Part shown: one piece after another, positions 1 to 64,000 of the stretch | Layout: each line of letters starts with the position of its first letter | Position numbering within the stretch: position 1 is the stretch's first letter | Source: Pontibacter coccineus | Lineage (GTDB): Bacteria > Bacteroidota > Bacteroidia > Cytophagales > Hymenobacteraceae | DNA length: 64,000 nt | Reading direction: 5' to 3' | Assembly (NCBI RefSeq): GCF_030546575.1 | Contig: NZ_JAUOTN010000010.1 | Coordinates: 1-64,000 of the forward strand | Notes under the pieces: generated by a model | What the model saw: only the letters and a program-made list of their open reading frames with translations | Databases searched by the model: none | Told to the model about the DNA's origin: nothing | Translations under genes and position numbers: made by a program

Positions 1-311
1 CAAGAGGCATTCGCCGCTACTGTCACTGCCGCTGGCGCCGTGATCGTTGGATTAGTCTCGTCAACGACCGTCACGGTCTGAGTCGCGGTCGCGGTCAGAC
101 CAGCACCGTCAGTCACAGTCCAGATCACGTCTGTATCGCCCAGTGGGAAAGTGGCTGGGGCATTGTTGGTCACCGAAGCTACCGAGCAGTTGTCGCCTGC
201 CTCTGGTGTGCCGAGTTCCACGCCCGTGGCCTGGCAAGAGGCATTCGCCGCTACTGTCACTGCCGCTGGCGCCGTGATCGTTGGATTAGTCTCGTCAACG
301 ACCGTCACGGT
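1..311 (-). repeat. Direct DNA repeat inside HYR domains
   Basis: Bases 1-77 are identical to 235-311, an offset of 234 bp that equals 78 codons, one HYR unit. The identity stops abruptly at 311. Identity at DNA level, not only protein level, indicates recent duplication or gene conversion. More copies probably lie to the left of the window. Confidence 0.9.
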
Positions 312-1616
312 TATTGCATTTGATATAGAAGAAGAACATCCATTAGCAGTCACAATAACTGTATAAGAACCACTCTCACTTACTGTAAAGGATTGGGTTG
401 TTGCTCCATCAATTGCCACTCCACCTCTATACCATTGATTTCCACTTGAAGCAGAGGAGGCTAATACCACAGAACTACCCGGGCAGACGGTAGTGCTTGA
501 AGCAGCACTGATTGTTGGTCTATCTGGAGTTATTCTAGGGTTCGCTGTACCAGAACCAGCAGCGCTAGTACAGCCATTCACGGTTTTTGTCACTGAGTAT
601 GTGCCTACTCTTGACACTGTGATAGTTGAAGTGCTTTCCCCGGTACTCCACAGAAGGTTGCCTGCCGCGTCAGTAGAAAGCGTCGAGGTACCGTTGCAGT
701 TGTCTACTACCGTCACCACTGGAGCAGTTGGAGTTGTTCTAGGGGCCGCAGTTCCTGAACCTGCTGCACTTCGACAGCCACCAGTCACCGTAGTCGTTAC
801 AGTATATGTTCCAGCAGATGCAACCGTAATAGAAGCGGTAGTTTCGCCGGTACTCCACAAAAGTGAACCTGAAGCTGTTGTCGATAATGTTGAAGTACCA
901 TTGCAATTATTAACAACAGTTACTACTGGTGTAGCAGGTGTTGTACAAACTGGGGCATACGCTGCAGTTAAGGTTGTAACACTATTACCGTTATTGTTAC
1001 TAGCAAAAGTTCGATTTGGAGCAGAATAAGTAACTCCATCAATAATTATATCATTAAATGTAACTGTGATAGTCTCTCCTTGATTCACAGCAATATTAGG
1101 AGTGCCAGAAGGTCCTGGGTAAACAAAAGGTTTTGTTCCAGTTCTGGTAGATGCCCCTCCAGTAATTGTATAGGATGCAACGATATTGTATGTTCCAGTC
1201 CCACTTAATCCTGAAGCAGTAAAATTAACATTGGCATCATAGAAGACTGTAGTGGCTTTAGCTCCGCTTTGTTTACCTTCCACAACTACTGTAAACATTA
1301 CTCCCAGATGTCTATCCTCAATTGGATACCTAATTGTCCATGTACCATCCGGATTAACCTTTGTATCATGATAACCATGATGATGATCATGCGAGGGAGT
1401 TTCTTCCAAGTGAATGTCTACTAGGCTGTCTTGGGTCCAACCGTAGCCTGTTATAATAGCGACTTCGCCAGGAACGTAATCATCCTTGTCGGACATCACC
1501 GTTGGCGCATAATTATCGAAGGCGTTCACGCCAAAGAAGGAAAGCGAAGCTAATAACGTGACTACATACAGCAGTCGCCACTTCGCAATGTGTGTTAGTA
1601 AAAGTTTACCATTCAT
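1..1616 (-). CDS. Secreted Ig-like/HYR-repeat surface protein (partial, C-terminus off the left edge)
   Basis: I translated this frame by hand on the minus strand. It is open from an ATG at 1616 to the window edge (538 codons, no stop). The product starts with a basic N-terminus and one hydrophobic stretch (YVVTLLASLSFFGVNA), a probable signal peptide. An Ig-like domain follows (SDKDDYVPGE, about residues 42-130) with a His-rich loop (HDHHHGYH). Next come a linker, two similar repeats of about 70-75 residues (PVVTVV.NCNGTSTLS ... LLWSTGE), a further Ig-like unit, and two HYR-type repeats (DETNPTITAPAAVTV). Such proteins in Bacteroidota are usually very large, exported and often carry a T9SS sorting domain, but that end is outside the window. 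The HYR part is GC-rich and repeats exactly at DNA level, while the part at 311-1616 is AT-richer. The exact role (adhesin or matrix protein) is inferred. Confidence 0.8.
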   Translation of the reverse strand, partial: MNGKLLLTHIAKWRLLYVVTLLASLSFFGVNAFDNYAPTVMSDKDDYVPGEVAIITGYGWTQDSLVDIHLEETPSHDHHHGYHDTKVNPDGTWTIRYPIEDRHLGVMFTVVVEGKQSGAKATTVFYDANVNFTASGLSGTGTYNIVASYTITGGASTRTGTKPFVYPGPSGTPNIAVNQGETITVTFNDIIIDGVTYSAPNRTFASNNNGNSVTTLTAAYAPVCTTPATPVVTVVNNCNGTSTLSTTASGSLLWSTGETTASITVASAGTYTVTTTVTGGCRSAAGSGTAAPRTTPTAPVVTVVDNCNGTSTLSTDAAGNLLWSTGESTSTITVSRVGTYSVTKTVNGCTSAAGSGTANPRITPDRPTISAASSTTVCPGSSVVLASSASSGNQWYRGGVAIDGATTQSFTVSESGSYTVIVTANGCSSSISNAITVTVVDETNPTITAPAAVTVAANASCQATGVELGTPEAGDNCSVASVTNNAPATFPLGDTDVIWTVTDGAGLTATATQTVTVVDETNPTITAPAAVTVAANAS

Positions 1617-1752
1617 AAAGCAGTAGTAAAGGGTTATAAATAAAGGGTTTACATTTTTAACTCGCTCCTGACGTCATTCTGGAGCGCAACAGTAGAATAA
1701 AAAGGTCTTGCGTATTCCTGGCTCAAATCAAAAAAGAGCAAGTCATGTCCGG

Positions 1753-1770
1753 CTACCTGCAGGCAGGTAG
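1753..1770. repeat. Perfect short inverted repeat in the 5' leader
   Basis: CTACCTGC (1753-1760) and GCAGGTAG (1763-1770) form a perfect 8-bp stem with a 2-base centre. It lies in the region transcribed ahead of the surface-protein gene if the promoter near 1839 is used. It could be a dispersed genomic repeat or a regulatory hairpin. Confidence 0.6.
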
Positions 1771-1838
1771 GAAATGAGATGCTCTTGGTAGGAGATATCA
1801 ATCAAATGAATAATATTTAAATTTATAGTATCATTATA

Positions 1839-1870
1839 CAAATTTAAGCACAAATGGTTATACTATTCAA
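1839..1870 (-). promoter_or_regulatory. Bacteroidota-type promoter for the surface-protein gene
   Basis: On the minus strand TAAATTTG (1846-1839) fits the TAnnTTTG -7 consensus, with TTG (1870-1868) 21 bases upstream. It would give a leader of roughly 220 nt ahead of the ATG at 1616. Confidence 0.55.
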
Positions 1871-2036
1871 ACATTTATTTAAGTTATTTTTATTAAATAC
1901 AAAATCAAAACTACTGTTCACCCCATGTTAGCAACCTTTTCATCCAATAATATGCCCAAACTCCCTGTTTATGCCATGTTATTATGATGGCGACCTTTAA
2001 AACCAGTGCAATTTTTAGCTAAGTTTGTATCAAAAA

Positions 2037-2063
2037 TTTGATATATATTTTTTTGTAGCTTTG
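2037..2063 (+). promoter_or_regulatory. Promoter for the DUF2911 gene
   Basis: TAGCTTTG at 2056-2063 matches TAnnTTTG exactly. A TTTG at 2037-2040 lies 15 bases upstream, a little closer than usual. The element is about 60 bases ahead of the ATG at 2122. Confidence 0.5.
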
Positions 2064-2121
2064 GCATAGTTTTTTCGGTAACAGCCTATACTATCAAAGA
2101 CACGTCACACGTATATAGATC

Positions 2122-2988
2122 ATGAAGAAGTATCTGCTCAGTTTTTTGGCCCTTGTTTTATGCTTCGCACTAAGTGAGCAAGCCGCCGCCCAGATCAAAT
2201 TGCCGCAGGCCAGCCCTGCCGCTATGGTAAAACAAACCATCGGACTGACTGAGATAACGGTGCGCTACCATGCACCGGGTGTTAAAGGGCGACAGATCTT
2301 CGGATCGCTTGTGCCTTATGGTAAAATCTGGCGAGCTGGTGCCAACGAGGCTACGCTGATCACCTTCGAAGACGATCTATTCCTGAACCACGAACGTGTT
2401 CCGGCAGGTACTTACTCTTTCTTTATTCTGCCAGAAAACGAGACGGAATGGAATATTGTGCTGAACAAAGACACGACGCTTTGGGGTCTGGAAGGTTACA
2501 GTGAACTAAATGACGTGGCATACCTGCGGGTAACACCAACTAAAATTCCTTTCCAGGAAACATTGCAATTTGCCTTCAGCGACATCAGCACCAACACGGG
2601 TACGTTGAATCTGACCTGGGAGAATTCAAAAGTGTCAATCAGTATTGAAACAGAAATCGAGAAGAAGGCGCTGGCAAACATCAACAAGGCTTTGAAAGCA
2701 GCAGCTCCAGATGACTGGTATACCTGGGCACAGGCTGCCGATTACCTGACCTCACGCAAAGACCAGCATGAGAAGGCCTTGGAATACATCAACAAGTCCA
2801 TCTCCATAAAAGAGAATTTCTTTAACAATTGGGTGAAAGCCAGGCTGTATGCCTTGAACAGAGAATACCAGGTAGCGGCTAACTTAAGTGCGAAGGCCAT
2901 GCAATTGGGACCGAAAGAGCCGGAAAGCTATCAGACGTATGCACGGGAAATCGAGTCGGCGTACAATGAATGGAAAAAGCGCAGGTAA
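2122..2988 (+). CDS. DUF2911 domain protein with C-terminal TPR-like region
   Basis: The 288-residue product begins with a clear signal peptide (MKKYLLSFLALVLCFALSEQ, cleavage near AAAQ). Residues about 25-165 match the DUF2911 family as I know it: a PQASPAA start, the VRYHAPGVKGR segment, a WRAGANEAT motif and a PAGTYSFFILP strand. Residues about 180-285 hold two or three TPR-like helices (KALEYINKSISI). DUF2911 proteins are common periplasmic or secreted proteins of Bacteroidota and their biochemical role is unknown. The gene stands alone, with its own promoter and a shared bidirectional terminator with the convergent receptor gene. Confidence 0.85.
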   Translation: MKKYLLSFLALVLCFALSEQAAAQIKLPQASPAAMVKQTIGLTEITVRYHAPGVKGRQIFGSLVPYGKIWRAGANEATLITFEDDLFLNHERVPAGTYSFFILPENETEWNIVLNKDTTLWGLEGYSELNDVAYLRVTPTKIPFQETLQFAFSDISTNTGTLNLTWENSKVSISIETEIEKKALANINKALKAAAPDDWYTWAQAADYLTSRKDQHEKALEYINKSISIKENFFNNWVKARLYALNREYQVAANLSAKAMQLGPKEPESYQTYAREIESAYNEWKKRR

Positions 2989-3008
2989 CACAGGTATAGC
3001 AAAAAAGA

Positions 3009-3045
3009 GCGGGGCTCCGGTAACAAACGGAGCCCCGCTTTATTT
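3009..3045. terminator. Bidirectional intrinsic terminator
   Basis: GCGGGGCTCCG (3009-3019) pairs with CGGAGCCCCGC (3028-3038). Downstream there is a T-rich tail on the plus strand, and an A-run at 3001-3006 serves the minus strand. It sits between the convergent DUF2911 and TonB-receptor genes. Confidence 0.85.
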
Positions 3046-3049
3046 TTGC

Positions 3050-5479
3050 TTAAAAGCGGGCAATGAAACGAAGATTGAGACGACGGCCTGTCAGGAAATT
3101 AGGTATAGCGTAAGTCAGGTTATTCACGTCCGTGACGTAGCTGTAGGAAATGCGGTTCTGCGCGTCGATGATGTTGAGTACTTCCAGGCCAATCCAAAGG
3201 CTCTCCAACGATACTTTCTTTCGCTCCGTCAGGTCATCGCCCAAGGCAATGAGCTTCGAAAAACCAATGTCCACGCGCTTATAGGACTTTCCTGAAAAGG
3301 CATTGCGGAAATCCGGACGGTTAGGCGGGCCGAAGGGCAGCCCACTACCATACACTGCGTTCAGGTACATCCGCACAGTTGGGGTATCGGGCAGGTGGTC
3401 TTGAAAAAACACGCCAATGTTTACCAGTTGGTCTGTCGGACGGCGCAAATAACCCCGATCCTGACTTCCTATTATCTCACCCGAACTGTTATAGACCAGA
3501 CTGGAGTCGCCCTGCACGTTCTCGCGCGTCTGCATCAGACCCAAGCTCAACCAGGACTCCGCTCCAGGTATAAACTCCCCGTTCACCCGCACATCTATAC
3601 CTGCTGCGTAGGCCTTGGCGTTGTTCTGTCCATAATAGCGCAGTCGTACATTATCCAGATCATAAGGTACCACATTGGTCATGTGTTTGTAATAGGCCTC
3701 GGTCGTCAGCTTAAAGTCGCGGTCCCAGGCTTTGAACAGGTAGTCGCTGCCCACGACAGCATGCAGGGAGCGCTGGGCTTTCAGATCGGGGTTTAGCTCA
3801 CCCTGGAAGTTGCGCAATTCCCGGTAAAAGGGCGGTTGGTAGTAAAGACCGACAGCTGCTTTAAAAGAAAGGTCGGGATTATGGCGGGTGATAAAGGAAT
3901 ACTGCACCCGTGGCGTGATCGTCAGCTCGTTGTTATAGCTCCAGTAGCTGGCCCGGAGACCATACGTGATCGTTTTGAGCGAATCCAACTCGTAGGTATG
4001 CTGCACATAGCCGTTGTAACGCTGTGTGTGTAGGCTTACTTCAGAATCAAGCTGGTAAGCCATGGTCACATAATCGGAGGAATCCACAAAACCATATTCA
4101 GCCAGTTGGTCGTTGATGCGCTCCAGACTGGCCTTGGCTCCGGCCAGCACGGTGCTGCGGGAACTCAGCCGCCAGGTAGTACGGCTCTCAGCTGCCAGTA
4201 CCATCGCCATCAGAGCATTGCGGGCATGATCAAACTGACTGCCAATGCCCCGATCACGCAGGCATTCGCCCTTATCGTTGCGACCGAGCGTGTTTACGTC
4301 GCACAACCGGTACAAGGCCTCTATATCCCGAAACTCCCGCTCCAGTGAGTGGACACCCGACACAATGAATTCTGTCAGTAAATTGTCTGATACCTGATGG
4401 CTTAGGTTAGCTCCTGCCTGGTAGGTATCGTATTCCATGTTTTCTTGTCCATCGTATTCAACTAGCAGCCGGAGAGGCGCCTGTCGGGTACCGAAGGTCG
4501 TTGTTCGGGTCTGTGGCTTTACCCGGTAATTGTTACGGGCATAGCTCCCCAACAGTCCCAGTGTCGTGCGCTCCGGCTCTTTGCCCAGATCAAAGCTCAG
4601 GTATACCTGTCCGTCAGTAAAAGTAGGTCGGTACTCCCCGTCTACCTGCAGCCCCTGCAACATGTACCTGCTATTCTTGTGGCGCAGGCCCATCAGGTAT
4701 GAGATGCGCTTGTTCTTGGACGCCTCCTCCAGGTGGATGGCACCACCGGTAAGACTGCCGGTCACAGAGCCGGCAAAGTCCGTCGGGCGTTTGTATTGGA
4801 TGTTGAGCACCGAAGACAATTTATCGCCATACTTGGGCTGCCAGCCCCCGGAGGAGAACTCGACATTGGCGACCAGATCAGGGTTGACAAAGCTCAGACC
4901 CTCTTGTTGCGCAGCAGAGATCAGAAAGGGGCGGTAAATTTCGATGCCGTTGACGTAAACCAGGTTTTCGTCGTAGTTGCCACCTCGCACAGAGTAGGTC
5001 GAGGACAGTTCGTTGTTGCTGGTAACGCCAGGCAGCGTAGCCAGAATCATGTTAAAGTCGCCGAAAGCGGACGGCAGGTTTTTGGTGAGTGTCGGATCCA
5101 GGCGGGTGACGCTGACTTGCTCGCGGGTGTCGTCCTCGCGTTTGCCGCGCACATCCACCTGTCGCAATTGCTGCGGATCGGCTTCTAATATAAAGTCGAG
5201 CACCAGCTCCTGCCCTGTCTCGAGGCGCACAGCCCGCTCCTGCTGCTTGTAACCGAGGTAGCGCACGACTAGCACCAAGTCTTCAGCAACTGGTACCTTC
5301 AGGCTATACCTGCCTTGGGAATCGGTTTGAACGCCAAGGGTACGGCCCTGCACCCCTACCGTCGCCATTTCGAGTGGCTGGCGATTTTGGTCCAGAACCG
5401 TACCCTTTATCATTCCCTGCTGTGCAAAGACACCTGCTGGCAGCAGCATCAAGAGCCATACCGCAAGATATCGGTGCAT
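3050..5479 (-). CDS. TonB-dependent receptor with carboxypeptidase-regulatory-like domain
   Basis: An 809-residue outer-membrane receptor. It has a signal peptide (LAVWLLMLLPAGVFAQ), then a CarboxypepD_reg-like domain (GTVLDQNRQPLEMATVGVQG, about 22-100). A plug region follows at about 115-230 (RLDPTLTKNLPSAFGDFN, SVRGGNYDENLVYVNGIEI), then a long beta-barrel ending in an aromatic residue (RFIARF). Such receptors use TonB/ExbBD energy to import large or scarce ligands. Nothing in the sequence tells the substrate, and no SusD partner is adjacent, which argues against a polysaccharide-utilisation locus. It ends in the shared terminator and lies 21 bases downstream of rpe, with which it may be co-transcribed. 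Confidence 0.88.
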   Translation of the reverse strand: MHRYLAVWLLMLLPAGVFAQQGMIKGTVLDQNRQPLEMATVGVQGRTLGVQTDSQGRYSLKVPVAEDLVLVVRYLGYKQQERAVRLETGQELVLDFILEADPQQLRQVDVRGKREDDTREQVSVTRLDPTLTKNLPSAFGDFNMILATLPGVTSNNELSSTYSVRGGNYDENLVYVNGIEIYRPFLISAAQQEGLSFVNPDLVANVEFSSGGWQPKYGDKLSSVLNIQYKRPTDFAGSVTGSLTGGAIHLEEASKNKRISYLMGLRHKNSRYMLQGLQVDGEYRPTFTDGQVYLSFDLGKEPERTTLGLLGSYARNNYRVKPQTRTTTFGTRQAPLRLLVEYDGQENMEYDTYQAGANLSHQVSDNLLTEFIVSGVHSLEREFRDIEALYRLCDVNTLGRNDKGECLRDRGIGSQFDHARNALMAMVLAAESRTTWRLSSRSTVLAGAKASLERINDQLAEYGFVDSSDYVTMAYQLDSEVSLHTQRYNGYVQHTYELDSLKTITYGLRASYWSYNNELTITPRVQYSFITRHNPDLSFKAAVGLYYQPPFYRELRNFQGELNPDLKAQRSLHAVVGSDYLFKAWDRDFKLTTEAYYKHMTNVVPYDLDNVRLRYYGQNNAKAYAAGIDVRVNGEFIPGAESWLSLGLMQTRENVQGDSSLVYNSSGEIIGSQDRGYLRRPTDQLVNIGVFFQDHLPDTPTVRMYLNAVYGSGLPFGPPNRPDFRNAFSGKSYKRVDIGFSKLIALGDDLTERKKVSLESLWIGLEVLNIIDAQNRISYSYVTDVNNLTYAIPNFLTGRRLNLRFIARF

Positions 5480-5500
5480 AGAGGATGTTTAGGTTTGAAA

Positions 5501-6154
5501 TTAAGCCTGGTTTTTCAGATTGGCGATGGTCTGCAACGGATCTGCTGAGTTAAACACGAAGCTACCTGCCACCAAGGCATCGGCACCCTTTTCAAGCATC
5601 AAAGGAGCGTTATGCTGGTTCACACCGCCGTCAATCTCAATCAGCGCTTTGGAATTGCGAGCGATGATCAGGTTTTTCAGAGCTTCGATCTTTCGGTAGG
5701 TATTTTCAATGAATTTCTGACCGCCAAAGCCCGGGTTTACCGACATCAAACATACCAGATCCACGTCCGCGATCACATCGTCGAGGAGTTGTACGGAAGT
5801 ATGGGGGTTGAGGGCTATACCTGCCTTGGCTCCCGTTGCTTTTATCTGCTGAATGGTGCGGTGCAGGTGATTGCAGGCTTCCAAGTGCACCGATATGATC
5901 TCCGCGCCTGCCTCTCTGAACTGCTCAATGTAAAGCTCCGGCTCCACGATCATCAGGTGCACATCCAGCGGCTTTTTAGCATGGCGCTGGATGGCCTGCA
6001 GCACAGGAAAACCGAAAGAGATGTTCGGCACAAAACGGCCGTCCATGATGTCGATGTGCAGCCAGTCAGCCTGGCTTTGGTTCAGCATTTCTACTTCAGA
6101 TTGCAAATTGGCAAAATCGGAAGCGAGTACAGAAGGAGCGATAATTGGTTTCAT
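5501..6154 (-). CDS. rpe: Ribulose-phosphate 3-epimerase
   Basis: A 217-residue TIM-barrel enzyme that interconverts ribulose 5-phosphate and xylulose 5-phosphate in the pentose phosphate pathway. Visible signatures are the N-terminal IAPSVLASDFANL, the metal-site strand WLHIDIMDGRFVPNI, LDVHLMI, the SVNPGFGGQKF loop, and IEIDGGVN near the C-terminus. The length is normal for the family and the start is fixed by the conserved N-terminus. A near-perfect promoter -7 element lies only 4 bases upstream of the ATG, so the mRNA may be leaderless. The TonB receptor follows 21 bases downstream. Confidence 0.96.
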   Translation of the reverse strand: MKPIIAPSVLASDFANLQSEVEMLNQSQADWLHIDIMDGRFVPNISFGFPVLQAIQRHAKKPLDVHLMIVEPELYIEQFREAGAEIISVHLEACNHLHRTIQQIKATGAKAGIALNPHTSVQLLDDVIADVDLVCLMSVNPGFGGQKFIENTYRKIEALKNLIIARNSKALIEIDGGVNQHNAPLMLEKGADALVAGSFVFNSADPLQTIANLKNQA

Positions 6155-6158
6155 GAAA

Positions 6159-6166
6159 CAAATATA
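6159..6166 (-). promoter_or_regulatory. rpe promoter -7 element immediately before the start codon
   Basis: On the minus strand TATATTTG (6166-6159) matches TAnnTTTG exactly and is followed by four bases and then the rpe ATG. I see no TTG at the usual distance upstream. Confidence 0.5.
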
Positions 6167-6211
6167 GAAATTAAGATAGAATCCATCGTGTGAAAAAAAA
6201 ACCCACGGGTA

Positions 6212-7852
6212 TTAGAGTCTGACAAAGCGCAGGGTAGCGTTTCTGCTATTGGAACTCACCTGGCAGAGGTAGATGCCTTTTTTGAGAAGGGAAGGTCTGA
6301 TATTGAGCGTTTGTACCGCTTGATTTGCTGGCAGTAGCTGGGAGTGGACCAACTTACCGGCCGTATCATAGAGTCGGGCTATTGCATGCTCCTGCTGCCA
6401 GTTCTCGTCCATATGCAATACAATTGGCTCTTCCGACACGGGATTAGTAATGCTGACACCAATCGCCTGTTCGTCGGCCAGACCGGTAACGAGCCGGGTA
6501 TAAGTAGGTATGCCGTACCCAATGGTGTTGTTGGGGTTGTTGTAGTTGCTCCCCAGTTGACGCATCAGTTCCAGCAATTCCATGTTAGTGAGCTTTGGGC
6601 GGGCCTGCCAGATGCAGGCGACCATCCCCGCCATGATTGGTCCTGAGAAAGAGGTGCCACTGGAACGACCTAAGTTGCCTGAAGAAGACAGCACGTATAC
6701 CTGCTGCCCCATCGCCACTACATCCGGTTTTAGTCTTTGATCGGCCGTGGGACCCACTGAACTGAAGATCGCCTGTACGCCAAGCGAGTCCACGGCGCCC
6801 ACGGTGAGCACAGAGTCGGCATCGGCGGGTGCGGAAATATAGCGCCAGGCTTTATTGCCCTCGTTGCCGGCGCTCGTCACGACCAGCATACCGGTAGCGG
6901 CAGCCAGATCGGCTGCGCGGGTAATGATGGTGGTGTTGCCGTTGAGCTCGCTGTAGGTATAGCTGTAAGAAGGCGCATCGAACGAGGTATAGCCGAGTGA
7001 AGAATTGATCACATCTACCCCGGCACTATCGGCAAACTCAGCAGCCAGTAGCCAGTTCACCTCCTCAATATTATGCTCAGTGGTCGCATCTTCTGTTCGG
7101 AACAGGTAATAGTCGGCTTTGGGGGCTGTTCCCACGATGCGGCCTGGCTCATAAGCAGCCATCGTGGATAGCACCGATGTGCCATGCTGACTGTGCCCGT
7201 AAACGTCTTTCTTCTTGCCTACAAAGTCATAAGTACCCTTTAACTGACCATTCTGGAAAAGGTGTGAGAAAGCATTGATGCTGTTCACGCCCGGAAAACC
7301 GGCGTCGAACACGGCAATGGTAATACCTTCACCCTGGTAGCCAGCCGCATGCAACTCAGGTATACCCAGCATGTTGGACTGGTGGAATGAGGGACCAAAA
7401 TAAGAAGCGTCGAAAGAAGCGCTGGCAAGCTTTAAACTGTCGTTGGATTGCGTGCCTTTCTTGCCGGAAGTTGCTGTAGGCAAGCGGTTGAGTTGTTGGG
7501 CTCCTTTTACGTAAGCAAGCGTCTGCAACTCGGCCAATTTTTCAGGAGAGCATTGCACGATAGCTGCATTGAACCAACGGGAGGTATAGAGCACCTTCGC
7601 GCCCGATGCCTTCAGCCCGCTCACATAACTTGGGTTAACAGGCAGGTCACGAACGGAAAGCGCTATACCCTGCTTGCTCCGGCGTTCGATCGCCTTGGCT
7701 GAAAGGTATAGCGCTGGTTGTGCTACCGTAAAAGGAGAATTATTCTTATCAGTGAAGTAGATCAGATGCTTCTGCTCTGTGCCGCCAGGCCCCTGCGCCT
7801 TTGCAGAAAGGGCTAGTAGCAGGAGGCAGACGAACATGGTCAGAGATCGCAT
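6212..7852 (-). CDS. Secreted S8 (subtilisin-like) serine peptidase with T9SS sorting domain
   Basis: A 546-residue subtilase. A signal peptide (MFVCLLLLALSAKAQ) precedes a prodomain-like region. The catalytic triad is intact: Asp183 in VFDAG, His223 in SQHGTSV, Ser401 in GTSFSGP, with the oxyanion Asn330 in TSAGN. The last 75 residues or so (ITNPVSEEP ... LLKKGIYLCQV ... RFVRL) look like a type A T9SS sorting domain, so the enzyme is probably exported through the Por/Spr machinery and surface-anchored or released. It is the last gene of a probable mnmA-lipoprotein-peptidase transcription unit, 8 bases after the lipoprotein gene. The substrate cannot be deduced. Confidence 0.92.
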   Translation of the reverse strand: MRSLTMFVCLLLLALSAKAQGPGGTEQKHLIYFTDKNNSPFTVAQPALYLSAKAIERRSKQGIALSVRDLPVNPSYVSGLKASGAKVLYTSRWFNAAIVQCSPEKLAELQTLAYVKGAQQLNRLPTATSGKKGTQSNDSLKLASASFDASYFGPSFHQSNMLGIPELHAAGYQGEGITIAVFDAGFPGVNSINAFSHLFQNGQLKGTYDFVGKKKDVYGHSQHGTSVLSTMAAYEPGRIVGTAPKADYYLFRTEDATTEHNIEEVNWLLAAEFADSAGVDVINSSLGYTSFDAPSYSYTYSELNGNTTIITRAADLAAATGMLVVTSAGNEGNKAWRYISAPADADSVLTVGAVDSLGVQAIFSSVGPTADQRLKPDVVAMGQQVYVLSSSGNLGRSSGTSFSGPIMAGMVACIWQARPKLTNMELLELMRQLGSNYNNPNNTIGYGIPTYTRLVTGLADEQAIGVSITNPVSEEPIVLHMDENWQQEHAIARLYDTAGKLVHSQLLPANQAVQTLNIRPSLLKKGIYLCQVSSNSRNATLRFVRL

Positions 7853-7860
7853 AATTAGTC

Positions 7861-8595
7861 TTATAGTTTACCGTGCTCGATTAAGATTTCTTCCCGTTCG
7901 TGGCCGCTATCGATTTTAAATCCATCAACACAGCCTGCACCACCCTGGCAATCTTTGTAATTCAATCGGTCGGAAACGCGATGCACCAGGCCTATACCTT
8001 CTGCATAAACTTCAAAACGGTCATCGTGTACAGTACCAAGGGATCTGAAATTTTGTAATACGGTGGCTGTAACCGGATAATTTTGATCATTCAGTACGTA
8101 GTTTTCACCTACGGACTGGAAAGTATAAACCTCCTTGTTGTTTCGAATCTTGTTAACTGAGCCCTCCGCCACTTGCCACGTATTATACAAATCGCCGACA
8201 AACTCCATCCCGTTTTTTACAGGAAAAACAAGCTTCACGTATTTCGTGTTGTTTTTGGTTAACATGACCATGGTCGTGCTCTTGGCCACTGTCATCACCG
8301 AATCATCCAGCCATGAAGCAGTTGCTGTCGGTCGTTTAGATCGAATAATCTTGTAAACAAGCTGACCAGTCTGGTCGATAAAGCTTGTATCTACCCGCTC
8401 ACGCAACTGGTAATTGAGCTTGGAAGGTTCATCACCGAAATATATCGTTTCTTCCACGTTATATACCCGGTACTGCCCTATCTCCAACGGATAATAATCG
8501 TAGCCCATCGCGACCGGGTCGGGGTCCTTGTATTTACTTTCGCAGCCAGCCACAAAAGCGGACAGCACAACCAGAAGCAAAAGGGCTCTTCTCAT
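7861..8595 (-). CDS. Hypothetical lipoprotein
   Basis: The 244-residue product has a lipoprotein signal peptide ending in a lipobox (LSAFVAGC, Cys about residue 18), so it is probably anchored in the outer membrane. The rest is beta-rich without a family I recognise (YYPLEIGQYRVYNVEETIYFG, RVDTSFIDQTGQLVYKI). Its ATG overlaps the TAA of mnmA by one base (TAATG), indicating translational coupling. The T9SS subtilase follows after 8 bases. Functional linkage to mnmA is not obvious. A role with the peptidase is possible but only inferred from adjacency. Confidence 0.75.
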   Translation of the reverse strand: MRRALLLLVVLSAFVAGCESKYKDPDPVAMGYDYYPLEIGQYRVYNVEETIYFGDEPSKLNYQLRERVDTSFIDQTGQLVYKIIRSKRPTATASWLDDSVMTVAKSTTMVMLTKNNTKYVKLVFPVKNGMEFVGDLYNTWQVAEGSVNKIRNNKEVYTFQSVGENYVLNDQNYPVTATVLQNFRSLGTVHDDRFEVYAEGIGLVHRVSDRLNYKDCQGGAGCVDGFKIDSGHEREEILIEHGKL

Positions 8596-9722
8596 TATTG
8601 CAACACGTTCAGGTTATAGTCTGAGTTAAAGTTCGTCTCGATCCAGCCACCACCGATCACATCGTTGCCTTCGTAGAACACGGCAGCCTGCCCAGGCGCG
8701 ATCGCGTGCACACCTCTTAGGAAGTGTACTTTCATTTTATCGCCTTCCTGCTCGATAATAGCCTCTGTACCCGGGTCGTTATACCTTACTTTCGTAATGG
8801 TAGGTATAGGCTGACCGATCAGGTTTTCGTACTTCACCATGTTGAGCTTGCCCACGGTCATGGCGTTTTTGGCCAGGTCTTCGTAGTTGCCCAGCACCAC
8901 GCGGTTAGCGTCTTTTTCGATACGGGTTACATACGCCGGGAAACCAAGCGCTATACCCAGGCCTTTACGCTGCCCGATAGTATAAAACGGATACCCTTCG
9001 TGCTTGCCTACAACAGTACCGTCTTCAAGCACAAACTCTCCACCGGCCACCAGCTCTTCCAGACCCTCTACGCGACGCTTCAGGAAGCTACGGTAGTCGT
9101 TGTCAGGTATAAAGCAGATCTCGTAAGACTCTGGCTTATTCACTAGCTCGGTAAAGCCGCGGTCCATCGCCATCTGGCGAATCTCGGTCTTGCGCAGCCC
9201 TCCCAATGGGAAAATAGTACGGGCCAGACTCTTTTGTGAGATACCCCACAGGGCATAGGACTGATCCTTGCTCTCATCCAGTCCCTTGGAGATTACATAG
9301 CGACCGTTTTCCTCGCGGATGTTGGCATAGTGTCCGGTAGCGATAAAATCGCAACCCAGCTGGTCAGCACGACGCAGCAAGGCATCCCATTTAATGTGTG
9401 TGTTGCACAGTACGCATGGGTTTGGCGTGCGACCGGCTATGTATTCGTCCGTAAAGTGGTTGATCACAAAATCACCAAACTCTTCGCGTATGTCTATGAT
9501 ATAGTGCGGGAAGCCAAGCTGCACGGCTATGTTGCGGGCGTCATTGATCGAGTCAAGGCTGCAGCAGCCGGTTTCCTTCTTGCTGGCACCGCTCGATGCG
9601 TAGTCCCATGTCTTCATGGTCATCCCCACTACTTCATAGCCCTGCTCGTGCAACATCACTGCCGCCACGGAGCTGTCAATGCCGCCGCTCATGGCTACCA
9701 ATACCCTTCCTAACTTACTCAT
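8595..9722 (-). CDS. mnmA: tRNA-specific 2-thiouridylase MnmA
   Basis: This 375-residue enzyme installs the 2-thio group on U34 of tRNA-Lys, -Glu and -Gln. The ATP-pyrophosphatase PP-loop MSGGIDSS is at residues about 11-18. The two conserved catalytic cysteines are present in NPCVLCN (Cys103) and YEICFIPD (Cys203). Other family segments are HYANI, SKDQSYALWG and GQRKGLGIA. The length is typical. A TAnnTTTG promoter element lies 42 bases upstream. Its stop overlaps the start of the downstream lipoprotein gene. Confidence 0.97.
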   Translation of the reverse strand: MSKLGRVLVAMSGGIDSSVAAVMLHEQGYEVVGMTMKTWDYASSGASKKETGCCSLDSINDARNIAVQLGFPHYIIDIREEFGDFVINHFTDEYIAGRTPNPCVLCNTHIKWDALLRRADQLGCDFIATGHYANIREENGRYVISKGLDESKDQSYALWGISQKSLARTIFPLGGLRKTEIRQMAMDRGFTELVNKPESYEICFIPDNDYRSFLKRRVEGLEELVAGGEFVLEDGTVVGKHEGYPFYTIGQRKGLGIALGFPAYVTRIEKDANRVVLGNYEDLAKNAMTVGKLNMVKYENLIGQPIPTITKVRYNDPGTEAIIEQEGDKMKVHFLRGVHAIAPGQAAVFYEGNDVIGGGWIETNFNSDYNLNVLQ

Positions 9723-9763
9723 TTATCTTCAGTATTGTAATTCGAATTGCTATAATTTTACTA

Positions 9764-9771
9764 CAAAGATA
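9764..9771 (-). promoter_or_regulatory. mnmA promoter -7 element
   Basis: On the minus strand TATCTTTG (9771-9764) is an exact TAnnTTTG match ahead of mnmA. No convincing TTG is seen at 17-23 bases upstream, so only the -7 element supports the call. Confidence 0.45.
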
Positions 9772-9949
9772 GTAACATCAGGGCACTAATAAAGATTCAG
9801 CCGGGCAAATATTGTAGCGACAACAATTTGGAAAGAGGTAGTACGTTAAAAAAAACATTAAAAAATATGGCATTGTACCCGATTTGGGACTTACTTTGGA
9901 ATAAAATAAGACGAACAGAACCGACACGGTTCTAAAAAGATAGACTGCT

Positions 9950-10573
9950 ATGGGCTTACGTACCTCCGTAATAGTAAACGGAATAAACAATTTGAGCGAT
10001 GCTCGTTATTGCGCCGGCATGGGCGTTGATATTATCAGCTTTAACCTGAAACTGGATGACAAGGAACGGATGACTTCCGATACGTTGAAGGAAATTGTGG
10101 GCTGGGTATCTGGCGTAAAACTGGCCGGCGAGTTTGAGCGTGCCAAGCCCGATATCATCAACCAGTACGCCGATGACTTCGGCCTCGACTACATTCAGCT
10201 CGATACGCCCTACCTGATCGACGAAATCGAAGAGATCAACCGTCCGGTTATCCAGAAGGTTTTCATCAATAAAGACACGGTAGAAAGTGAACTGCTGGAA
10301 ATGATGGAGCTGTACAGCCCGTCTGTTGACAGCTTCCTGATCTATTCATCAGATTTTGATAACATCGACGACACCAATATCAAGTTCCTCAAGAACATCT
10401 CGAAACGATTCCAGGTATACCTGGGCTTCGGAGTTCACCGTCAAAATATCAATACCGTCCTGAAAGAAATCAAACCTGCCGGCATCGGCCTGCGCGGTGG
10501 TCACGAGATCAAGCCTGGTCTAAAAGACTTTGACGAGCTTCAGGAAATCTTTGAAGAGATAGAAGAAAATTAG
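9950..10573 (+). CDS. Phosphoribosylanthranilate isomerase-like protein (TrpF fold, altered active site)
   Basis: The 207-residue protein resembles TrpF from end to end. The first strand reads SVIVNGINNLSDARYCAGMGVDIISF where TrpF has KICGITxxxDA.xAxxxGAD.xGF. The C-terminal phosphate loop reads GIGLRGGHEIKPGLKDFDEL where TrpF has a SSGVExxPGxKD segment. The catalytic cysteine of true TrpF (in KICG) is replaced by Asn (VNG). No trp genes are adjacent. A homologue with another substrate or role is therefore as likely as a working isomerase. It is monocistronic and followed by a row of stem-loops. Confidence 0.6.
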   Translation: MGLRTSVIVNGINNLSDARYCAGMGVDIISFNLKLDDKERMTSDTLKEIVGWVSGVKLAGEFERAKPDIINQYADDFGLDYIQLDTPYLIDEIEEINRPVIQKVFINKDTVESELLEMMELYSPSVDSFLIYSSDFDNIDDTNIKFLKNISKRFQVYLGFGVHRQNINTVLKEIKPAGIGLRGGHEIKPGLKDFDELQEIFEEIEEN

Positions 10574-10686
10574 GGGGTTTCGGAGTTGAGGAGTTTAAGA
10601 GTTGAGATCTAGCGACTTTAAGCTGTAACCCCGTTCACAGGCATAGACCATCCTGAACGTTCTCAAACTAAATGCCCTGAATGCTC

Positions 10687-10872
10687 TTTCGGACATCCAT
10701 GTCCGGAAGCATTTCTGCCGGGGACATCCTTGTCCCCCTATACCTTCCAGCTTACACGCGGGGATTAGGAAATCCCCGGCCGTTTGCTTCGGGATTTATC
10801 AATCCCGAAGAGCCTTGTAGTAGAGTCTTTTAGAAAATATGATCACTTGTAGGGACAGGTCGCGACTTGTCC
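10687..10872. repeat. Tandem row of five different stem-loops (REP-like), in a 464-base gene-free stretch
   Basis: Five inverted repeats lie head to tail: CGGACAT/ATGTCCG (10690-10705), GGGGACA/TGTCCCC (10720-10737), CGGGGATT/AATCCCCG (10759-10778), CTTCGGGATT/AATCCCGAAG (10787-10810) and GGACAGGTCG/CGACTTGTCC (10853-10872, one mismatch). Loops are 0-4 bases. The stems share a GGGA or GGAC core but differ in sequence. The rest of 10574-11037 shows no open frame: 10574-10686 holds a GAGTT-rich stretch, and 10873-10967 leads into the trmB terminator. The type resembles dispersed REP/REPIN elements. No RAYT transposase gene is in the window. Confidence 0.8.
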
Positions 10873-10967
10873 GAATCGTGCACCGGGCCTGAACTTGAGT
10901 TTCTTTATTAGACTTGCTATACCTTGTATACCTTGAAATTCTACGAGGTAACCATGCCGAAATAATA

Positions 10968-11005
10968 AAGACGGTCTGCTATACCTAGGTATGGCAGACC
11001 GTCTT
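10968..11005. terminator. Terminator hairpin of the trmB operon containing an inverted pair of the AGGTATA word
   Basis: AAGACGGTCTGC (10968-10979) pairs with GCAGACCGTCTT (10994-11005). The intervening bases contain ATACC-TA-GGTAT, which extends the stem almost to the tip. T-rich tails occur on both sides. It ends the long minus-strand operon that finishes with trmB. Confidence 0.8.
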
Positions 11006-11037
11006 GTTTTAAACTATTCGCGATAATACCAGCTGTC

Positions 11038-11691
11038 TTATACCTTGAACTGCAGGTATTTGATGGTGATCTCCTCGGCAAGATAGCGTTTTTCGTAAGT
11101 AGTGTAAATGCCCATGGTATGCTCCTGCAGATCGGACTGGTACAGGTTAGAGGTATAGAGCAGGTCTTTCGGATCACGCTCTCCCAACACTTCCAGAGTA
11201 TAATCAAAGAGCATCTGGTTGTCGGTTTTCAAGTGAAGGATGCCGCCAGGCTTTAGAATTTTGGCATACAGGTCAAGGAAACGCGGTGAAGTAAGCCTAC
11301 GCTTAATATCGCGGTCTTTTGGTCGCGGGTCTGGGAAGGTCACCCAAATCTCGTCCACCTCTCCTTCTGCAAAGTTATCTTCCAGGTTCTCGATGAAGGT
11401 GCGTAGGAAAGCCACATTGTGCAGATCTTCCTCTTCCGCCAGCGAACTGCCCTTCCAAATCCGTGCTCCCTTAATGTCCAGTCCCAGGAAGTTTTTGTCC
11501 GGATACAGGCGGGCCATTCCCACCGTATACTCCCCACGTCCGCAGCCTATCTCCAGAATCAGAGGATTGTCATTCTCGAAAAACTCGTCCCGCCACTTGC
11601 CTTTCAACTGACCGTAGAGTTCTCCTTCCGGTTCTATCACATTCTCACGCTCCGCTATGGCGGCAAACTTTGCTAATTTACTTCTTCCCAT
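11038..11691 (-). CDS. trmB: tRNA (guanine-N7-)-methyltransferase TrmB
   Basis: The 217-residue SAM-dependent enzyme methylates G46 in the variable loop of tRNAs. Motif I of the Rossmann fold is ILEIGCGRGEYTVG (about 45-58), followed by NFLGLDIKGARIW. The family-specific WVTFPDPRPKDRDIKRRLTSPRFL segment follows, though here written only as read, and LKPGGILHLKTDN comes after it. The length is standard. It is the last gene of the operon, 3 bases after folC, and is followed by a strong hairpin terminator. Confidence 0.96.
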   Translation of the reverse strand: MGRSKLAKFAAIAERENVIEPEGELYGQLKGKWRDEFFENDNPLILEIGCGRGEYTVGMARLYPDKNFLGLDIKGARIWKGSSLAEEEDLHNVAFLRTFIENLEDNFAEGEVDEIWVTFPDPRPKDRDIKRRLTSPRFLDLYAKILKPGGILHLKTDNQMLFDYTLEVLGERDPKDLLYTSNLYQSDLQEHTMGIYTTYEKRYLAEEITIKYLQFKV

Positions 11692-11694
11692 TTC

Positions 11695-12987
11695 TTATAA
11701 TTCGTCAATCTCTGCGACCACAAAGGTACTACCTCCAATAAAAATTACCTCATCCGGTTTCGCATTTCCCCTGGCCGCCGCAATGGCTTCGCTCACGGAT
11801 GCATAAGCATTGCCTTGCAAACCAACCCTGTCGGCTTTTTCCTGTAGTTCTGCCACTGGCAAAGCGCGCGGAATCTGGGCCTGGCAGAAATAATAGGTAT
11901 AATCCTTAGGCAATAGCTGCAGAATAGTCGTCACATCCTTGTCATTTACGGCTCCGAACACCATGTGGACCTGCCTGGGTTTAAGAGTGCGCAACTGAGC
12001 AAGTATTTGTTTAATGCCATCTACATTATGACCTGTATCACAAATAGTTAAAGGGTTATTACCCAATACCTGCCAACGACCCTTTAGGCCTGTGATGGAT
12101 TTAGCGTTAGCTATACCTTGACGTATGGCTTCATCCAAAATAGTAAAGCCCCGGTCACGAAGCAGCAGCAATGATTTGAGCACACCGGGCAGGTTAAACT
12201 GCTGGTATATCCCTGCCAGGTCGGACTGGAGCGCAGGCAGCCACAGCTTGTCGTCCAGGTATGCGTCATATACCTGCCCTTCCAGATGCTGCTCTAACAC
12301 TTGTATGCGAATAGTATCGGTGGCAAAATACAGCGGCGCTTCTTCAGTAGCAGCCTTACGCTCGAACACCTCCACGATCTCAGCTTGCTTGGTGCTGATC
12401 ACCGCAGGTATACGGGGCTTGATGATGCCGGCCTTCTCGCCAGCTATTTCGGCCAGTGTATCGCCTAACAATGCCTGGTGGTCAAGCCCGATATTCGTAA
12501 TAAGCGAAAGCTCAGGCGAAATGATGTTTGTCGAGTCTAGTCTGCCGCCCAGGCCTACTTCGATCACGGCGACATCCACCTGCTCGTCAGCAAAAAACTG
12601 AAAGGCAAGCGCCACAGTCATCTCAAAAAAGGAAGGTTTTACCTGCTCAAACAGGCCCTTGTGCTGCTCCACAAAGCGGATCAGGTAATCCTGTGGCAAT
12701 TCAACACCGTTCACGCGCACCCTTTCGGTAAAGGACTTGAGATGCGGCGAGGTATAGAGGCCCGTCTTGTAGCCGGCGCTCTGAAGCACGGCTGCCAGCA
12801 TGTGCGAACTACTGCCCTTGCCGTTGGTACCTGCCACGTGCACCGTCTTAAACTTATGCTGCGGCTGACCAAGCGCATCGCAAAGGGCTATGATGTTGTC
12901 GAGGCTCTTCTTAAAAGCAACATTGCCGATGCGTTGAAACATCGGCAATTGTTGGTATAAGTAATCAAGACATTCTTGATAAGTCAT
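11695..12987 (-). CDS. folC: Bifunctional folylpolyglutamate synthase/dihydrofolate synthase
   Basis: A 430-residue Mur-ligase-family enzyme that adds glutamate to dihydropteroate and folates. The P-loop HVAGTNGKGSSSHML is at about residues 50-64. LYTSPHLKSFTERVRVNG follows, then FEMTVALAFQFF and the VEVGLGGRLDSTN-type motif (VIEVGLGGRLDSTNI). ICDTGHNVDGI begins the C-terminal domain. The gene lies 14 bases after tonB and 3 bases before trmB in the same operon, so folate metabolism is co-transcribed with an energy-transduction system. Confidence 0.95.
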   Translation of the reverse strand: MTYQECLDYLYQQLPMFQRIGNVAFKKSLDNIIALCDALGQPQHKFKTVHVAGTNGKGSSSHMLAAVLQSAGYKTGLYTSPHLKSFTERVRVNGVELPQDYLIRFVEQHKGLFEQVKPSFFEMTVALAFQFFADEQVDVAVIEVGLGGRLDSTNIISPELSLITNIGLDHQALLGDTLAEIAGEKAGIIKPRIPAVISTKQAEIVEVFERKAATEEAPLYFATDTIRIQVLEQHLEGQVYDAYLDDKLWLPALQSDLAGIYQQFNLPGVLKSLLLLRDRGFTILDEAIRQGIANAKSITGLKGRWQVLGNNPLTICDTGHNVDGIKQILAQLRTLKPRQVHMVFGAVNDKDVTTILQLLPKDYTYYFCQAQIPRALPVAELQEKADRVGLQGNAYASVSEAIAAARGNAKPDEVIFIGGSTFVVAEIDEL

Positions 12988-13001
12988 GAAATCAATAGAA
13001 G

Positions 13002-13919
13002 TTAGCGTGATCTGATCACAAAGGTAACCGTGCCGGTGGCACCGGATGTGGCTCTACTCCCACCGATGCGGCTAAAGGTTGTCTTCTGTAGCTGCTCGCG
13101 GTACCACTTCTCTACGTGTGGCGACACCGTGCTCTCTAGTCGGTCGATGCCGATCAGGTTGCCGTCAGCGTCGATGCGGATGCGGAACTTCACAAAACCT
13201 GTTTCATTTTCGTAAGGGTCGCGCTTCGGAGAAATATCGTAGCGCCAGCCGGCCATATCCAGACCATCGCCTCCACCACCGCCACCGGGTGTGCCTTCGT
13301 AGTTCTTGGCACCCATGATGCCTCGCGGATCACCTTTATCACCTACTTTGTTGGCGTCGTCGCCATTGTTGTTACCAGTTGCTTCGTTCGAAGTACCGCT
13401 TTTACCAGTACCCGTGCTTTCCGTCGGCTTGCCAGGGTATAGCGCGCGAGGCTTTTCAGGCTCAGGCTTTTTTACTTCCTCCTTAGGCTTCTCTACCGGC
13501 TTTTTCACTTCCTCTTTCGGTTGTGGCTTCGGCTGAGGCTTTGCTTCCTCTTTCACAACCACGGGCGCATCGGCAGTCGTAGTGACAACCTTAGGCGTTT
13601 CAACCGGAGTTGGAGGTGTTGGCGTAGCAGCTGCGACAGGCTTTGGATCAGGCAGTGGTTCTGGCTGCGTTGGAGCAGGCTTGCTATCCTGTACGTTCTT
13701 CGACTCATTTGGAGTAGCCTTCGACTGCACACTGCCGCTGCCCACGGCATCCATCCCAAAATCAATCTCAATGCCCATTTCCTTGTCCGGCTTACCCGGT
13801 GCCCCATTCCAAGCCAGCAGGTAGAATAAAAGCAACACGATAATCACGTGCAGGGCAATGCTTATACCTGCCGCAATTTTCTTGTTTTTTTCTTCTTCCT
13901 TGGTTAATGCTATCTCCAT
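13002..13919 (-). CDS. tonB: TonB-family energy transducer
   Basis: The 305-residue protein has a short cytoplasmic N-terminus and one transmembrane helix at about 17-40 (ISIALHVIIVLLLFYLLAW). A long Pro/Lys/Glu-rich periplasmic spacer covers about 65-190 (KPQPKPQPKEEVKKP). After a Gly-rich stretch (GGGGGGDG) comes a C-terminal domain with the TonB-like pattern GFVKFRIRIDADGNL ... VTFVIRSR. It would transmit proton-motive energy from ExbB/ExbD, encoded just upstream, to outer-membrane receptors. Gaps to exbD (11 bases) and folC (14 bases) indicate one operon. Confidence 0.9.
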   Translation of the reverse strand: MEIALTKEEEKNKKIAAGISIALHVIIVLLLFYLLAWNGAPGKPDKEMGIEIDFGMDAVGSGSVQSKATPNESKNVQDSKPAPTQPEPLPDPKPVAAATPTPPTPVETPKVVTTTADAPVVVKEEAKPQPKPQPKEEVKKPVEKPKEEVKKPEPEKPRALYPGKPTESTGTGKSGTSNEATGNNNGDDANKVGDKGDPRGIMGAKNYEGTPGGGGGGDGLDMAGWRYDISPKRDPYENETGFVKFRIRIDADGNLIGIDRLESTVSPHVEKWYREQLQKTTFSRIGGSRATSGATGTVTFVIRSR

Positions 13920-13930
13920 CTCAGTACTTA

Positions 13931-14326
13931 TTATTCTGTCGGCGTTGTGGCCAGCGTTACTTTCGCGTTCAGACCTGCCGCCACACTGGCAACATTTACC
14001 AGGTACTCCACCGGAACACTCTTGTCAACATGCAGGACAACCACACCTTCTTCTGCGTTCTGCAAAAGTGCTGCCAATTGTGGTTCAAGATCCGAAAGAG
14101 CGATCTCTTTTCCGTTTAAGAAATACTTTAAGTCCGGCGTAATAGTCACGCTGATCTTCTGGATGACAATGGTAGATGACTTGCTTGTAGGCAAACTAAC
14201 AGGTAGGCCGGTAGGTGCCACGAAGTTTGAGGTAAGCATGAAAAATATGAGCAACAGGAATATGATGTCGGTCATCGACGACATATTAAACTCGGGGTTG
14301 ATCCTATTTTTAGAGCGTAAATTCAT
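13931..14326 (-). CDS. exbD: ExbD/TolR-family biopolymer transport protein
   Basis: A 131-residue protein with a single transmembrane helix (about 17-37). The proton-pathway aspartate lies in SSMTDIIFLLLIFFML (Asp19). A short periplasmic domain follows (VVVLHVDKSVPVEYLVNV). It is the partner of ExbB in the proton channel that drives TonB. It lies 2 bases after exbB and 11 bases before tonB, the classic arrangement. Confidence 0.95.
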   Translation of the reverse strand: MNLRSKNRINPEFNMSSMTDIIFLLLIFFMLTSNFVAPTGLPVSLPTSKSSTIVIQKISVTITPDLKYFLNGKEIALSDLEPQLAALLQNAEEGVVVLHVDKSVPVEYLVNVASVAAGLNAKVTLATTPTE

Positions 14327-14328
14327 GC

Positions 14329-15033
14329 TTAAAGTTGTGGTTCTTGTAGAAGATCAATAAACTCAATTGAAGAGTACTCCATCCCGTGCACAATATTGTC
14401 GATTTTGGACACCAGGTAGTTGTACCCTACATAGGCAGGCAGACCGATAATAAGACCTGCGGCTGTTGTCACCATCGCCTGGTAAATACCGCCTGAAAGC
14501 AGCTGCGGGCTGATGGTACCTTCCGCCTGGGCAATGGCGATGAAAGCCTGAATCATACCTGTTACAGTTCCAAGAAAGCCCAGCATCGGAGCAGCACCTG
14601 CAATGGTTGCCAGGGAAGCCAGGTTTCGCTCGAGCTTGCTAATTTCGATCTTACCAACGTTCTCGATAGAGGTTTCAATGTTTTTGAGCGGGTTGCCGAT
14701 GCGGCTGATGCCTTTGCCAAGCATGCGGGCTACCGGTGTGTTTGTCTGAGCGCACAGCATGCGGGCACCGTTAATGTCGCCAGCCAATACCATGCTCTTA
14801 ATGCGGTCGCTGAAACCATCCGGGTTTTTAGAGGCCTTCATCAGGGTCAGGTAACGCTCGAAGAAAATGTACACGGCAGCCAGCGATAAAAGCAGCAGCG
14901 GGATCATGGCCCAGCCACCCGCCATCGCCAGGTCCATCAACGAAACTGAGTTTTCCGCTGTTTCTGCTCCATCCATCAACATAGAAGTCGTGTCAGCAGG
15001 AGTCGTTGTAATTTGTAAGAAGAGAGATGTCAT
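14329..15033 (-). CDS. exbB: MotA/TolQ/ExbB proton channel protein
   Basis: The 234-residue membrane protein has an N-terminal helix (about 39-60, MIPLLLLSLAAVYIFFERYL), a cytoplasmic loop, and two C-terminal helices (LATIAGAAPMLGFLGTVTGMIQAF and YQAMVTTAAGLIIGLPAYVGYNYL). These carry the family's typical GFLGTVTGM and TTAAGLIIG motifs. With ExbD it forms the inner-membrane motor of the TonB system. It follows the HU/SPOR gene by one base. Confidence 0.95.
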   Translation of the reverse strand: MTSLFLQITTTPADTTSMLMDGAETAENSVSLMDLAMAGGWAMIPLLLLSLAAVYIFFERYLTLMKASKNPDGFSDRIKSMVLAGDINGARMLCAQTNTPVARMLGKGISRIGNPLKNIETSIENVGKIEISKLERNLASLATIAGAAPMLGFLGTVTGMIQAFIAIAQAEGTISPQLLSGGIYQAMVTTAAGLIIGLPAYVGYNYLVSKIDNIVHGMEYSSIEFIDLLQEPQL

Positions 15034-15034
15034 G

Positions 15035-16156
15035 TTAATTATTATAAACCCAAATATTTTCTCCGAATGATTTTCTGTACGTGTTCATGGCAGCCTGCGC
15101 CTCTTCCGCCGAGGCAAAGTCCGCTACAGATACTTTAAAGAGCCTGCTGCCTTTACCAGGCTCCAAAACTTTGGCCTCGTGGCCGAACTCCGCAATCTCC
15201 TGGCGGCTGAACTCCGCGTTCAGCATGCGGGCATAACCGCCCGTAATAATATAAAAGCGTCCGTCTTTATCACTCACCGTGGTAGTGACAGGAGCTGGTG
15301 CTGCCACTGCTTCAACTGACTCGTCCTTCTCTTTAACGGATTCATCTGCAGCATATTGAGCATCGCCCCCGAAAGTACTACTGGAAGATTCGCCCCAAGC
15401 ATCTGTGCCATCTACCATACCTGCTTCAGTTACATCCAGTACATCAGCAGTAGCAGCCTGTCCTGGCATACCTTCCTGCTGTACAGGTATAGAAGCAGCA
15501 ACTACGTTTTCATTCGCCTGCTTGTCGTCACTTATAAGCGACGTCGGGTACAGGCTGCTCAGGTTATAGTCTGTTTGAAGGGAAAGCATGTACAAGGCTG
15601 TTCCGACCAAACCTGTCAGGGCCAGACCGGCAGCCACGTGGTAGGCGCGCTTCAGTCGGGCTTTGAAAGGTTTTCTGGCTGGTGCAGGCTCTGCTGCCTG
15701 GCGCTCCTTGATGAGCGTGCGCAGCACGGCCGGCTCCTCATGGCGGATCGGCCTGGCGACAATCTCGGGCAGGCCGAAGCTTGCCTCCAGCAGGTTGTCT
15801 CCTTCTGTGTATTCGAATACCAACCGCTGCTCGTGGTTGTACTTGAATACACCGATGTCAGTCAGCTCAAAACGTTGCTCGCTCTCCAGGCGGGTTCGTA
15901 CCTCATGCACAAAAGAGAGGACCAGTTGCCTGGCCTCTTCTTTCGAGCTGTTGTTGGCATAAGCGATGGTGCTGATGAGCAGGCCATCGTTCAGGACAAG
16001 CTTTTCGTTGAAAGCAATTTTTTTGGACGGCGGCACCAGCGTATGCTTCACCGGATTGATCCGGGCAGGCACATAGCGCGTAATCAACCCGCCAAAATCA
16101 GGTATGATCACGCAGTCGTGATTATAGAGCAGGTGCTTGATGTGCTTTTCTACCAT
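15035..16156 (-). CDS. HU-CCDC81-type and SPOR-domain transmembrane protein
   Basis: I chose the ATG at 16156 (373 residues). The open frame could also start two codons upstream at a GTG. Residues 1-130 (VEKHIKHLLYNHDCVIIPDFGGLI, GLLISTIAYANN) match the paired bacterial HU-CCDC81 domains known from Bacteroidota. A transmembrane helix follows at about 172-190 (YHAAVGLALTGLVGTALYML-like). After an acidic Ser/Ala-rich linker comes a C-terminal SPOR domain (FYIITGGYARMLNAEFSRQEIAEFGHEA, FKVSVADFASAEEA), which binds denuded peptidoglycan. So a cytoplasmic, possibly nucleic-acid-binding or filament-like part is tied to a cell-wall reader. It is co-transcribed with exbBD-tonB. Confidence 0.85.
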   Translation of the reverse strand: MVEKHIKHLLYNHDCVIIPDFGGLITRYVPARINPVKHTLVPPSKKIAFNEKLVLNDGLLISTIAYANNSSKEEARQLVLSFVHEVRTRLESEQRFELTDIGVFKYNHEQRLVFEYTEGDNLLEASFGLPEIVARPIRHEEPAVLRTLIKERQAAEPAPARKPFKARLKRAYHVAAGLALTGLVGTALYMLSLQTDYNLSSLYPTSLISDDKQANENVVAASIPVQQEGMPGQAATADVLDVTEAGMVDGTDAWGESSSSTFGGDAQYAADESVKEKDESVEAVAAPAPVTTTVSDKDGRFYIITGGYARMLNAEFSRQEIAEFGHEAKVLEPGKGSRLFKVSVADFASAEEAQAAMNTYRKSFGENIWVYNN

Positions 16157-16162
16157 AGGCAC

Positions 16163-17872
16163 TTAGAATGAATAAGAGACTCCTCCTATCAGGTTGATAC
16201 TTTTGTTGGGGTAATTTACAAACCTTTCGTACTTCTGCGCAAACAAATTATTCACCATCAGGAAAGTTGTGAATCTGTTGGAGAACCTGTAGTCGGCCTT
16301 CAGGTTCAGGTCCACGATCGAGTCCGTCTCCCGCAGCCCGAATGTGCCGTCAGGTCGGTGAATGCGCCCGAAAGAACTCCCAATATAGTAAAGTTCTGAA
16401 TTAAAGAGAATCTTGTCATAGAAGTTGTAAGTGGCAAAAACGCTAGCCATCAACTCCGGACGGTGAAATGCCTGCTCTAAGGTAGCTGTGCTATACTTGT
16501 TATAATCAGCCTTTAATCCTATCCGCAGTTCGTCTGAATAATTAAAAGTTGCCTCTCCATAAATATTCAAAACATTTGTAACGCCGTCGTCATACACCAG
16601 GTCAAACTTGGTAGAATCGCTTGCCGAGTTGTTGTAGAAGTACATGTTGCGGAAGTTCTGGTAGGCCACACGACCTGTCAGATGCACAAAGTTGGCAATG
16701 TTGGCCTGCATACCACCGTATACCTCCAGCCCTTTGTTCTGGTCAGCCACTCGAACATTCGGCGCCAGGTATGGGTTCTCCTGTGTTAACTGATATAAAG
16801 TAACCCTTTGCAGATCGCCCCCTATACCTGCGTAAATCAACAGGTTACCTTTAATAGGCTCCACTCCTACACGCACCGTTGGGTATACATTGAATTTGCG
16901 GGCGTCGTTCACAGTATCACCTGTGTATGCAATGTTGGCACCAATCGAAAGCCGGATGGCATTAAGCTGGCGTTCGTACTGCGGATGCACTTTGAACAGG
17001 GTACGGCTAACCGAAGCAGAGTCTTTGTGCGACACTAGCGACAGGTCAGCATCCACCTTGAAAGCGGACACATCATCCAGGCCATACTCGGTGTTCAGTT
17101 TGGCTGCTATGTTCGTCTCCCGCATGTCGTAGCGGTCATTCAGGTAGTTTACGTTCAAACCTGCTTTGAACAAGAGCGGCATACCTGCGCCATGGTTGTG
17201 CAGATACCCTTCGGCATTCACACGGTTGAACACCTGGCTGATGGTGTCGCGGTCCACGGTAGTCTCCTGCTCCGGGCTATACCCGTAAAAGTGGTACTTA
17301 TCGCGTCCGTAGCCCAGTTTGCCACCTAAGGTAAGGCCCTGCATATACGATTCGCCGTTCAGGTTAATGGCGGAGTTAGTCACAGCGGAATTTTTCCCGT
17401 CTACCGGTCCTCTGGCAGACGTGATGTGGCTAACATCGGCTCCGTAAGAAGCTACGTTGCTGCGCTTGTTATGGAAATAACCTTTCAGGTATAGCGTACC
17501 GTAGTTGCCTATACCTGCCTTTATATAATTGCCATACAGTTTGGTCAGCTCGTCCTGTTTGATGGTGAGCACACGCATCTGCAGGTCCACATCCTGGCCT
17601 TCGAGGCGGTAGTCATTGAAGCGATAACGTACATTGCGCTCACCCGGCTCAGGAGCCACCACCGCAAATTTCTGGTAGTTACGCGAAGCCCGCGGCAGTT
17701 CGATCTTGCGATCCTTCTCCACCACTACTTCAGAATCCTGTAGCTTAGCCCCTTCGCCCCAACCTGTTGTCTGCGCCTGGGCACTGTTCAGAAAGCTATA
17801 CCCGGCACACAGCACAATCGCTGCTATGGAAGCTTTTTTCAATCTATTCTTCATGTTGCTATTTCTCTTCAT
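16163..17872 (-). CDS. Outer-membrane beta-barrel protein (TonB-receptor-like, no evident plug)
   Basis: A 569-residue exported protein with a signal peptide ending near SAQAQ (about residue 34) and then many alternating amphipathic strands typical of a barrel (LYLKGYFHNKRSN, GLTLGGKLGYGRDKYHFYGYS). It closes with NLIGGVSYSF, a C-terminal aromatic as required for Bam-dependent insertion. No clear plug domain or regulatory domain is visible, so it is shorter than classical TonB receptors. Met1 is used here, and Met7 is an alternative that gives a more typical signal peptide. It begins 6 bases after the large TPR gene and ends next to the HU/SPOR gene. It may be the outer-membrane partner of this operon's motor, by inference. 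Confidence 0.75.
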   Translation of the reverse strand: MKRNSNMKNRLKKASIAAIVLCAGYSFLNSAQAQTTGWGEGAKLQDSEVVVEKDRKIELPRASRNYQKFAVVAPEPGERNVRYRFNDYRLEGQDVDLQMRVLTIKQDELTKLYGNYIKAGIGNYGTLYLKGYFHNKRSNVASYGADVSHITSARGPVDGKNSAVTNSAINLNGESYMQGLTLGGKLGYGRDKYHFYGYSPEQETTVDRDTISQVFNRVNAEGYLHNHGAGMPLLFKAGLNVNYLNDRYDMRETNIAAKLNTEYGLDDVSAFKVDADLSLVSHKDSASVSRTLFKVHPQYERQLNAIRLSIGANIAYTGDTVNDARKFNVYPTVRVGVEPIKGNLLIYAGIGGDLQRVTLYQLTQENPYLAPNVRVADQNKGLEVYGGMQANIANFVHLTGRVAYQNFRNMYFYNNSASDSTKFDLVYDDGVTNVLNIYGEATFNYSDELRIGLKADYNKYSTATLEQAFHRPELMASVFATYNFYDKILFNSELYYIGSSFGRIHRPDGTFGLRETDSIVDLNLKADYRFSNRFTTFLMVNNLFAQKYERFVNYPNKSINLIGGVSYSF

Positions 17873-17878
17873 GATGCA

Positions 17879-20800
17879 TTATCGCTTTCTTCCCTTCACT
17901 GAGTCAGCCGGGGCTGTGCTTGGAGCACCACCCAATTTGGCCAGCTTCTGTTTTGCCTCTGCTACTATCTCCGGCACCGGTGAGTGCTCAATAACGGAGT
18001 TAAGTGTGGATGTAGCCTGGAAGGTTTCGTTCTGCGCCACATAGTTGTCTGCGATGATCAGGAAAGACTTGCCCAACCAGAAATCATAGCTGGAGAACTT
18101 CGTATTGAAGTCAAAGGCAACATCGATCGACTCTGCATATTTTTTCTGCTTGTAAAGGATCTCAGCTACCAGGTAATGCGCTTCCGCTCCGTTTTCATCA
18201 GTTGCCGATGCAGCCGCTTCACGCAGCTCTTTCAGAGCCTGGTCCAGATTACCTTCGGCATAGGTCGCTTTGCCTTTGTACAGCTGTGCCGTGTTAAAGA
18301 CATAGAGTGCGGAGTTACCCTGGCTGATCAACTCGTTGGCGATGCGCTTTGATGCCGCATAGTCGTTTGCCAGGAAGTGGCTCTTCATGAGGCCAGTCAA
18401 AGCGGTTTGCTGCTCCCGGCGGTTTGTGGCCGTGTCACGCAGGCGGCTGTAATACTTGATCGCCTCTGCGTAGTTCTTGTTCTCAAACTCAGCGTCCGCC
18501 ACTTTCTGAATCGCACGGTTCACATACTCACTCTTGTTCTCCTCTACAACAGCTTTCATGAGCGGCAAGCCCTTGTCCGGCTGGTTCACCCGGATGTAAG
18601 AGTCCGCCAGGAAGTAGTTGGCCTCGCTCACATAAGGGCTGTTCGGATAGGTCTTCAGGTAGTTCTCCAGTTTGGTGACCGCCTGATCGTACTTCTCGTT
18701 GAAATACAGTGTTTTAGAAGCTTCAAATTCAATGCTTTCCAAGGCATTGCTTTCCGGGTTTGCCGTTCTGAATTTCTCCGCATACGTATCAAATTCAGCG
18801 CTTTGGTTCTGGGTAGCCAGCACTTCCTGCAGACTGTAAAGAGAACCACTGGCAGAGCGGGAGTTCGGGAATTCGTCGAGCACGCGCTTGTAGTCAGCGG
18901 CGGCTTCCGCATTACGGCCCAGGTTAGCATAGGCTATACCTCTCTTCTCGAGGGCATTCGGTAGCAGGCGGCTTTGCGGCCTTCCCTGAATCAGCGCCGT
19001 GAAACCAGAAACAGCTGACTGGTAGTTGCCAGCCTCAAAATCGATGATGGCACGCTGGTACATGGCGGGTTCCACATAGCGCGACTTCTGGTACTGGCTG
19101 TAAACGGTCTGCAGGTTTTGCTTGGCCGCTTCTTTGTTGCCCATCAGACTCTGTACAATGCCTTTCTGGAAGTACACGTAGTCTTTGTCGTTGGAATTAG
19201 AGGCCAGTACTTTGTCATAGAGCGCCAGGGCAGGTGCATACTGTTTTTTCACATAATGCAGGTCCGCCAGTCGCATCATGGCATCGTAGTGGTTCGGGTC
19301 GCTGGTGCTGGTGCCGTCCACGTAGGCCTTGAAGTGCGGCATCGCTTTGTCGTACTCCTTGCTGTTATAGTAAGCATAGGCTATACCGTAGCGCGACTTC
19401 ATGTAATACTCTGACTTGCGGGCATCGCTGTTGCGGAACACAGCGGCGTAGCTGTTGATGGCATCCACGTAACGCTGACCCATCGAGAAAGCCTCCCCTT
19501 TCACAAAGTGGCTGGCCGCAGTGATCTCCTTGTCATAAGGGTACTGCAGTGATTTTTCCAGCATGGTAACCGCCGTCGGGAATTTGCCTTCATTGTAAAG
19601 GTTCACGCCGTACAGGTGCGTCATGCGCTGGTAAGTCTCCAGCATGCGATAGCTCTTGTCCGGCATATTCTCGATGTGTCGGATTGCCTCTGAGTAGTTA
19701 TTGGAGTTGAAGTAGGCTTCTGTCAGCAGGGCGTCCACGTCAGCGGTATGCTCAGACTTAGGGAATTCCTGGTTGAAATTCTGCAGGGAGTTGAATACGT
19801 CGCGGAAATTACCCAGCTCATAGCTTACCTGCGCAAATTTAACGGTAGCTGCTTCCGTGATCTTTCTATCCTTGTCATTCTTGCGGGCCTGGTCAAAGGC
19901 TGTGAGGGCATACTGCTTATTGTCCTCACGCAGGTAGCTCAAACCCAGGTAGTAAGCCGCATTCTGGCCAAGCTCGTCCTTTTTGCTGGCTACCTCCTTA
20001 AAGTTGGCAATCGCGTTTTTATAGTTGCCGTTCTTGTAATCGGTATAGGCAATCTTGTATTGGATCACCGGATCCAGCTTGCGCTTGCCTTGGGCATATT
20101 GGCTAAAATACTCCTCGGCTTTTTTGTATTCGGCTCGCTGGTAATACGCGTCGCCTACCAGAAGCGCAATTTCTTCTGCCTGTTGCACTTTCGGGGTTTT
20201 GGCCAAAGCCGCCTCCCCGTATTTGATCACCTCGAAAATGTCCTGCTCCTTGTACAGAATCTCGGTGATCATGTAAGGCACGATCTGCGCATAGGCTTCA
20301 TTTTTCTCTGCGATCAGCAGGTCAGCCTTGGCAGCGTCGTAGTCGCCCTCGCGGTAGGCAATGTAACCGGCGTAATAGTTAGAGGCATAGGCAAAGCGGT
20401 GCTCGTCCTCTCTAAAGCCGGTCGTCTTGTTCTTATCGAACCAGATCTTGGCGTTTTTGAAATCCTTGTTAGCGAAGTAAGAATAGCCTAGCTTAAACTC
20501 CAGCTCCTTATTCTGCTTGATACTCAGAAGATGTGTCGGGGCGCTCTCCAGCTTCTCCACCGCCTTTTTGTAATCCTTGTTCTCGAAGTAGAAAAGGCCC
20601 AGTTCGTAGTTCGCCAGGGTAGTCTTCGGGTGGGTCGGGAACTTGCGGGTGAAGTTCAGGATCAGCTGTTCGGCGTCGGGGTGCAGCAGGTATAGGCCAC
20701 TCAGGGCATAGTAATACTGCGCGTCTGCGGTCTTGGCATCGTCACCGATCAGGTTGATGTACTTGCGGAAAGCCTCTTGAGCCGCTCCGTACTTGGCGCG

Positions 20801-20929
20801 GTCAAACAGCTCCACGCCTTCATGGTAGTGCTTGTCTTTTGCGGTGAACACCTGGGTGTGCTGGGCCACCGCTATGTGGCTTCCTCCAGCCAAAACCGAT
20901 GCCAGCGCTACTTTATAGGCTATCTTCAT
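17879..20929 (-). CDS. Large tetratricopeptide-repeat protein, exported
   Basis: A 1016-residue protein with an N-terminal signal sequence (IAYKVALASVLAGGSHIAVAQ) and then TPR units almost throughout (HYHEGVELFDRAKYGAAQEAFRKYI; YYALSGLY; ELGLFYFENKDYKKAVEKL; many more). I judge over 20 helical hairpins. Such proteins scaffold protein complexes in the periplasm. It is the first gene of the operon that encodes a barrel protein, a SPOR protein and the ExbBD-TonB motor, so it may assemble an envelope complex driven by that motor. This is inferred from context. The TAnnTTTG element about 95 bases upstream is the likely operon promoter. Confidence 0.85.
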   Translation of the reverse strand: MKIAYKVALASVLAGGSHIAVAQHTQVFTAKDKHYHEGVELFDRAKYGAAQEAFRKYINLIGDDAKTADAQYYYALSGLYLLHPDAEQLILNFTRKFPTHPKTTLANYELGLFYFENKDYKKAVEKLESAPTHLLSIKQNKELEFKLGYSYFANKDFKNAKIWFDKNKTTGFREDEHRFAYASNYYAGYIAYREGDYDAAKADLLIAEKNEAYAQIVPYMITEILYKEQDIFEVIKYGEAALAKTPKVQQAEEIALLVGDAYYQRAEYKKAEEYFSQYAQGKRKLDPVIQYKIAYTDYKNGNYKNAIANFKEVASKKDELGQNAAYYLGLSYLREDNKQYALTAFDQARKNDKDRKITEAATVKFAQVSYELGNFRDVFNSLQNFNQEFPKSEHTADVDALLTEAYFNSNNYSEAIRHIENMPDKSYRMLETYQRMTHLYGVNLYNEGKFPTAVTMLEKSLQYPYDKEITAASHFVKGEAFSMGQRYVDAINSYAAVFRNSDARKSEYYMKSRYGIAYAYYNSKEYDKAMPHFKAYVDGTSTSDPNHYDAMMRLADLHYVKKQYAPALALYDKVLASNSNDKDYVYFQKGIVQSLMGNKEAAKQNLQTVYSQYQKSRYVEPAMYQRAIIDFEAGNYQSAVSGFTALIQGRPQSRLLPNALEKRGIAYANLGRNAEAAADYKRVLDEFPNSRSASGSLYSLQEVLATQNQSAEFDTYAEKFRTANPESNALESIEFEASKTLYFNEKYDQAVTKLENYLKTYPNSPYVSEANYFLADSYIRVNQPDKGLPLMKAVVEENKSEYVNRAIQKVADAEFENKNYAEAIKYYSRLRDTATNRREQQTALTGLMKSHFLANDYAASKRIANELISQGNSALYVFNTAQLYKGKATYAEGNLDQALKELREAAASATDENGAEAHYLVAEILYKQKKYAESIDVAFDFNTKFSSYDFWLGKSFLIIADNYVAQNETFQATSTLNSVIEHSPVPEIVAEAKQKLAKLGGAPSTAPADSVKGRKR

Positions 20930-21023
20930 ATGTATCTTACTGCTCGCTTATGAGCTATTCTTATGGCTTATTCTTAGAAAACAGGTCTAAGCGCCCGCAA
21001 GCGCCATGCCCGAAAGGCAAACT

Positions 21024-21031
21024 CAAAGTTA
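21024..21031 (-). promoter_or_regulatory. Putative promoter -7 element of the TPR/TonB operon
   Basis: On the minus strand TAACTTTG (21031-21024) is an exact TAnnTTTG match 95 bases upstream of the TPR gene. The usual TTG is not seen at the expected distance. Confidence 0.45.
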
Positions 21032-21159
21032 ATTAAAAATCGATAACCGCACGAACCATAGGTGATAAACATCGGGCTGATAAGCTCCAGGAAACACCTC
21101 ACACCTCTATACAATGCAGCAGTAGCAGCAAATATTGTGCTGATCGCGTGAAATTGTGC

Positions 21160-22209
21160 TTATTGATAGGCTAATGTTCTCGGTACGGGGTGCAATATCT
21201 TGAAAACCAGTTCCTTTAAAATTTCTGATTCGCTCATATCGCCGCCGCATATACCCTTCACCTGCAGGTCGGCCACCCGGATATGGTATATGATATCTAC
21301 CACACGCGAAAGCGGAAATACCCGTAGCGCCAGCATGTATTCCTTTACTAAGAAACCCCGGTTGCCCAAGCTCTTCCGCACCCCGGACTCAGACTTATCT
21401 GCAGACTGGTGTAGGGTCAAAAGCTTGGTGAAAAACGTAAAGAGCAGACTCAGGTTAGGTATAAGGGGATTATTTTTTGGGTTTGCCTCAAAATACAGAA
21501 CAATCCGGTTGGCCTTGAGTGCGTCCTGCGCAATAAGCGCCGATTGCAGCTCAAAAATATTGTACTCCTTGCTGATACCGACATTCTCCTGTACCACCCG
21601 CTCGTCTATCATCTGCCCGGGCAGCAGGTTGATCAGCAGTTTGTCTATCTCGTTGGCCTGCCGTGACAGGTCGGCGCCGATGAATTCGCTGAGCAGCAAT
21701 ACGGCTTTGGGGCTGATCTGTAGGCCTTTGCTTTTCACGTAACCAGTGATCCAGGCAGGTATCTGGTTGTCATACAGCTTTTTGGTAGTCAGCAGCACGG
21801 CATGTTTCTGTACCACTTTGCCCAGCGATTTACGACCATCCAGGGTTTTGTGCTTATGGCAGAAGACCAGTATGGTAGAAGGCAACGGGTTTTGCAGGTA
21901 GGCCTCCAGCTGTTTGATTCCTTCTTCCCGTTCTAGGTCCACAATACTCTGCGCCTCCTTCACGATCACGACTTGGCGCTCGGACATCATCGGGAAACGC
22001 TTGGCCTGCAGCAGCACCGTGGCCACATCCACGTCCTTACCGTAAACCACTACCTGGTTAAAGCCTTTCTCGTGCTCCTGAAGCGCGTTGGCCTCTATAA
22101 AGTCAGCAATCTGGTCAATGTAAAAAGGCTCCTCACCCTGCAGAAAATACACAGGTGCGAACTGCCTTTTCTTTAATTGCTCCAAGATGCCCTCCGGGGT
22201 GTGCGACAT
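21160..22209 (-). CDS. holA: DNA polymerase III delta subunit
   Basis: The 349-residue clamp-loader subunit opens the sliding clamp during replication. The N-terminal segment FAPVYFLQGEEPFYIDQIADFIE is characteristic. The AAA+-like core continues with VVIVKEAQSI and LPSTILVFCHKHKTLDGRK, and the lid helices include LSEFIGADLSRQANEIDKLLINL. The length is typical. It is divergent from tyrS across a 699-base gap and stands alone. Confidence 0.93.
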   Translation of the reverse strand: MSHTPEGILEQLKKRQFAPVYFLQGEEPFYIDQIADFIEANALQEHEKGFNQVVVYGKDVDVATVLLQAKRFPMMSERQVVIVKEAQSIVDLEREEGIKQLEAYLQNPLPSTILVFCHKHKTLDGRKSLGKVVQKHAVLLTTKKLYDNQIPAWITGYVKSKGLQISPKAVLLLSEFIGADLSRQANEIDKLLINLLPGQMIDERVVQENVGISKEYNIFELQSALIAQDALKANRIVLYFEANPKNNPLIPNLSLLFTFFTKLLTLHQSADKSESGVRKSLGNRGFLVKEYMLALRVFPLSRVVDIIYHIRVADLQVKGICGGDMSESEILKELVFKILHPVPRTLAYQ

Positions 22210-22908
22210 AATGTTGGTAAGGTATAAGTTAGTGACGGTTCAGGTATACAGAGATCAAATATACGGGTATATGGGCTGCAAATGAAAGGCTGAAAGCGTA
22301 AAAAAGGAATAAACCTCCTATATGTTGTGCCTGCCCTGCCTATTGTATTATTGGGAAAATAATCCCTGCAAGATTCAATGTTAATCCTAAAACTTAAGGT
22401 ATAGGCAGTGCCTGTAACAGCTTATCTTTTAAATGCTTATAAAATGATGTACTGTTACAACCAGTAACCAGAGGTGGCAGGTATACGTGGCATAAGAGAA
22501 GCATCCATCAGCTGCAGGCGGTAAATTTAACACATCACGTCCACATCATCTCAAGCCAACTGAAATTAATCAACTAAAACATGAAGCAGATTCATATAAA
22601 ACACTAAGAATCTATTTATTATAACTGGTACAAAACAACTTAAAAGGTATAGCATAATGCTAACAGATCGAGCGCTGATGAAGTACCTTCCGCAGGTATA
22701 GCCACATAGTTATGTAGTTACTACATTACTATACCTGGAAAACAGTAGTGACACCTGATACACTTTTGTAAGTAAAGTTCCTGCTGCTTACGGCAAGCCT
22801 ATACCCAAACAATATCAACGGAACGGCTCACTCGTGAGGGAATTACTGACCATGAATCTGCCAACTCTTTCCTATATTTGCCCTGAACTGACGATTTTTT
22901 AGGCTTAC
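22210..22908. other. Long divergent intergenic region packed with AGGTATA words
   Basis: No credible gene is seen in these 699 bases. Seven copies of AGGTATA/TATACCT occur at 22220, 22242, 22397, 22479, 22645, 22694 and 22730. CAGGTATAG (22693-22701) and CTATACCTG (22729-22737) flank a second inverted repeat, TAGTTATGTAG/CTACATTACTA (22707-22731). The tyrS promoter element lies at the right end. Confidence 0.75.
22873..22880 (+). promoter_or_regulatory. tyrS promoter -7 element
   Basis: TATATTTG is an exact TAnnTTTG match and ends 28 bases ahead of the tyrS ATG, the expected distance for a short leader. Confidence 0.6.
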
Positions 22909-24213
22909 ATGAATCTGATAGAAGAATTAAGATGGAGAGGCATGCTCCACGATTTCATGCCTGGTACAGAAGAACAACTGGCTTCCGGTATGACCACGGG
23001 TTATATCGGCTTTGACCCGACGGCCTCATCATTGCATATTGGCAACTTGGCTACGATTATGCTACTGGTACACCTGCAGCGTGCCGGACATAAGCCGATC
23101 GCGCTGGTAGGCGGTGCGACCGGGATGATCGGTGACCCATCCGGCAAGTCGGCCGAGCGAAACCTGCTCGACGAAGCGACCCTGCAGGCCAACCAGGCAG
23201 GTATACGCAGGCAGCTCGAGAAGTTCCTGGACTTCAACTGTGGCGAGAATGCGGCTGAGATCGTGAACAATTACGACTGGTTCAAAGAGTTCAGCTTCCT
23301 GGGTTTTCTGCGTGAGGTGGGCAAGCACCTTACCGTGAATTATATGATGGCCAAAGACTCGGTGAAGAAGCGTATCAGCGCCGACGAAGAAGGTAACCGT
23401 GCCGAGGGCCTGTCTTTTACCGAGTTTTCTTACCAGCTCATACAAGGTTACGACTTCTACCATCTCTACAAGAATAAGAACGTGCGCCTGCAAATGGGTG
23501 CTTCCGACCAGTGGGGCAACATCACAACAGGCACCGAGCTAATCCGTCGCATCGATGAAGGCAAGGCCTTCGCCCTGGTTGGTAAACTGGTGACAAAAGC
23601 GGATGGTACTAAATTCGGCAAGTCAGAGGGTGGCAACGTATGGCTCGACCCAGCTTATACCTCCCCTTACAAGTTTTACCAGTTCTGGCTGAACCTGTCA
23701 GATGAAGAGGCTGAAAAGCTGATCAAGGTATACACGCTGCTTCCGCAGGACGAGATTGAGCGCATAACCGAAGAGCACAAACAAGCCCCTCATTTGCGTG
23801 TATTGCAAAAAGCCCTGGCTAAAGATGTTACAATTCGCGTGCATTCAGAAGAAGATTACAAATCAGCTGTCGATGCGTCCGAAATTTTATTTGGAAAAGG
23901 CGATTTAGAGACGCTAAAAGGCCTAAAAGAAGATGTTTTGCTCTCTGTATTCGAAGGCGTACCCCAGATTGAAGTGAGCAGAAACAACTACGAAGGAGCA
24001 GCTACAGTAAGCGATCTGCTTTCTGAAGTGACAGGAGGCCAGATTTTCGAATCGAAGGGCGAGGCCAAGCGCATGATTAAGAACGGAGGCGTGAGTATTA
24101 ACCGCCAAAAGATTCAGGGTACGGAAGACCCCGTGAATTACGAGCTGCTGCAGGAAAAATACCTGGTGGTGCAGAAAGGAAAGAAAAACTATTACCTGGT
24201 ATCTGTTAATTAA
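22909..24213 (+). CDS. tyrS: Tyrosyl-tRNA synthetase
   Basis: The 434-residue class I synthetase charges tRNA-Tyr. The Rossmann domain has the HIGH-type motif as HIGN (in [12 protein letters not shown]). The tyrosine-binding stretches [12 protein letters not shown] and [12 protein letters not shown] follow, and the KMSKS loop reads KFGKS (in [17 protein letters not shown]), as in most bacterial TyrRS. A C-terminal S4 RNA-binding domain covers about residues 355-430 ([17 protein letters not shown]). The start is set by the conserved [12 protein letters not shown]. It has its own promoter and terminator. Confidence 0.97.
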
Positions 24214-24236
24214 CTAATAATCAGCAGCTTAGAAAC

Positions 24237-24268
24237 AAAAAAGGTGATCTTTACAGATCACCTTTTTT
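24237..24268. terminator. Bidirectional intrinsic terminator
   Basis: GGTGATCT (24243-24250) pairs with AGATCACC (24255-24262) around TTAC, flanked by A6 on the left and T6 on the right. It serves tyrS and the convergent histone-like gene. Confidence 0.9.
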
Positions 24269-24291
24269 GTTTCTTTTGTGCTTTAAGAAGC

Positions 24292-24483
24292 TTATTTCTT
24301 CTCTGGAGTGCTGTTCTTCATGTCCTGAACTTCCTTACGGATGTCCTGCGCCATGTTTTTCAGATCTTGCATACCTTTGCGTACACGCGTACCTGCAGCT
24401 GCATTGTTTTTGTCATAGAATTTTTCGAAGTCAGCTTCCAACGACATTACAAGGTCCTTGAGTTTGCTAAAGTTGTTGTTCAT
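24292..24483 (-). CDS. Histone H1-like small basic protein
   Basis: The 63-residue protein (start MNNNFSKLKDLVMSLEADF, then YDKNNAAAGTRVRKGMQDLKNMAQDIRKEV) is helical and Lys-rich. It matches the short family annotated as histone H1-like (Hc1-related) in Bacteroidota genomes, which is thought to bind DNA. The AAGTRVRKGMQ core is the family hallmark I recognise. It is a single-gene unit ending at the shared terminator with tyrS. The DNA-binding role is known only by analogy. Confidence 0.8.
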   Translation of the reverse strand: MNNNFSKLKDLVMSLEADFEKFYDKNNAAAGTRVRKGMQDLKNMAQDIRKEVQDMKNSTPEKK

Positions 24484-24589
24484 TTGAGGTGTTAATTATA
24501 GTGAAACATTTGTTTTTACTGCTCCAATATACACATTAAATGATAACATGCAAAGATTAGCAAACTTTAATATAGGCCTCCAGAGCAAA

Positions 24590-25828
24590 TTAAACAGATA
24601 CTGTTGACTTGGAGTATAGGCCTTTATCTAGTTTTTGTGCAATCTTTTCAAACGCGTCGATCGTCTCTTTTACATCGTCCAGGGTATGTACAGCGGTTGG
24701 GATCAGGCGGAGCATGATCACATCTTTCGGCACAACAGGATAAACCACGATCGAGCAGAAGATACTGTAGTTCTCGCGCAGATCGAGTGTCAGCTGCGTA
24801 GCGTCAGGAATCTGACCGTTGAGGAACACAGGTGTAACCGGTGACTCCGTTGTACCGATATTGAAGCCTTTTTCACGAAGACCTGACTGCAGGGCATGTA
24901 CTACTTCCCATAGCTTGTCCTTCAGTTCCGGCTGAGTACGCAGCAGCTCCAAGCGCTTGATGGCACCAATTGTCAATGGCATTGGCAGCGACTTGGCGAA
25001 GATTTGAGAGCGCATGTTGTAACGCAGGTACTCTACCACTTGCTCGTTAGAGGCAACAAAAGCACCGATGCTGGCCATGGATTTGGCAAACGTAGAGAAG
25101 TAAACGTCTATACCGTCCTGGCAGCCTAAATGCTCACCCGTACCGGCACCTGTCTTACCCATAGTACCAAACCCGTGTGCATCATCCACAAAAAGGCGGA
25201 AGTTGAATTTCTCCTTCAGTTTCACCACTTCGTCAAGCTTGCCCAGGTTACCGGACATACCGAACACACCTTCGGTGATCACCAGAATGGCGCCACCCGT
25301 GTTTTCAGCCCAACGCGTAGCACGTTCCAGCTGCTTCTCCAGGCTAGCCATGTCGTTGTGCGAATAAACAAAGCGTTTGCCCTGGTGCAGACGAACACCG
25401 TCAATGATACAGGCATGCGATTCGGCATCGTATACAATCACATCGTGGCGGTCAACCAGCGCATCGATAATAGACACGACACCCTGATAACCGAAGTTCA
25501 ACAAAAGGGCGTCCGGTTTCTGCACGAAATCCGCCAGCTCCGACTCCAGTTGCTCATGATAATTGGTGTTGCCAGACATGATGCGGGCACCCATCGGCGT
25601 CGCCATGCCCCAGGCCGCAGCGGCTTCGGCATCAGCTTTGCGCACTTCCGGGTGGTTTGCCAGGCCCAGGTAGTTGTTAAGGCTCCAGGTAAGCACCTCT
25701 TTGCCCCTGAACTTCATACGCGGGGCAATTTCCCCTTCAAGCTTTGGAAACGTGAAATAGCCATGCGCATAGTGTGAGTGGCTGCCTAACGGACCTCTGT
25801 TGGTCAACAACTTTTCAAATAAATCCAC
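24590..25828 (-). CDS. Alpha-oxoamine synthase (serine palmitoyltransferase / cysteate acyltransferase-like)
   Basis: A 412-residue PLP enzyme of the family that condenses an amino acid with an acyl thioester. The PLP site is clear: the Schiff-base lysine in FSTFAKSMASIGA (about Lys249) and the pyridine-nitrogen Asp plus His in FVDDAHGFGTMG (about 215-218). NNYLGLANHPEVR near the N-terminus and HACIIDGVRL in the middle are family segments. In Bacteroidota, homologues make the base of sphingolipids (serine as substrate) or of sulfonolipids/capnine (cysteate as substrate). Cytophagales often make sulfonolipids, so either is possible. 2-amino-3-ketobutyrate CoA ligase is a third option. A good promoter lies about 85 bases upstream. 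Confidence 0.85.
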   Translation of the reverse strand: MDLFEKLLTNRGPLGSHSHYAHGYFTFPKLEGEIAPRMKFRGKEVLTWSLNNYLGLANHPEVRKADAEAAAAWGMATPMGARIMSGNTNYHEQLESELADFVQKPDALLLNFGYQGVVSIIDALVDRHDVIVYDAESHACIIDGVRLHQGKRFVYSHNDMASLEKQLERATRWAENTGGAILVITEGVFGMSGNLGKLDEVVKLKEKFNFRLFVDDAHGFGTMGKTGAGTGEHLGCQDGIDVYFSTFAKSMASIGAFVASNEQVVEYLRYNMRSQIFAKSLPMPLTIGAIKRLELLRTQPELKDKLWEVVHALQSGLREKGFNIGTTESPVTPVFLNGQIPDATQLTLDLRENYSIFCSIVVYPVVPKDVIMLRLIPTAVHTLDDVKETIDAFEKIAQKLDKGLYSKSTVSV

Positions 25829-25912
25829 CTTGTGTTTAATTAAGTTACGGGATAATTTAAGGATTTTATGTAGTAGGTTATACTATATATTCAGTTCATA
25901 TTATACTGCCTG

Positions 25913-25943
25913 CAAATTTATGATTTTATAGATTCATAAACAA
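25913..25943 (-). promoter_or_regulatory. Promoter of the alpha-oxoamine synthase gene
   Basis: On the minus strand TTG (25943-25941), 20 bases, TAAATTTG (25920-25913): a full match to the Bacteroidota TTG-N17-23-TAnnTTTG consensus. Confidence 0.65.
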
Positions 25944-26037
25944 TTTCTAATACTCTTCCCTCCCCTTTTTCGGCAGCTCATTTTTAAGTTTGCCTGTTAT
26001 GCTGTTTCTTTGAAGAAAAATAAAGCTTAGCTGCAGC

Positions 26038-27537
26038 ATGAGAAAAATCAATAAGATACTGGTAGCCAACCGTGGTGAAATCGCCCTGCGTGTCATGCGC
26101 TCTGCCAAAGAAATGGGTATCAGCACGGTAGCCATCTACAGCGAGGCCGACCGCAACGCCCTGCATGTGCGCTACGCCGACGAAGCCGTTTGCGTAGGCG
26201 GTCCCAAGTCAAATGAATCTTACCTGCGAGGCGATGTGATCATCGATGTCTGCAAACGACTGCAGGTAGATGCGATCCACCCGGGCTATGGCTTTCTTTC
26301 TGAGAACGCTAATTTTGCCCGTCAGGTGCAGGAAGCTGGTCTTATTTTCATCGGCCCTTCCCCCGAGGCCATCGAATTGATGGGTAGCAAACTGGCCGCC
26401 AAAGCTGCCGTAGCCAGGTATAAGATACCTATGGTGCCGGGCACAGAAGAAGCGATAACCGATGTCGAGGAAGCCAAAGTGATCGCCTCAAACGTTGGAT
26501 TCCCGATCCTGATCAAGGCCAGCGCCGGTGGCGGTGGCAAAGGGATGCGCGTGGTGGAAAGTGTGGAGGTGTTCGAAGAGCAGATGAAGTTGGCTGTCAG
26601 CGAAGCGACTTCCGCCTTTGGCGACGGCTCCGTATTTATCGAAAAATACATCGGTTCTCCCCGTCACATCGAAATACAGGTGCTGGGCGATACGCACGGC
26701 AACATCGTGCATTTGTTTGAGCGGGAGTGCTCCATCCAGCGCCGTCACCAGAAAGTGATCGAAGAAGCGCCTTCTGCAGTTCTTACTCCCGAACTGCGCG
26801 ATGAAATGGGCCGCTGCGCCGTGGACGTGGCCAAAGCCTGCGACTATGTTGGGGCTGGCACGGTAGAGTTCCTGGTGGATGAAAACCTGAACTTCTATTT
26901 CCTCGAAATGAATACCCGCCTGCAGGTAGAGCACCCGGTAACAGAGCAGATCACGGGCCTTGACCTGGTGAAAGAGCAGATTCTGATCGCAGAGGGCAAC
27001 CCACTGCATTTCCGTCAGGAAGACCTGCAGATAAACGGCCATGCGCTGGAGCTGCGGGTATACGCCGAAGACCCTGCCAACAACTTCTTGCCAGACATCG
27101 GTCGCCTGGAAACCTACGTGAGACCACAGGGACTTGGCGTACGCGTTGACGATGGCTTTGAGCAAGGCATGGACATTCCGATCTACTACGACCCGATGAT
27201 CGCGAAACTGGTGACGTTTGGGAAAGACCGCCAGGAAGCCATCGAAAAAATGCTCCGAGCGATTGACGAGTACAAGATCACAGGTATAGAGACCACACTT
27301 CCTTTTGGCAAATTTGTGCTGCAGCATGAGGCCTTCGTCTCCGGTAACTTCGACACCAAATTCATTGAGCGCTACTTTACCCCAAGTGTACTGGAGCCTA
27401 AGCCAACGGAAGATGCGGAAGAAATTTCGGCTGTACTGGCGGCAATGCTGTTAGGCAATAACAAACCCAAAGTGAGCGCGACGAGCACCGGCACTCAGAA
27501 CAGCACTGTTTTTAACTGGCGCAAAAACAGGGTATAA
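26038..27537 (+). CDS. accC: Acetyl-CoA carboxylase biotin carboxylase subunit
   Basis: A 499-residue ATP-grasp enzyme that carboxylates biotin for malonyl-CoA synthesis. Family landmarks run in order: INKILVANRGEIALRVMRSA at the N-terminus, YGFLSENANFA, the glycine-rich ATP loop ASAGGGGKGMRVV (about 161-173), the RDCSIQRR-like ECSIQRRHQKVIEEAPS, and EMNTRLQVEHPVTEQ, which carries the catalytic Glu/Arg. It is about 50 residues longer than E. coli AccC because of a low-complexity C-terminal tail. No accB is adjacent, so the carrier is encoded elsewhere. An alternative is the biotin carboxylase of another acyl-CoA carboxylase. Confidence 0.92.
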   Translation: MRKINKILVANRGEIALRVMRSAKEMGISTVAIYSEADRNALHVRYADEAVCVGGPKSNESYLRGDVIIDVCKRLQVDAIHPGYGFLSENANFARQVQEAGLIFIGPSPEAIELMGSKLAAKAAVARYKIPMVPGTEEAITDVEEAKVIASNVGFPILIKASAGGGGKGMRVVESVEVFEEQMKLAVSEATSAFGDGSVFIEKYIGSPRHIEIQVLGDTHGNIVHLFERECSIQRRHQKVIEEAPSAVLTPELRDEMGRCAVDVAKACDYVGAGTVEFLVDENLNFYFLEMNTRLQVEHPVTEQITGLDLVKEQILIAEGNPLHFRQEDLQINGHALELRVYAEDPANNFLPDIGRLETYVRPQGLGVRVDDGFEQGMDIPIYYDPMIAKLVTFGKDRQEAIEKMLRAIDEYKITGIETTLPFGKFVLQHEAFVSGNFDTKFIERYFTPSVLEPKPTEDAEEISAVLAAMLLGNNKPKVSATSTGTQNSTVFNWRKNRV

Positions 27538-27565
27538 TCAGGTATAGCCTAGCCTAATCATAAAT

Positions 27566-27605
27566 AAACAGAAGGGGCCGGTCAATTGACCGGCCCCTTC
27601 TGTTT
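27566..27605. terminator. Bidirectional terminator, 40-bp perfect palindrome
   Basis: The two 20-base halves (centre CAATTG at 27583-27588) are exact reverse complements, with AAACAG and CTGTTT at the ends. It separates the convergent accC and bshB1 genes. Confidence 0.85.
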
Positions 27606-27621
27606 ATGCTCTATTAAATAA

Positions 27622-28341
27622 TTAAACCAGATCAAAAAGATTGCGAACCCCTACTTGCTTGGCTGAGGTAAAGCCCTCGCCAAAGGTTACGCCAATGGCG
27701 TGACCATACTCACGGGCTCTGGATTCGATGAAGTCCAGGAACTCAGGCGATGAGATATAAGTGTTAGGCGAATTATCATCCGGGTTGTAAAACTGGGTTC
27801 GGAACGCCCGGATGGTTTCTAGCTTTTTCTCCCAATAAGGTGTCACATCCATCACAAAATCAGGCTTGATGTACCGGTCCTGTATGAAATTGTAGGTAGC
27901 CTTCGGGCGCCAGGCCTGCTGCTCCACCCCTGCATCATCCAGGGTCTTAATCATTTTGAGTCCAGCCAGGAAACAGGCCTCCGCCACCGCCGCCGCCCCC
28001 CGTCCGTGATCTGGATGACGGTCGTGCAGGGCATTCATCAATACAATGTAAGGCTGGTACTGCCGCACTTTGCGCACAATTTGCAGCTGATGTGCCTTGT
28101 CGTTGGCGAAAAAACCGTCCGCAAAGCCCAGGTTGTCACGCACGGAAAGCCCCATGATCCGGGCGGCGTCCTCTGCTTCTGCCAGGCGCTCTTCCGGTGT
28201 GCCGCGCGTGCCAAGCTCTCCACGCGTCAGGTCTACCACCCCCGCTTTTTTACCAGCTGCAATATGGGCGATCAGCGTTCCGGCACAGCCAAGCTCTACA
28301 TCATCCGGGTGTGCGGCAAAGGCAAGTATATCTAACTTCAT
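27622..28341 (-). CDS. bshB1: Bacillithiol biosynthesis deacetylase BshB1
   Basis: The 239-residue LmbE/PIG-L-fold zinc deacetylase removes acetate from GlcNAc-malate in bacillithiol synthesis. The zinc motif AHPDDVELGC is at about residues 9-18 and the second zinc/catalytic region HDRHPDHGRG at about 105-114. LTRGELGTRGT and FRTQFYN fit the BshB1 subfamily. The gene is followed at its 3' side by the palindromic terminator. It lies 14 bases downstream of an M23 peptidase gene. bshA and bshC are not in the window. Confidence 0.93.
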   Translation of the reverse strand: MKLDILAFAAHPDDVELGCAGTLIAHIAAGKKAGVVDLTRGELGTRGTPEERLAEAEDAARIMGLSVRDNLGFADGFFANDKAHQLQIVRKVRQYQPYIVLMNALHDRHPDHGRGAAAVAEACFLAGLKMIKTLDDAGVEQQAWRPKATYNFIQDRYIKPDFVMDVTPYWEKKLETIRAFRTQFYNPDDNSPNTYISSPEFLDFIESRAREYGHAIGVTFGEGFTSAKQVGVRNLFDLV

Positions 28342-28355
28342 TATCAGTTGCTTAC

Positions 28356-29402
28356 TTATTTGATTCGGAGCGAACGCCCAACTTTTAGGGTCGTACGTGC
28401 GCTAATCCCATTCAGTTTAGTGATCTGGCTAACAGAAACACCATAGCGCTTGGCTATACCTGACAGCGTATCGCCGCTCCGCACCTTGTGGTAGCTTGCT
28501 TTGCGTGAACCGCCACTGCTGCCCTTCGACTTGTTGTAATAATTGAATAGGGCCGACGTGATGACGAAGCTTTGTCCTTTGAGCAGGTAGTCCGGAAAGT
28601 CGTACATCAGTTCCGGATCCAGTGGGTTGCCCTGGTAGCGTACCTCGTAGTGCAGGTGTGGGCCTGAGCTACGGCCGGTGCTACCACCAAGACCGATCAC
28701 TTCGCCCGCCTTCACAAACTGTCCAGTCTCCGCAATGGTTCTACTCATGTGGCCGTAAAGTGTCTCCAAGCCGTTGTAATGGCGCAGCACGATGTAATTA
28801 CCATATCCACCGCCATCCCACTTGTTAATGCGTACGACCCCGTCAAAAGCGGCATAAATAGAGTCGCCGGTGTTGAGGTCGATGTCAGTGCCATAGTGCC
28901 AGCGATACCCTCTGTGGCCGAAACGGCTCGTCACAGGCGTTTTCTCCAAGGGCATTTTGTAATCGCGCTTGACCCTTGGGTCATACAGCGTTATATCCAC
29001 TGTGTCTTTTAACTGACGGCCATCCATACGGTAGGGATTGATGTTTCGGGTATCCCAAATGGCATAGTAGCCTGCAATTTTGATCCAGGTAGAGTCGATG
29101 AGCACCTCCTCTGACACTTCTACAATGTGCTGCTCCCCTAAGTCAAGTTCAGACGTGTCTTCACTGACAATGGAAAGCTGTTTCTTAGGGTTGAAGAAAA
29201 TAGACTTGCCGGCATCCGAATCATCCTCTGGAAACTCCTCGTATTTGATCAAAATGGTGGTGTCAGGTCGTACATAATCTATCTTTGGCGACTTTACCTT
29301 AAACAGATCTTTGACCTTTCCCTGTGCAAAGGCACTGCCGGTCCCCAGAACGAGACTAAGCAAAAAGAGTGCAATCGTAAGGGGTGCTTTATACTTTAGC
29401 AT
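28356..29402 (-). CDS. M23-family peptidoglycan endopeptidase with LysM domain
   Basis: I place the start at 29402 (348 residues) because the signal peptide MLKYKAPLTIALFLLSLVLG begins there. An upstream in-frame extension of 32 codons lacks such a feature. The LytM/M23 zinc site is complete: HYGTDIDL supplies HxxxD, and the HLHYEV motif supplies the HxH. GNYIVLRHYNGLETLYGHMSR is the central strand set. A C-terminal LysM covers about 300-345 (KVRSGDTLSGIAKRYGVS). The enzyme would cut peptide cross-links and bind glycan chains, acting in cell-wall growth or separation. It probably shares a transcript with bshB1. Confidence 0.92.
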   Translation of the reverse strand: MLKYKAPLTIALFLLSLVLGTGSAFAQGKVKDLFKVKSPKIDYVRPDTTILIKYEEFPEDDSDAGKSIFFNPKKQLSIVSEDTSELDLGEQHIVEVSEEVLIDSTWIKIAGYYAIWDTRNINPYRMDGRQLKDTVDITLYDPRVKRDYKMPLEKTPVTSRFGHRGYRWHYGTDIDLNTGDSIYAAFDGVVRINKWDGGGYGNYIVLRHYNGLETLYGHMSRTIAETGQFVKAGEVIGLGGSTGRSSGPHLHYEVRYQGNPLDPELMYDFPDYLLKGQSFVITSALFNYYNKSKGSSGGSRKASYHKVRSGDTLSGIAKRYGVSVSQITKLNGISARTTLKVGRSLRIK

Positions 29403-29536
29403 TGTATTGAATATTAGGCGGAGCAGATTCTTAAGCTCAATGTCGCAAAGTAAACTACAGCCACGCCATTTTATTGTGGTCATCTCCTGCCTCGTCAAAA
29501 CAAATTGCGCCTGACAGGTATAACAAGCTGGTAAAT

Positions 29537-30475
29537 TTAATGCAAATCCTGCGCAGACAGATAGCGTTCAGCGTCAAGGGCGGCCATGCAACCCGAACCG
29601 GCTGCTGTTACGGCCTGGCGGTAGGTAAAGTCCTGCACATCGCCGCAGGCAAACACGCCATCAATGTTGGTTTTGCTTGTGCCCGGGATCGTACGGATAT
29701 AACCGTTTTCATCCAGGTTCAGGTAGTCAGCGAAAATACCGGAGTTTGGCTGATGCCCGATCGCCACGAAAAAGCCCTTTACAGGAATCTCGCGCAACTC
29801 GTCCGTTAGTACATTGCGCACACGCACTCCATCCACAGCGTTTTCACCCAGGATGTCGTCCGTTACTGCGTTCCACAGTATCTCAATGTTTTTGGTTTTC
29901 TTCACCCGTTCCTGCATAATGGTAGAGGCACGCATCTCATCACGACGCACGATCATGTATACCTTGCTGCAGATGTTGGCAAGATAAGTTGCTTCTTCAG
30001 CTGCCGTGTCCCCGGCGCCCACAATCGCCACATCCTGCCCACGATAGAAGAAACCATCGCAAACGGCACAGGCGCTAACCCCGCTGCCATTCAGGCGGGC
30101 TTCTGACTCCATACCCAACCATTTGGCCGAAGCACCGGTGGAAATGATCACGGTATGCGCTTCAATTACCTTCTGTTCGTCAATTGTTACTTTGTGCGGC
30201 TGCGAAGAAAAGTCCACGGCTGTCGCGATGCCATACCTGACGTCGGTTCCGAAGCGCTCGGCCTGGCGCTTGAAGTCCTCCATCATCTGCGGGCCGTTGA
30301 TACCGTCCGGGTAGCCAGGGTAGTTCTCTACGTCATTGGTGATGGTAAGCTGGCCACCGGGCTGCAATCCCTGGTACAGCACGGGGTTAAGTCCGGCACG
30401 GGAAGCATAGATAGCTGCTGTATAACCAGCGGGGCCTGAGCCGATAATCAGGCATTTTACTTTTTCTATTTCCAT
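29537..30475 (-). CDS. trxB: Thioredoxin reductase
   Basis: A 312-residue low-molecular-weight flavoenzyme that reduces thioredoxin with NADPH. FAD motif GSGPAGYTAAIYASRAGL (about 12-29), redox pair CAVC in SGVSACAVCDG (about 136-139), NADPH motif VGAGDTAAEEA, and the C-terminal FAD stretch GVFACGDVQDFTYRQAVTAAGSG. The length is normal. It stands between the M23 gene and the sigma-factor gene, all on the minus strand. Whether it has a private promoter is unclear: TATACTTG at 30512-30505 is one mismatch from consensus. Confidence 0.96.
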   Translation of the reverse strand: MEIEKVKCLIIGSGPAGYTAAIYASRAGLNPVLYQGLQPGGQLTITNDVENYPGYPDGINGPQMMEDFKRQAERFGTDVRYGIATAVDFSSQPHKVTIDEQKVIEAHTVIISTGASAKWLGMESEARLNGSGVSACAVCDGFFYRGQDVAIVGAGDTAAEEATYLANICSKVYMIVRRDEMRASTIMQERVKKTKNIEILWNAVTDDILGENAVDGVRVRNVLTDELREIPVKGFFVAIGHQPNSGIFADYLNLDENGYIRTIPGTSKTNIDGVFACGDVQDFTYRQAVTAAGSGCMAALDAERYLSAQDLH

Positions 30476-30596
30476 GTTATGTGAGGCTTATTCGAAATTG
30501 GTTGCAAGTATACAAAAAATATGATGCTCTGCCTGCATACTTCCTGTGTTAATTAGTGCAAACCCGGCAGACGGCAGGTGTCCTTTGCCGGAAATG

Positions 30597-30630
30597 CAAA
30601 GAGCCCTGACCTTTCGGACAGGGCTCTTTG
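30597..30630 (-). terminator. Terminator of the sigma-factor gene
   Basis: CAAAGAGCCCTG (30597-30608) and CAGGGCTCTTTG (30619-30630) form a 12-bp stem with a 10-base loop just after the stop codon. The T-run is short (TTTG), so it may act partly as a transcript-end stabiliser. Confidence 0.7.
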
Positions 30631-30646
30631 TAGTGATTTTGTGGGC

Positions 30647-31510
30647 TTAACCGAGGTAAGGCTTCAGTGCTTTGCTTCTGGAAGTATGACGCAGTCTGCG
30701 GATAGCTTTCTCCTTGATTTGGCGAACACGCTCACGGGTCAGGTTGAACTTCTCTCCGATCTCCTCCAGCGTCAGCGAATGCTCACCGTTCAGACCAAAG
30801 TAAAGCGTGATCACATCAGCTTCCCGTTTAGTAAGGGTAGAAAGGGCACGCTGCACTTCTTTGCGAAGCGAGTCGTTCATCAGACCTGTGTCAGGTGATT
30901 CTTCGTCTTCGTTCTCCAGCACATCCAGCAGGCGGTTTTCCTCACCCTGCACAAACGGAGCGTCTACTGATACGTGACGTCCGGAGATCTTGAGCGTGTC
31001 AACCACTTCTGCAGTTGTCAGTTCGAGCACCTCTGCGATCTCCTCAGGAGATGGTTCGCGCTCAAACTTCTGCTCCAGTTCAGAAAATGACTTTGAAATC
31101 TTGTTAAGAGAACCAACACGGTTCAGCGGCAGACGCACAATACGAGACTGCTCGGCAAGTGCCTGCAGAATAGACTGACGGATCCACCAAACTGCATATG
31201 AGATGAACTTAAAACCTCTTGTTTCATCGAAACGCTTGGCCGCTTTGATCAGACCCAGGTTTCCCTCGTTGATAAGGTCGCCTAATGATAGGCCCTGGTT
31301 CTGGTACTGCTTGGCCACCGACACAACGAAACGCAAGTTGGCTTTGGTCAACTTCTCAAGTGCAAACTGATCTCCCTCTTTGATTCTCTGAGCAAGTGAT
31401 ACCTCCTCATCCGGCGTAAGCAAATCGACTTTACCAATCTCCTGAAGGTACTTGTCCAGCGACTGGCTTTCGCGGTTGGTGATCTGTTTGCTTATCTTGA
31501 GTTGTCTCAT
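30647..31510 (-). CDS. rpoD: Primary RNA polymerase sigma factor (RpoD/SigA family)
   Basis: A 287-residue sigma-70 protein lacking region 1.1, as is normal for Bacteroidota. Region 1.2 reads [18 protein letters not shown]. Region 2 contains [34 protein letters not shown] and the -10-recognition part [14 protein letters not shown]. Region 4 holds [29 protein letters not shown], the helix-turn-helix for upstream recognition. It would direct transcription from the TAnnTTTG promoters seen in this window. It has its own promoter (TTG-N20-GAACTTTG) and a hairpin at the 3' end. Confidence 0.95.
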
Positions 31511-31584
31511 CAGAGTATGTTGTTATTACAAAAAATGTGAAAATCTTAATTCCGGGCTCGGAGTGGTAACATCAGAAAATCGCG

Positions 31585-31615
31585 CAAAGTTCTTACATTT
31601 TAAGATTAAAATCAA
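31585..31615 (-). promoter_or_regulatory. Promoter of the sigma-factor gene
   Basis: On the minus strand TTG (31615-31613), 20 bases, GAACTTTG (31592-31585). The -7 element has one mismatch to TAnnTTTG and the spacing is ideal. Confidence 0.5.
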
Positions 31616-31642
31616 GAAGCTTTTACGCCACGGCAAAACATA

Positions 31643-31690
31643 ATACTCCTGACGCCACTCCGCCTTATACGGAACGGGCATCAGGAGTAT
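31643..31690 (-). terminator. Terminator downstream of pnp
   Basis: ATACTCCTGA (31643-31652) pairs with TCAGGAGTAT (31681-31690), with further partial pairing inside. It begins 13 bases beyond the pnp stop codon at 31703. Confidence 0.7.
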
Positions 31691-31702
31691 AAGATTTTAG
31701 GA

Positions 31703-33847
31703 TTATTGTTGCGCTTCTGCGCCTGGCTTAGGAAGAATAGCCTTGCGTGACAGCTTAAACTTACCAGTTTTCTTGTCTACGTCGATCAGTTTCACCTTCA
31801 CTTCTTCGCCTATCTCCAGCACGCCGTCCATGGTCTCGAGGCGCTCGTGCTTGATTTCGGAAATGTGCAGCAAACCGTCTTTGCCTGCCATGAACTCTAC
31901 GAAGGCTCCGTAAGGCTGGATGGATTTCACTTTTCCAATGTAAACCTCTCCTATCTCAGGCTGTGCCACGATCCCTTTGATCTTGCTCACGGCACTGTTC
32001 ATAGATTCCTGGTTACTGGCGAAAATGTTCACATGGCCTTTTTCGTTCTTCTCTTCGATGATGATCGTAGCACCTGTGTCTTTCTGGATCTGCTGAATTA
32101 CCTTTCCGCCTGGTCCGATCACAGCACCGATGAACTCCTTGTCGATAACGATGTTGAATGAACGTGGCGTGTGCGGCTTGTAGTCAACGTTAGGTGAAGA
32201 TATGGTCTTGTTCATCTCATTGAGGATGTGAAGACGACCTTCTCTTGCCTGAGCAAGTGCCTGGCTCAACACATCGTGCGACAAGCCCTGTACTTTGATG
32301 TCCATCTGGCAGGCCGTGATACCTTTGCTGGTACCAGCCACTTTAAAGTCCATGTCACCCAAGTGGTCTTCGTCGCCCAGGATGTCAGAAAGAACAGCAA
32401 AATTGCCTGTGCTCTCGTCCGTGATCAAGCCCATGGCTATACCTGAAACGCCATCCTTAACAGGAACACCAGCATCCATCAGGGCCAGTGAACCGGCACA
32501 TACGGTCGCCATGGAAGAAGAACCATTAGACTCCAAAATGTCCGACACGATACGGATAGTGTATGGGTTCTCAGAATCTGCAGGGAGCACTTTCTTAAGC
32601 GCTCTGAGTGCCAGGTTACCATGACCGATCTCACGACGGCCAGGACCTCTGTTTGGCTTTACCTCACCTGTTGAGAAAGCTGGGAAGTTGTAATGCAGCA
32701 AAAACTTGTTGTATCCGGATACCATCGCACTGTCGATCATCTGCTCGTCTAGCTTAGTACCCAGCGTTACTGTAGTCAGAGATTGTGTCTCACCGCGTGT
32801 GAAAACGGCAGAGCCGTGCGTAGCTGGCAGGTAGTTGATCTCTGACCAGATAGGGCGGATCTCATTCAGCTGACGGCCATCTAGACGCACACGGTCATTG
32901 AGGATCATCTTGCGAACGGCGTCTTTCTCTACGTCGTGGTAGTAGGTCTTGATCAGGCCCATGTCATAGCCATGGTCCTCACCCAGCGACTCTACGAATT
33001 CATTCAACACAGCAGCGAAGCCTTCCTTGCGCTCAGACTTGTTGGCTCTGCCGCGCTTGGCAACTTCATAAGCCTTGTCGTAAGTGGCAGCGTATACCTT
33101 CTGACGCAACTCGTTGTCGTGTGTTTCGTGTGAGTACTCGCGTTTCTGCAGTTTGCCAACCATTTCGGCTAGCTCCATCTGCGCCTGGCACTGTACCTTA
33201 ATGGCTTCGTGTGCGAAAGCGATTGCTTCGAGCATCTCTTCTTCAGAAACCTCGTTCATTTCGCCTTCAACCATCGCCACGCTGTCGATTGAGCCACCCA
33301 CAATCATGTCGATGTCTGCGCTCTTCTGGTCAGAAGCTTTTGGGTTGATAACAAACTGACCGTCGATACGCGCTACGCGAACTTCAGAAATAGGTCCGTT
33401 GAAAGGAATATCAGAAACTGCCAGCGCTGCAGAAGCTGCCAGGGCGGCAAGCGCATCCGGCAAAATCTCAGCATCAGCAGAGATCATATTTATCGTCATC
33501 TGCGTTTCGGCATGGTAGTCGCCCGGGAACATGGGGCGCAGGATACGGTCTACCAAACGGGAAATCAGAATTTCGTAGTCAGAAAGGCGTGCTTCTCTTT
33601 TGAGGAAGCCACCCGGAATCTTGCCAGAAGAAGCAAACTTCTCCTGATAGTCTACAGAAAGGGGCAGAAAGTCAACTCCCTCACGGGCTTCTTTGTTAGA
33701 AACAACAGCTGCCAGTAACATGGTGTTACCCATTTTCACTACGACAGATCCGTCGGCCTGCTTGGCTAATTTACCAGTTTCAATAATGATCTCCCGGCCA
33801 TCCGGAAGAAAGATTGTTTTTGTGATCGCGTTTTGTGACATCTTCAA
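31703..33847 (-). CDS. pnp: Polyribonucleotide nucleotidyltransferase (PNPase)
   Basis: A 714-residue phosphorolytic 3'-5' exoribonuclease. Two RNase PH-like domains are evident (GRKxx-type [25 protein letters not shown] at the start; [28 protein letters not shown] in the second core). A KH domain follows ([19 protein letters not shown], about 555-615), then a C-terminal S1 domain ([27 protein letters not shown], about 625-695). It acts in mRNA turnover as part of a degradosome. It lies downstream of rpsO as in many bacteria, although a hairpin separates the two genes. Confidence 0.97.
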
Positions 33848-33942
33848 TTATTATTTTTTAGCATCAAATAGAACAGCGCTACCGTTTGCAGCCGCTGCTG
33901 GGGTACTGGCAAAGAGGAAGGGGAATATAAAGAGGAATAGAA

Positions 33943-33979
33943 AAAAATAGGGAATCCCTGTCAGAAATTCCCTATTTTT
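33943..33979. terminator. Hairpin between rpsO and pnp
   Basis: AAAAATAGGGAAT (33943-33955) and ATTCCCTATTTTT (33967-33979) form a 13-bp stem with A/T-rich ends suited to termination in either direction. It lies 9 bases past the rpsO stop. Confidence 0.8.
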
Positions 33980-33987
33980 CTATAAGC

Positions 33988-34263
33988 TTATTTACGGATA
34001 CCAAGCTCGGCGATGATCGCTCTGTATCTTTCAATGTCATTTTTCTGCAGGTAGTTCAGAAGTCTTCTTCTTTTACCTACCAGCTTAAGAAGACCAAGAC
34101 GAGTGCCGAAGTCTTTCTTATGAACCTTCAGGTGCTCTGTCAGATCAGCAATGCGCGTAGTGAACAGCGCGATCTGGCCTTCTGCAGAACCTGTGTCTGT
34201 TTTAGACTTGGTCAGGCTATGCTTTTCAAAAATTTCTTGTTTCGCTTCAGTAGTTAATTTCAT
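33988..34263 (-). CDS. rpsO: 30S ribosomal protein S15
   Basis: A 91-residue primary 16S rRNA-binding protein. Recognisable parts are [63 protein letters not shown] and the C-terminal [12 protein letters not shown]. The length matches the family (about 89). It is expressed from a TAnnTTTG promoter 57 bases upstream and ends at a hairpin ahead of pnp. Confidence 0.97.
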
Positions 34264-34319
34264 TGCGTATAAAAAATATCAATCTGTTATAATCAGTGGA
34301 TAGTTTCCCGTATAAGCCG

Positions 34320-34327
34320 CAAAGTTA
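34320..34327 (-). promoter_or_regulatory. rpsO promoter -7 element
   Basis: On the minus strand TAACTTTG (34327-34320) is an exact TAnnTTTG match. The upstream region is very AT-rich, but no TTG stands at 17-23 bases. Confidence 0.5.
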
Positions 34328-34380
34328 AATAAAATATCTATATTAAAAAACTTTTTGCAGCGAGTTATTTTGGCGCAGCG

Positions 34381-35808
34381 CTATATTTTGCTGCGCTTTA
34401 AACGGGTCATCAGTTTGCGCCAGAAGTCTATTTCGAGCAGGCTAGAGTCGTTCTGTGCCTGGTAGAGGAAGAACATGCCTATCGGCAGCAGGATGGCGTT
34501 CGCGCCCCACATTCCTGCCTCCACCGAGATCAGCCCCTCCCGAGCCCACTTCTCTCCCAGTATGCCCAGCACATACATCACGATAAAGAACATTATGGAA
34601 ATGATCACGGGTACGCCCAGGCCCCCTTTTTTAATGATAGCTCCCAGCGGCGCTCCGATCAGAAACATGATCACGATGGCGAAGGACTGAGTATACTTGC
34701 GCCATATCTCAATTTCGTAGTTGTTCGCGTCCCGGTTTAGCGTTGTCACACGCTCTCTGTAGCTATCCGTAAAGCTCTTCACGTTGCGGGCTTTATTGGC
34801 TGCTGTCAGCATGACGTCCGCCGTAATGGGTGGCAGTGTCTTTTTCTCATGCACAGAGTCTGGCAGCACTTTGGTGAGCGGCAAGCCGTTCTTCACCTGC
34901 CCCGTATCCGCTTTGAAATACATGTAAAACGGATCCACATTCGGGGCGTACAGCCGACGCTCCCGCGCACCGGAGTTACGCAGCGAGTCTGTCACCGACG
35001 TCAGCTGCCCGATGTTCTTCATCATCTTATTGTCTGAAAAAAGCTCTTCACGGGTGCGACCCAGCTCAAAAGACGCCAGACTGAAAATGATTTTGGTGGC
35101 ATCAAACTTTTCGCGCACAAACTGCTCTGATGAATTTCGGAATCCCCCGTTATTCTGATCGACGTAGGTATTGCCGCGGAACAATTCGAGAATAAGGTAA
35201 TTGTCATTGTATTCGGTATACATCTGACCCGAGTCAGCCAGTATCACGGTGGTGTTGTTGCCGCCCTTGGAGTGGTCATAGATCATGATGTCGCGCAGGG
35301 AGCGGCCATCGTTCAGTTTCTCGTTGATCTTGATGCTATAGCCAGGCAAGCCGTTGTAAAAAGCTCCTTCCTTGAAGTTCATAGCCGGCTTTTTCTGCCT
35401 GATGTCCCATAGCAGACTATAGGCCTTCAGGTTCGCCTTCGGAACCACGTAATTGTTGAAAAAGAAAGCCCCGATGGAAAGCGCGATCACAAAAAAGGCG
35501 ACAGGACGCAAAATACGCGGCAGAGCCACACCTGACGTTTTGATGGCAGTAAGCTCGTGGTGCTCCCCCAGCGTACCGAAGGTCATCAGAGCCGAAAGCA
35601 AAACTGCGAGCGGCAGTGCTACCGGCGCCATGTTGATGCTGAAATAAAACAGCAGCTCTGCAAAAACATCGTATCCCAGGTCCTTTCCTACCAGTTCATC
35701 AAGGTATTTGAGCATATACTGCGTGAGCAGAATAAACTCCACGATGGCAAACGTGAGGAAGAAAGGGCCGGCAAATGATTTAAGTATTAGCTTATCTAGT
35801 TTCTTCAT
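34381..35808 (-). CDS. LptF/LptG-family permease (YjgP/YjgQ)
   Basis: I use the ATG at 35808 (475 residues, MKKLDKLILKSFAGPFF). The open frame extends three codons further to a TTG. Transmembrane helices lie near 13-35 (FFLTFAIVEFILLTQYML), 60-85, 105-125, then a large periplasmic jellyroll-like domain (about 130-330). Three or so helices follow (FAIVIMFLIGAPLGAIIKKGG, VPVIISIMFFIVMYVLGILG). This is the architecture of the LPS-export permease subunits LptF/LptG, which with LptB extract LPS from the inner membrane. Which of the two it is cannot be told here. It has a promoter in the gap before it. Confidence 0.9.
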   Translation of the reverse strand: MKKLDKLILKSFAGPFFLTFAIVEFILLTQYMLKYLDELVGKDLGYDVFAELLFYFSINMAPVALPLAVLLSALMTFGTLGEHHELTAIKTSGVALPRILRPVAFFVIALSIGAFFFNNYVVPKANLKAYSLLWDIRQKKPAMNFKEGAFYNGLPGYSIKINEKLNDGRSLRDIMIYDHSKGGNNTTVILADSGQMYTEYNDNYLILELFRGNTYVDQNNGGFRNSSEQFVREKFDATKIIFSLASFELGRTREELFSDNKMMKNIGQLTSVTDSLRNSGARERRLYAPNVDPFYMYFKADTGQVKNGLPLTKVLPDSVHEKKTLPPITADVMLTAANKARNVKSFTDSYRERVTTLNRDANNYEIEIWRKYTQSFAIVIMFLIGAPLGAIIKKGGLGVPVIISIMFFIVMYVLGILGEKWAREGLISVEAGMWGANAILLPIGMFFLYQAQNDSSLLEIDFWRKLMTRLKRSKI

Positions 35809-35879
35809 GTGGGCCAATTGGCATGCGGGCGTCAGAAAACCCGGTTAATTTCTCTAACACCGGACTTTCAAAAATCGTG

Positions 35880-35887
35880 CAAAGATA
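35880..35887 (-). promoter_or_regulatory. Promoter -7 element before the LptF/G gene
   Basis: On the minus strand TATCTTTG (35887-35880) is an exact TAnnTTTG match, 71 bases ahead of the chosen ATG. Confidence 0.45.
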
Positions 35888-35908
35888 AGCCTTTGGAGCT
35901 AAGATGTG

Positions 35909-36310
35909 CTACCCTCCTACTATTTCACGCAATTTCTGTAGCAAGTGCTCCCATAGCTCTTCCAACTCTTCTTCGTCATCTTCCTCTGAGTAGTCGACCA
36001 CTTTCAGATACTGTTCCTGCGTGAGTTCACTTGATTCGATCGAGAAATCGATATAGGATGGGTCTGAAGGGTGAGTTTTGTCCTCATTCAGGAAAATGAA
36101 GCGCACAGAGCGATTTGTACGGTGGCTTGTCATCTCAACCCAATGGTTGCTGCCGTCCCAAAAGAAATTAAATAGCTTGTCTTCGTTTATGGAAACATCG
36201 TCACAGAACCACTGCGAAAGGCCACTCGGGGTGCTCAGGTATGGGTACAGCAAACGGGCAGATGCATTTATAGGGTACTCACGCACAAATTTCGTCTTGG
36301 TAGCTTTCAT
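35909..36310 (-). CDS. START/AHSA1-like domain protein
   Basis: A 133-residue protein of the SRPBCC (START-like) superfamily: KTKFVREYPINASARLLYPYLSTPSGLSQWFCDDV is the classic first strand and helices, followed by beta strands (WVEMTSHRTNRSVRFIFLN) and a long C-terminal helix with an acidic stretch (YSEEDDEEELEELW). Bacteroidota usually carry one short acidic member like this. Its ligand is unknown. It may bind a hydrophobic molecule. It lies upstream of the LptF/G gene on the same strand and divergently from the tRNA gene. Confidence 0.8.
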   Translation of the reverse strand: MKATKTKFVREYPINASARLLYPYLSTPSGLSQWFCDDVSINEDKLFNFFWDGSNHWVEMTSHRTNRSVRFIFLNEDKTHPSDPSYIDFSIESSELTQEQYLKVVDYSEEDDEEELEELWEHLLQKLREIVGG

Positions 36311-36402
36311 TATCTGTAGTTGTAAGTGACTGAGTAAGTATAGTATTAATTTCCGATTGGTTAAATATACAGAAATTAAAATATTTTTTTGTGCATCAAT
36401 TG

Positions 36403-36434
36403 TTGCTTTTTTTAAAACTTACCCCTTATATTTG
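36403..36434 (+). promoter_or_regulatory. tRNA-Met promoter
   Basis: TTG (36403-36405), 21 bases, TATATTTG (36427-36434): a full Bacteroidota consensus promoter whose predicted start lies just before the tRNA 5' end. Confidence 0.7.
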
Positions 36435-36445
36435 CACCACAATTC

Positions 36446-36519
36446 GGCGGGGTAGCTCAGATGGTTAGAGCGCAGGATTCATAACCCTGAGGTCGGCAGT
36501 TCGATTCTGCTCCCCGCTA
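36446..36519 (+). tRNA. tRNA-Met (CAT anticodon)
   Basis: A 74-nt cloverleaf. The acceptor arm GGCGGGG pairs with CCCCGCT, the D arm is GCTC...GAGC, and the anticodon arm holds CAT at 36480-36482. The T arm GGCAG-TTCGATT-CTGCT is intact. CCA is not encoded. From sequence alone I cannot separate elongator Met from the Ile-CAT species modified with lysidine. The initiator type is unlikely because the acceptor end is paired. Confidence 0.95.
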
Positions 36520-36523
36520 CAAA

Positions 36524-36553
36524 GCCCTGGATTTACATCCAGGGCTTTTTTTT
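36524..36553 (+). terminator. tRNA terminator
   Basis: GCCCTGGAT (36524-36532) and ATCCAGGGC (36537-36545) with a TTAC loop, followed by eight T. A strong Rho-independent terminator 4 bases after the tRNA. Confidence 0.92.
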
Positions 36554-36563
36554 GCCCTCATCC

Positions 36564-37835
36564 TTACTCCTTCTCAAATGACTTCAGCAGGATTCGCGGC
36601 TGAAAGTTAACCATCACCCACCCCCAGTCAGCGTAAGCCGATGCATCGCCTGGCTTGATCGCTGCCATCGAGCTGCCTGCAAACATACTGCTATACCCTA
36701 TGGAAAACTGAATCTGGTCGGAGTGCTTGTATTGGAGCACCGCATCCAGCTCAGAACCAAGGTACCTGTTGCTGGTGCCGGCGTGCGTTTCTGAAGCCCG
36801 AAGGTTTTTTGCCAGCGCGAAGTAGTGGTAGTCCAGCGAGAGGTTATAGCTGGCACTTGGGCTAAAGGTGGTCTTGAGGTAGTTATCGTGCAGCCCACCC
36901 TGCCGTGTGTCAGCCGGCACATTGATAAAGTAATCCATGAAGCCATAGTACTTATGGTTCGTGGCGTACAGGGTATTAAAGGATCGAACCTTATGCTCGT
37001 GTCCGGCCATACCTGACAAATAGGTGGTCCCTAACGTGAACTGGAAAGGCTGTAAGGTATAGGTCGCCTCTCCAACTGCCAGGTAGGCCGCTATCTTTTT
37101 CCCGCTGCCGTGTTCGCCCGATTGCCTGTAAAGCGAACCGTTAAATTGAACACGCTCATGCTTATAATTCAGGTCAAGCCCATACGTATGCCGGAAGTAT
37201 ACGCCTCCTACCGTATCAGGTCGTTGAAAGCCATCGCTGATATGCATGGCTGAAAGTGACAACTGTTCGCCTAACTGTTTCTTTGCCCATAGGAATCCCA
37301 GCACTTTGTAGTTGTTCATGCTGTAATGGGTGTCAAACAAGGCTTCTTTCTCCTGGTTAAAAGCACCGCCGGCATCTAAGCTTATACCTCGCCATCTTGC
37401 TTTAAGCACCATGCCATCGTGACTGCGTGCCTGCTGCACCCAGTCCACATTGCCCAGCAGGCGGTCATTGTTGTAAACGAACTCCTGCCGCCCAAGCCTG
37501 ACAGCAAACTTGTCTGATAGAGCAACCTCACCCCAGGCCTCGTGCATGGCTGTAGAGGGCACATCTTTTAAATGCACTTCATTCCCCCATACCCTGACGT
37601 CCTGCAAACTAAACCGCATCTGCACTTTATCCTGCTTATAGTCGAGCGTAAGCCTGGAGCGCTGGCTTACAAAGAAAGCTCCGTCCTGACCGTTTGGCAG
37701 GCTCTGGTATCCGTTGCGCCACTCAGCCCTGGGCCTTACCTGCGGCGTCAGGTATAGCTGCGCCCAAGCCGCCTCTAAGGGTAGCCACACCAGAATTGAT
37801 AGCAGCAGTAGTTTCCGTGTAAAACTTACTTTCAT
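36564..37835 (-). CDS. Alginate-export-type outer-membrane porin
   Basis: I use the ATG at 37835 (423 residues). A GTG two codons upstream is the alternative. The signal peptide is KLLLLSILVWLPLEAAWAQ. The mature part is a beta-barrel with the AlgE-like pattern QSRSRLTLDYKQDKVQMRFSLQDVRVWG-type strands, RLGRQEFVYNNDRLLGNVDWVQQARSHDG and YFALAKNLRAS, typical of the alginate_exp family (PF13372) as I know it. Such proteins form anion-selective channels. The real substrate is unknown. The leader of about 170 bases to the rplT terminator holds no second gene. Confidence 0.82.
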   Translation of the reverse strand: MKVSFTRKLLLLSILVWLPLEAAWAQLYLTPQVRPRAEWRNGYQSLPNGQDGAFFVSQRSRLTLDYKQDKVQMRFSLQDVRVWGNEVHLKDVPSTAMHEAWGEVALSDKFAVRLGRQEFVYNNDRLLGNVDWVQQARSHDGMVLKARWRGISLDAGGAFNQEKEALFDTHYSMNNYKVLGFLWAKKQLGEQLSLSAMHISDGFQRPDTVGGVYFRHTYGLDLNYKHERVQFNGSLYRQSGEHGSGKKIAAYLAVGEATYTLQPFQFTLGTTYLSGMAGHEHKVRSFNTLYATNHKYYGFMDYFINVPADTRQGGLHDNYLKTTFSPSASYNLSLDYHYFALAKNLRASETHAGTSNRYLGSELDAVLQYKHSDQIQFSIGYSSMFAGSSMAAIKPGDASAYADWGWVMVNFQPRILLKSFEKE

Positions 37836-38010
37836 GTTCACATCATTTAAAAGGTGAGTAATGCCGACAGTCGCGCTGCTGCCAGGAATGATGTGCCTGC
37901 AGGTGCGCGCAACTGTAACGATGCGAAATAGAGCAAATACCTCCTCTTAAGCGATGACTGCCATCATGTGCAAAGATGACTTTGCTTAGTTTACCAGCAG
38001 GTATAGACGC

Positions 38011-38042
38011 AAAAAGGGCCTGACTTGCGTCAGGCCCTTTTT
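38011..38042. terminator. rplT terminator, bidirectional
   Basis: AAAAAGGGCCTGAC (38011-38024) and GTCAGGCCCTTTTT (38029-38042) form a 14-bp stem with a 4-base loop. It ends the thrS-infC-rpmI-rplT transcript. Confidence 0.9.
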
Positions 38043-38062
38043 GGTCATATAGCGAAAGTAAA

Positions 38063-38407
38063 TTACTTTACTTTGTCAACGATACTCTTGAAAGCTTCCG
38101 GATGGTTCATCGCCAGGTCAGCAAGTACTTTGCGGTTCAGGTCGATGTTCGCTTTTTTCAGAGCGCCCATTAGCTGAGAGTAAGACATGCCGTGCTCACG
38201 TGCACCTGCGTTAATACGCTGGATCCAAAGGGCGCGGAAATCTCTCTTTTTCGCTTTTCTGTCACGGTAAGCATAAAGCAAACCTTTTTCAATTGCGTTT
38301 TTCGCAACTGTCCAGACATTCTTGCGACGGCCAAAGTAACCTTTGGCCATTTTCATCATTTTTTTTCTTCTGTGTCGCGCTGCGACAACGTTTACCGATC
38401 TAGGCAT
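38063..38407 (-). CDS. rplT: 50S ribosomal protein L20
   Basis: A 114-residue basic protein needed early in 50S assembly. [29 protein letters not shown] at the N-terminus and [27 protein letters not shown] are characteristic. It is the last gene of the infC-rpmI-rplT cluster. The 98-base gap to rpmI can fold into a hairpin (CTGGT with ACCAG, and GATTAA with TTAATC on the minus strand). This could be an L20 regulatory site, but I have no proof. Confidence 0.97.
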
Positions 38408-38505
38408 TTCTAAAAAGTTTTGGCAGCTGGTGATTAAGTTTTAATCTTCAAAAAACCAGGCACCGGGTTCGTACTGAAAAAATTAACCGTTCTAACTCCG
38501 GGGAA

Positions 38506-38700
38506 TTAGATTTGAAGCATCAGTTTCACGCGGTCCATATCAGCTGAGCTAACAAGGCCAGTGTGAGTTAAGTTACGCTTCTGCTTAGTCGTCTTCTTGG
38601 TCAGGATGTGGCTTTTGTAAGCGTGCTTACGCTTAATTTTGCCAGTACCTGTCAAAGAAAAACGCTTCTTTGCACCAGATTTTGTTTTAACTTTTGGCAT
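38506..38700 (-). CDS. rpmI: 50S ribosomal protein L35
   Basis: The 64-residue protein starts [30 protein letters not shown] and contains [14 protein letters not shown], the L35 signature. It sits between infC and rplT in the conserved order, 23 bases after infC. Confidence 0.97.
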
Positions 38701-38723
38701 GTGTATATAATTAATTAAACAAA

Positions 38724-39287
38724 TTACTTTTTAACAGGGGGAGCCACTTTCGGGGAGAGGATCAGGAACATCCGCTTTCCTTCCAGTTTAGGCAGCTGCT
38801 CCACTTTGGCGATGTCCTCCAGCGCTTGGGCGAACTTCAGCAACAGGATCTCGCCTCTCTCCTTGAACACGATCGTACGGCCGACAAAGTGCACATAGGA
38901 CTTTATCTTGTATCCACTCTCGAGGAAAGACTTGGCATGCTTCAGTTTGAACTCAAAGTCGTGGTCATCTGTGTTAGGGCCGAAACGGATCTCCTTGATG
39001 ACTACCTTCTGAGCTTTGGCCTTCATCTCACGGGTTTTCTTCTTCTGCTCGTACTTGAATTTCGAGTAGTCGATGATACGGCAAACCGGTGGATTAGCAG
39101 TTGGCGAAATCTCAACCAGGTCAAGATTCTGCTCGTTCGCTATTTTCTGAGCATCTCTGGTTGAGAATACTCCCTGCTCTACATTGTCACCAACTAACCT
39201 GACTTCTCTGGCAGTTATCTTATCATTGACTTTGTATGGCTCCTCCACTTTTCCGCGTGGGATGTAGCGCTTGTTTGGCGTAGCTAT
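38724..39287 (-). CDS. infC: Translation initiation factor IF-3, probable AUA start
   Basis: The conserved protein is clear: [28 protein letters not shown] at the N-domain, [17 protein letters not shown] at the linker, and [25 protein letters not shown] in the C-domain. IF-3 checks start codons on the 30S subunit. Reading upstream in frame, thirteen codons (ATA GCT ACG CCA AAC AAG CGC TAC ...) precede the GTG at 39248. They encode a basic extension typical of the family in Bacteroidota. No ATG, GTG or TTG lies among them. A perfect AGGAGGT is 6 bases ahead of the ATA. I therefore place the start at ATA 39287 (187 residues). A GTG start would give 174 residues. Rare starts are known for infC elsewhere and permit IF-3 autoregulation. 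Confidence 0.9.
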
Positions 39288-39293
39288 AGTTTT

Positions 39294-39300
39294 ACCTCCT
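39294..39300 (-). promoter_or_regulatory. Strong Shine-Dalgarno before infC
   Basis: AGGAGGT on the minus strand (39300-39294) is followed by six bases and the ATA codon at 39287. Other genes in this window generally lack such a site, so this one decides the start and suggests special translational control. Confidence 0.75.
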
Positions 39301-39365
39301 TAAATTTAGTTCTAAATCAGGGTGCGAATATCGCACATTTTATATCAAGAAAAAAATATCTCTTC

Positions 39366-41306
39366 TTAATTGTTCAGCATCTGAGCAATTTTAGACTGAA
39401 AGGTGGCAATGAACTCATCCACCGTCATCGTGCCCAGATCGCCTTCTCCGTGTTTGCGTACTGACACGGCCCCGTTTTCCTGCTCCTTCTCCCCTACAAT
39501 GAGCATGTAAGGCACCTTGCTCACTTCTGCATCGCGGATCTTACGTCCGATCTTCTCGTCGCGGTTGTCAACAAAACCCCGGATGTCATCCTGCTGCAGT
39601 CGGTCATATACCTGCTGCGCAAAATCCTGGTATTTTTCGGAGATTGGCAGGATGGCAAACTGCTCTGGGCTAAGCCAAAGTGGGAAGTTACCACCGCAAT
39701 GCTCAATCAGCACCGCTACGAAGCGCTCCAACGAGCCAAATGGCGCACGGTGAATCATCACAGGGCGGTGTTTGGCATTGTCAGCACCGATGTACTCGAG
39801 CTGGAATCTTTCTGGTAAGTTATAATCTACCTGAATAGTTCCCAACTGCCATTTACGGCCCAACGCATCTCGCACCATAAAGTCGAGCTTAGGTCCGTAA
39901 AACGCGGCTTCGCCCAGTTCGGTTACAGTGGTCAGTCCTTTCTCTGCGGCAGCCTCCACAATGGCGCTTTCGGCTTTTTCCCAGTTCTCGTCTGAACCAA
40001 TGTATTTGGCCTTGTTTTCCGGATCACGCAGGGAGATCTGAGCGGTATAGTCTTCAAAACCAAGTGCCTTGAACACGTACAGCACCAGGTCAATTACCTT
40101 AATAAATTCTTCTTTCACCTGGTCAGGACGGCAGAAAATGTGCGCGTCGTCCTGCGTAAAGCCACGTACGCGTGTCAGACCGTGCAGCTCGCCGCTTTGC
40201 TCGTAGCGGTACACAGTGCCGAACTCGGCAAAACGCACGGGTAACTCTTTGTAAGAGCGCGGACGGGTTTTGTAGATCTCGCAGTGGTGCGGGCAGTTCA
40301 TTGGCTTTAGCAGGAACTCCTCGTTCTCGTTCGGCGTCTTGATTGGCTGGAAAGAGTCAGCGCCGTACTTCTCGTAGTGACCTGAAGTAACGTAGAGCTC
40401 CTTGCTACCGATGTGCGGCGTTACCACCGGCTGGTAGCCAGCCTTTATCTGCGCCTTGCGCATAAACTGCTCGAGTCGCTCGCGCAGCAACGTACCTTTC
40501 GGCAACCACAGCGGCAAGCCCATACCTACCTTTTCAGAGAAGGCAAACAGTTCCATTTCTTTGCCCAGTTTGCGGTGGTCGCGTTTTTTGGCTTCCTCCA
40601 GGCGCTCCAGGTACTCGGTCAACTCCTTCAGTTTCGGGAAGGTGATGGCATAGATGCGTGTCAGCTGCTTGCTCTTCTCGTCGCCGCGCCAATAGGCACC
40701 GGCCACATTCATGAGCTTAGCAGCCTTGATGAAGCCCGTGTTCGGGATGTGCGGCCCGCGGCAAAGGTCCACGAAGTTGCCCTGGGTATAGAAGGTGATC
40801 GTGCCGTCTTCCAAATCCTGGAGCAGGTCAAGCTTGTACTGGTCGCCTTTTTCGGTGAAGTACTGAATGGCGTCGGCTTTTGAAACTTCCTGACGCACAT
40901 ACTCATTTTTGGCACGCGCCAGTTCCAGCATCTTCTGCTCTACTTTGGCAAAGTCATCCTGCGAAAAGGTTTTGCCCTCTCCCAGGTCCACGTCATAGTA
41001 GAAGCCATTCTCAACAGGCGGTCCGATGCCAAACTTTATACCTGGGTATAACTCTTCCAAGGCTTCTGCCAGTAAGTGAGCGGATGAATGCCAGAATGTA
41101 TTTTTGCCCAGATCGTCGTTCCATGTGAGCAATTGCACACTGGCATTTTCTTCTATAGGGCGAGACAGATCCCAAACGGAACCGTTCACCTTTACGGCCA
41201 GAACATTGCGGGCAAGTCCCTCGCTAATGCTGGTGGCGATCTCAAGGCCTGTTACGCCTTTCGAATACTGACGTACAGAGCCATCTGGCAAAGTGATGTT
41301 GATCAT
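39366..41306 (-). CDS. thrS: Threonyl-tRNA synthetase
   Basis: A 646-residue class II synthetase. The N-terminal TGS domain covers about 1-62 ([23 protein letters not shown]). The editing domain has the HxxxH motif in [13 protein letters not shown]. The catalytic core contains [44 protein letters not shown] and [18 protein letters not shown], with the zinc-binding Cys/His residues present. A C-terminal anticodon-binding domain follows ([17 protein letters not shown]). It lies between the TPR lipoprotein gene (20 bases upstream) and infC (78 bases downstream). Confidence 0.98.
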
Positions 41307-41326
41307 GTTTTTTTCTTAGTATCGTT

Positions 41327-42403
41327 TTAAAAACCCCGTTGCCTGATAGCCATGCTGTCCAGCTGGGGTCTGGGTCTTTCTAATCTATATCGGAGCCGGG
41401 CAACACTCTGCCTAGCATATGTATGTTTCGGCTCCATGGCCAGCATGCGCTCGTAGGTGCGCAGCGCCGCCAGGTTTTCTCCTAATCGCTCCAGGCTACT
41501 TGCCCGCACAGACAGGTACTTGAGCTCTTTGCTATACCTTGGCGCTTTCTCCAAGTGCTGCAAGACCAGTTCATTCTCTCCCAAGCCTTGTCGCAGCTGC
41601 GCCAACTGAAAGTGAGCAGCCTGCATTGTGTCTGAGATAGCAAGTGCCTTCTCAAAGCTAACCAGGGCACTGTCTTTACGGGCTGACTGCATTTGTAGCA
41701 TCCCTTTGTAGTGCCACAACTGTGGATCTTCTGGCTTCAGTCGCAATCCGTGCTCCGTATGTTTTCTGGCTTGTGCCAGGTCCTGCTGTGCCAGGTATAG
41801 CCCCGCAAGCGACCGATGCGTTTCCGCAAAGTCAGGCTTGAACTCCAGCGCCTGCTGGTAAAGCCTGATAGCGACTGTTGTATCGCCGGTCACTTCAGAC
41901 ACCCTCCCCTTGTAATAAACCGCATGGGGATCATCGGGTGAAAGTTCCAGCGCTTGTTTGGCAAACCGAGCCGCCTTCGTATACTCCCCCCGGTCCAGGT
42001 ATAGCTCGGTCAAAAGCACGTACAGCGACGAACTTTCAAATGAATTTCGTTCTGCCTGCAACGCCAGGGGCAAGGCTTCTTCACGCCGTCCCATCAGGTA
42101 TAGCACCTGTGCTTTCACAAAGAAATTAGCAGGCTCCTTAGAGAGCCTGATCGCCTCGTTCACATCGCTCAACGCTTTGTCCAGCTCGTCCTGCCGTAGC
42201 AGCACCATGGCTCTCCTGGCGTACAGACTGCCGTCGCGCTTCGAACGTTCAATGGCCTCGCTAAGACTGACCAGCTGTTTCGCGGGATCCTCCACAGCAA
42301 CCGTCGCCAGATCGACCATCTGTTCCCGTGTACCTTCTTCTTTGCCGCAACCGGAAAGCATCAATACCGCCACTATCCAACTTAAGGCCCAACGAGACAT
42401 CAT
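41327..42403 (-). CDS. TPR-repeat lipoprotein
   Basis: The 358-residue protein has a lipoprotein signal (SWIVAVLMLSGC, Cys about residue 20) and then eight or so TPR motifs (AMVLLRQDELDKALSDVNEAIRLSKEPANFFVKAQVLYLMGRREEALPLALQAE and following units). It is probably attached to the outer membrane on the periplasmic side, and partners are unknown. Only 20 bases separate it from thrS, so this lipoprotein may lead the thrS-infC-rpmI-rplT operon. Its start has two adjacent Met codons. Confidence 0.82.
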   Translation of the reverse strand: MMSRWALSWIVAVLMLSGCGKEEGTREQMVDLATVAVEDPAKQLVSLSEAIERSKRDGSLYARRAMVLLRQDELDKALSDVNEAIRLSKEPANFFVKAQVLYLMGRREEALPLALQAERNSFESSSLYVLLTELYLDRGEYTKAARFAKQALELSPDDPHAVYYKGRVSEVTGDTTVAIRLYQQALEFKPDFAETHRSLAGLYLAQQDLAQARKHTEHGLRLKPEDPQLWHYKGMLQMQSARKDSALVSFEKALAISDTMQAAHFQLAQLRQGLGENELVLQHLEKAPRYSKELKYLSVRASSLERLGENLAALRTYERMLAMEPKHTYARQSVARLRYRLERPRPQLDSMAIRQRGF

Positions 42404-42492
42404 GTACTGTCTTTTCTTACTGTCTTGATTGGCGCTAAATTATAGATAATTTGCCTAAATATCGACAAATAGACTACCATATAGTTTTGAAA

Positions 42493-42538
42493 CAATGCAA
42501 AGGGCCTGCTCCGAGATAGAAGCAGGCCCTTTGCATTG
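42493..42538. terminator. Terminator downstream of the RMD1-like TPR gene
   Basis: CAATGCAAAGGGCCTGCT (42493-42510) and AGCAGGCCCTTTGCATTG (42521-42538) form an 18-bp perfect stem. It lies 13 bases after that gene's stop and may also insulate the downstream TPR lipoprotein gene. Confidence 0.8.
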
Positions 42539-42551
42539 CAATTATATCTGG

Positions 42552-43343
42552 TTACTTCTGATATGCTTGCAGCATCATTTTACAGCGCCTGCTTAACTCC
42601 AGTTCCTCCTTCGTTTGTAGTTCCAGGTTCTGGGCCATCGCGCGCTGGAGCGTATACACACACGCCTCCTTGTTTTTCATTTCCTGATAGATATTGGCCA
42701 AGTCAAAATAATAAAGCAGGTTGTTCGGGTTGTGCAAAATGGCCCTTTCCATAGCGTATATCGCATCCTTGTTTGTAGCAGGCTTATCCGCCATCCCCCC
42801 CAGCATGACTTTATAGGTCGTCACTTCAGCAAAATTGAGATTGGCCATCTTAAAGTACCAACGCCCCAGCAAATGCCAGGCATCAGCGTAGCTCTCATCA
42901 GCTGCTAAAGCCCCCTCCAGGTAGGTTTTGGTTTCGCTGATCATCGCCAATCGTTGCTTCGGTCCCGACACCATAGCCAAAGAGGCCAGTGAGAGCGCCA
43001 TGGCATAGTTAGAGCGGGCGTCAGTGGAGTCGAGCAGAAAGGCACGGTGCGCGTACGATTTGGCCGTGCTGAAATGGTTGATTTTGCGGGTGTCGTCCGA
43101 GAACCGGTTTCCCATCAGGCTGTGCAGGAGACTGGCCTGGCAGAGCGCCTCAAAATTCGATTCGTCAGCGGCAATAATCTGCTCATACACTGCCAGCGCC
43201 TCGGTTTCCTTGTACTGCTCTTTTAGCTCATAGGCCTTCTTTAAAAGCACATCATGCCCGGAATCTCCCAGCACGTCCAGCGGACGAATCAGGAAACCGA
43301 GCATGATGAATAAAATAGGTATAGCTTTGAAAAATACTTGCAT
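42552..43343 (-). CDS. RMD1-like TPR protein, exported
   Basis: A 263-residue protein with an N-terminal hydrophobic segment (FFKAIPILFIMLGFLIRPLDVLG), possibly a signal peptide or anchor. TPR-like helices follow (KKAYELKEQYKETEALAVYEQIIAADESNFEALCQASLLHSLMGNR; KTYLEGALAADESYADAWHLLGRWYFKMANLNF). The pattern ALCQASLLHS ... AWHLLGRWYF resembles the family named after the eukaryotic regulator of microtubule dynamics. Its bacterial role is unknown. It lies 61 bases downstream of parC and ends at a strong hairpin. Confidence 0.75.
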   Translation of the reverse strand: MQVFFKAIPILFIMLGFLIRPLDVLGDSGHDVLLKKAYELKEQYKETEALAVYEQIIAADESNFEALCQASLLHSLMGNRFSDDTRKINHFSTAKSYAHRAFLLDSTDARSNYAMALSLASLAMVSGPKQRLAMISETKTYLEGALAADESYADAWHLLGRWYFKMANLNFAEVTTYKVMLGGMADKPATNKDAIYAMERAILHNPNNLLYYFDLANIYQEMKNKEACVYTLQRAMAQNLELQTKEELELSRRCKMMLQAYQK

Positions 43344-43404
43344 AATCTGTAATAAGCAACCTAATATATTGCATTAAAACGACTTATGCAAAAAAGGACT
43401 TAAT

Positions 43405-46152
43405 TTAGAACAAATCCAGCTGCTTCCTTTTCTTCAACGCCTTATTTGCACTTCCGTCGTCTGATAGTTCTTCTACGGCTTCCAGCGTATCAAGTTGAGC
43501 CCCACTGACTTTGGCGGCCTCTTCTGCCAGTTCCTTCAGTTCGGAAGGCAACGTGACAGGCTCCCGCTTGGTGGTAACTTTCTTAGTTTTAGGCTTTTCC
43601 TCCTGCTCCACTTCCTCCAGTTTCGGCACTTTCACATCGTAAATTTTGAAGTAGCTGAGCTTGTTACCCATAGCCTTCCAGCCTTTCACGTCAATGAATT
43701 CGCTGAGCAATAGCTTCTCAGTTTCTTTTTCACCTCGCAGCGAGCGCTTGAAGCTGATGGTCGCCATCGGAACCGGATGTGTAGAAACGGCTTCCATTCT
43801 GGAGTTCTTGGTCTCCGGTATAAAGCTGAATTTCTTACCTACCGTAGAAGTCTCGATACGGAAACGCTTCACATAATAGGTTTTATTATCTCCTTCGTAA
43901 TAAATAGTGGATACGACCAACTCCGGATCAAACTTCTGCAGCACTTTGATCTTCTCCACGGTATAGTGGTTGGCCAGATCAAACGTGGTCTGCTCGTAGG
44001 TGCCATCTTCGTATACCACCAGAATCGTATCGTCGGTATTGAAGGAACCCAGGTAGCGGCCACGGCCTTCGGTGTTGAGTCGTCCGATCACCTCGTCGTA
44101 GAAGATCTCCCGTCCACCCAAGGTAGACTCGCCCAGACTCTTCTGCACCACCTTCTTGATCGGGTACTTGGTAACGATATTACCGTTTGATCCTTTGCCC
44201 TTTATCATCAGCTCGGCGAAGTCATAGTCGAACTGTTTGATGCGGGCCGTTGACTGCGGCGCAAGGGTGACATTGACCACTTCTGACTCTGAGTTCGGAT
44301 TAGCCGTCAGGTAATGCACCTTGGAGTTTTTGTTGCCCTTGGTCAGATCATACTCCTTGTCGCGGGTGATGGACTTCACAGAGAATCGTTTCGCGAAGGA
44401 CACGCCGGTCTTACCATCTACGTAGATCATGTTGTAGACCATGTGCTCGTCGTTCTTGTTGTAAACGCCGGCCATGATGATGTCTTTGCCCACAAAGCTT
44501 TTCTCCGCTACTTTCGTCACCGTGAACTTGCCATCCTTGCGGAACACAATGATGTCGTCCATGTCGGAGCAATCGCATACAAACTCGTCCTTGCGCAGAC
44601 CGGTACCGATAAAGCCGTCTTTGGCGTTCATGTAAAGCTTCTGGTTCGCGATCGCAACTTTTTGTGCAGTAATCACATCAAAGGTCTTCACCTGTGCCTT
44701 GCGGTCACGTCCCTGTCCGTACTTTTTCAGTAAGCCTTCAAAGTAAGCAATTGCGTAGCGGATCAGGTTGGCCAGGTTATCATCCACCTCGGCCATCTCT
44801 TCTTCCAGCTTATGGATGTACTCATCAGCCTTGAAAGAGTCGTACTTGGAGATGCGTTTGATCTTGATCTCGGTTAGCCGAATGATGTCGTCCTGGGTCA
44901 CCTCACGGCGCAGGAGTTTTTTAAATGGATCCAAGCCTTTGTCGATCGCCTCGAGCACTGCTTCCCAAGTTTCGCACTCCTCAATGTCGTGGTAAATGCG
45001 GTTCTCGATGAATATCTTTTCCAGCGACGAGTAGTGCCACTTGTCTTCCAGCTCGGCTTTGCGGATCTCCAGTTCACGCTTGAGCAGGTCTACCGTTTTG
45101 AAGGTAGAAATGCGCAGCAGCTCGTCCACACTCAGGAAGTGCGGTTTGTCGTCGATGATCACGCAGGTGTTTGGCGAGATCGACACCTCGCAATCCGTGA
45201 ACGCGTAGAGCGCGTCCATGGTCAGGTCAGGCGACACGCCCGGTGGCAGCTGTACCTGTATCTCCACGTTAGCAGCCGTGTTGTCGACTACCTTCTTGAT
45301 CTTGATCTTGTTGTTCTCGCTCGCCTTCACGATCGACTCCATCAGACCCGTGGTCGTGATGCCGTACGGTACGTCACGGATGATGAGCATGGTCTTGTCC
45401 ACCTTCTCAATCGTGGCGCGCACCCGGATCTTGCCGCCGCGCATACCATGGTTGTAATTGGTCACGTCCACCATACCGCCGTTCGGGAAGTCAGGTAGCA
45501 GGGTCGTCGTGCGTCCTTTCAGCACATCAATCGAGCCCTTGATCAACTCCTTGAAGTTGTGCGGCATGATCTTGGTCGATAGACCAACGGCTATACCTTC
45601 CACACCCTGCGCGAGCAGCAGCGGGAATTTCACAGGCAAAGTCACCGGCTCGTTCTTGCGACCGTCGTAACTGAGTTGCCAGATCGTGGTCTGCGGATTA
45701 AATACCACATCCAACGCGAACTTGGACAGGCGGGCCTCGATGTAACGCGGTGCAGCGGCACTGTCACCTGTGCGCACATCACCCCAGTTACCCTGCGTCT
45801 CGATCAGAAGATCCTTCTGACCCAAGTTCACCATCGCATCACCGATAGAGGCATCGCCGTGCGGGTGGTATTGCATGGTCTGACCGATCACGTTGGCCAC
45901 CTTGTTAAAGCGACCATCGTCCATCTCTCTCATCGCATGCAGGATGCGGCGCTGCACGGGCTTCAAACCGTCCTCGATGGCAGGCACGGCACGCTCCAAA
46001 ATTACGTAAGAAGCATAGTCGAGGAACCAGTTCTCGTACAGACCGGATACCGGGGTTACGTTATGGATGATCTCTTCCTCACCGTCTGTAAACGCGATCT
46101 CCAACTCGTCTTCTCTTTCTATACCTTCGTTGTTCAGTTCGTCGTTATGCAT
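43405..46152 (-). CDS. parC: DNA topoisomerase IV subunit A
   Basis: I use the ATG at 46152 (915 residues), which overlaps the parE stop (ATGCATAA). The frame extends to a TTG four codons upstream. The cleavage-domain signatures [35 protein letters not shown] and the active-site tyrosine region [14 protein letters not shown] are intact. The C-terminal pinwheel (after about residue 500) has degenerate blades and no GyrA-box, consistent with ParC rather than GyrA. An acidic/basic tail ([23 protein letters not shown]) ends the protein. With ParE it decatenates daughter chromosomes. Confidence 0.93.
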
Positions 46153-48007
46153 ATACTTCCTCAACTATATCTTTCTCAAACTTCAGATTCTCAATAATGA
46201 ATTGCTGGCGCTCCGGCGTGTTTTTGCCCATGTAGTAGCTCAGCATTTTCTGTATCGTCGTGTCTTTTTGCAGGAACACCGGCTTCAATTTGATGTTATC
46301 GCCAATGAACTTACCAAACTCGTCCGGCGAGATCTCACCCAAACCTTTGAATCGGGTGATCTCAGGGCGTTTGCCCAGTTTCTCAATAGCCGCCTGCTTT
46401 TCGGTTTCGTTGTAGCAATAGATGGTTTCTTTCTTGTTGCGCACCCGGAAAAGCGGCGTTTCCAGAATGTAGACGTGGCCGTTCTTCACCAGATCCGGGA
46501 AGAACTGCAGGAAGAAGGTCAGCAGCAGCAGACGGATGTGCATCCCGTCCACGTCGGCATCCGTTGCGATCACCACACGGTTATACCTGAGGCCTTCCAG
46601 GCCTTCTTCAATGTTCAGGGCGTGCTGCAACAGATTAAACTCCTCGTTTTCGTACACGACCTTTTTCTTCAGACCAAAGCAGTTCAAAGGCTTACCTCTC
46701 AAACTGAAGACCGCCTCCGTGTCTACGTTGCGGGATTTGGTGATGGAACCACTGGCCGAGTCACCCTCCGTGATGAAGAGCGTTGAAAGCAATGCGTTCT
46801 CGTGCTTGTCCTCGTTGAAGTGCAGGCGGCAGTCGCGGAGTTTGCGGTTGTGCAGGTTGGCTTTCTTGGCGCGCTGGTTGGCCAGCTTCTTCACACCTGC
46901 CATGTCCTTGCGCTCCCGCTCGCTTTGCTCAATGCGCTTCTTCAGCGCTTCAGCCGTCGCCTGGTTGATGCGGAGATAATTATCAAGGTGCTCCTTAATA
47001 AAGTCATTGATATATGAGTTCACGGCCGGTCCGTCCGGGCCCATATCAATCGAGCCCAGTTTGGTCTTGGTCTGTGATTCAAATACCGGCTCCTGTACAC
47101 GAAGCGAAATGGCACCGACAACGGAGCCGCGAATGTCAGCTGCGTCATAATCCTTCTTATAAAAGTCACGGATTGTCTTTACCAGTGCTGTGCGGAAAGC
47201 CGCCAGGTGCGTACCCCCCATGGTCGTATACTGACCGTTCACGAAAGAATAATACTCCTCGCCGTAATCGTTACCGTGTGTTATGGCCAGCTCAATATCA
47301 TTCCCTTTCAGGTGGATGATCGGGTAGCGCATGCTCTCCTCGTCGGCTTTGTTTCTTAAAAGGTCGAGTAGGCCGTTCTCAGAGTAGAATTTTTTGCCGT
47401 TGAAGTTGATCGTCAGACCGGCGTTCAGGTATACGTAGTTCCAGATCTGGTTCTCCAGATAATCCGGGTTGTACTGATAGTTCTTGAAGATGGTATCGTC
47501 CGGTGTAAAAACCGTGAGCGTACCGTTGCGCTGTGAGGTGGCCTCCAGCGGAAGATCGTTGGTCAGCACACCACGCTCAAACTCGGCGGCCTTCATCTGT
47601 CCGTCACGCACCGATTGAATGCGGAACTGGCTTGAAAGGGCGTTTACCGCCTTCGTACCCACGCCGTTCAGACCAACCGATTTCTGGAATGCCTTGCTGT
47701 CGTACTTACCACCTGTGTTGATCTTGCTTACGCAGTCGATCACCTTGCCCAGCGGAATACCGCGGCCATAGTCGCGCACCTGCACCTTGTGGTCCGATAT
47801 CTTGATGTCGATCGTCTTGCCATAGCCCATCACGTGTTCGTCGATGGAGTTGTCAATCACCTCTTTCACCAAAATGTAAATACCATCATCGGCCGAAGAT
47901 CCGTCTCCCAGCTTGCCGATGTACATACCGGGGCGTAGCCTGATGTGTTCGCGGGGCTCCAGCGAGCGAATGCTGTCTTCGTTGTAATTATGCTCTAACT
48001 CTGCCAT
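46145..48007 (-). CDS. parE: DNA topoisomerase IV subunit B
   Basis: A 620-residue ATPase subunit. The GHKL ATP site has [29 protein letters not shown] and [14 protein letters not shown]. The transducer domain has [12 protein letters not shown]. The TOPRIM domain carries the metal residues in [13 protein letters not shown] and [17 protein letters not shown]. The C-terminal [18 protein letters not shown] follows. The gene is the first of a parE-parC pair, coupled by an 8-base overlap, with a full consensus promoter upstream. Confidence 0.96.
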
Positions 48008-48145
48008 TCTGTAAGCGTAAGTGTATTTGATTTAGTGGAATCACTCGGAAATATAGAAAAATAAAAGAAATCAGACGCTACAAATAGTTCCGGCGCCTGA
48101 CCGATTCATCCCGCAAGGAGGATTATTGCTAATATTTTTAGTCAG

Positions 48146-48176
48146 CAAATATAGTTAAATTCGTTGAAATCATCAA
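48146..48176 (-). promoter_or_regulatory. parE-parC promoter
   Basis: On the minus strand TTG (48176-48174), 20 bases, TATATTTG (48153-48146): a complete match to the Bacteroidota consensus. Confidence 0.65.
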
Positions 48177-48294
48177 CTACTTCTATACAACCATTGCGCA
48201 TTACTTACAGTTCACGAAAACCGAAGAAAAACACAGGTAGATTTTGGCTAATTTAATTAGCATAAAAATATTTAGATTTAACTATACTTGCGCT

Positions 48295-48302
48295 TACATT
48301 TG
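48295..48302 (+). promoter_or_regulatory. Promoter -7 element of the AI-2E permease gene
   Basis: TACATTTG is an exact TAnnTTTG match 53 bases ahead of the start codon. No matching TTG was found at the right spacing. Confidence 0.45.
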
Positions 48303-48355
48303 CTTAACTAAATGCGGTCAAACACAGGCCGTATACCTACACACGGACACACCCT

Positions 48356-49504
48356 ATGGAAATTAAATTACCCCGGTATTTTAAATATGTCATCATTTTA
48401 CTGGGCCTTTTTCTAGCTATCTGGACATTACAGAGCTTCAAGTCGGTTCTGATGCCGCTGGCCTTTGCTTTGCTGTTTGCCCTGCTCCTGCTGCCTCTCA
48501 CCCGCGACCTCGAAAAATTCCGCGTCCCGCGTGCGTTGGCTATTCTCTGTAGCATTGTCATGGTGGTGATCGTGCTGGGCCTGGTCATCTGGTTTTTGTC
48601 AATGCAGGTCATTAGCCTCACCTCCGAGCTGGATGCCATCGGGAAGAACTTCGATGCCTTGATCATGAAGGTGCAGGACTACCTCTACCATAATTTTGGT
48701 ATACAACCCGCCAACAAAAGCGAGCTCTTCCGCAATACAGTGGGCGGCTTACGGGAAGTTTCAACCACTTTTGTCGGTAGCACCATCTCACTGACCACCG
48801 GCGCACTGACGGTTATCACCATCGTGCCCATTTTTGTGTTCTGCTTTCTGTACTACCGCGACCACTTGGAGCAGTTCATGTACAAGTTTGTGTCGAAGGA
48901 GCGCCGCAGCAGCCTCAACCATACCATTGACAACATACAGTTAGTGGCACAAAGCTACATCTCGGGCCTGATGATCGTGATTGTGATTGTGTCCTTGCTC
49001 AACTCAGCTGGCTTGCTTATCCTGGGCGTGAAGTATGCGATCTTTTTCGGCGTCTTTGCCTCCATCCTGACCATCATACCTTATATAGGTATTCTGATCG
49101 GGGCCATGCTCCCGGCGCTGTTCACGCTGGCCACCACGGGCAGTCTGTTCGAGGCGGTGCTGGTAGTGCTGGTGTTCATGTTCGTACAATTTCTGGAGGG
49201 CAATTTCATTACGCCCTATGTTGTTGGTTCCAAGGTAAGTATCAACCCTTTTGCGGCCATCATTGCCTTGCTGATTGGTGGGGAAATTTGGGGAGCGGCC
49301 GGTATGATCATCTCTATACCCATGATCGCGATCCTGAAAGTTATTTTTGATGCTTACGAACCACTGCGACCCTTCGGCTTTTTGCTGGCCGATATAGACG
49401 ATGTGAAAGAGCAGAAATCGGGACGCTTCCGGAAGATGTTCGACAAGCTGCGCGAAAAAGCGAGAAGGGAGCGCTACGAGGATGACCGGGAAGCCGAGCA
49501 GTAG
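48356..49504 (+). CDS. AI-2E family transporter
   Basis: A 382-residue polytopic membrane protein of the AI-2E/PerM/YdiK family. About eight transmembrane helices: two close to the N-terminus (YVIILLGLFLAIWTLQSF; LMPLAFALLFALLLLPL), one at about 60-80, then a soluble stretch. Helices around PYIGILIGAMLPALFTLAT and VLVFMFVQFLEGNFITPYVVGSKVSINPFAAIIALLIGGEIWG follow, the latter carrying the family motif (QFLEGNFITPyVvG). Members have been linked to quorum-signal export, Na+/H+ exchange and other roles, so the substrate is open. The C-terminus is charged and cytoplasmic. Confidence 0.93.
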   Translation: MEIKLPRYFKYVIILLGLFLAIWTLQSFKSVLMPLAFALLFALLLLPLTRDLEKFRVPRALAILCSIVMVVIVLGLVIWFLSMQVISLTSELDAIGKNFDALIMKVQDYLYHNFGIQPANKSELFRNTVGGLREVSTTFVGSTISLTTGALTVITIVPIFVFCFLYYRDHLEQFMYKFVSKERRSSLNHTIDNIQLVAQSYISGLMIVIVIVSLLNSAGLLILGVKYAIFFGVFASILTIIPYIGILIGAMLPALFTLATTGSLFEAVLVVLVFMFVQFLEGNFITPYVVGSKVSINPFAAIIALLIGGEIWGAAGMIISIPMIAILKVIFDAYEPLRPFGFLLADIDDVKEQKSGRFRKMFDKLREKARRERYEDDREAEQ

Positions 49505-49639
49505 GACGCATTTGCTAATGCTGTTTGCACAAGGTATAGCGTGCGCGGAATTTGAAACGTATTGCTAAGAATATTGGTTTACAGGATAGTCCTTTGGAGA
49601 ACACCAGAGGCCGCTTCTAAAAGCCTAAAAAGAATCAGC

Positions 49640-51049
49640 TTGTACGCCATCATAGACATTGAGACCACGGGTAGTCAGCCCACACAGGACAGGATCACTG
49701 AAATTGCCATTTTCATTCACGATGGAAACGAAGTCGTGGATAAGTATAGCACCTTGATCAACCCGGAGCGCCCTATTCCCTATTTCATTTCTCAGCTCAC
49801 CGGCATTACCGACGATATGGTGCAGGACGCGCCCAAGTTCTACGAGGTGGCCAAAGAGATCGTGCAGTTCACGGAGGGCAAGGTGTTTGTGGCCCACAAC
49901 GTGCGCTTCGACTACTCCTTCATCAAGAAAGAGTTTGCTGACCTGGGTTTTACCTTTCAGCGCAAGACGCTTTGCACCGTGCGCCTGAGCCGTTCGCTTA
50001 TACCTGGCCTGCCTTCTTACTCGCTGGGTAAACTCTGCAAAAGCATTGACATTGACCTGCAGATGCGCCACCGTGCCATCGGCGACGCCGAAGCCACGGC
50101 CAAGCTGTTTGACAAGCTGATCAAGTTAAACCGTCCGGTGATTGACGGAGCCCAGCACATGGCTGATCCTTCGGAACAGCTTAAGAACGAGATCAAAGCC
50201 TCTCTCCTTCCCCCTGCCATCAGCAAGGAGCAGGTGGATGCTTTGCCGACGGTTCCGGGGGTCTACTACTTTTACAACGAAGCGGGAGAGGTGATCTATG
50301 TTGGCAAGAGCATCAATATAAAGAAGCGCATTATCCAGCACTTCAACATCGACTACAAGAGCCGCAAATCGATTGAGTTCAAGAACCAGATCGCTGACAT
50401 TACTTACGAACTGATGGGCAACGAACTGGTGGCACTGTTGTTTGAGTCGGCGGAGATCAAGCGCATGAAGCCGCACTACAACCGTCAGCAGCGGCGCAGT
50501 GTGTTCAATACCGGCATTTTCACCTACGAAGATGATAAAGGGTATAAGCGACTGACATTTGGAAGCATCAACAAGGCCGATGATGTGAACATGACGCCCA
50601 TTATCGCACTCTCTAACCAGTTCAAGGCCAAAGGCTTCCTTTATCATAAGGTATCAAAGTATAACCTGTGCCAAAAGCTGTGCGACCTGTATAAAACGCC
50701 GGGTGCCTGCTTCGACTACCAAGTACACATCTGCAAAGGTGCCTGCATTGGAGCAGAAACGCCCGAAGAGTACAATGCACGTGTGGATGCCGCCATCGAG
50801 TCGTTTACCTACGACCACAACAGTTTTGTGATTGTAGGCAAGGGCCGGGAACTGGGCGAAAAATCTGTTGTGGTGGTAGAGCACGGCACCTACCTCGGCT
50901 TTGGCTTTGTGGACGAGTACTTTTCGGCCAGCTCGCTGGACGACTTTAAGTCGGAGATTCAGCGCTACAACGACAACAAGGACATACAGCAGATCATACG
51001 CGGCCACATGCGCGGGAAGCACAAAGACAAAGTGCTCGTGTTTGATTAA
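49640..51049 (+). CDS. Exonuclease (DnaQ-like) plus GIY-YIG nuclease fusion protein
   Basis: I prefer a TTG start at 49640 (469 residues, LYAIIDIETTG) because homologues begin at that point. An ATG at 49562 would add 26 residues that look unrelated. Residues about 1-165 form a DEDDh 3'-5' exonuclease (DIETTGSQPTQDRITEI, VAHNVRFDYSFIKKEF, HRAIGDAEAT). Residues about 190-270 form a GIY-YIG domain (PGVYYFYNEAGEVIYVGKSINIKKRI) like the N-terminus of UvrC and Cho. The remainder includes a Cys-rich patch (CQKLCDLYKTPGACFDYQVHICKGACIG), as in UvrC-like proteins. This is the architecture of DNA polymerase III epsilon/UvrC-like repair nucleases. It likely acts in DNA repair, by inference. Confidence 0.85.
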   Translation: MYAIIDIETTGSQPTQDRITEIAIFIHDGNEVVDKYSTLINPERPIPYFISQLTGITDDMVQDAPKFYEVAKEIVQFTEGKVFVAHNVRFDYSFIKKEFADLGFTFQRKTLCTVRLSRSLIPGLPSYSLGKLCKSIDIDLQMRHRAIGDAEATAKLFDKLIKLNRPVIDGAQHMADPSEQLKNEIKASLLPPAISKEQVDALPTVPGVYYFYNEAGEVIYVGKSINIKKRIIQHFNIDYKSRKSIEFKNQIADITYELMGNELVALLFESAEIKRMKPHYNRQQRRSVFNTGIFTYEDDKGYKRLTFGSINKADDVNMTPIIALSNQFKAKGFLYHKVSKYNLCQKLCDLYKTPGACFDYQVHICKGACIGAETPEEYNARVDAAIESFTYDHNSFVIVGKGRELGEKSVVVVEHGTYLGFGFVDEYFSASSLDDFKSEIQRYNDNKDIQQIIRGHMRGKHKDKVLVFD

Positions 51050-51155
51050 GCCTTCCTGAAAGGTATAGCCCCTTTTTTCTGAAGCGCCTGCCATCAATTT
51101 TCGGTTAAGAAATTATTTATCCGTAATTTCAAATCGAAATAAAACTTAAACATTC

Positions 51156-52226
51156 ATGGAAAAACGTTTCAGATCAGGGGTATTGTTCGGCGATGAAGTA
51201 ACAGAGCTGTTCAAGTATGCCAATGAAAATAATTTTGCGCTGCCAGCCGTCAACGTGATTGGCACAAACTCTATCAACGCCGTGCTGGAAACAGCCAAGG
51301 TGCTTAATTCCCCCGTAATCATTCAGTTCTCGCACGGTGGCGCCACGTTCTTCGCTGGTAAAGGCCTGGAAAACGACAACCAGAAAGCTGCCATCGCAGG
51401 TGGTGTTTCAGGTGCCCAGCACGTACACTTGATGGCTGAAGCCTACGGCGTACCCGTGGTACTGCACACTGACCATGCTGCCAAGAAATTGCTTCCCTGG
51501 ATCGACGGTCTGTTAGACGCCGGCGAAAAATACTACGAGCAACACGGCAAGCCACTCTACAGCTCACACATGCTCGACCTTTCGGAGGAAGAGATCAAAG
51601 AAAACATCGAGACATGCGCAAGTTACCTGGAGCGTATGAATAAGATCGGTATGACCGTGGAGATCGAACTCGGCGTGACCGGTGGCGAAGAAGATGGCGT
51701 GGACAACACCGGCGTAGACAGCTCCCGTCTGTATACCCAGCCGGAGGAAGTAGCCTATGCGTACGAAGAGCTGAAGAAAGTGAGCGACCGTTTCACAATC
51801 GCTGCGGCATTCGGCAACGTGCATGGTGTATACAAGCCGGGCAACGTGGAGCTGCGCCCGGAGATCCTGAAAAACTCACAGAACTTTATCAAAGAGAAAT
51901 TCGGAACAGGCGAAAACCCGGTGAACTTTGTATTCCACGGCGGTTCCGGATCAGAGAAAGCCAAGATCACAGAGGCGATTGGCTACGGTGCCATCAAGAT
52001 GAACATTGACACGGACATGCAGTGGGCTTACTGGGAGGGTGTGAAGAATTATTACGAGTCGAAGAAGGAATACCTGCAAGGCCAGCTGGGTAGCCCGGAC
52101 GGTCCAGACTCTCCTAATAAGAAGTACTACGACCCACGCGTTTGGCTGCGCAAAGGCGAAGAAAACTTCATCGCCAGACTGAAGGAAGCGTTTGAAGACT
52201 TGAATTGCGTGAATAAGAATGTATAA
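51156..52226 (+). CDS. fbaA: Class II fructose-bisphosphate aldolase
   Basis: A 356-residue zinc aldolase that splits fructose 1,6-bisphosphate into DHAP and glyceraldehyde 3-phosphate. Zinc ligands appear in VVLHTDHAAKKLLPW and in FGNVHGVYKPGNVEL. The phosphate/metal loops FHGGSGSEKAKI and MNIDTDMQWAYW are intact. The length matches the class II-A (E. coli FbaA) subgroup. It is followed by a hairpin terminator and a long repeat-rich gap, then by a PfkB kinase in the opposite direction. Confidence 0.97.
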   Translation: MEKRFRSGVLFGDEVTELFKYANENNFALPAVNVIGTNSINAVLETAKVLNSPVIIQFSHGGATFFAGKGLENDNQKAAIAGGVSGAQHVHLMAEAYGVPVVLHTDHAAKKLLPWIDGLLDAGEKYYEQHGKPLYSSHMLDLSEEEIKENIETCASYLERMNKIGMTVEIELGVTGGEEDGVDNTGVDSSRLYTQPEEVAYAYEELKKVSDRFTIAAAFGNVHGVYKPGNVELRPEILKNSQNFIKEKFGTGENPVNFVFHGGSGSEKAKITEAIGYGAIKMNIDTDMQWAYWEGVKNYYESKKEYLQGQLGSPDGPDSPNKKYYDPRVWLRKGEENFIARLKEAFEDLNCVNKNV

Positions 52227-52245
52227 GGTATAACCTTAGATTATA

Positions 52246-52280
52246 AAGAAGGGTGAGGCGAAAGCTTCACCCTTCTTATT
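52246..52280 (+). terminator. fbaA terminator
   Basis: AAGAAGGGTGAGGC (52246-52259) and GCTTCACCCTTCTT (52264-52277) pair around GAAA with one mismatch, followed by a T-rich run, 20 bases after the stop codon. Confidence 0.85.
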
Positions 52281-53198
52281 TTGTCTGATACAAGATTTTC
52301 AGGATTAAAGGATTTTCAAGGTGTCTCTAAAGGATTGTTATCCCCTTTCTGCTTCAAAATTGCCCTTCCTGTCGCAGCTAAAGGTATAGCGTTGTAGCTT
52401 TTGCAGTTTGAGCTTCCACAAATTAGACCCACCCCTGCCCCTCCCGAGAGGGGAATTACTGCAGTTCACTCAATTCTCAGGTGTAGACTTTGTAGCAACT
52501 TTTTATATTATATAATACCGGGCCCAACCACCTCTGACCCTTTATGCCGTCAACTAAAAGCCTTTTTTGTCATTTCGACCCTTGGGAGAAATCTGAATTT
52601 GTGTGAAAGTATTGATAAAATCCAGATCTCTCCTTTCGTCGAGATGACGGCTTGAGTTAATCGTTAATTAGGATGATGGCATTGCCCCTAACCTCTCCTT
52701 GTCCTTTAAGAGGGCCCCTACCCCCAGGCGGGGAATCTGGAATTGCCATTTCAAGGTATAAGCCTCGTATTATTCTTTACTGCAAATTCAACTGTCAGGT
52801 ATAGCAAGACTTACTTGCCCCGGAAGCGATGAAACAAACACCATTAGCCAGGTGCACTTTTCGGCGCTCCACTGTTTGAGCGTTCAGCGAGTTTGGAGCG
52901 TCTTGACCTTTTTGCTTACTTTTTGTGTCAAGACAAAAAGTGAGTGCCCGCCGCACAGGCGAAGCCATGAAACAAATTAGCTTAAGGTATAGGTAGGCTG
53001 AAACTACGCCAGTTGCAAACCGGCCACATGCGCCACCACATTTGCGCTATCGCTAAACTGGCGGTATGTAGGGCTAGGCTTGCAGAACGCTGCAAGGTAT
53101 GAGCAGTCGTATGTCATGCCTATACCTGGGCCAGAGGCCCCAATATAGCAGTCACGAGCGGGGACGCTCGCGCCATGGATAAGAGCGTGAGCAAACTA
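52278..53198. repeat. Gene-free region made of dispersed-type inverted repeats
   Basis: No credible gene is present. From left to right I see these elements. A CCCCTC/GAGGGG hairpin (52438-52453) lies within a C-rich segment, and a related C/G-rich segment at about 52683-52740. A long imperfect inverted repeat has a left arm at 52569-52600 (GTCATTTCGACC...) and a right arm at 52617-52648 (...TCGAGATGAC). CTTACTTTTTGT/ACAAAAAGTGAG lies at 52915-52944 with one mismatch. CGAGCG/CGCTCG lies at 53155-53170. Six copies of the AGGTATA word lie between them. Similar segments are familiar to me from other Bacteroidota intergenic DNA. A mobile origin (MITE or REP type) is an inference. Confidence 0.7.
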
Positions 53199-54137
53199 TT
53201 ACTTATGCTTCAACAACCACTGGTATATCTCCTCTGTATCCTCTTTGCGGCATAGCTCAGACCCCGGCGTCATCGTCGCGGCGGTGCCGGCGGCAACGCC
53301 GTAGCGCACCACTTCCTCCAACGAACAACCCTGCAGTAGGCTCATCACCATACCAGCCACCATGCTGTCCCCGGCGCCGACGGCGCTCTGTTGCTTCACA
53401 GTAGGCGGTACAACATAGTGAATGCCTGATTCTTTGGAGGCCAGCATCGCGCCGCGTGGACCCAGCGACACGACCAGCACTTTGCACTTGCCTTCGTCGA
53501 GTACCTGCATGGCGAACTCTTCCTGCTCCATCGCTGAAATATGTTCCTTCCCGGCCAGCTTGGCCAGCTCGCCCAGGTTGGGTTTGATCAAGTATAGCCC
53601 CTCTCCTGCTGCCTTTAAAAGCGCCTCACCCGATGTATCTACGATCAGCCTAAAGTTGCGCTTATGGGCGATCAAGGCCATCTGGAGGTAAAAATCATCA
53701 GGCACACCAGGAGCCAGACTGCCGCTGGCGACTACGTATTCGGGTACCTGTTCCAACTTCTCGAGTTTCTCCAACACCTGTTGCCACTCCGATTTTTCAA
53801 TATGCGGACCAGGCATGCCGAAGCGAAACTGGTCTCCCGTACTGTCTTCCATCACCATCAGACTTTCCCGGGTCCAGCTTTTGGTCTGACCATTCCAATA
53901 TTCCACGCCTTCCTCCTTCAGCAATTCGCAAAGCTTTTCTCCGGCTGGCCCGCCTGATAACAGCCAGGCACAGGAGTTGCCCCCTAGTTTATGCATGGCG
54001 CGTGATACGTTGATGCCACCTCCCCCCGGTTCGTAAGTGGGCTCCTCGCAGCGCAGCTTCTTCTCGGGCAGCACGCGCTGTACACGGGTACTCTTGTCTA
54101 AGGCCGGATTGATCGTGATGGTGAGGACTTTATGCAT
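53199..54137 (-). CDS. PfkB-family sugar-phosphate kinase (1-phosphofructokinase-like)
   Basis: A 312-residue ribokinase-fold enzyme. Substrate-binding motif PGGGGINVSRAMHKLGG (about 37-53), central VASGSLAPGVPDDFY, and the C-terminal anion-hole/catalytic motif SAVGAGDSMVAGMV (Asp about 252). It fits the hexose-phosphate subgroup (FruK, LacC, Pfk-2) and most likely phosphorylates fructose 6-phosphate, fructose 1-phosphate or tagatose 6-phosphate. It sits among genes for aldolase, GH65, OtsB, beta-PGM and glucose-6-phosphate isomerase, so a glycolytic Pfk-2 role is attractive. It is separated from GH65 by 195 bases. Confidence 0.9.
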   Translation of the reverse strand: MHKVLTITINPALDKSTRVQRVLPEKKLRCEEPTYEPGGGGINVSRAMHKLGGNSCAWLLSGGPAGEKLCELLKEEGVEYWNGQTKSWTRESLMVMEDSTGDQFRFGMPGPHIEKSEWQQVLEKLEKLEQVPEYVVASGSLAPGVPDDFYLQMALIAHKRNFRLIVDTSGEALLKAAGEGLYLIKPNLGELAKLAGKEHISAMEQEEFAMQVLDEGKCKVLVVSLGPRGAMLASKESGIHYVVPPTVKQQSAVGAGDSMVAGMVMSLLQGCSLEEVVRYGVAAGTAATMTPGSELCRKEDTEEIYQWLLKHK

Positions 54138-54332
54138 ATGCTACAGGTATAAATATTGGTACAAGCGGACACCAGCGTAAGCCTAAAATGATCGTCCACC
54201 ATAGGTCATCCTGGTTCTGGCGATCATACAGTCATCTACTCATCTGTACTTTAACAGTTGCTGGGCTCTCAAACCAGGAATCACAGGAATCAGGTATAGG
54301 TATAGCCAATCCTTAGGCGAATCCCTTTTACT

Positions 54333-56735
54333 TCAGCGCCGGAGGTCGAACTCTTTTACATCGCCGGTTTTGAAGGTATATATCGCACCGCGCACCCCGA
54401 TTTTCACTTCCTTGGACCAGCCTCTGTCAAATTTGATGATCAGTTTATCGCGGGTAATATTCAGCTCAAGCCTGTGTCCGCGATAGCGGAACTGTAGGTT
54501 GAGGCAGGGCATTTCATCTGGAAGCACCGGGTTAAGCCACAGCACATTGTCGCGGATCTCCAGGCCCGTGTAAGCGCGCTGCACCAGGTCTACCGTGCCG
54601 GCCATGGCGCCGAGGTGTATGCCTTCAGCCGTGGTGCCTCCCTGTATGTCTTCCAGGTCGCTCATCAGGGCCATCTCAAAGTTTGACCATGAGCGTTTTC
54701 GGTCCGACCGGGCCAGCACCCAGGCGTGCACGATCTTGCTCAACGTGGAGCCATGCGAAGTGCGCTTTTCGTAATAGGCAATGTTTTCAGGTATACGCTC
54801 GGGCTTAAAGTCGTAGTCAAGCTGTTTGAAAATGGAGAGCAATTCCTCAGAAGAAAACAGGTAGAAGAGCATCAACACATCGGCCTGTTTGCTGGCTTTG
54901 TACCTGTTCACGCTGTCGCCTTCGCTTTCGAGGATGCGATCGAGGCGCATGGCCTCGCCGTATTTAGCCTTGTACTTACCCCAGTCGAACTCCTGCAGCT
55001 GGTCGTAACCGTCGAATTGCGCAATGATCCTGGTATCTTCCAGAAAAGGCACGTACATGCGCTTGCCGATGTCTTCCCAGCGTGTCAGGTCGTCGGCCGT
55101 AATGTGCAGCTTGGCAAGCAGTTCTTCGTAGCGGGTGTCGTCGATCACCTCTTTGAGTTGCAGCGCCTTTTGGATAACCCAGACAGCCAGCATATTGGTA
55201 TAGGCGTTGTTGTTCAAGCCTACTTCCTCAGAATCAGGGTATTCGGTGTGGTACTCGTCAGGCCCCACTACATGCAGGATCTCGTAGCGACCGGTCCCCT
55301 GGTTGAGAGTAGCGATCGTTGACCAGAACTGCGCGATGTCCATCATCAGCTCAGCACCATGGTAGCTTAGAAAATCGATGTCATCGGTGGCCTGGTAGTA
55401 ATGCCATACATTGTAGGCGACGGCCGAGCTGATGTGCCGCTGCAGGAACGTGTTGTCGGGTAGCCAGCGGCCTGACTGCGGATTGAGGTGAATGACCTGG
55501 CTTTCCTCGCGACCGTTGCTGCCGCTTTGCCACGGAAACATGGCTCCTTTATACCCGGCCACTTTTGCGGCACTGCGGGCCTCGTTCAGACGACGGTAGC
55601 GGTACATGAGCAACCCCCGGGTGATGGCGGGCAGGTGCAGGTTTAGGAAAGGAAAGATAAACAGCTCATCCCAGAAAATGTGCCCCCTATAGGCCTCGCC
55701 GTGCCAGCCACGGGCAGGAACGCCTACGTCCAGGTCGACGGTGTGGCCCGAAACGGATTGCAGCAAATGGAAAATGTGCAGCCGCAGAACAGATTGTACT
55801 TTGGTATTGCAGGCCGTGTCGAGGTCGCAGCGGTTCCAGATGCGTTGCCACGCCCGCTTGTGCCCTTCCAGTGACTCCTCAAACGTGCCCTGCCGGAAGC
55901 TGTTGGTGCAGGCATCCTGCAGAGGCTCCGATATGGCCCAGTCGCGGGAGGTATAGATCAGCACGCTTTTCTCGAGTCGTAGGGGCTGGCCTTCAACAGC
56001 CTGCAGCTTAAACTGGTGTTCCACATAGCCTTGTTCAATCTTGGTCTGAGGCAACACACCGCTCGCTTTTCCATCCAGGTATACCTTGGTGCGGGCCACC
56101 TGCGCCATGCGGGTCTTGGACTGCACGGTCTGCACCACCAGGTACATGGTCTCCTCGTCGTGCTGGCCCTGTTCCAATGTTTCGAGGTGCTGACTGGCCA
56201 GTGCGCGGTAACGGGCCACGCCACTGTTGATCACGCGTCCGTCGAGGGCGGCCCGTACTTCTATTTCACCCGACCAGTTAACCGGCGTCAGCTGCCACTC
56301 CAGCACTGCCAGGTGCGGATCCGCCATGCTGACGATGCGGCGGGTGTTGAGCTTCGATTCGTGGCCTTTGCTGTCGCGGAAGTGCACATAGCGGCAAAGT
56401 AAGCCGTGCTGCATATCGAGCTCCTGCTTAAAATCCAGCACATCGACGTCATTTATGTGAAACCACTCCTCGCCCGGCTGCCGGAAGGAAACAGGCAGCC
56501 AGTTCGGCCAATTCACAAGGTCTTCATTTTCGATCTGCTTGCCGGCCACTTCAGAAGTGAGCCGGTTGTAGCCACCAGCCAGGTATGTACCGGGATAATG
56601 TACCTCCGGCTCCGCGCTGGCCTCCTCAAATGCTCCCCGGGTGGCAATATAGCCGTTCCCTAAGGTGCAGAGCGCTTCGCGCAGGGTCTGCTCTTTCGGA
56701 ACCCATTTGTCATAGATGATGCTCCAATCAGCCAT
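54333..56735 (-). CDS. GH65 family glycoside phosphorylase/hydrolase (trehalose or kojibiose phosphorylase-like)
   Basis: An 800-residue GH65 protein. The N-terminal beta-sandwich starts SIIYDKWVPKEQTLREALCTLGNGYIATRG. The (alpha/alpha)6 barrel contains RGWHGEAYRGHIFWDELF and the general acid Glu494 in VVGPDEYHTEYPDS. The HGSTLSKIVHAW loop (about residue 635) is the phosphate-binding region of phosphorylase members. EGIHLGAMAGTVDLVQRAY and a C-terminal beta domain follow. Family enzymes split alpha-glucosyl disaccharides with phosphate to beta-glucose 1-phosphate. The gene overlaps otsB by 8 bases and follows a beta-PGM-like gene, so beta-glucose 1-phosphate handling and a trehalose compound as substrate are plausible. 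Confidence 0.9.
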   Translation of the reverse strand: MADWSIIYDKWVPKEQTLREALCTLGNGYIATRGAFEEASAEPEVHYPGTYLAGGYNRLTSEVAGKQIENEDLVNWPNWLPVSFRQPGEEWFHINDVDVLDFKQELDMQHGLLCRYVHFRDSKGHESKLNTRRIVSMADPHLAVLEWQLTPVNWSGEIEVRAALDGRVINSGVARYRALASQHLETLEQGQHDEETMYLVVQTVQSKTRMAQVARTKVYLDGKASGVLPQTKIEQGYVEHQFKLQAVEGQPLRLEKSVLIYTSRDWAISEPLQDACTNSFRQGTFEESLEGHKRAWQRIWNRCDLDTACNTKVQSVLRLHIFHLLQSVSGHTVDLDVGVPARGWHGEAYRGHIFWDELFIFPFLNLHLPAITRGLLMYRYRRLNEARSAAKVAGYKGAMFPWQSGSNGREESQVIHLNPQSGRWLPDNTFLQRHISSAVAYNVWHYYQATDDIDFLSYHGAELMMDIAQFWSTIATLNQGTGRYEILHVVGPDEYHTEYPDSEEVGLNNNAYTNMLAVWVIQKALQLKEVIDDTRYEELLAKLHITADDLTRWEDIGKRMYVPFLEDTRIIAQFDGYDQLQEFDWGKYKAKYGEAMRLDRILESEGDSVNRYKASKQADVLMLFYLFSSEELLSIFKQLDYDFKPERIPENIAYYEKRTSHGSTLSKIVHAWVLARSDRKRSWSNFEMALMSDLEDIQGGTTAEGIHLGAMAGTVDLVQRAYTGLEIRDNVLWLNPVLPDEMPCLNLQFRYRGHRLELNITRDKLIIKFDRGWSKEVKIGVRGAIYTFKTGDVKEFDLRR

Positions 56736-57549
56736 TACGTTGTGTCTTGATGGTATCTGTCAGGTCTTCCAGGAAAATACGCACTTCGTCCACACTCTCC
56801 AGGCGGTAGGTAGCGGCTGTTCTGTCGGCGTGCTCGCCCACCAGTACACCTATACCTATCCCTTGCAGCTCTGCAAAAGCGTCTTCGTCGGTTATATCGT
56901 CCCCAATGTAGAGCGGCATGTATTTCCCATCGTTTAAACCCAGCTCTTCCATCAGCCACATCACGGCTTTGCCTTTGTGCCAGTCAATGTTCGGCTTGAG
57001 CTCGTAGATCTTTTTGCCATGGCCGATCTTCAGCTCCGGCATAGCATCCAGTACTTCGTCCACAGCCTTCCTGACGGCTTCCACCTGATCGTCGGCCACA
57101 TTGCGATAGTGCACGGCAATTGCGTACCGCTTCCGCTCCACCAGACTGCCCGCTATACCTTGTAGCTTTTCCTGCAGGATGCCATCCGCTTTGTCCAGCG
57201 CAGGCAGGGCGGTTTTAGCGCCTCCGGGTTCAGAGGCCATACCTCCCGGACCGGTGATGTCGAATCCGTGTGAACCGGCAAAGTATAAGTTGTCAAGCTT
57301 GACCAGTTCCTCCACGTTCCGGCGGTCACGCCCGCTGACAACGGCCACTTTGGTTACGGCAGCCAGCTCGTGCAGGGCAGTCCGCATCTCATCCGACAGA
57401 ATGGCCATTTCAGGTCGCTGCACGATGGGCGTCAGGCAACCGTCGTAGTCTAGGAAAATGGCGGGGGTTTTGCCCTGCAACTGGGCTTTGAGTTCGTTGA
57501 GTTGGCCGAGGGCCGATGGCAGTTCGTGGGCCTCACGTTTCTGTATCAT
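56728..57549 (-). CDS. otsB: Trehalose-6-phosphate phosphatase
   Basis: A 273-residue HAD-superfamily phosphatase. Motif I is IFLDYDGCLTPI (Asp34, Asp36), motif II VAVVSGRD, the cap domain holds GSHGFDITGPGG, and motif IV is YIGDDITDEDAFAEL. The segment HGKKIYELKPNIDWHKGKAV is typical of OtsB. It would release trehalose from trehalose 6-phosphate. No otsA (trehalose-6-phosphate synthase) is in the window. It lies 31 bases after the beta-PGM-like gene and overlaps the GH65 gene by 8 bases, suggesting translational coupling. Confidence 0.92.
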   Translation of the reverse strand: MIQKREAHELPSALGQLNELKAQLQGKTPAIFLDYDGCLTPIVQRPEMAILSDEMRTALHELAAVTKVAVVSGRDRRNVEELVKLDNLYFAGSHGFDITGPGGMASEPGGAKTALPALDKADGILQEKLQGIAGSLVERKRYAIAVHYRNVADDQVEAVRKAVDEVLDAMPELKIGHGKKIYELKPNIDWHKGKAVMWLMEELGLNDGKYMPLYIGDDITDEDAFAELQGIGIGVLVGEHADRTAATYRLESVDEVRIFLEDLTDTIKTQRNG

Positions 57550-57580
57550 GATGTTGGATTAGAGATCGGTGTCGGGATGT

Positions 57581-58327
57581 TTATACCTTGGGAAATTCCT
57601 GGATCACCAGGTCAGCGCCACCCGCTTTCAGAGCGGCTTCGTCGTGGGTGCGGTCTACACCTACTACCAGGCCGAAGCCGCCGGCTTTCGCGGCCTGTAC
57701 TCCTTTGCGAGCATCCTCGAATACGGCGACCTCCTGGGGGGCTATACCTAAGCGGCGGGCGGCTTCCAGAAAAACATCCGGGGCGGGCTTGCCTTTCAGT
57801 CCCAGCTGTGAGGCTTGCAGCCCATCGACGTGCTCTTCAAACAGCTGCGCTATACCTGCGGCATGCAGCACATCCACACAATTTTTGCTGGCCGAGATAA
57901 TGGCTGTGCGTAAACCGTTTTGTTTCTGTTGTTTGAGCCAGGCGATGGTATCATCATATACATCGACCCCTTCCTGCCTGACCAATTCCTGAAAGTACAT
58001 ATTTTTCAGGTTGCCTAGTCCTCCCACTGTTTCTTGTCCCTCCTCGTCTTCGGGTGCGCCCTCTGGCAAACGGATGCCGCGCGACTCCAAAAAGTTGCGC
58101 ACGCCGTCGTAGCGCGGAATGCCGTCAATGTGCTCCCGGTAGTCGGTTTCAATGTCAAGCGGCTCGTAGTGCTTGCCCTCTTTCTCGCCGCGCTTCTGCA
58201 GGTAGGCATCAAACATGCGTTTCCAGGCCTGGGCGTGTACCCGGGCAGTCTGCGTCACGACACCATCGAGGTCAAAAATCAAGGCTTTGATGTTTTTGTC
58301 CTGGAGATTCTGCTGAAGCGTATTCAT
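57581..58327 (-). CDS. Beta-phosphoglucomutase-family HAD hydrolase
   Basis: A 248-residue HAD subfamily IA protein. Motif I is LIFDLDGVVTQTA (Asp19, Asp21), where Asp21 would be the acid/base of a mutase. The helical cap includes YREHIDGIPRYDGVRNFL. Motif II is AIISASKN, and motif III/IV lies in KPAPDVFLEAA and VAVFEDARKGVQAAKAGGF. Beta-PGM converts beta-glucose 1-phosphate to glucose 6-phosphate, the product of a GH65 phosphorylase. It is the first gene of a three-gene unit with otsB and GH65. The insertion RLPEGAPEDEEGQ is longer than in classical PgmB, so a related phosphatase is the main alternative. Confidence 0.85.
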   Translation of the reverse strand: MNTLQQNLQDKNIKALIFDLDGVVTQTARVHAQAWKRMFDAYLQKRGEKEGKHYEPLDIETDYREHIDGIPRYDGVRNFLESRGIRLPEGAPEDEEGQETVGGLGNLKNMYFQELVRQEGVDVYDDTIAWLKQQKQNGLRTAIISASKNCVDVLHAAGIAQLFEEHVDGLQASQLGLKGKPAPDVFLEAARRLGIAPQEVAVFEDARKGVQAAKAGGFGLVVGVDRTHDEAALKAGGADLVIQEFPKV

Positions 58328-58855
58328 TTTTTCGGTTAGTTAAAGATCAGGGTACCAGATGGGCGTTAAGCCTGGGGTATAGTTTAGGTATACTTGGCTG
58401 CGTGAGCCTCATAAAGAATCAATAAGCGCCTAAGGTATACCTTCTGTGCGCTCATGCGGCGGCACGTCAGGCGCCTGCTCCGGGTGGGTGGTCTGGTGCT
58501 GTTCACCGGTTACCTCCTTCGGGTGGGTCGGTGGGGTTCTTTTTCCGTCGTCTTCACGCAGAATTTTGGCCTTTGGCGATGATTTATCGTTTGGCTGGTC
58601 CTTTTGTTCCTCTTTCATGGTCTGGGGCTTTTGGTGTAACATTCCAGTAAGCTTCATACGCATGAACTCGCTTCATCGAATGAAATCAACCGGTCTTAGA
58701 CCTACGCAGGAGTCCGCCAAATGATACCTTTCCTGTGCTAGCTGCCCAAATTAACGTATCTTTATACCTGAAAGACTATATTTCCTGCTCATTCCGAAAA
58801 ACCTTGCAGGCCCTTTAAGAGTAGTTCCTGCCGTAACACCTTGACAATTTAAAAC
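58328..58855. other. Intergenic region between the beta-PGM-like gene and pgi
   Basis: This stretch carries the possible small gene at 58430-58663, a perfect palindrome AAGGTATACCTT at 58432-58443, and further AGGTATA words at 58387 and 58762. TATATTTC at 58771-58778 is one base off the TAnnTTTG consensus and may be the pgi promoter. Nothing else is recognised. Confidence 0.5.
58430..58663 (-). CDS. Small hydrophilic, Pro/Glu/Lys/His-rich protein (possible gene)
   Basis: A 77-residue frame, or 62 residues if the Met codon at 58618 (MKEEQKDQPNDKSS) is used. It has no hydrophobic segment and no Cys, and many Pro, Lys, Glu, Gln and His (KEVTGEQHQTTHPEQAPDVPPHE). This composition suggests an intrinsically disordered protein. 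I recognise no family. It lies upstream of the beta-PGM gene on the same strand, 102 bases away. The opposite-strand frame over the same bases is Cys/Trp-rich and looks like a shadow. Small disordered proteins of this sort occur in related genomes, but I cannot confirm expression. Confidence 0.4.
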   Translation of the reverse strand: MRMKLTGMLHQKPQTMKEEQKDQPNDKSSPKAKILREDDGKRTPPTHPKEVTGEQHQTTHPEQAPDVPPHERTEGIP

Positions 58856-60505
58856 ATGCTACACACCGACAATCCGACCCATACCAACGCCTGGAAAAAA
58901 CTGGAAACTCACTTCACTGAACTGAGGCAAAAGCACTTGCGCGATTTGTTCAAGGCCGATCCGGATCGCTTCAAGAAATTCTCGTTTGAGGTAGACGGCA
59001 CGCTCTACGATTTCTCCAAAAACCGCATCACGGAAGAAACGCTGGATCTGTTAACTGATTTAGCCGAGGAAACTAACGTACCGGCTGCCATCGAGAGCAT
59101 GCTGCGCGGCGAGAAAATCAATGCCACCGAAGGCCGTGCCGTGCTGCACACTGCCCTGCGCAACTTCACGGATCAGGAACTGATCGTGGATGGCGAGAAT
59201 GTGCTGGAGGAGGTGCGGGATGTGCAGCGCCAGATGAAGGACTTCTGCGACCGCCTGCACAGCGGCGCGTGGACCGGCTATACCGGTAAAAAAGTGCAGC
59301 ACGTTGTGAACATAGGGATTGGCGGCTCGCACCTGGGCCCGCAGATGGTGACCGAGGCGCTCAAAAAATACCAAAAGCCGGATATCGAGGTGCACTTTAT
59401 CTCGAATGTGGACGGCACCGATGCGGCCGAGGTCCTGCGGAAAGTGGATCCGGAAACAACCCTCTTTATCATTGCCTCCAAAACCTTCACTACGAAAGAA
59501 ACGATTGCCAACGCCCACATGGCACGCAGCTGGTTTCTGGCAACGGCCAAAGACGAGGCGCATGTCAGCAAGCACTTTGTGGCGCTCTCCACCAACACGG
59601 AGGCAGTTTCTAAATTCGGCATCGCCCCGGAAAACACCTTCCGCTTCTGGGATTGGGTAGGCGGGCGCTTCTCGCTCTGGTCGGCCATCGGCCTGTCGGT
59701 TGCTTGCGCCATTGGCTATGACAAGTTCGAAGAGTTGCTGCGCGGTGCCGAGTCCATGGACAAGCACCTAAAAAATACCCCGATGCGCCAGAACATACCG
59801 GTGCTGATGGCTTTGCTGAGCGTGTGGTATACTAACTTCTTTGAGTCGCAGTCGCATGCTGTGCTGCCTTATGACCAGTACCTGCGCCTGTTGCCGGAGT
59901 ACCTGCAGCAATTGCAGATGGAAAGCAACGGCAAGACCGCCATGCGCAACGGCGAGTATGTCAACTTCCAGACGCAGCCGGTGATCTGGGGGGCGGCCGG
60001 TACCAACGGACAACACTCTTTCTTCCAGCTGATTCACCAGGGCACTGTCCTTATACCTTCCGATTTTCTGGCTCCGGTAAACAGCCACAACCCGATTGGC
60101 GAGCATCACCCGATGCTGCTCTCCAACTTCTTTGCCCAGACGGAGGCCCTGATGAAGGGCAAAACCGAAGCGGAAGTGCGTGCCGAATTGGAGAAGAAAG
60201 GGATGGCCGGTGAAGAACTAGAGCAACTGGTGCCACACAAGATATTCGAGGGCAACAAGCCGTCCACCTCTATTATGTTCGACTTGCTGACGCCCTATAG
60301 CCTGGGCAGCCTGATTGCGATGTACGAGCACAAGACCTTTGTGCAGGGTGTGATCTGGAACGTGTACAGTTTCGACCAGTGGGGCGTAGAACTGGGCAAG
60401 CAACTGGCCGGCGCAATTGAAGAGGAACTGCTCAACGATAAGACTGCCGAGCACGACAGTTCCACAGCCGGACTGATTAATTACTACAGACAAAAACGCA
60501 AATAG
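58856..60505 (+). CDS. pgi: Glucose-6-phosphate isomerase
   Basis: A 549-residue sugar isomerase of the long (E. coli-like) type. Landmarks: [29 protein letters not shown] (about 150), [14 protein letters not shown] with the phosphate site, [19 protein letters not shown], and [20 protein letters not shown]-like [12 protein letters not shown] carrying the catalytic residues. [21 protein letters not shown] is at the C-terminus. It connects glucose 6-phosphate with fructose 6-phosphate, and so links the neighbouring GH65/beta-PGM unit to the PfkB kinase and aldolase. It is transcribed divergently from that unit. Confidence 0.97.
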
Positions 60506-60553
60506 GCGAAAACCTTGTGGCAAGGCTGCGTTTAAGGATGGTACCTATACCTT

Positions 60554-62152
60554 ATGCAGCACCTATACCTTAAAACGACGCTTCTGCTGCTTCTCACACT
60601 CTTGCTAAGCAGTTGCGCCGACGATAATTTTTACCAACAAGACGCTTTGGTGCAGCCGGGGGAGTATGACCTGCCCCCGGCCGGCGCCGACAGCGTATGG
60701 GTAGTGGCAGGCCGCCACTACGACCGCAACTGGCTGCACCGCCTTTTCTGGGGCAACCACCACCGCGATAGCTGGACCACCCCCGTTCAGCTCCCCGTGT
60801 TTGACCTTTCCCGGGTGAAAGGCGGCATGAAAGTCGTCAAGAAAGGCGGCGGCTTCCAAACCAGCAGTTTTCAGCTTCAGGACAGTCTCGGCCGCATTTA
60901 TGCCTTCCGTTCCATCGACAAGAATCCGGTGCAGGTACTGGCCAAATTCTGGCAACCAACCTTCGTCACCAACATCCTCCGCGATCAAATCTCGTCTGCC
61001 AACCCCTATGGGGCCTTAATCATACCTGACTTGGCCGAAGCGGCTGGCGTTTTCCACTCCTCCCCCGCCCTCTACTATGTTCCAAAGAGCGATACAGCTT
61101 TCGGAGTATACGCCGAGGCGGTGCAGGGCAAGGTATACATGCTCGAGGAGAAATTTGATGGCATGGCCGACACCTTGCGCATATTTGGGAATGTGGCTGG
61201 ATTTGCGGACTCCGAAGATGCCTTGCGCGATCGTTATGAGACCAACACCCATCATTTCGATCAGAAGGCCTTTGCCCGCGCCCGGCTCCTGGATGTGCTC
61301 GTCGGTGACTGGGACCGCCACAAAGGCCAGTGGGACTGGGCTGTTTACGCAGAGGGCACTGATACGATCTATAAGCCCATCCCCAAGGACCGTGACCAGG
61401 TCTTTTTGAAAATGAAAGACGGCGCTATACCTGCCATCGCCACCAGCAAGCTGATGGCCCGGAAGTTCAACTCTTTCGGACCGAAGATCAAAGATGTGAA
61501 AGCCCTGATGATCAATGCCCGGTTCATTGACGAGCGCCTGATCCATGAACTGACCCGCGAGGAATGGGTGGCCATTGCAAAGGATATGCAGGAAAAGCTG
61601 ACAGATGTAGTGATTGAAAAGGCGGTTCACAACCTGCCTCCGCCCATCTATACCTTGAAAGGAGCGGATGTCATTCAAAACCTGAAAAACCGGCGCGACC
61701 AACTCCCTGAAGTGGCTGCAGAAATGTATGAGATCCTGGCCAGTGAGGTCACTATTGCCGGCACTGACCAACCGGATATCTTTCGGGTTCGAAGATTAGA
61801 TGATGACCGCACTGAAGTAACCTTAAGCCGCCCCGCCCAAAACGGTACACCTGGAAAGGTCCTTTACCAGCGAACATTCTTCCGGAAAGAAACCGAGAAG
61901 ATCACGTTGCATGGCCTCAGTGGTGGTGATGTATTCTTAGTGGAAGGCGATGTGGCCGAAGGGATATTGGTAGAGGTATACGGTGGCCTCGGAGAAGATG
62001 AGATCACGGATAAATCCACTGTGGAAGGGTGGCGCAAGATGACCCACATCTACGACACCGAGCGCGGCAACGAAATCGACTTCGGCACCGAAGCCAAAGA
62101 CCTGACCACCCGTGATGTTAGGGTGCATGCCTATGACCGGGAAGGAAATTAA
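60554..62152 (+). CDS. Lipoprotein with CotH/FAM20-like kinase signature
   Basis: The 532-residue product has a lipoprotein signal (TLLLLLTLLLSSC, Cys21). A Gly-rich, Lys-containing strand pair (GMKVVKKGGGFQTSSFQL, about 91-108) is followed by RIYAFRSIDKNP. Then comes VGDWDRHKGQW (about 250-260) and, 15 residues on, YKPIPKDRDQVF (273-284). The pair DRHxxQW ... DxDxxF resembles the catalytic and metal-binding motifs of CotH and FAM20-type atypical kinases. Similar sequence is also found, in my memory, in the middle of long Bacteroidota metallophosphoesterase proteins that end in a barrel. Here no phosphoesterase and no barrel are present. The kinase assignment is inference. It lies 48 bases after pgi and may be co-transcribed. 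Confidence 0.6.
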   Translation: MQHLYLKTTLLLLLTLLLSSCADDNFYQQDALVQPGEYDLPPAGADSVWVVAGRHYDRNWLHRLFWGNHHRDSWTTPVQLPVFDLSRVKGGMKVVKKGGGFQTSSFQLQDSLGRIYAFRSIDKNPVQVLAKFWQPTFVTNILRDQISSANPYGALIIPDLAEAAGVFHSSPALYYVPKSDTAFGVYAEAVQGKVYMLEEKFDGMADTLRIFGNVAGFADSEDALRDRYETNTHHFDQKAFARARLLDVLVGDWDRHKGQWDWAVYAEGTDTIYKPIPKDRDQVFLKMKDGAIPAIATSKLMARKFNSFGPKIKDVKALMINARFIDERLIHELTREEWVAIAKDMQEKLTDVVIEKAVHNLPPPIYTLKGADVIQNLKNRRDQLPEVAAEMYEILASEVTIAGTDQPDIFRVRRLDDDRTEVTLSRPAQNGTPGKVLYQRTFFRKETEKITLHGLSGGDVFLVEGDVAEGILVEVYGGLGEDEITDKSTVEGWRKMTHIYDTERGNEIDFGTEAKDLTTRDVRVHAYDREGN

Positions 62153-62349
62153 AGGTTGAAAGTTAGAGTTTTTAGGTGTTGGAGAGGGAAGGAATCTGAA
62201 ACCGAGCGGACAGATGTCAGTATGTTTTATCTGTGGTAACAGGCTAAAAACTTAAACTCCCTTTTAGGAGCACACTGATCTTATTTCGTTATAAAATGAG
62301 TAGTCAATGCAGCCTATACCACTCTTAAACTTTCTAACTCCCAAACTCC

Positions 62350-63429
62350 TCAACTCTTCAGGCTTTTCTCCAGCATTTTCAGCACAAAATTTTCCATATT
62401 CGTGAGATGTTCGGTCTTGGATTTGGTGGGATCGTGCTTTTTGAGGAAGCTCATCAGTTTGTCTTCCCGGAAGAGGTTCACCACTTCAGGGTGAATGTAG
62501 TATTTGCTGCAGACCGTCGGCGTGTTACCAAGGCCCTTGGCCACCTCCTTCACCGCCTCTTTTATACCTTTCTCCTTGTCGATCTCAGGCTTCTCGTCGA
62601 TGACGCGCTCCAGGCACTCCACCATGCGCACGGTGCCACCCCAGGTCCTGAAATCCTTCGCTGTGAAATCATAAGCGGTCACCGCCCGCAGGTATTCATT
62701 CACGTCCCCTGACTCCAACGTTTGCCGCTCGCCGGCTTCGTCATAATACTGAAACAGGTCATAGCCCGGTATCTCTTTGCACTTCTTCACGAGCTGCGCC
62801 AGTCGCCTGTCTTTCAGGTCAATTTTCTGCTCTACCCCTTTCTTGCCCACAAAGGAAAAGGTGACGGTGTGGCCATTGAACGTCACGTGCCGGTCGCGCA
62901 GCGTGGTAAGCCCATACGATTTGTTTGATTTGGCATAAGCGCGGTTGCCGACCCGGATCAGCGCGTTGTCCATGATCGACACGACCAGCGCCGTCACTTT
63001 GCGCTTGTCGAGCTGACGGGACTGTATGTCTTGCTGAACCTGCTCGCGTAGCGTGGGCAATGACTTACCAAACGTGATCATGCGGCCGAACTTGGTCAGG
63101 TTGCGGGCATGCTGCCACTCATTGTGGTAAATATACTGCTTGCGCCCTTTGTCATCACGCCCGGTGGCCTGCAAGTGTCCCCGGGCAGTTTTCGCGATCC
63201 AGACTTCGGTCCAGGCAGGCGGTATCACCAGCTTTTTGATGCGCTCAAGTGTCTTTTCGTCTGTCACCTTCTCACCTTTTGAGTCGAGGTAGTAGAAGCC
63301 TGTGCCGGCCTTTTTTCGGGTGATGCCCGGCCTTTCGTCAGAGGTATAGCGCAGGCCCGCCCACTCCGCTGAGAGGGCAGGATCTTTATATAAATTGTGT
63401 AGTTCTTTCTTTGTCATTCGCTCAGGCAT
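62350..63429 (-). CDS. DNA topoisomerase IB (poxvirus-like type)
   Basis: A 359-residue type IB topoisomerase that relaxes supercoils through a 3'-phosphotyrosine. The N-terminal domain (GLRYTSDERPGITRKKAGTGFYY, IPPAWTEVWIAKTARGHLQATGRD) matches bacterial members of the vaccinia-like family. Active-site residues are visible: Arg159 in LIRVGN, Arg261 in KDFRTWGGT, and the nucleophile in CSKYYIHP (about Tyr311). The length is typical. It is monocistronic. Bacteria holding this enzyme use it besides topoisomerase IA, and it is often subject to horizontal spread, though base composition here looks like its neighbours. Confidence 0.94.
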   Translation of the reverse strand: MPERMTKKELHNLYKDPALSAEWAGLRYTSDERPGITRKKAGTGFYYLDSKGEKVTDEKTLERIKKLVIPPAWTEVWIAKTARGHLQATGRDDKGRKQYIYHNEWQHARNLTKFGRMITFGKSLPTLREQVQQDIQSRQLDKRKVTALVVSIMDNALIRVGNRAYAKSNKSYGLTTLRDRHVTFNGHTVTFSFVGKKGVEQKIDLKDRRLAQLVKKCKEIPGYDLFQYYDEAGERQTLESGDVNEYLRAVTAYDFTAKDFRTWGGTVRMVECLERVIDEKPEIDKEKGIKEAVKEVAKGLGNTPTVCSKYYIHPEVVNLFREDKLMSFLKKHDPTKSKTEHLTNMENFVLKMLEKSLKS

Positions 63430-63528
63430 TAGGCGCCTGCTGCCTATAATACATAAAACCCATGCAAAAGTTATCAGCGATAGAAGCTGCCTAACAGCTT
63501 TTGCCTATACCTCCTCAACATTTCCGCT

Positions 63529-63536
63529 TATATTTG
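63529..63536 (+). promoter_or_regulatory. Promoter -7 element of the small membrane-protein gene
   Basis: TATATTTG matches TAnnTTTG exactly and ends 22 bases before the ATG at 63559. TTTG at 63500-63503 lies 25 bases upstream, slightly far. Confidence 0.5.
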
Positions 63537-63558
63537 CCTCTGCATAACGATATACTCC

Positions 63559-63969
63559 ATGACCATCCATAAACAGATTTCTTACCTCTACGCTTTTTTT
63601 GGTGTGTTCCTGCTGGGCTGTGGCGCTGTGGCCGTAGACGTAGCCGGCGAGCAGGCCCAAACCGCCCTCTTCACAGGTATAGCCGGTGGCCTGCTGGCGC
63701 TGGTGGCAGGTCACTTCCTGAACAGAAAACAGCGCTGGGGTTTCTTGCTCGGCACCGGCGAGGCAGGACTGCTCACGCTGCTGCTGGGCTGGCGCTCGGG
63801 CACCTATTTTATTCGCCTGCTGGAGATGGTGCAGGAAGCGCCGGAGCCCAACTCCACACACACCGCAGGTATGGCTTTTCTGCTAACAACGGCCATGCTG
63901 GTGGTTGCTTTGCTGACACTGGCCGTGTCCGTTATGTTCGCTAAACAGGTGTTTGCCGAGACAAAATAG
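63559..63969 (+). CDS. Small membrane protein of unknown function
   Basis: A 136-residue protein with four probable transmembrane helices: about 8-30 (SYLYAFFGVFLLGCGAVAVDV), 36-53 (ALFTGIAGGLLALVAGHF), 60-80 (WGFLLGTGEAGLLTLLLGW) and 102-128 (MAFLLTTAMLVVALLTLAVSVMF). The loop between helices 3 and 4 carries RSGTYFIRLLEMVQEAPEPNS. The overall plan recalls small TMEM14-like proteins, but the similarity is too weak for assignment. The frame has a consensus promoter and a composition normal for a gene. Confidence 0.7.
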   Translation: MTIHKQISYLYAFFGVFLLGCGAVAVDVAGEQAQTALFTGIAGGLLALVAGHFLNRKQRWGFLLGTGEAGLLTLLLGWRSGTYFIRLLEMVQEAPEPNSTHTAGMAFLLTTAMLVVALLTLAVSVMFAKQVFAETK

Positions 63970-64000
63970 GCGTTCGTCTATATTTTCTTATAGCATTAAA

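Follow-up and report, generated by a model that had tools for sequence, protein, structure and literature searches.

Abundant eight-base words in Pontibacter: several dialects that may work like DNA-uptake sequences alongside a pilus-free importer

Why does one short word recur throughout the DNA of Pontibacter coccineus, on both strands and far more often than chance? The question arises from a stretch of 64,000 nucleotides (hereafter, the window), in which the initial annotation had estimated about 105-110 copies of the heptamer AGGTATA/TATACCT (60 to 48), i.e., an approximately 13-fold excess. An exact count yields 60 AGGTATA and 52 TATACCT, 112 in total, the first at 2719 and the last ending at 63681: the plus-strand figure was right, while the total and the minus-strand figure were low. 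Markov models of order 1, 2 and 3 predict 4.0, 10.0 and 22.1 copies, respectively. The longer form AGGTATAG is present 61 times vs 1.8 expected (order 2), and the window contains 16 copies of CAGGTATAGC and 10 of AAGGTATAGC. The suggested check against an order-5 model proved self-defeating on the window, its expectation of 88.5 being uninformative because the word inflates its own 6-mers; the low-order tests leave the excess standing. The following features of the window are relevant here:

2719..63681, 60 on the plus and 52 on the minus strand: dispersed AGGTATA, n = 112, exact counts
4599..4608, no strand: AGGTATACCT, a palindromic double form, with further copies at 10413-10422, 56077-56086 and 58433-58442
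54292..54304, plus strand: overlapping tandem form AGGTATAGGTATA
30001..37000: word-poor stretch that contains pnp (31703-33847; pnp by NCBIfam), with 2 word starts vs 12 at mean density
3..1616, minus strand: repetitive surface-protein-like ORF that runs off the window, judged by eye; word-free
39366..41306, minus strand: thrS, the marker used for the tree and for the orthologous word comparisons

Both of the gaps described beforehand are real: the surface-protein gene at 1-1616 has no word (0 copies before 2719) and the region at about 30000-37000 is indeed sparse.

The word is not a peculiarity of the window. In the whole genome to which the window belongs (G000, 4.66 Mb; G- and L-numbers label the compared genomes and loci), AGGTATAG occurs 2617 + 2227 = 4,844 times, and the reversed control word 57 + 39 = 96 times; these counts bear out the proposed comparison of its density with those of DNA-uptake sequences or HIP1. 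Within 440 kb of this genome (the window and 19 other stretches), AGGTATA is found 753 times vs 79 and AGGTATAG 428 times vs 15 (order 2 for the former). Derived from 750 copies in the same 440 kb, the longer consensus reads cAGGTATA[G>C>A]C and holds little information further out; one-mismatch neighbours are 3.4-fold over the order-1 expectation. Mismatches are tolerated mostly at positions 0, 6 and 7, less so at positions 1 and 5, and the GTA centre is nearly intolerant. As had been noticed, the word lies in genes in many frames (five or six frames of ORFs) as well as between genes, its density being 2.09 per kb outside predicted ORFs vs 0.75 per kb inside. The excess survives the shuffling of synonymous codons that had been put forward as a test: 351 predicted ORFs (460 kb) contain 291 AGGTATAG vs 18.1 +/- 4.3 after shuffling, with a maximum of 28 over 60 shuffles. 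Few of the copies in G000 form palindromic doubles (16 pairs among 796 AGGTATA); such doubles are commoner in G031 (106 pairs among 1161 AACTATA).

Repeating the count in related genomes, another of the checks proposed, brought out what is invisible from the window alone: Pontibacter has several such words, or dialects, and from one species to another a different one may stand in place of AGGTATA. Three dialects are named here after their cores: (i) AGG, AGGTATAG (core AGGTATA); (ii) AAG, AAGTATAA (core AAGTATA); and (iii) AAC, AACTATAG (core AACTATA). The 50 Pontibacter genomes comprise 12 with AGGTATAG, 18 with AAGTATAA, 5 with AACTATAG, 2 with two words, 2 with odd variants, 2 with AAGTATAA at half density, and 9 with none. 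AGGTATAG amounts to 2823-5222 copies in its 12 genomes (G000, G003, G005, G009, G010, G011, G015, G016, G017, G029, G047 and G048) and to 173-833 in the other 38. AAGTATAA reaches 3326-7030 copies in 18 of the 50 genomes (whole-genome counts); further counts are 4476 in G033, 3911 in G027, 2537 in G022, 2246 in G020, 2125 in G046 and 1201 in G007, the rest having at most 921. AACTATAG is present 6288-8208 times in G018, G031, G038, G044 and G046, 2617 times in G027, 2002 in G033 and 907 in G043, and at most 476 times elsewhere. Mixed genomes thus combine AAGTATAA and AACTATAG: 4476 + 2002 in G033, 3911 + 2617 in G027 and 2125 + 6288 in G046. Two genomes have variants of their own, i.e., CTATATA in G042 and a weak GGTATA with variable flank in G037 (the latter is the least secure word, with z 8.7 in 40 kb). 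In G002, G007, G024, G025, G026, G028, G034, G041 and G045, all three words stay at low counts. A de novo scan of 7- and 8-mers in the 20-kb thrS neighbourhood of 49 genomes placed AAGTATA- or AACTATA-type words on top in 25 of the 38 non-AGG genomes; since codon-structured words reach z of about 8-9 in such 20-kb scans, the Pontibacter dialects rest on whole-genome counts.

According to a codon tree of thrS (one gene, FastTree), the dialects follow the tree of this single gene: the 12 AGG species group together with a local support of 0.986, and a second clade, with support 1.0, unites the five AAC species and two mixed ones. The AAGTATAA species are scattered over the remainder, and AAGTATAA is therefore probably ancestral among the Pontibacter dialects; many deeper nodes of the tree are poorly supported. 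Among named records, the ThrS encoded in the window is nearest to that of Pontibacter, its best segments being 89-93% identical in P. mucosus, P. roseus and P. vulgaris. In-place conversion from one dialect to another finds no backing: only 4 of 69 aligned word sites of G000 read AAGTATAA in AAGTATAA species and, in consequence, the words mostly occupy different places between dialects.

Beyond the genus, AGGTATAG itself is rare: across 100 genomes from five other genera of the family it does not exceed 212 copies per genome (G105, where the reversed control has 146). Other words take its place in some of them. A sample of 31 genomes of related genera (11 + 20; 12.8-20 kb each) revealed a strong dispersed word in six: GGGGTAG (G119, G141), ACCTAGG (G081, G090), ACCTAG[GC] (G136) and GCTAGCC (G103). 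In these six, every copy has a distinct 20-nt context, both strands are used and the 7-mer z is at least 11.9, vs at most 8.4 in the remaining 25. A faint GGGGTAG was also seen in G175 (12 vs 2.4). When aligned by eye, all the words, those of Pontibacter included, hold [CG]TA[GT]; some non-Pontibacter words, such as GGCTAGCC with its CCTAGG core, are full or near palindromes. A survey of 80 named Bacteroidota loci found clear dispersed words in three Pontibacter loci and one Hymenobacter locus. Four further high scorers from other families (L017, L049, L042 and L062) were inspected singly and turned out to be local repeats.

The words are also kept over evolutionary time. In the thrS region, 79 of 123 aligned 8-mers are identical between word sites of G000 and 11 other AGG species, vs 16-44% (by species) of neighbouring 8-mers. 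More distant species were then compared against phase-matched flank controls, with p-values from per-site sign flips (species share ancestry and comparisons within a site are hence non-independent). At thrS, words are conserved above their surroundings in all three dialects: 38/66 kept vs 0.22 for AGG (p 0.014, 12 sites), 28/63 vs 0.14 for AAC (p 0.0001, 33 sites) and 30/79 vs 0.21 for AAG (p 0.02). At comEC, the excess is significant for AAG (12/27 vs 0.22, p 0.02) and not for AGG (14/46 vs 0.19, p 0.09, 16 sites) or AAC (12/28 vs 0.26, p 0.06). By target genome, the words kept (control in brackets) are 25/45 (0.20) in G039, 77/110 (0.25) in G023, 25/60 (0.23) in G021 and 51/117 (0.25) in G035; there is little excess in G036, 10/41 (0.17), and none in G012, 5/23 (0.21). 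Of the two half-density genomes, G022 retains an excess, 65/182 (0.17), and G020 does not, 29/126 (0.20); pooled, the two give 5/21 vs 0.17 (p 0.28).

Some DNA is poor in words, or richer in those of another dialect. Three small contigs taken as plasmids, L255, L256 and L257 (10, 10 and 5.9 kb), contain 3, 2 and 0 AAGTATA, i.e., 5 copies in 25.9 kb (a small sample), whereas the thrS regions of these genomes have 1.05-1.25 per kb. Their ORFs were scanned in part (5/10, 4/8 and 1/4): L255 encodes TraG and TraM, L256 a transposase and AbiEii, and no family was recognised in the scanned ORF of L257. In G031, a capsule/exopolysaccharide-type cluster (L164, GC 0.37) has 10 AACTATA in 20 kb vs a mean of 58; another low-GC stretch (L178, 0.355) has 51 and is not depleted. 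A low-GC stretch of G000 (L157, 0.38) has 12 AGGTATA in 20 kb. Finally, a stretch of G031 with efflux genes (L168, GC 0.50) holds 37 AAGTATA, the word of another dialect, vs 23 AACTATA, as would be expected of DNA from an AAGTATAA species.

The competence genes, to which attention had been drawn beforehand, are present throughout the genus. ComEC, DprA and a ComEA-like HhH protein (open frame 304-346) were found in 50 of 50 Pontibacter genomes. In G000, the ComEA-like protein passes TIGR00426 (82.5 bits, cut-off 53.1) and lies under the full comE cut-off; for ComEC, the TIGR00360 model is passed and the full ComEC/Rec2 cut-off is not reached. The shorter comEC open frame of G018 measures 561. 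By contrast, PF00437, the pilus/type II secretion ATPase, was absent from 50 of 50 Pontibacter genomes and positive in 13 of 14 control genomes; therefore, no known class of uptake-sequence receptor, the ComP-type pilin included, is expected in its usual form.

Internal stops in comEC occur only in G009 and G022, the same two genomes in which alone dprA is broken; the ComEA-like gene is broken only in G022 (tblastn detects both frame changes and stops in these genes). As a control, 11 of 12 other genes in the thrS region of G009 are intact, as are 7/7 and 10/10 in that of G022 (reference genomes G036 and G039). Around the comEC gene of G022, 2/7 and 2/10 of the compared ORFs are broken, comEC both times and a short ORF (153 aa and 190 aa) once each. 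Were each of two genes broken at random in two of 50 genomes, the pairs would coincide with a probability of 1/1225, which is the argument for one dispensable pathway: comEC and dprA look like servants of a single, dedicated and dispensable function. Their link to the word is suggestive at best. Among 20 genomes, the density of AAGTATAA is lowest in G020 (0.45 per kb), followed by G022 (0.46), the other 18 having 0.69-1.47 per kb (rounded genome sizes). G009 has broken comEC and dprA, yet its word number is undiminished (5041); in G020 the word is halved and the competence genes are intact; and the nine wordless genomes have comEC and dprA without internal stops. Nor does breakage of the competence genes go cleanly with a loss of conservation: G022 keeps the excess and G020 lacks it.

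A precedent for transformation of this kind exists in the phylum. Riemerella anatipestifer is described as naturally transformable without pilus homologues, and as requiring ComEC, DprA, ComF, RecA, one protein each of the HhH, DUF1343 and DUF5689 types, and an outer-membrane partner, RA0C_RS04915 (PMC8459023). In the transformation of R. columbina, own DNA competes, and the DNA of R. anatipestifer or E. coli in equal amount does not (PMC7965970). Pontibacter resembles Riemerella in belonging to Bacteroidota, in having ComEC, DprA and the HhH protein in 50/50 genomes, and in having no pilus-type ATPase. It differs in that no abundant dispersed word is reported for Riemerella, where the k-mer table contains only A-rich words (PMC7965970), and in the patchiness of the DUF5689 partner. 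The latter (PF18942) is found in 22 of 50 Pontibacter genomes (5/12 AGG, 6/7 AAC/mixed, 5/18 AAG, 5/9 wordless, plus G022), does not track the word and is hence rejected as its receptor. DUF5689 proteins fall into two size classes, with open frames of about 413-450 aa in one and about 1,100-1,300 aa in the other; in G000, the gene adjoins a 281-aa ORF.

Several other explanations must be weighed. That composition, codon usage or repeats produce the pattern is hardly credible. It is true that the same scan flagged the four loci mentioned above, which are local repeats; nevertheless, such an artefact is refuted by the codon shuffle (291 vs 18), by the reversed word (96 vs 4844) and by simulated order-2 sequences, whose maximum 7-mer z is 3.9-5.2 (24 runs), below the z of 7.8-10.9 for AGGTATA in 20-kb loci of 11 AGG species. 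A mobile repeat is likewise ruled out by the many ORF frames and by the unique contexts of every copy in the six other genomes. A polar signal for recombination or segregation, of the Chi or KOPS type, is very improbable. Short, species-specific words are typical of Chi. Forward and reverse counts over the whole assembly of G000 (contigs in arbitrary orientation) are unequal (2617 vs 2227, p 2e-8), as are those of G023 and G014, and antisense copies outnumber sense ones in the 351 predicted ORFs (170 vs 121 for AGGTATAG, p 0.005), so the word may have a weak strand bias. The balance of orientations initially described nevertheless holds approximately: relative to GC skew, the AAC word of G031 gives 597 vs 564 (p 0.35; 20 stretches, one complete chromosome), the corresponding figures for the AGG word being 415 vs 370 in G000 (p 0.12; 23 stretches), and no correlation of strand with skew was found over the stretches. 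Any bias is about 53:47, far below that of a polar signal, and no strong replichore orientation bias is seen. A recombination hot spot would, in addition, be expected to erase itself, and a mutational bias would seem unable to raise a word 50-fold when its precursors are not themselves in excess.

Two further possibilities, both of them unlikely, invoke a protein that reads the word inside the cell. One is modelled on HIP1 of cyanobacteria, which occurs inside and outside genes and shares the extreme abundance: an orphan DNA methyltransferase would read the word, repair or regulation linked to methylation would favour it, and the dialects would be changes of methyltransferase specificity. HIP1, the palindrome GCGATCGC, is itself tied to orphan methyltransferases (PMC4390886, where Bacteroidetes, Pontibacter and Hymenobacter go unmentioned), and the near-palindromes outside Pontibacter would agree with a similar origin. 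AGGTATAG, AAGTATAA and AACTATAG, however, are not palindromes, and the methyltransferase family that was tested, N6_N4_Mtase (PF01555), does not track the word: it is present in 31 of 50 genomes and missing from 12 of 37 word genomes, including four of the five AACTATAG genomes (G018, G031, G038 and G044) and two members of the AGG clade, G003 and G011. PF01555 is thus rejected as the cause; with one family tested, the methyltransferase reading itself appears only weakened. An uptake sequence is favoured over HIP1 because the word is not palindromic and the tested family does not follow it. The other possibility is that an abundant protein that structures the nucleoid or is associated with replication binds the words, which would be kept by selection at many places, and that its specificity drifts between lineages. 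The higher density outside ORFs (2.09 vs 0.75 per kb), the graded tolerance at positions 0, 6 and 7, like that of a protein binding motif, and the excess conservation would suit it. Against it, nine genomes do without all three words, plasmid-like contigs and one capsule-type cluster are poor in them, the replichore pattern is not clear, and several thousand sites far exceed those of the well-known site-specific chromosome organisers.

In our assessment, the reading with a somewhat better than even chance is that AGGTATAG is the AGG dialect of a set of words for self-recognition, which would act as DNA-uptake sequences do, in pilus-independent import; uptake sequences fit the pattern better than either HIP1 or Chi/KOPS. 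Competence, a receptor, preferential uptake and drive are what we infer, as follows: (i) Pontibacter would take up free DNA with a pilus-independent machinery composed of ComEC, DprA, the ComEA-like HhH protein and a putative outer-membrane receptor; (ii) this receptor would prefer word-bearing DNA, and word-bearing alleles would then be imported and recombined more often; (iii) the word would accumulate on both strands by molecular drive; and (iv) a change of receptor specificity would lead to slow replacement of the word and, in this manner, to dialects and mixed genomes. The abundance of the words, their use of both strands, the dialects, the common core, the mixed genomes, the conservation and the scarcity in mobile DNA are what drive by biased uptake would make. 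In open-licence PMC, no paper turned up that shows DNA uptake in Pontibacter, or that deals with words of this kind in either Pontibacter or Hymenobacter.

The uptake signal sequences (USS) of Pasteurellaceae have about one copy per kb, both orientations and lineage variants, and the Pontibacter words are like them in these three respects. Uptake-sequence dialects are best known from this family and from Neisseriaceae (for the latter, PMC3630211); both use type IV pili. The Pontibacter word is unrelated to the USS, whose receptor is a predicted type IV minor pilin (PMC12616744). As for Neisseriaceae, PMC3630211 describes eight dialects of DNA uptake sequences (DUS) with a CTG core, some genomes without DUS and, in S. 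muelleri, a genome in which two dialects are about equally frequent. Pontibacter shares with them thousands of short words, dialects along the phylogeny, a common core, and mixed as well as wordless genomes (PMC3630211). It departs from them in the length of the word (about 8 vs 10-12 bases), in the core ([CG]TA[GT] vs CTG) and in its lack of the pilus-type ATPase family. Since this pilus feature was looked for and not found, the words are classified as a DUS-like word system rather than as DUS, probably one that works with a pilus-free importer.

For the Hymenobacteraceae as a whole, the broader proposition stands at an even chance: pilus-independent, sequence-specific uptake through an outer-membrane receptor that would read an 8-base [CG]TA[GT] word, whose specificity would have changed repeatedly to generate at least three dialects in Pontibacter and the words of neighbouring genera, amounting to an independent case of mate recognition by a DNA word. 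Should the words serve uptake, tags of this type would have had an independent origin in a different phylum and with another import machine. A set of closely related species whose words are different, mixed, decaying or missing would then allow direct tests of models of drive and dialect switch, and the word would offer a handle for finding the missing outer-membrane DNA receptor of Bacteroidota. In any case, whatever their function, about 3,000-8,000 copies per genome and a turnover of dialects within one genus call for an explanation.

In the window's own genome (G000), the two strands of the word are unequally represented over the whole assembly (2617 vs 2227), and the skew is locally strong at G000:C7:1-20000 (L156), with 27 reverse copies against 7 forward. 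One reading frame of the window contains zero copies of the word:

3-1616, minus strand: repetitive cell-surface-type ORF, running off the window end

At another locus of this genome (L192, G000:C6:202899-203426), a DUF5689 protein of 409 aa, whose distribution across the genus Pontibacter is patchy, adjoins a 281-aa ORF.

Palindromic double forms are common in the AAC-dialect Pontibacter G031, where the full palindrome AACTATAGTT accounts for 106 overlapping pairs in 400 kb (L162-L181), whereas its G000 counterpart, AGGTATACCT, occurs 16 times in 460 kb. Within G031, the other dialect prevails in one stretch (L168, G031:C1:1420001-1440000; 37 AAGTATA vs 23 AACTATA), which has a GC content of 0.50 vs ~0.45, carries efflux, VIT1 and ApbE genes and looks like DNA of a AAGTATAA species. 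In Pontibacter G042 (GC of 0.55 at thrS), CTATATA / ATATATAA is in excess (L105, L221) and is perhaps an additional dialect.

Both comEC and dprA are broken in two other Pontibacter, G022 (L215, L244, L252) and G009 (L245, L246), and the ComEA-like gene is additionally broken in G022; most of the neighbours compared around these genes are intact. Transformation has thus apparently been lost in two separate lineages.
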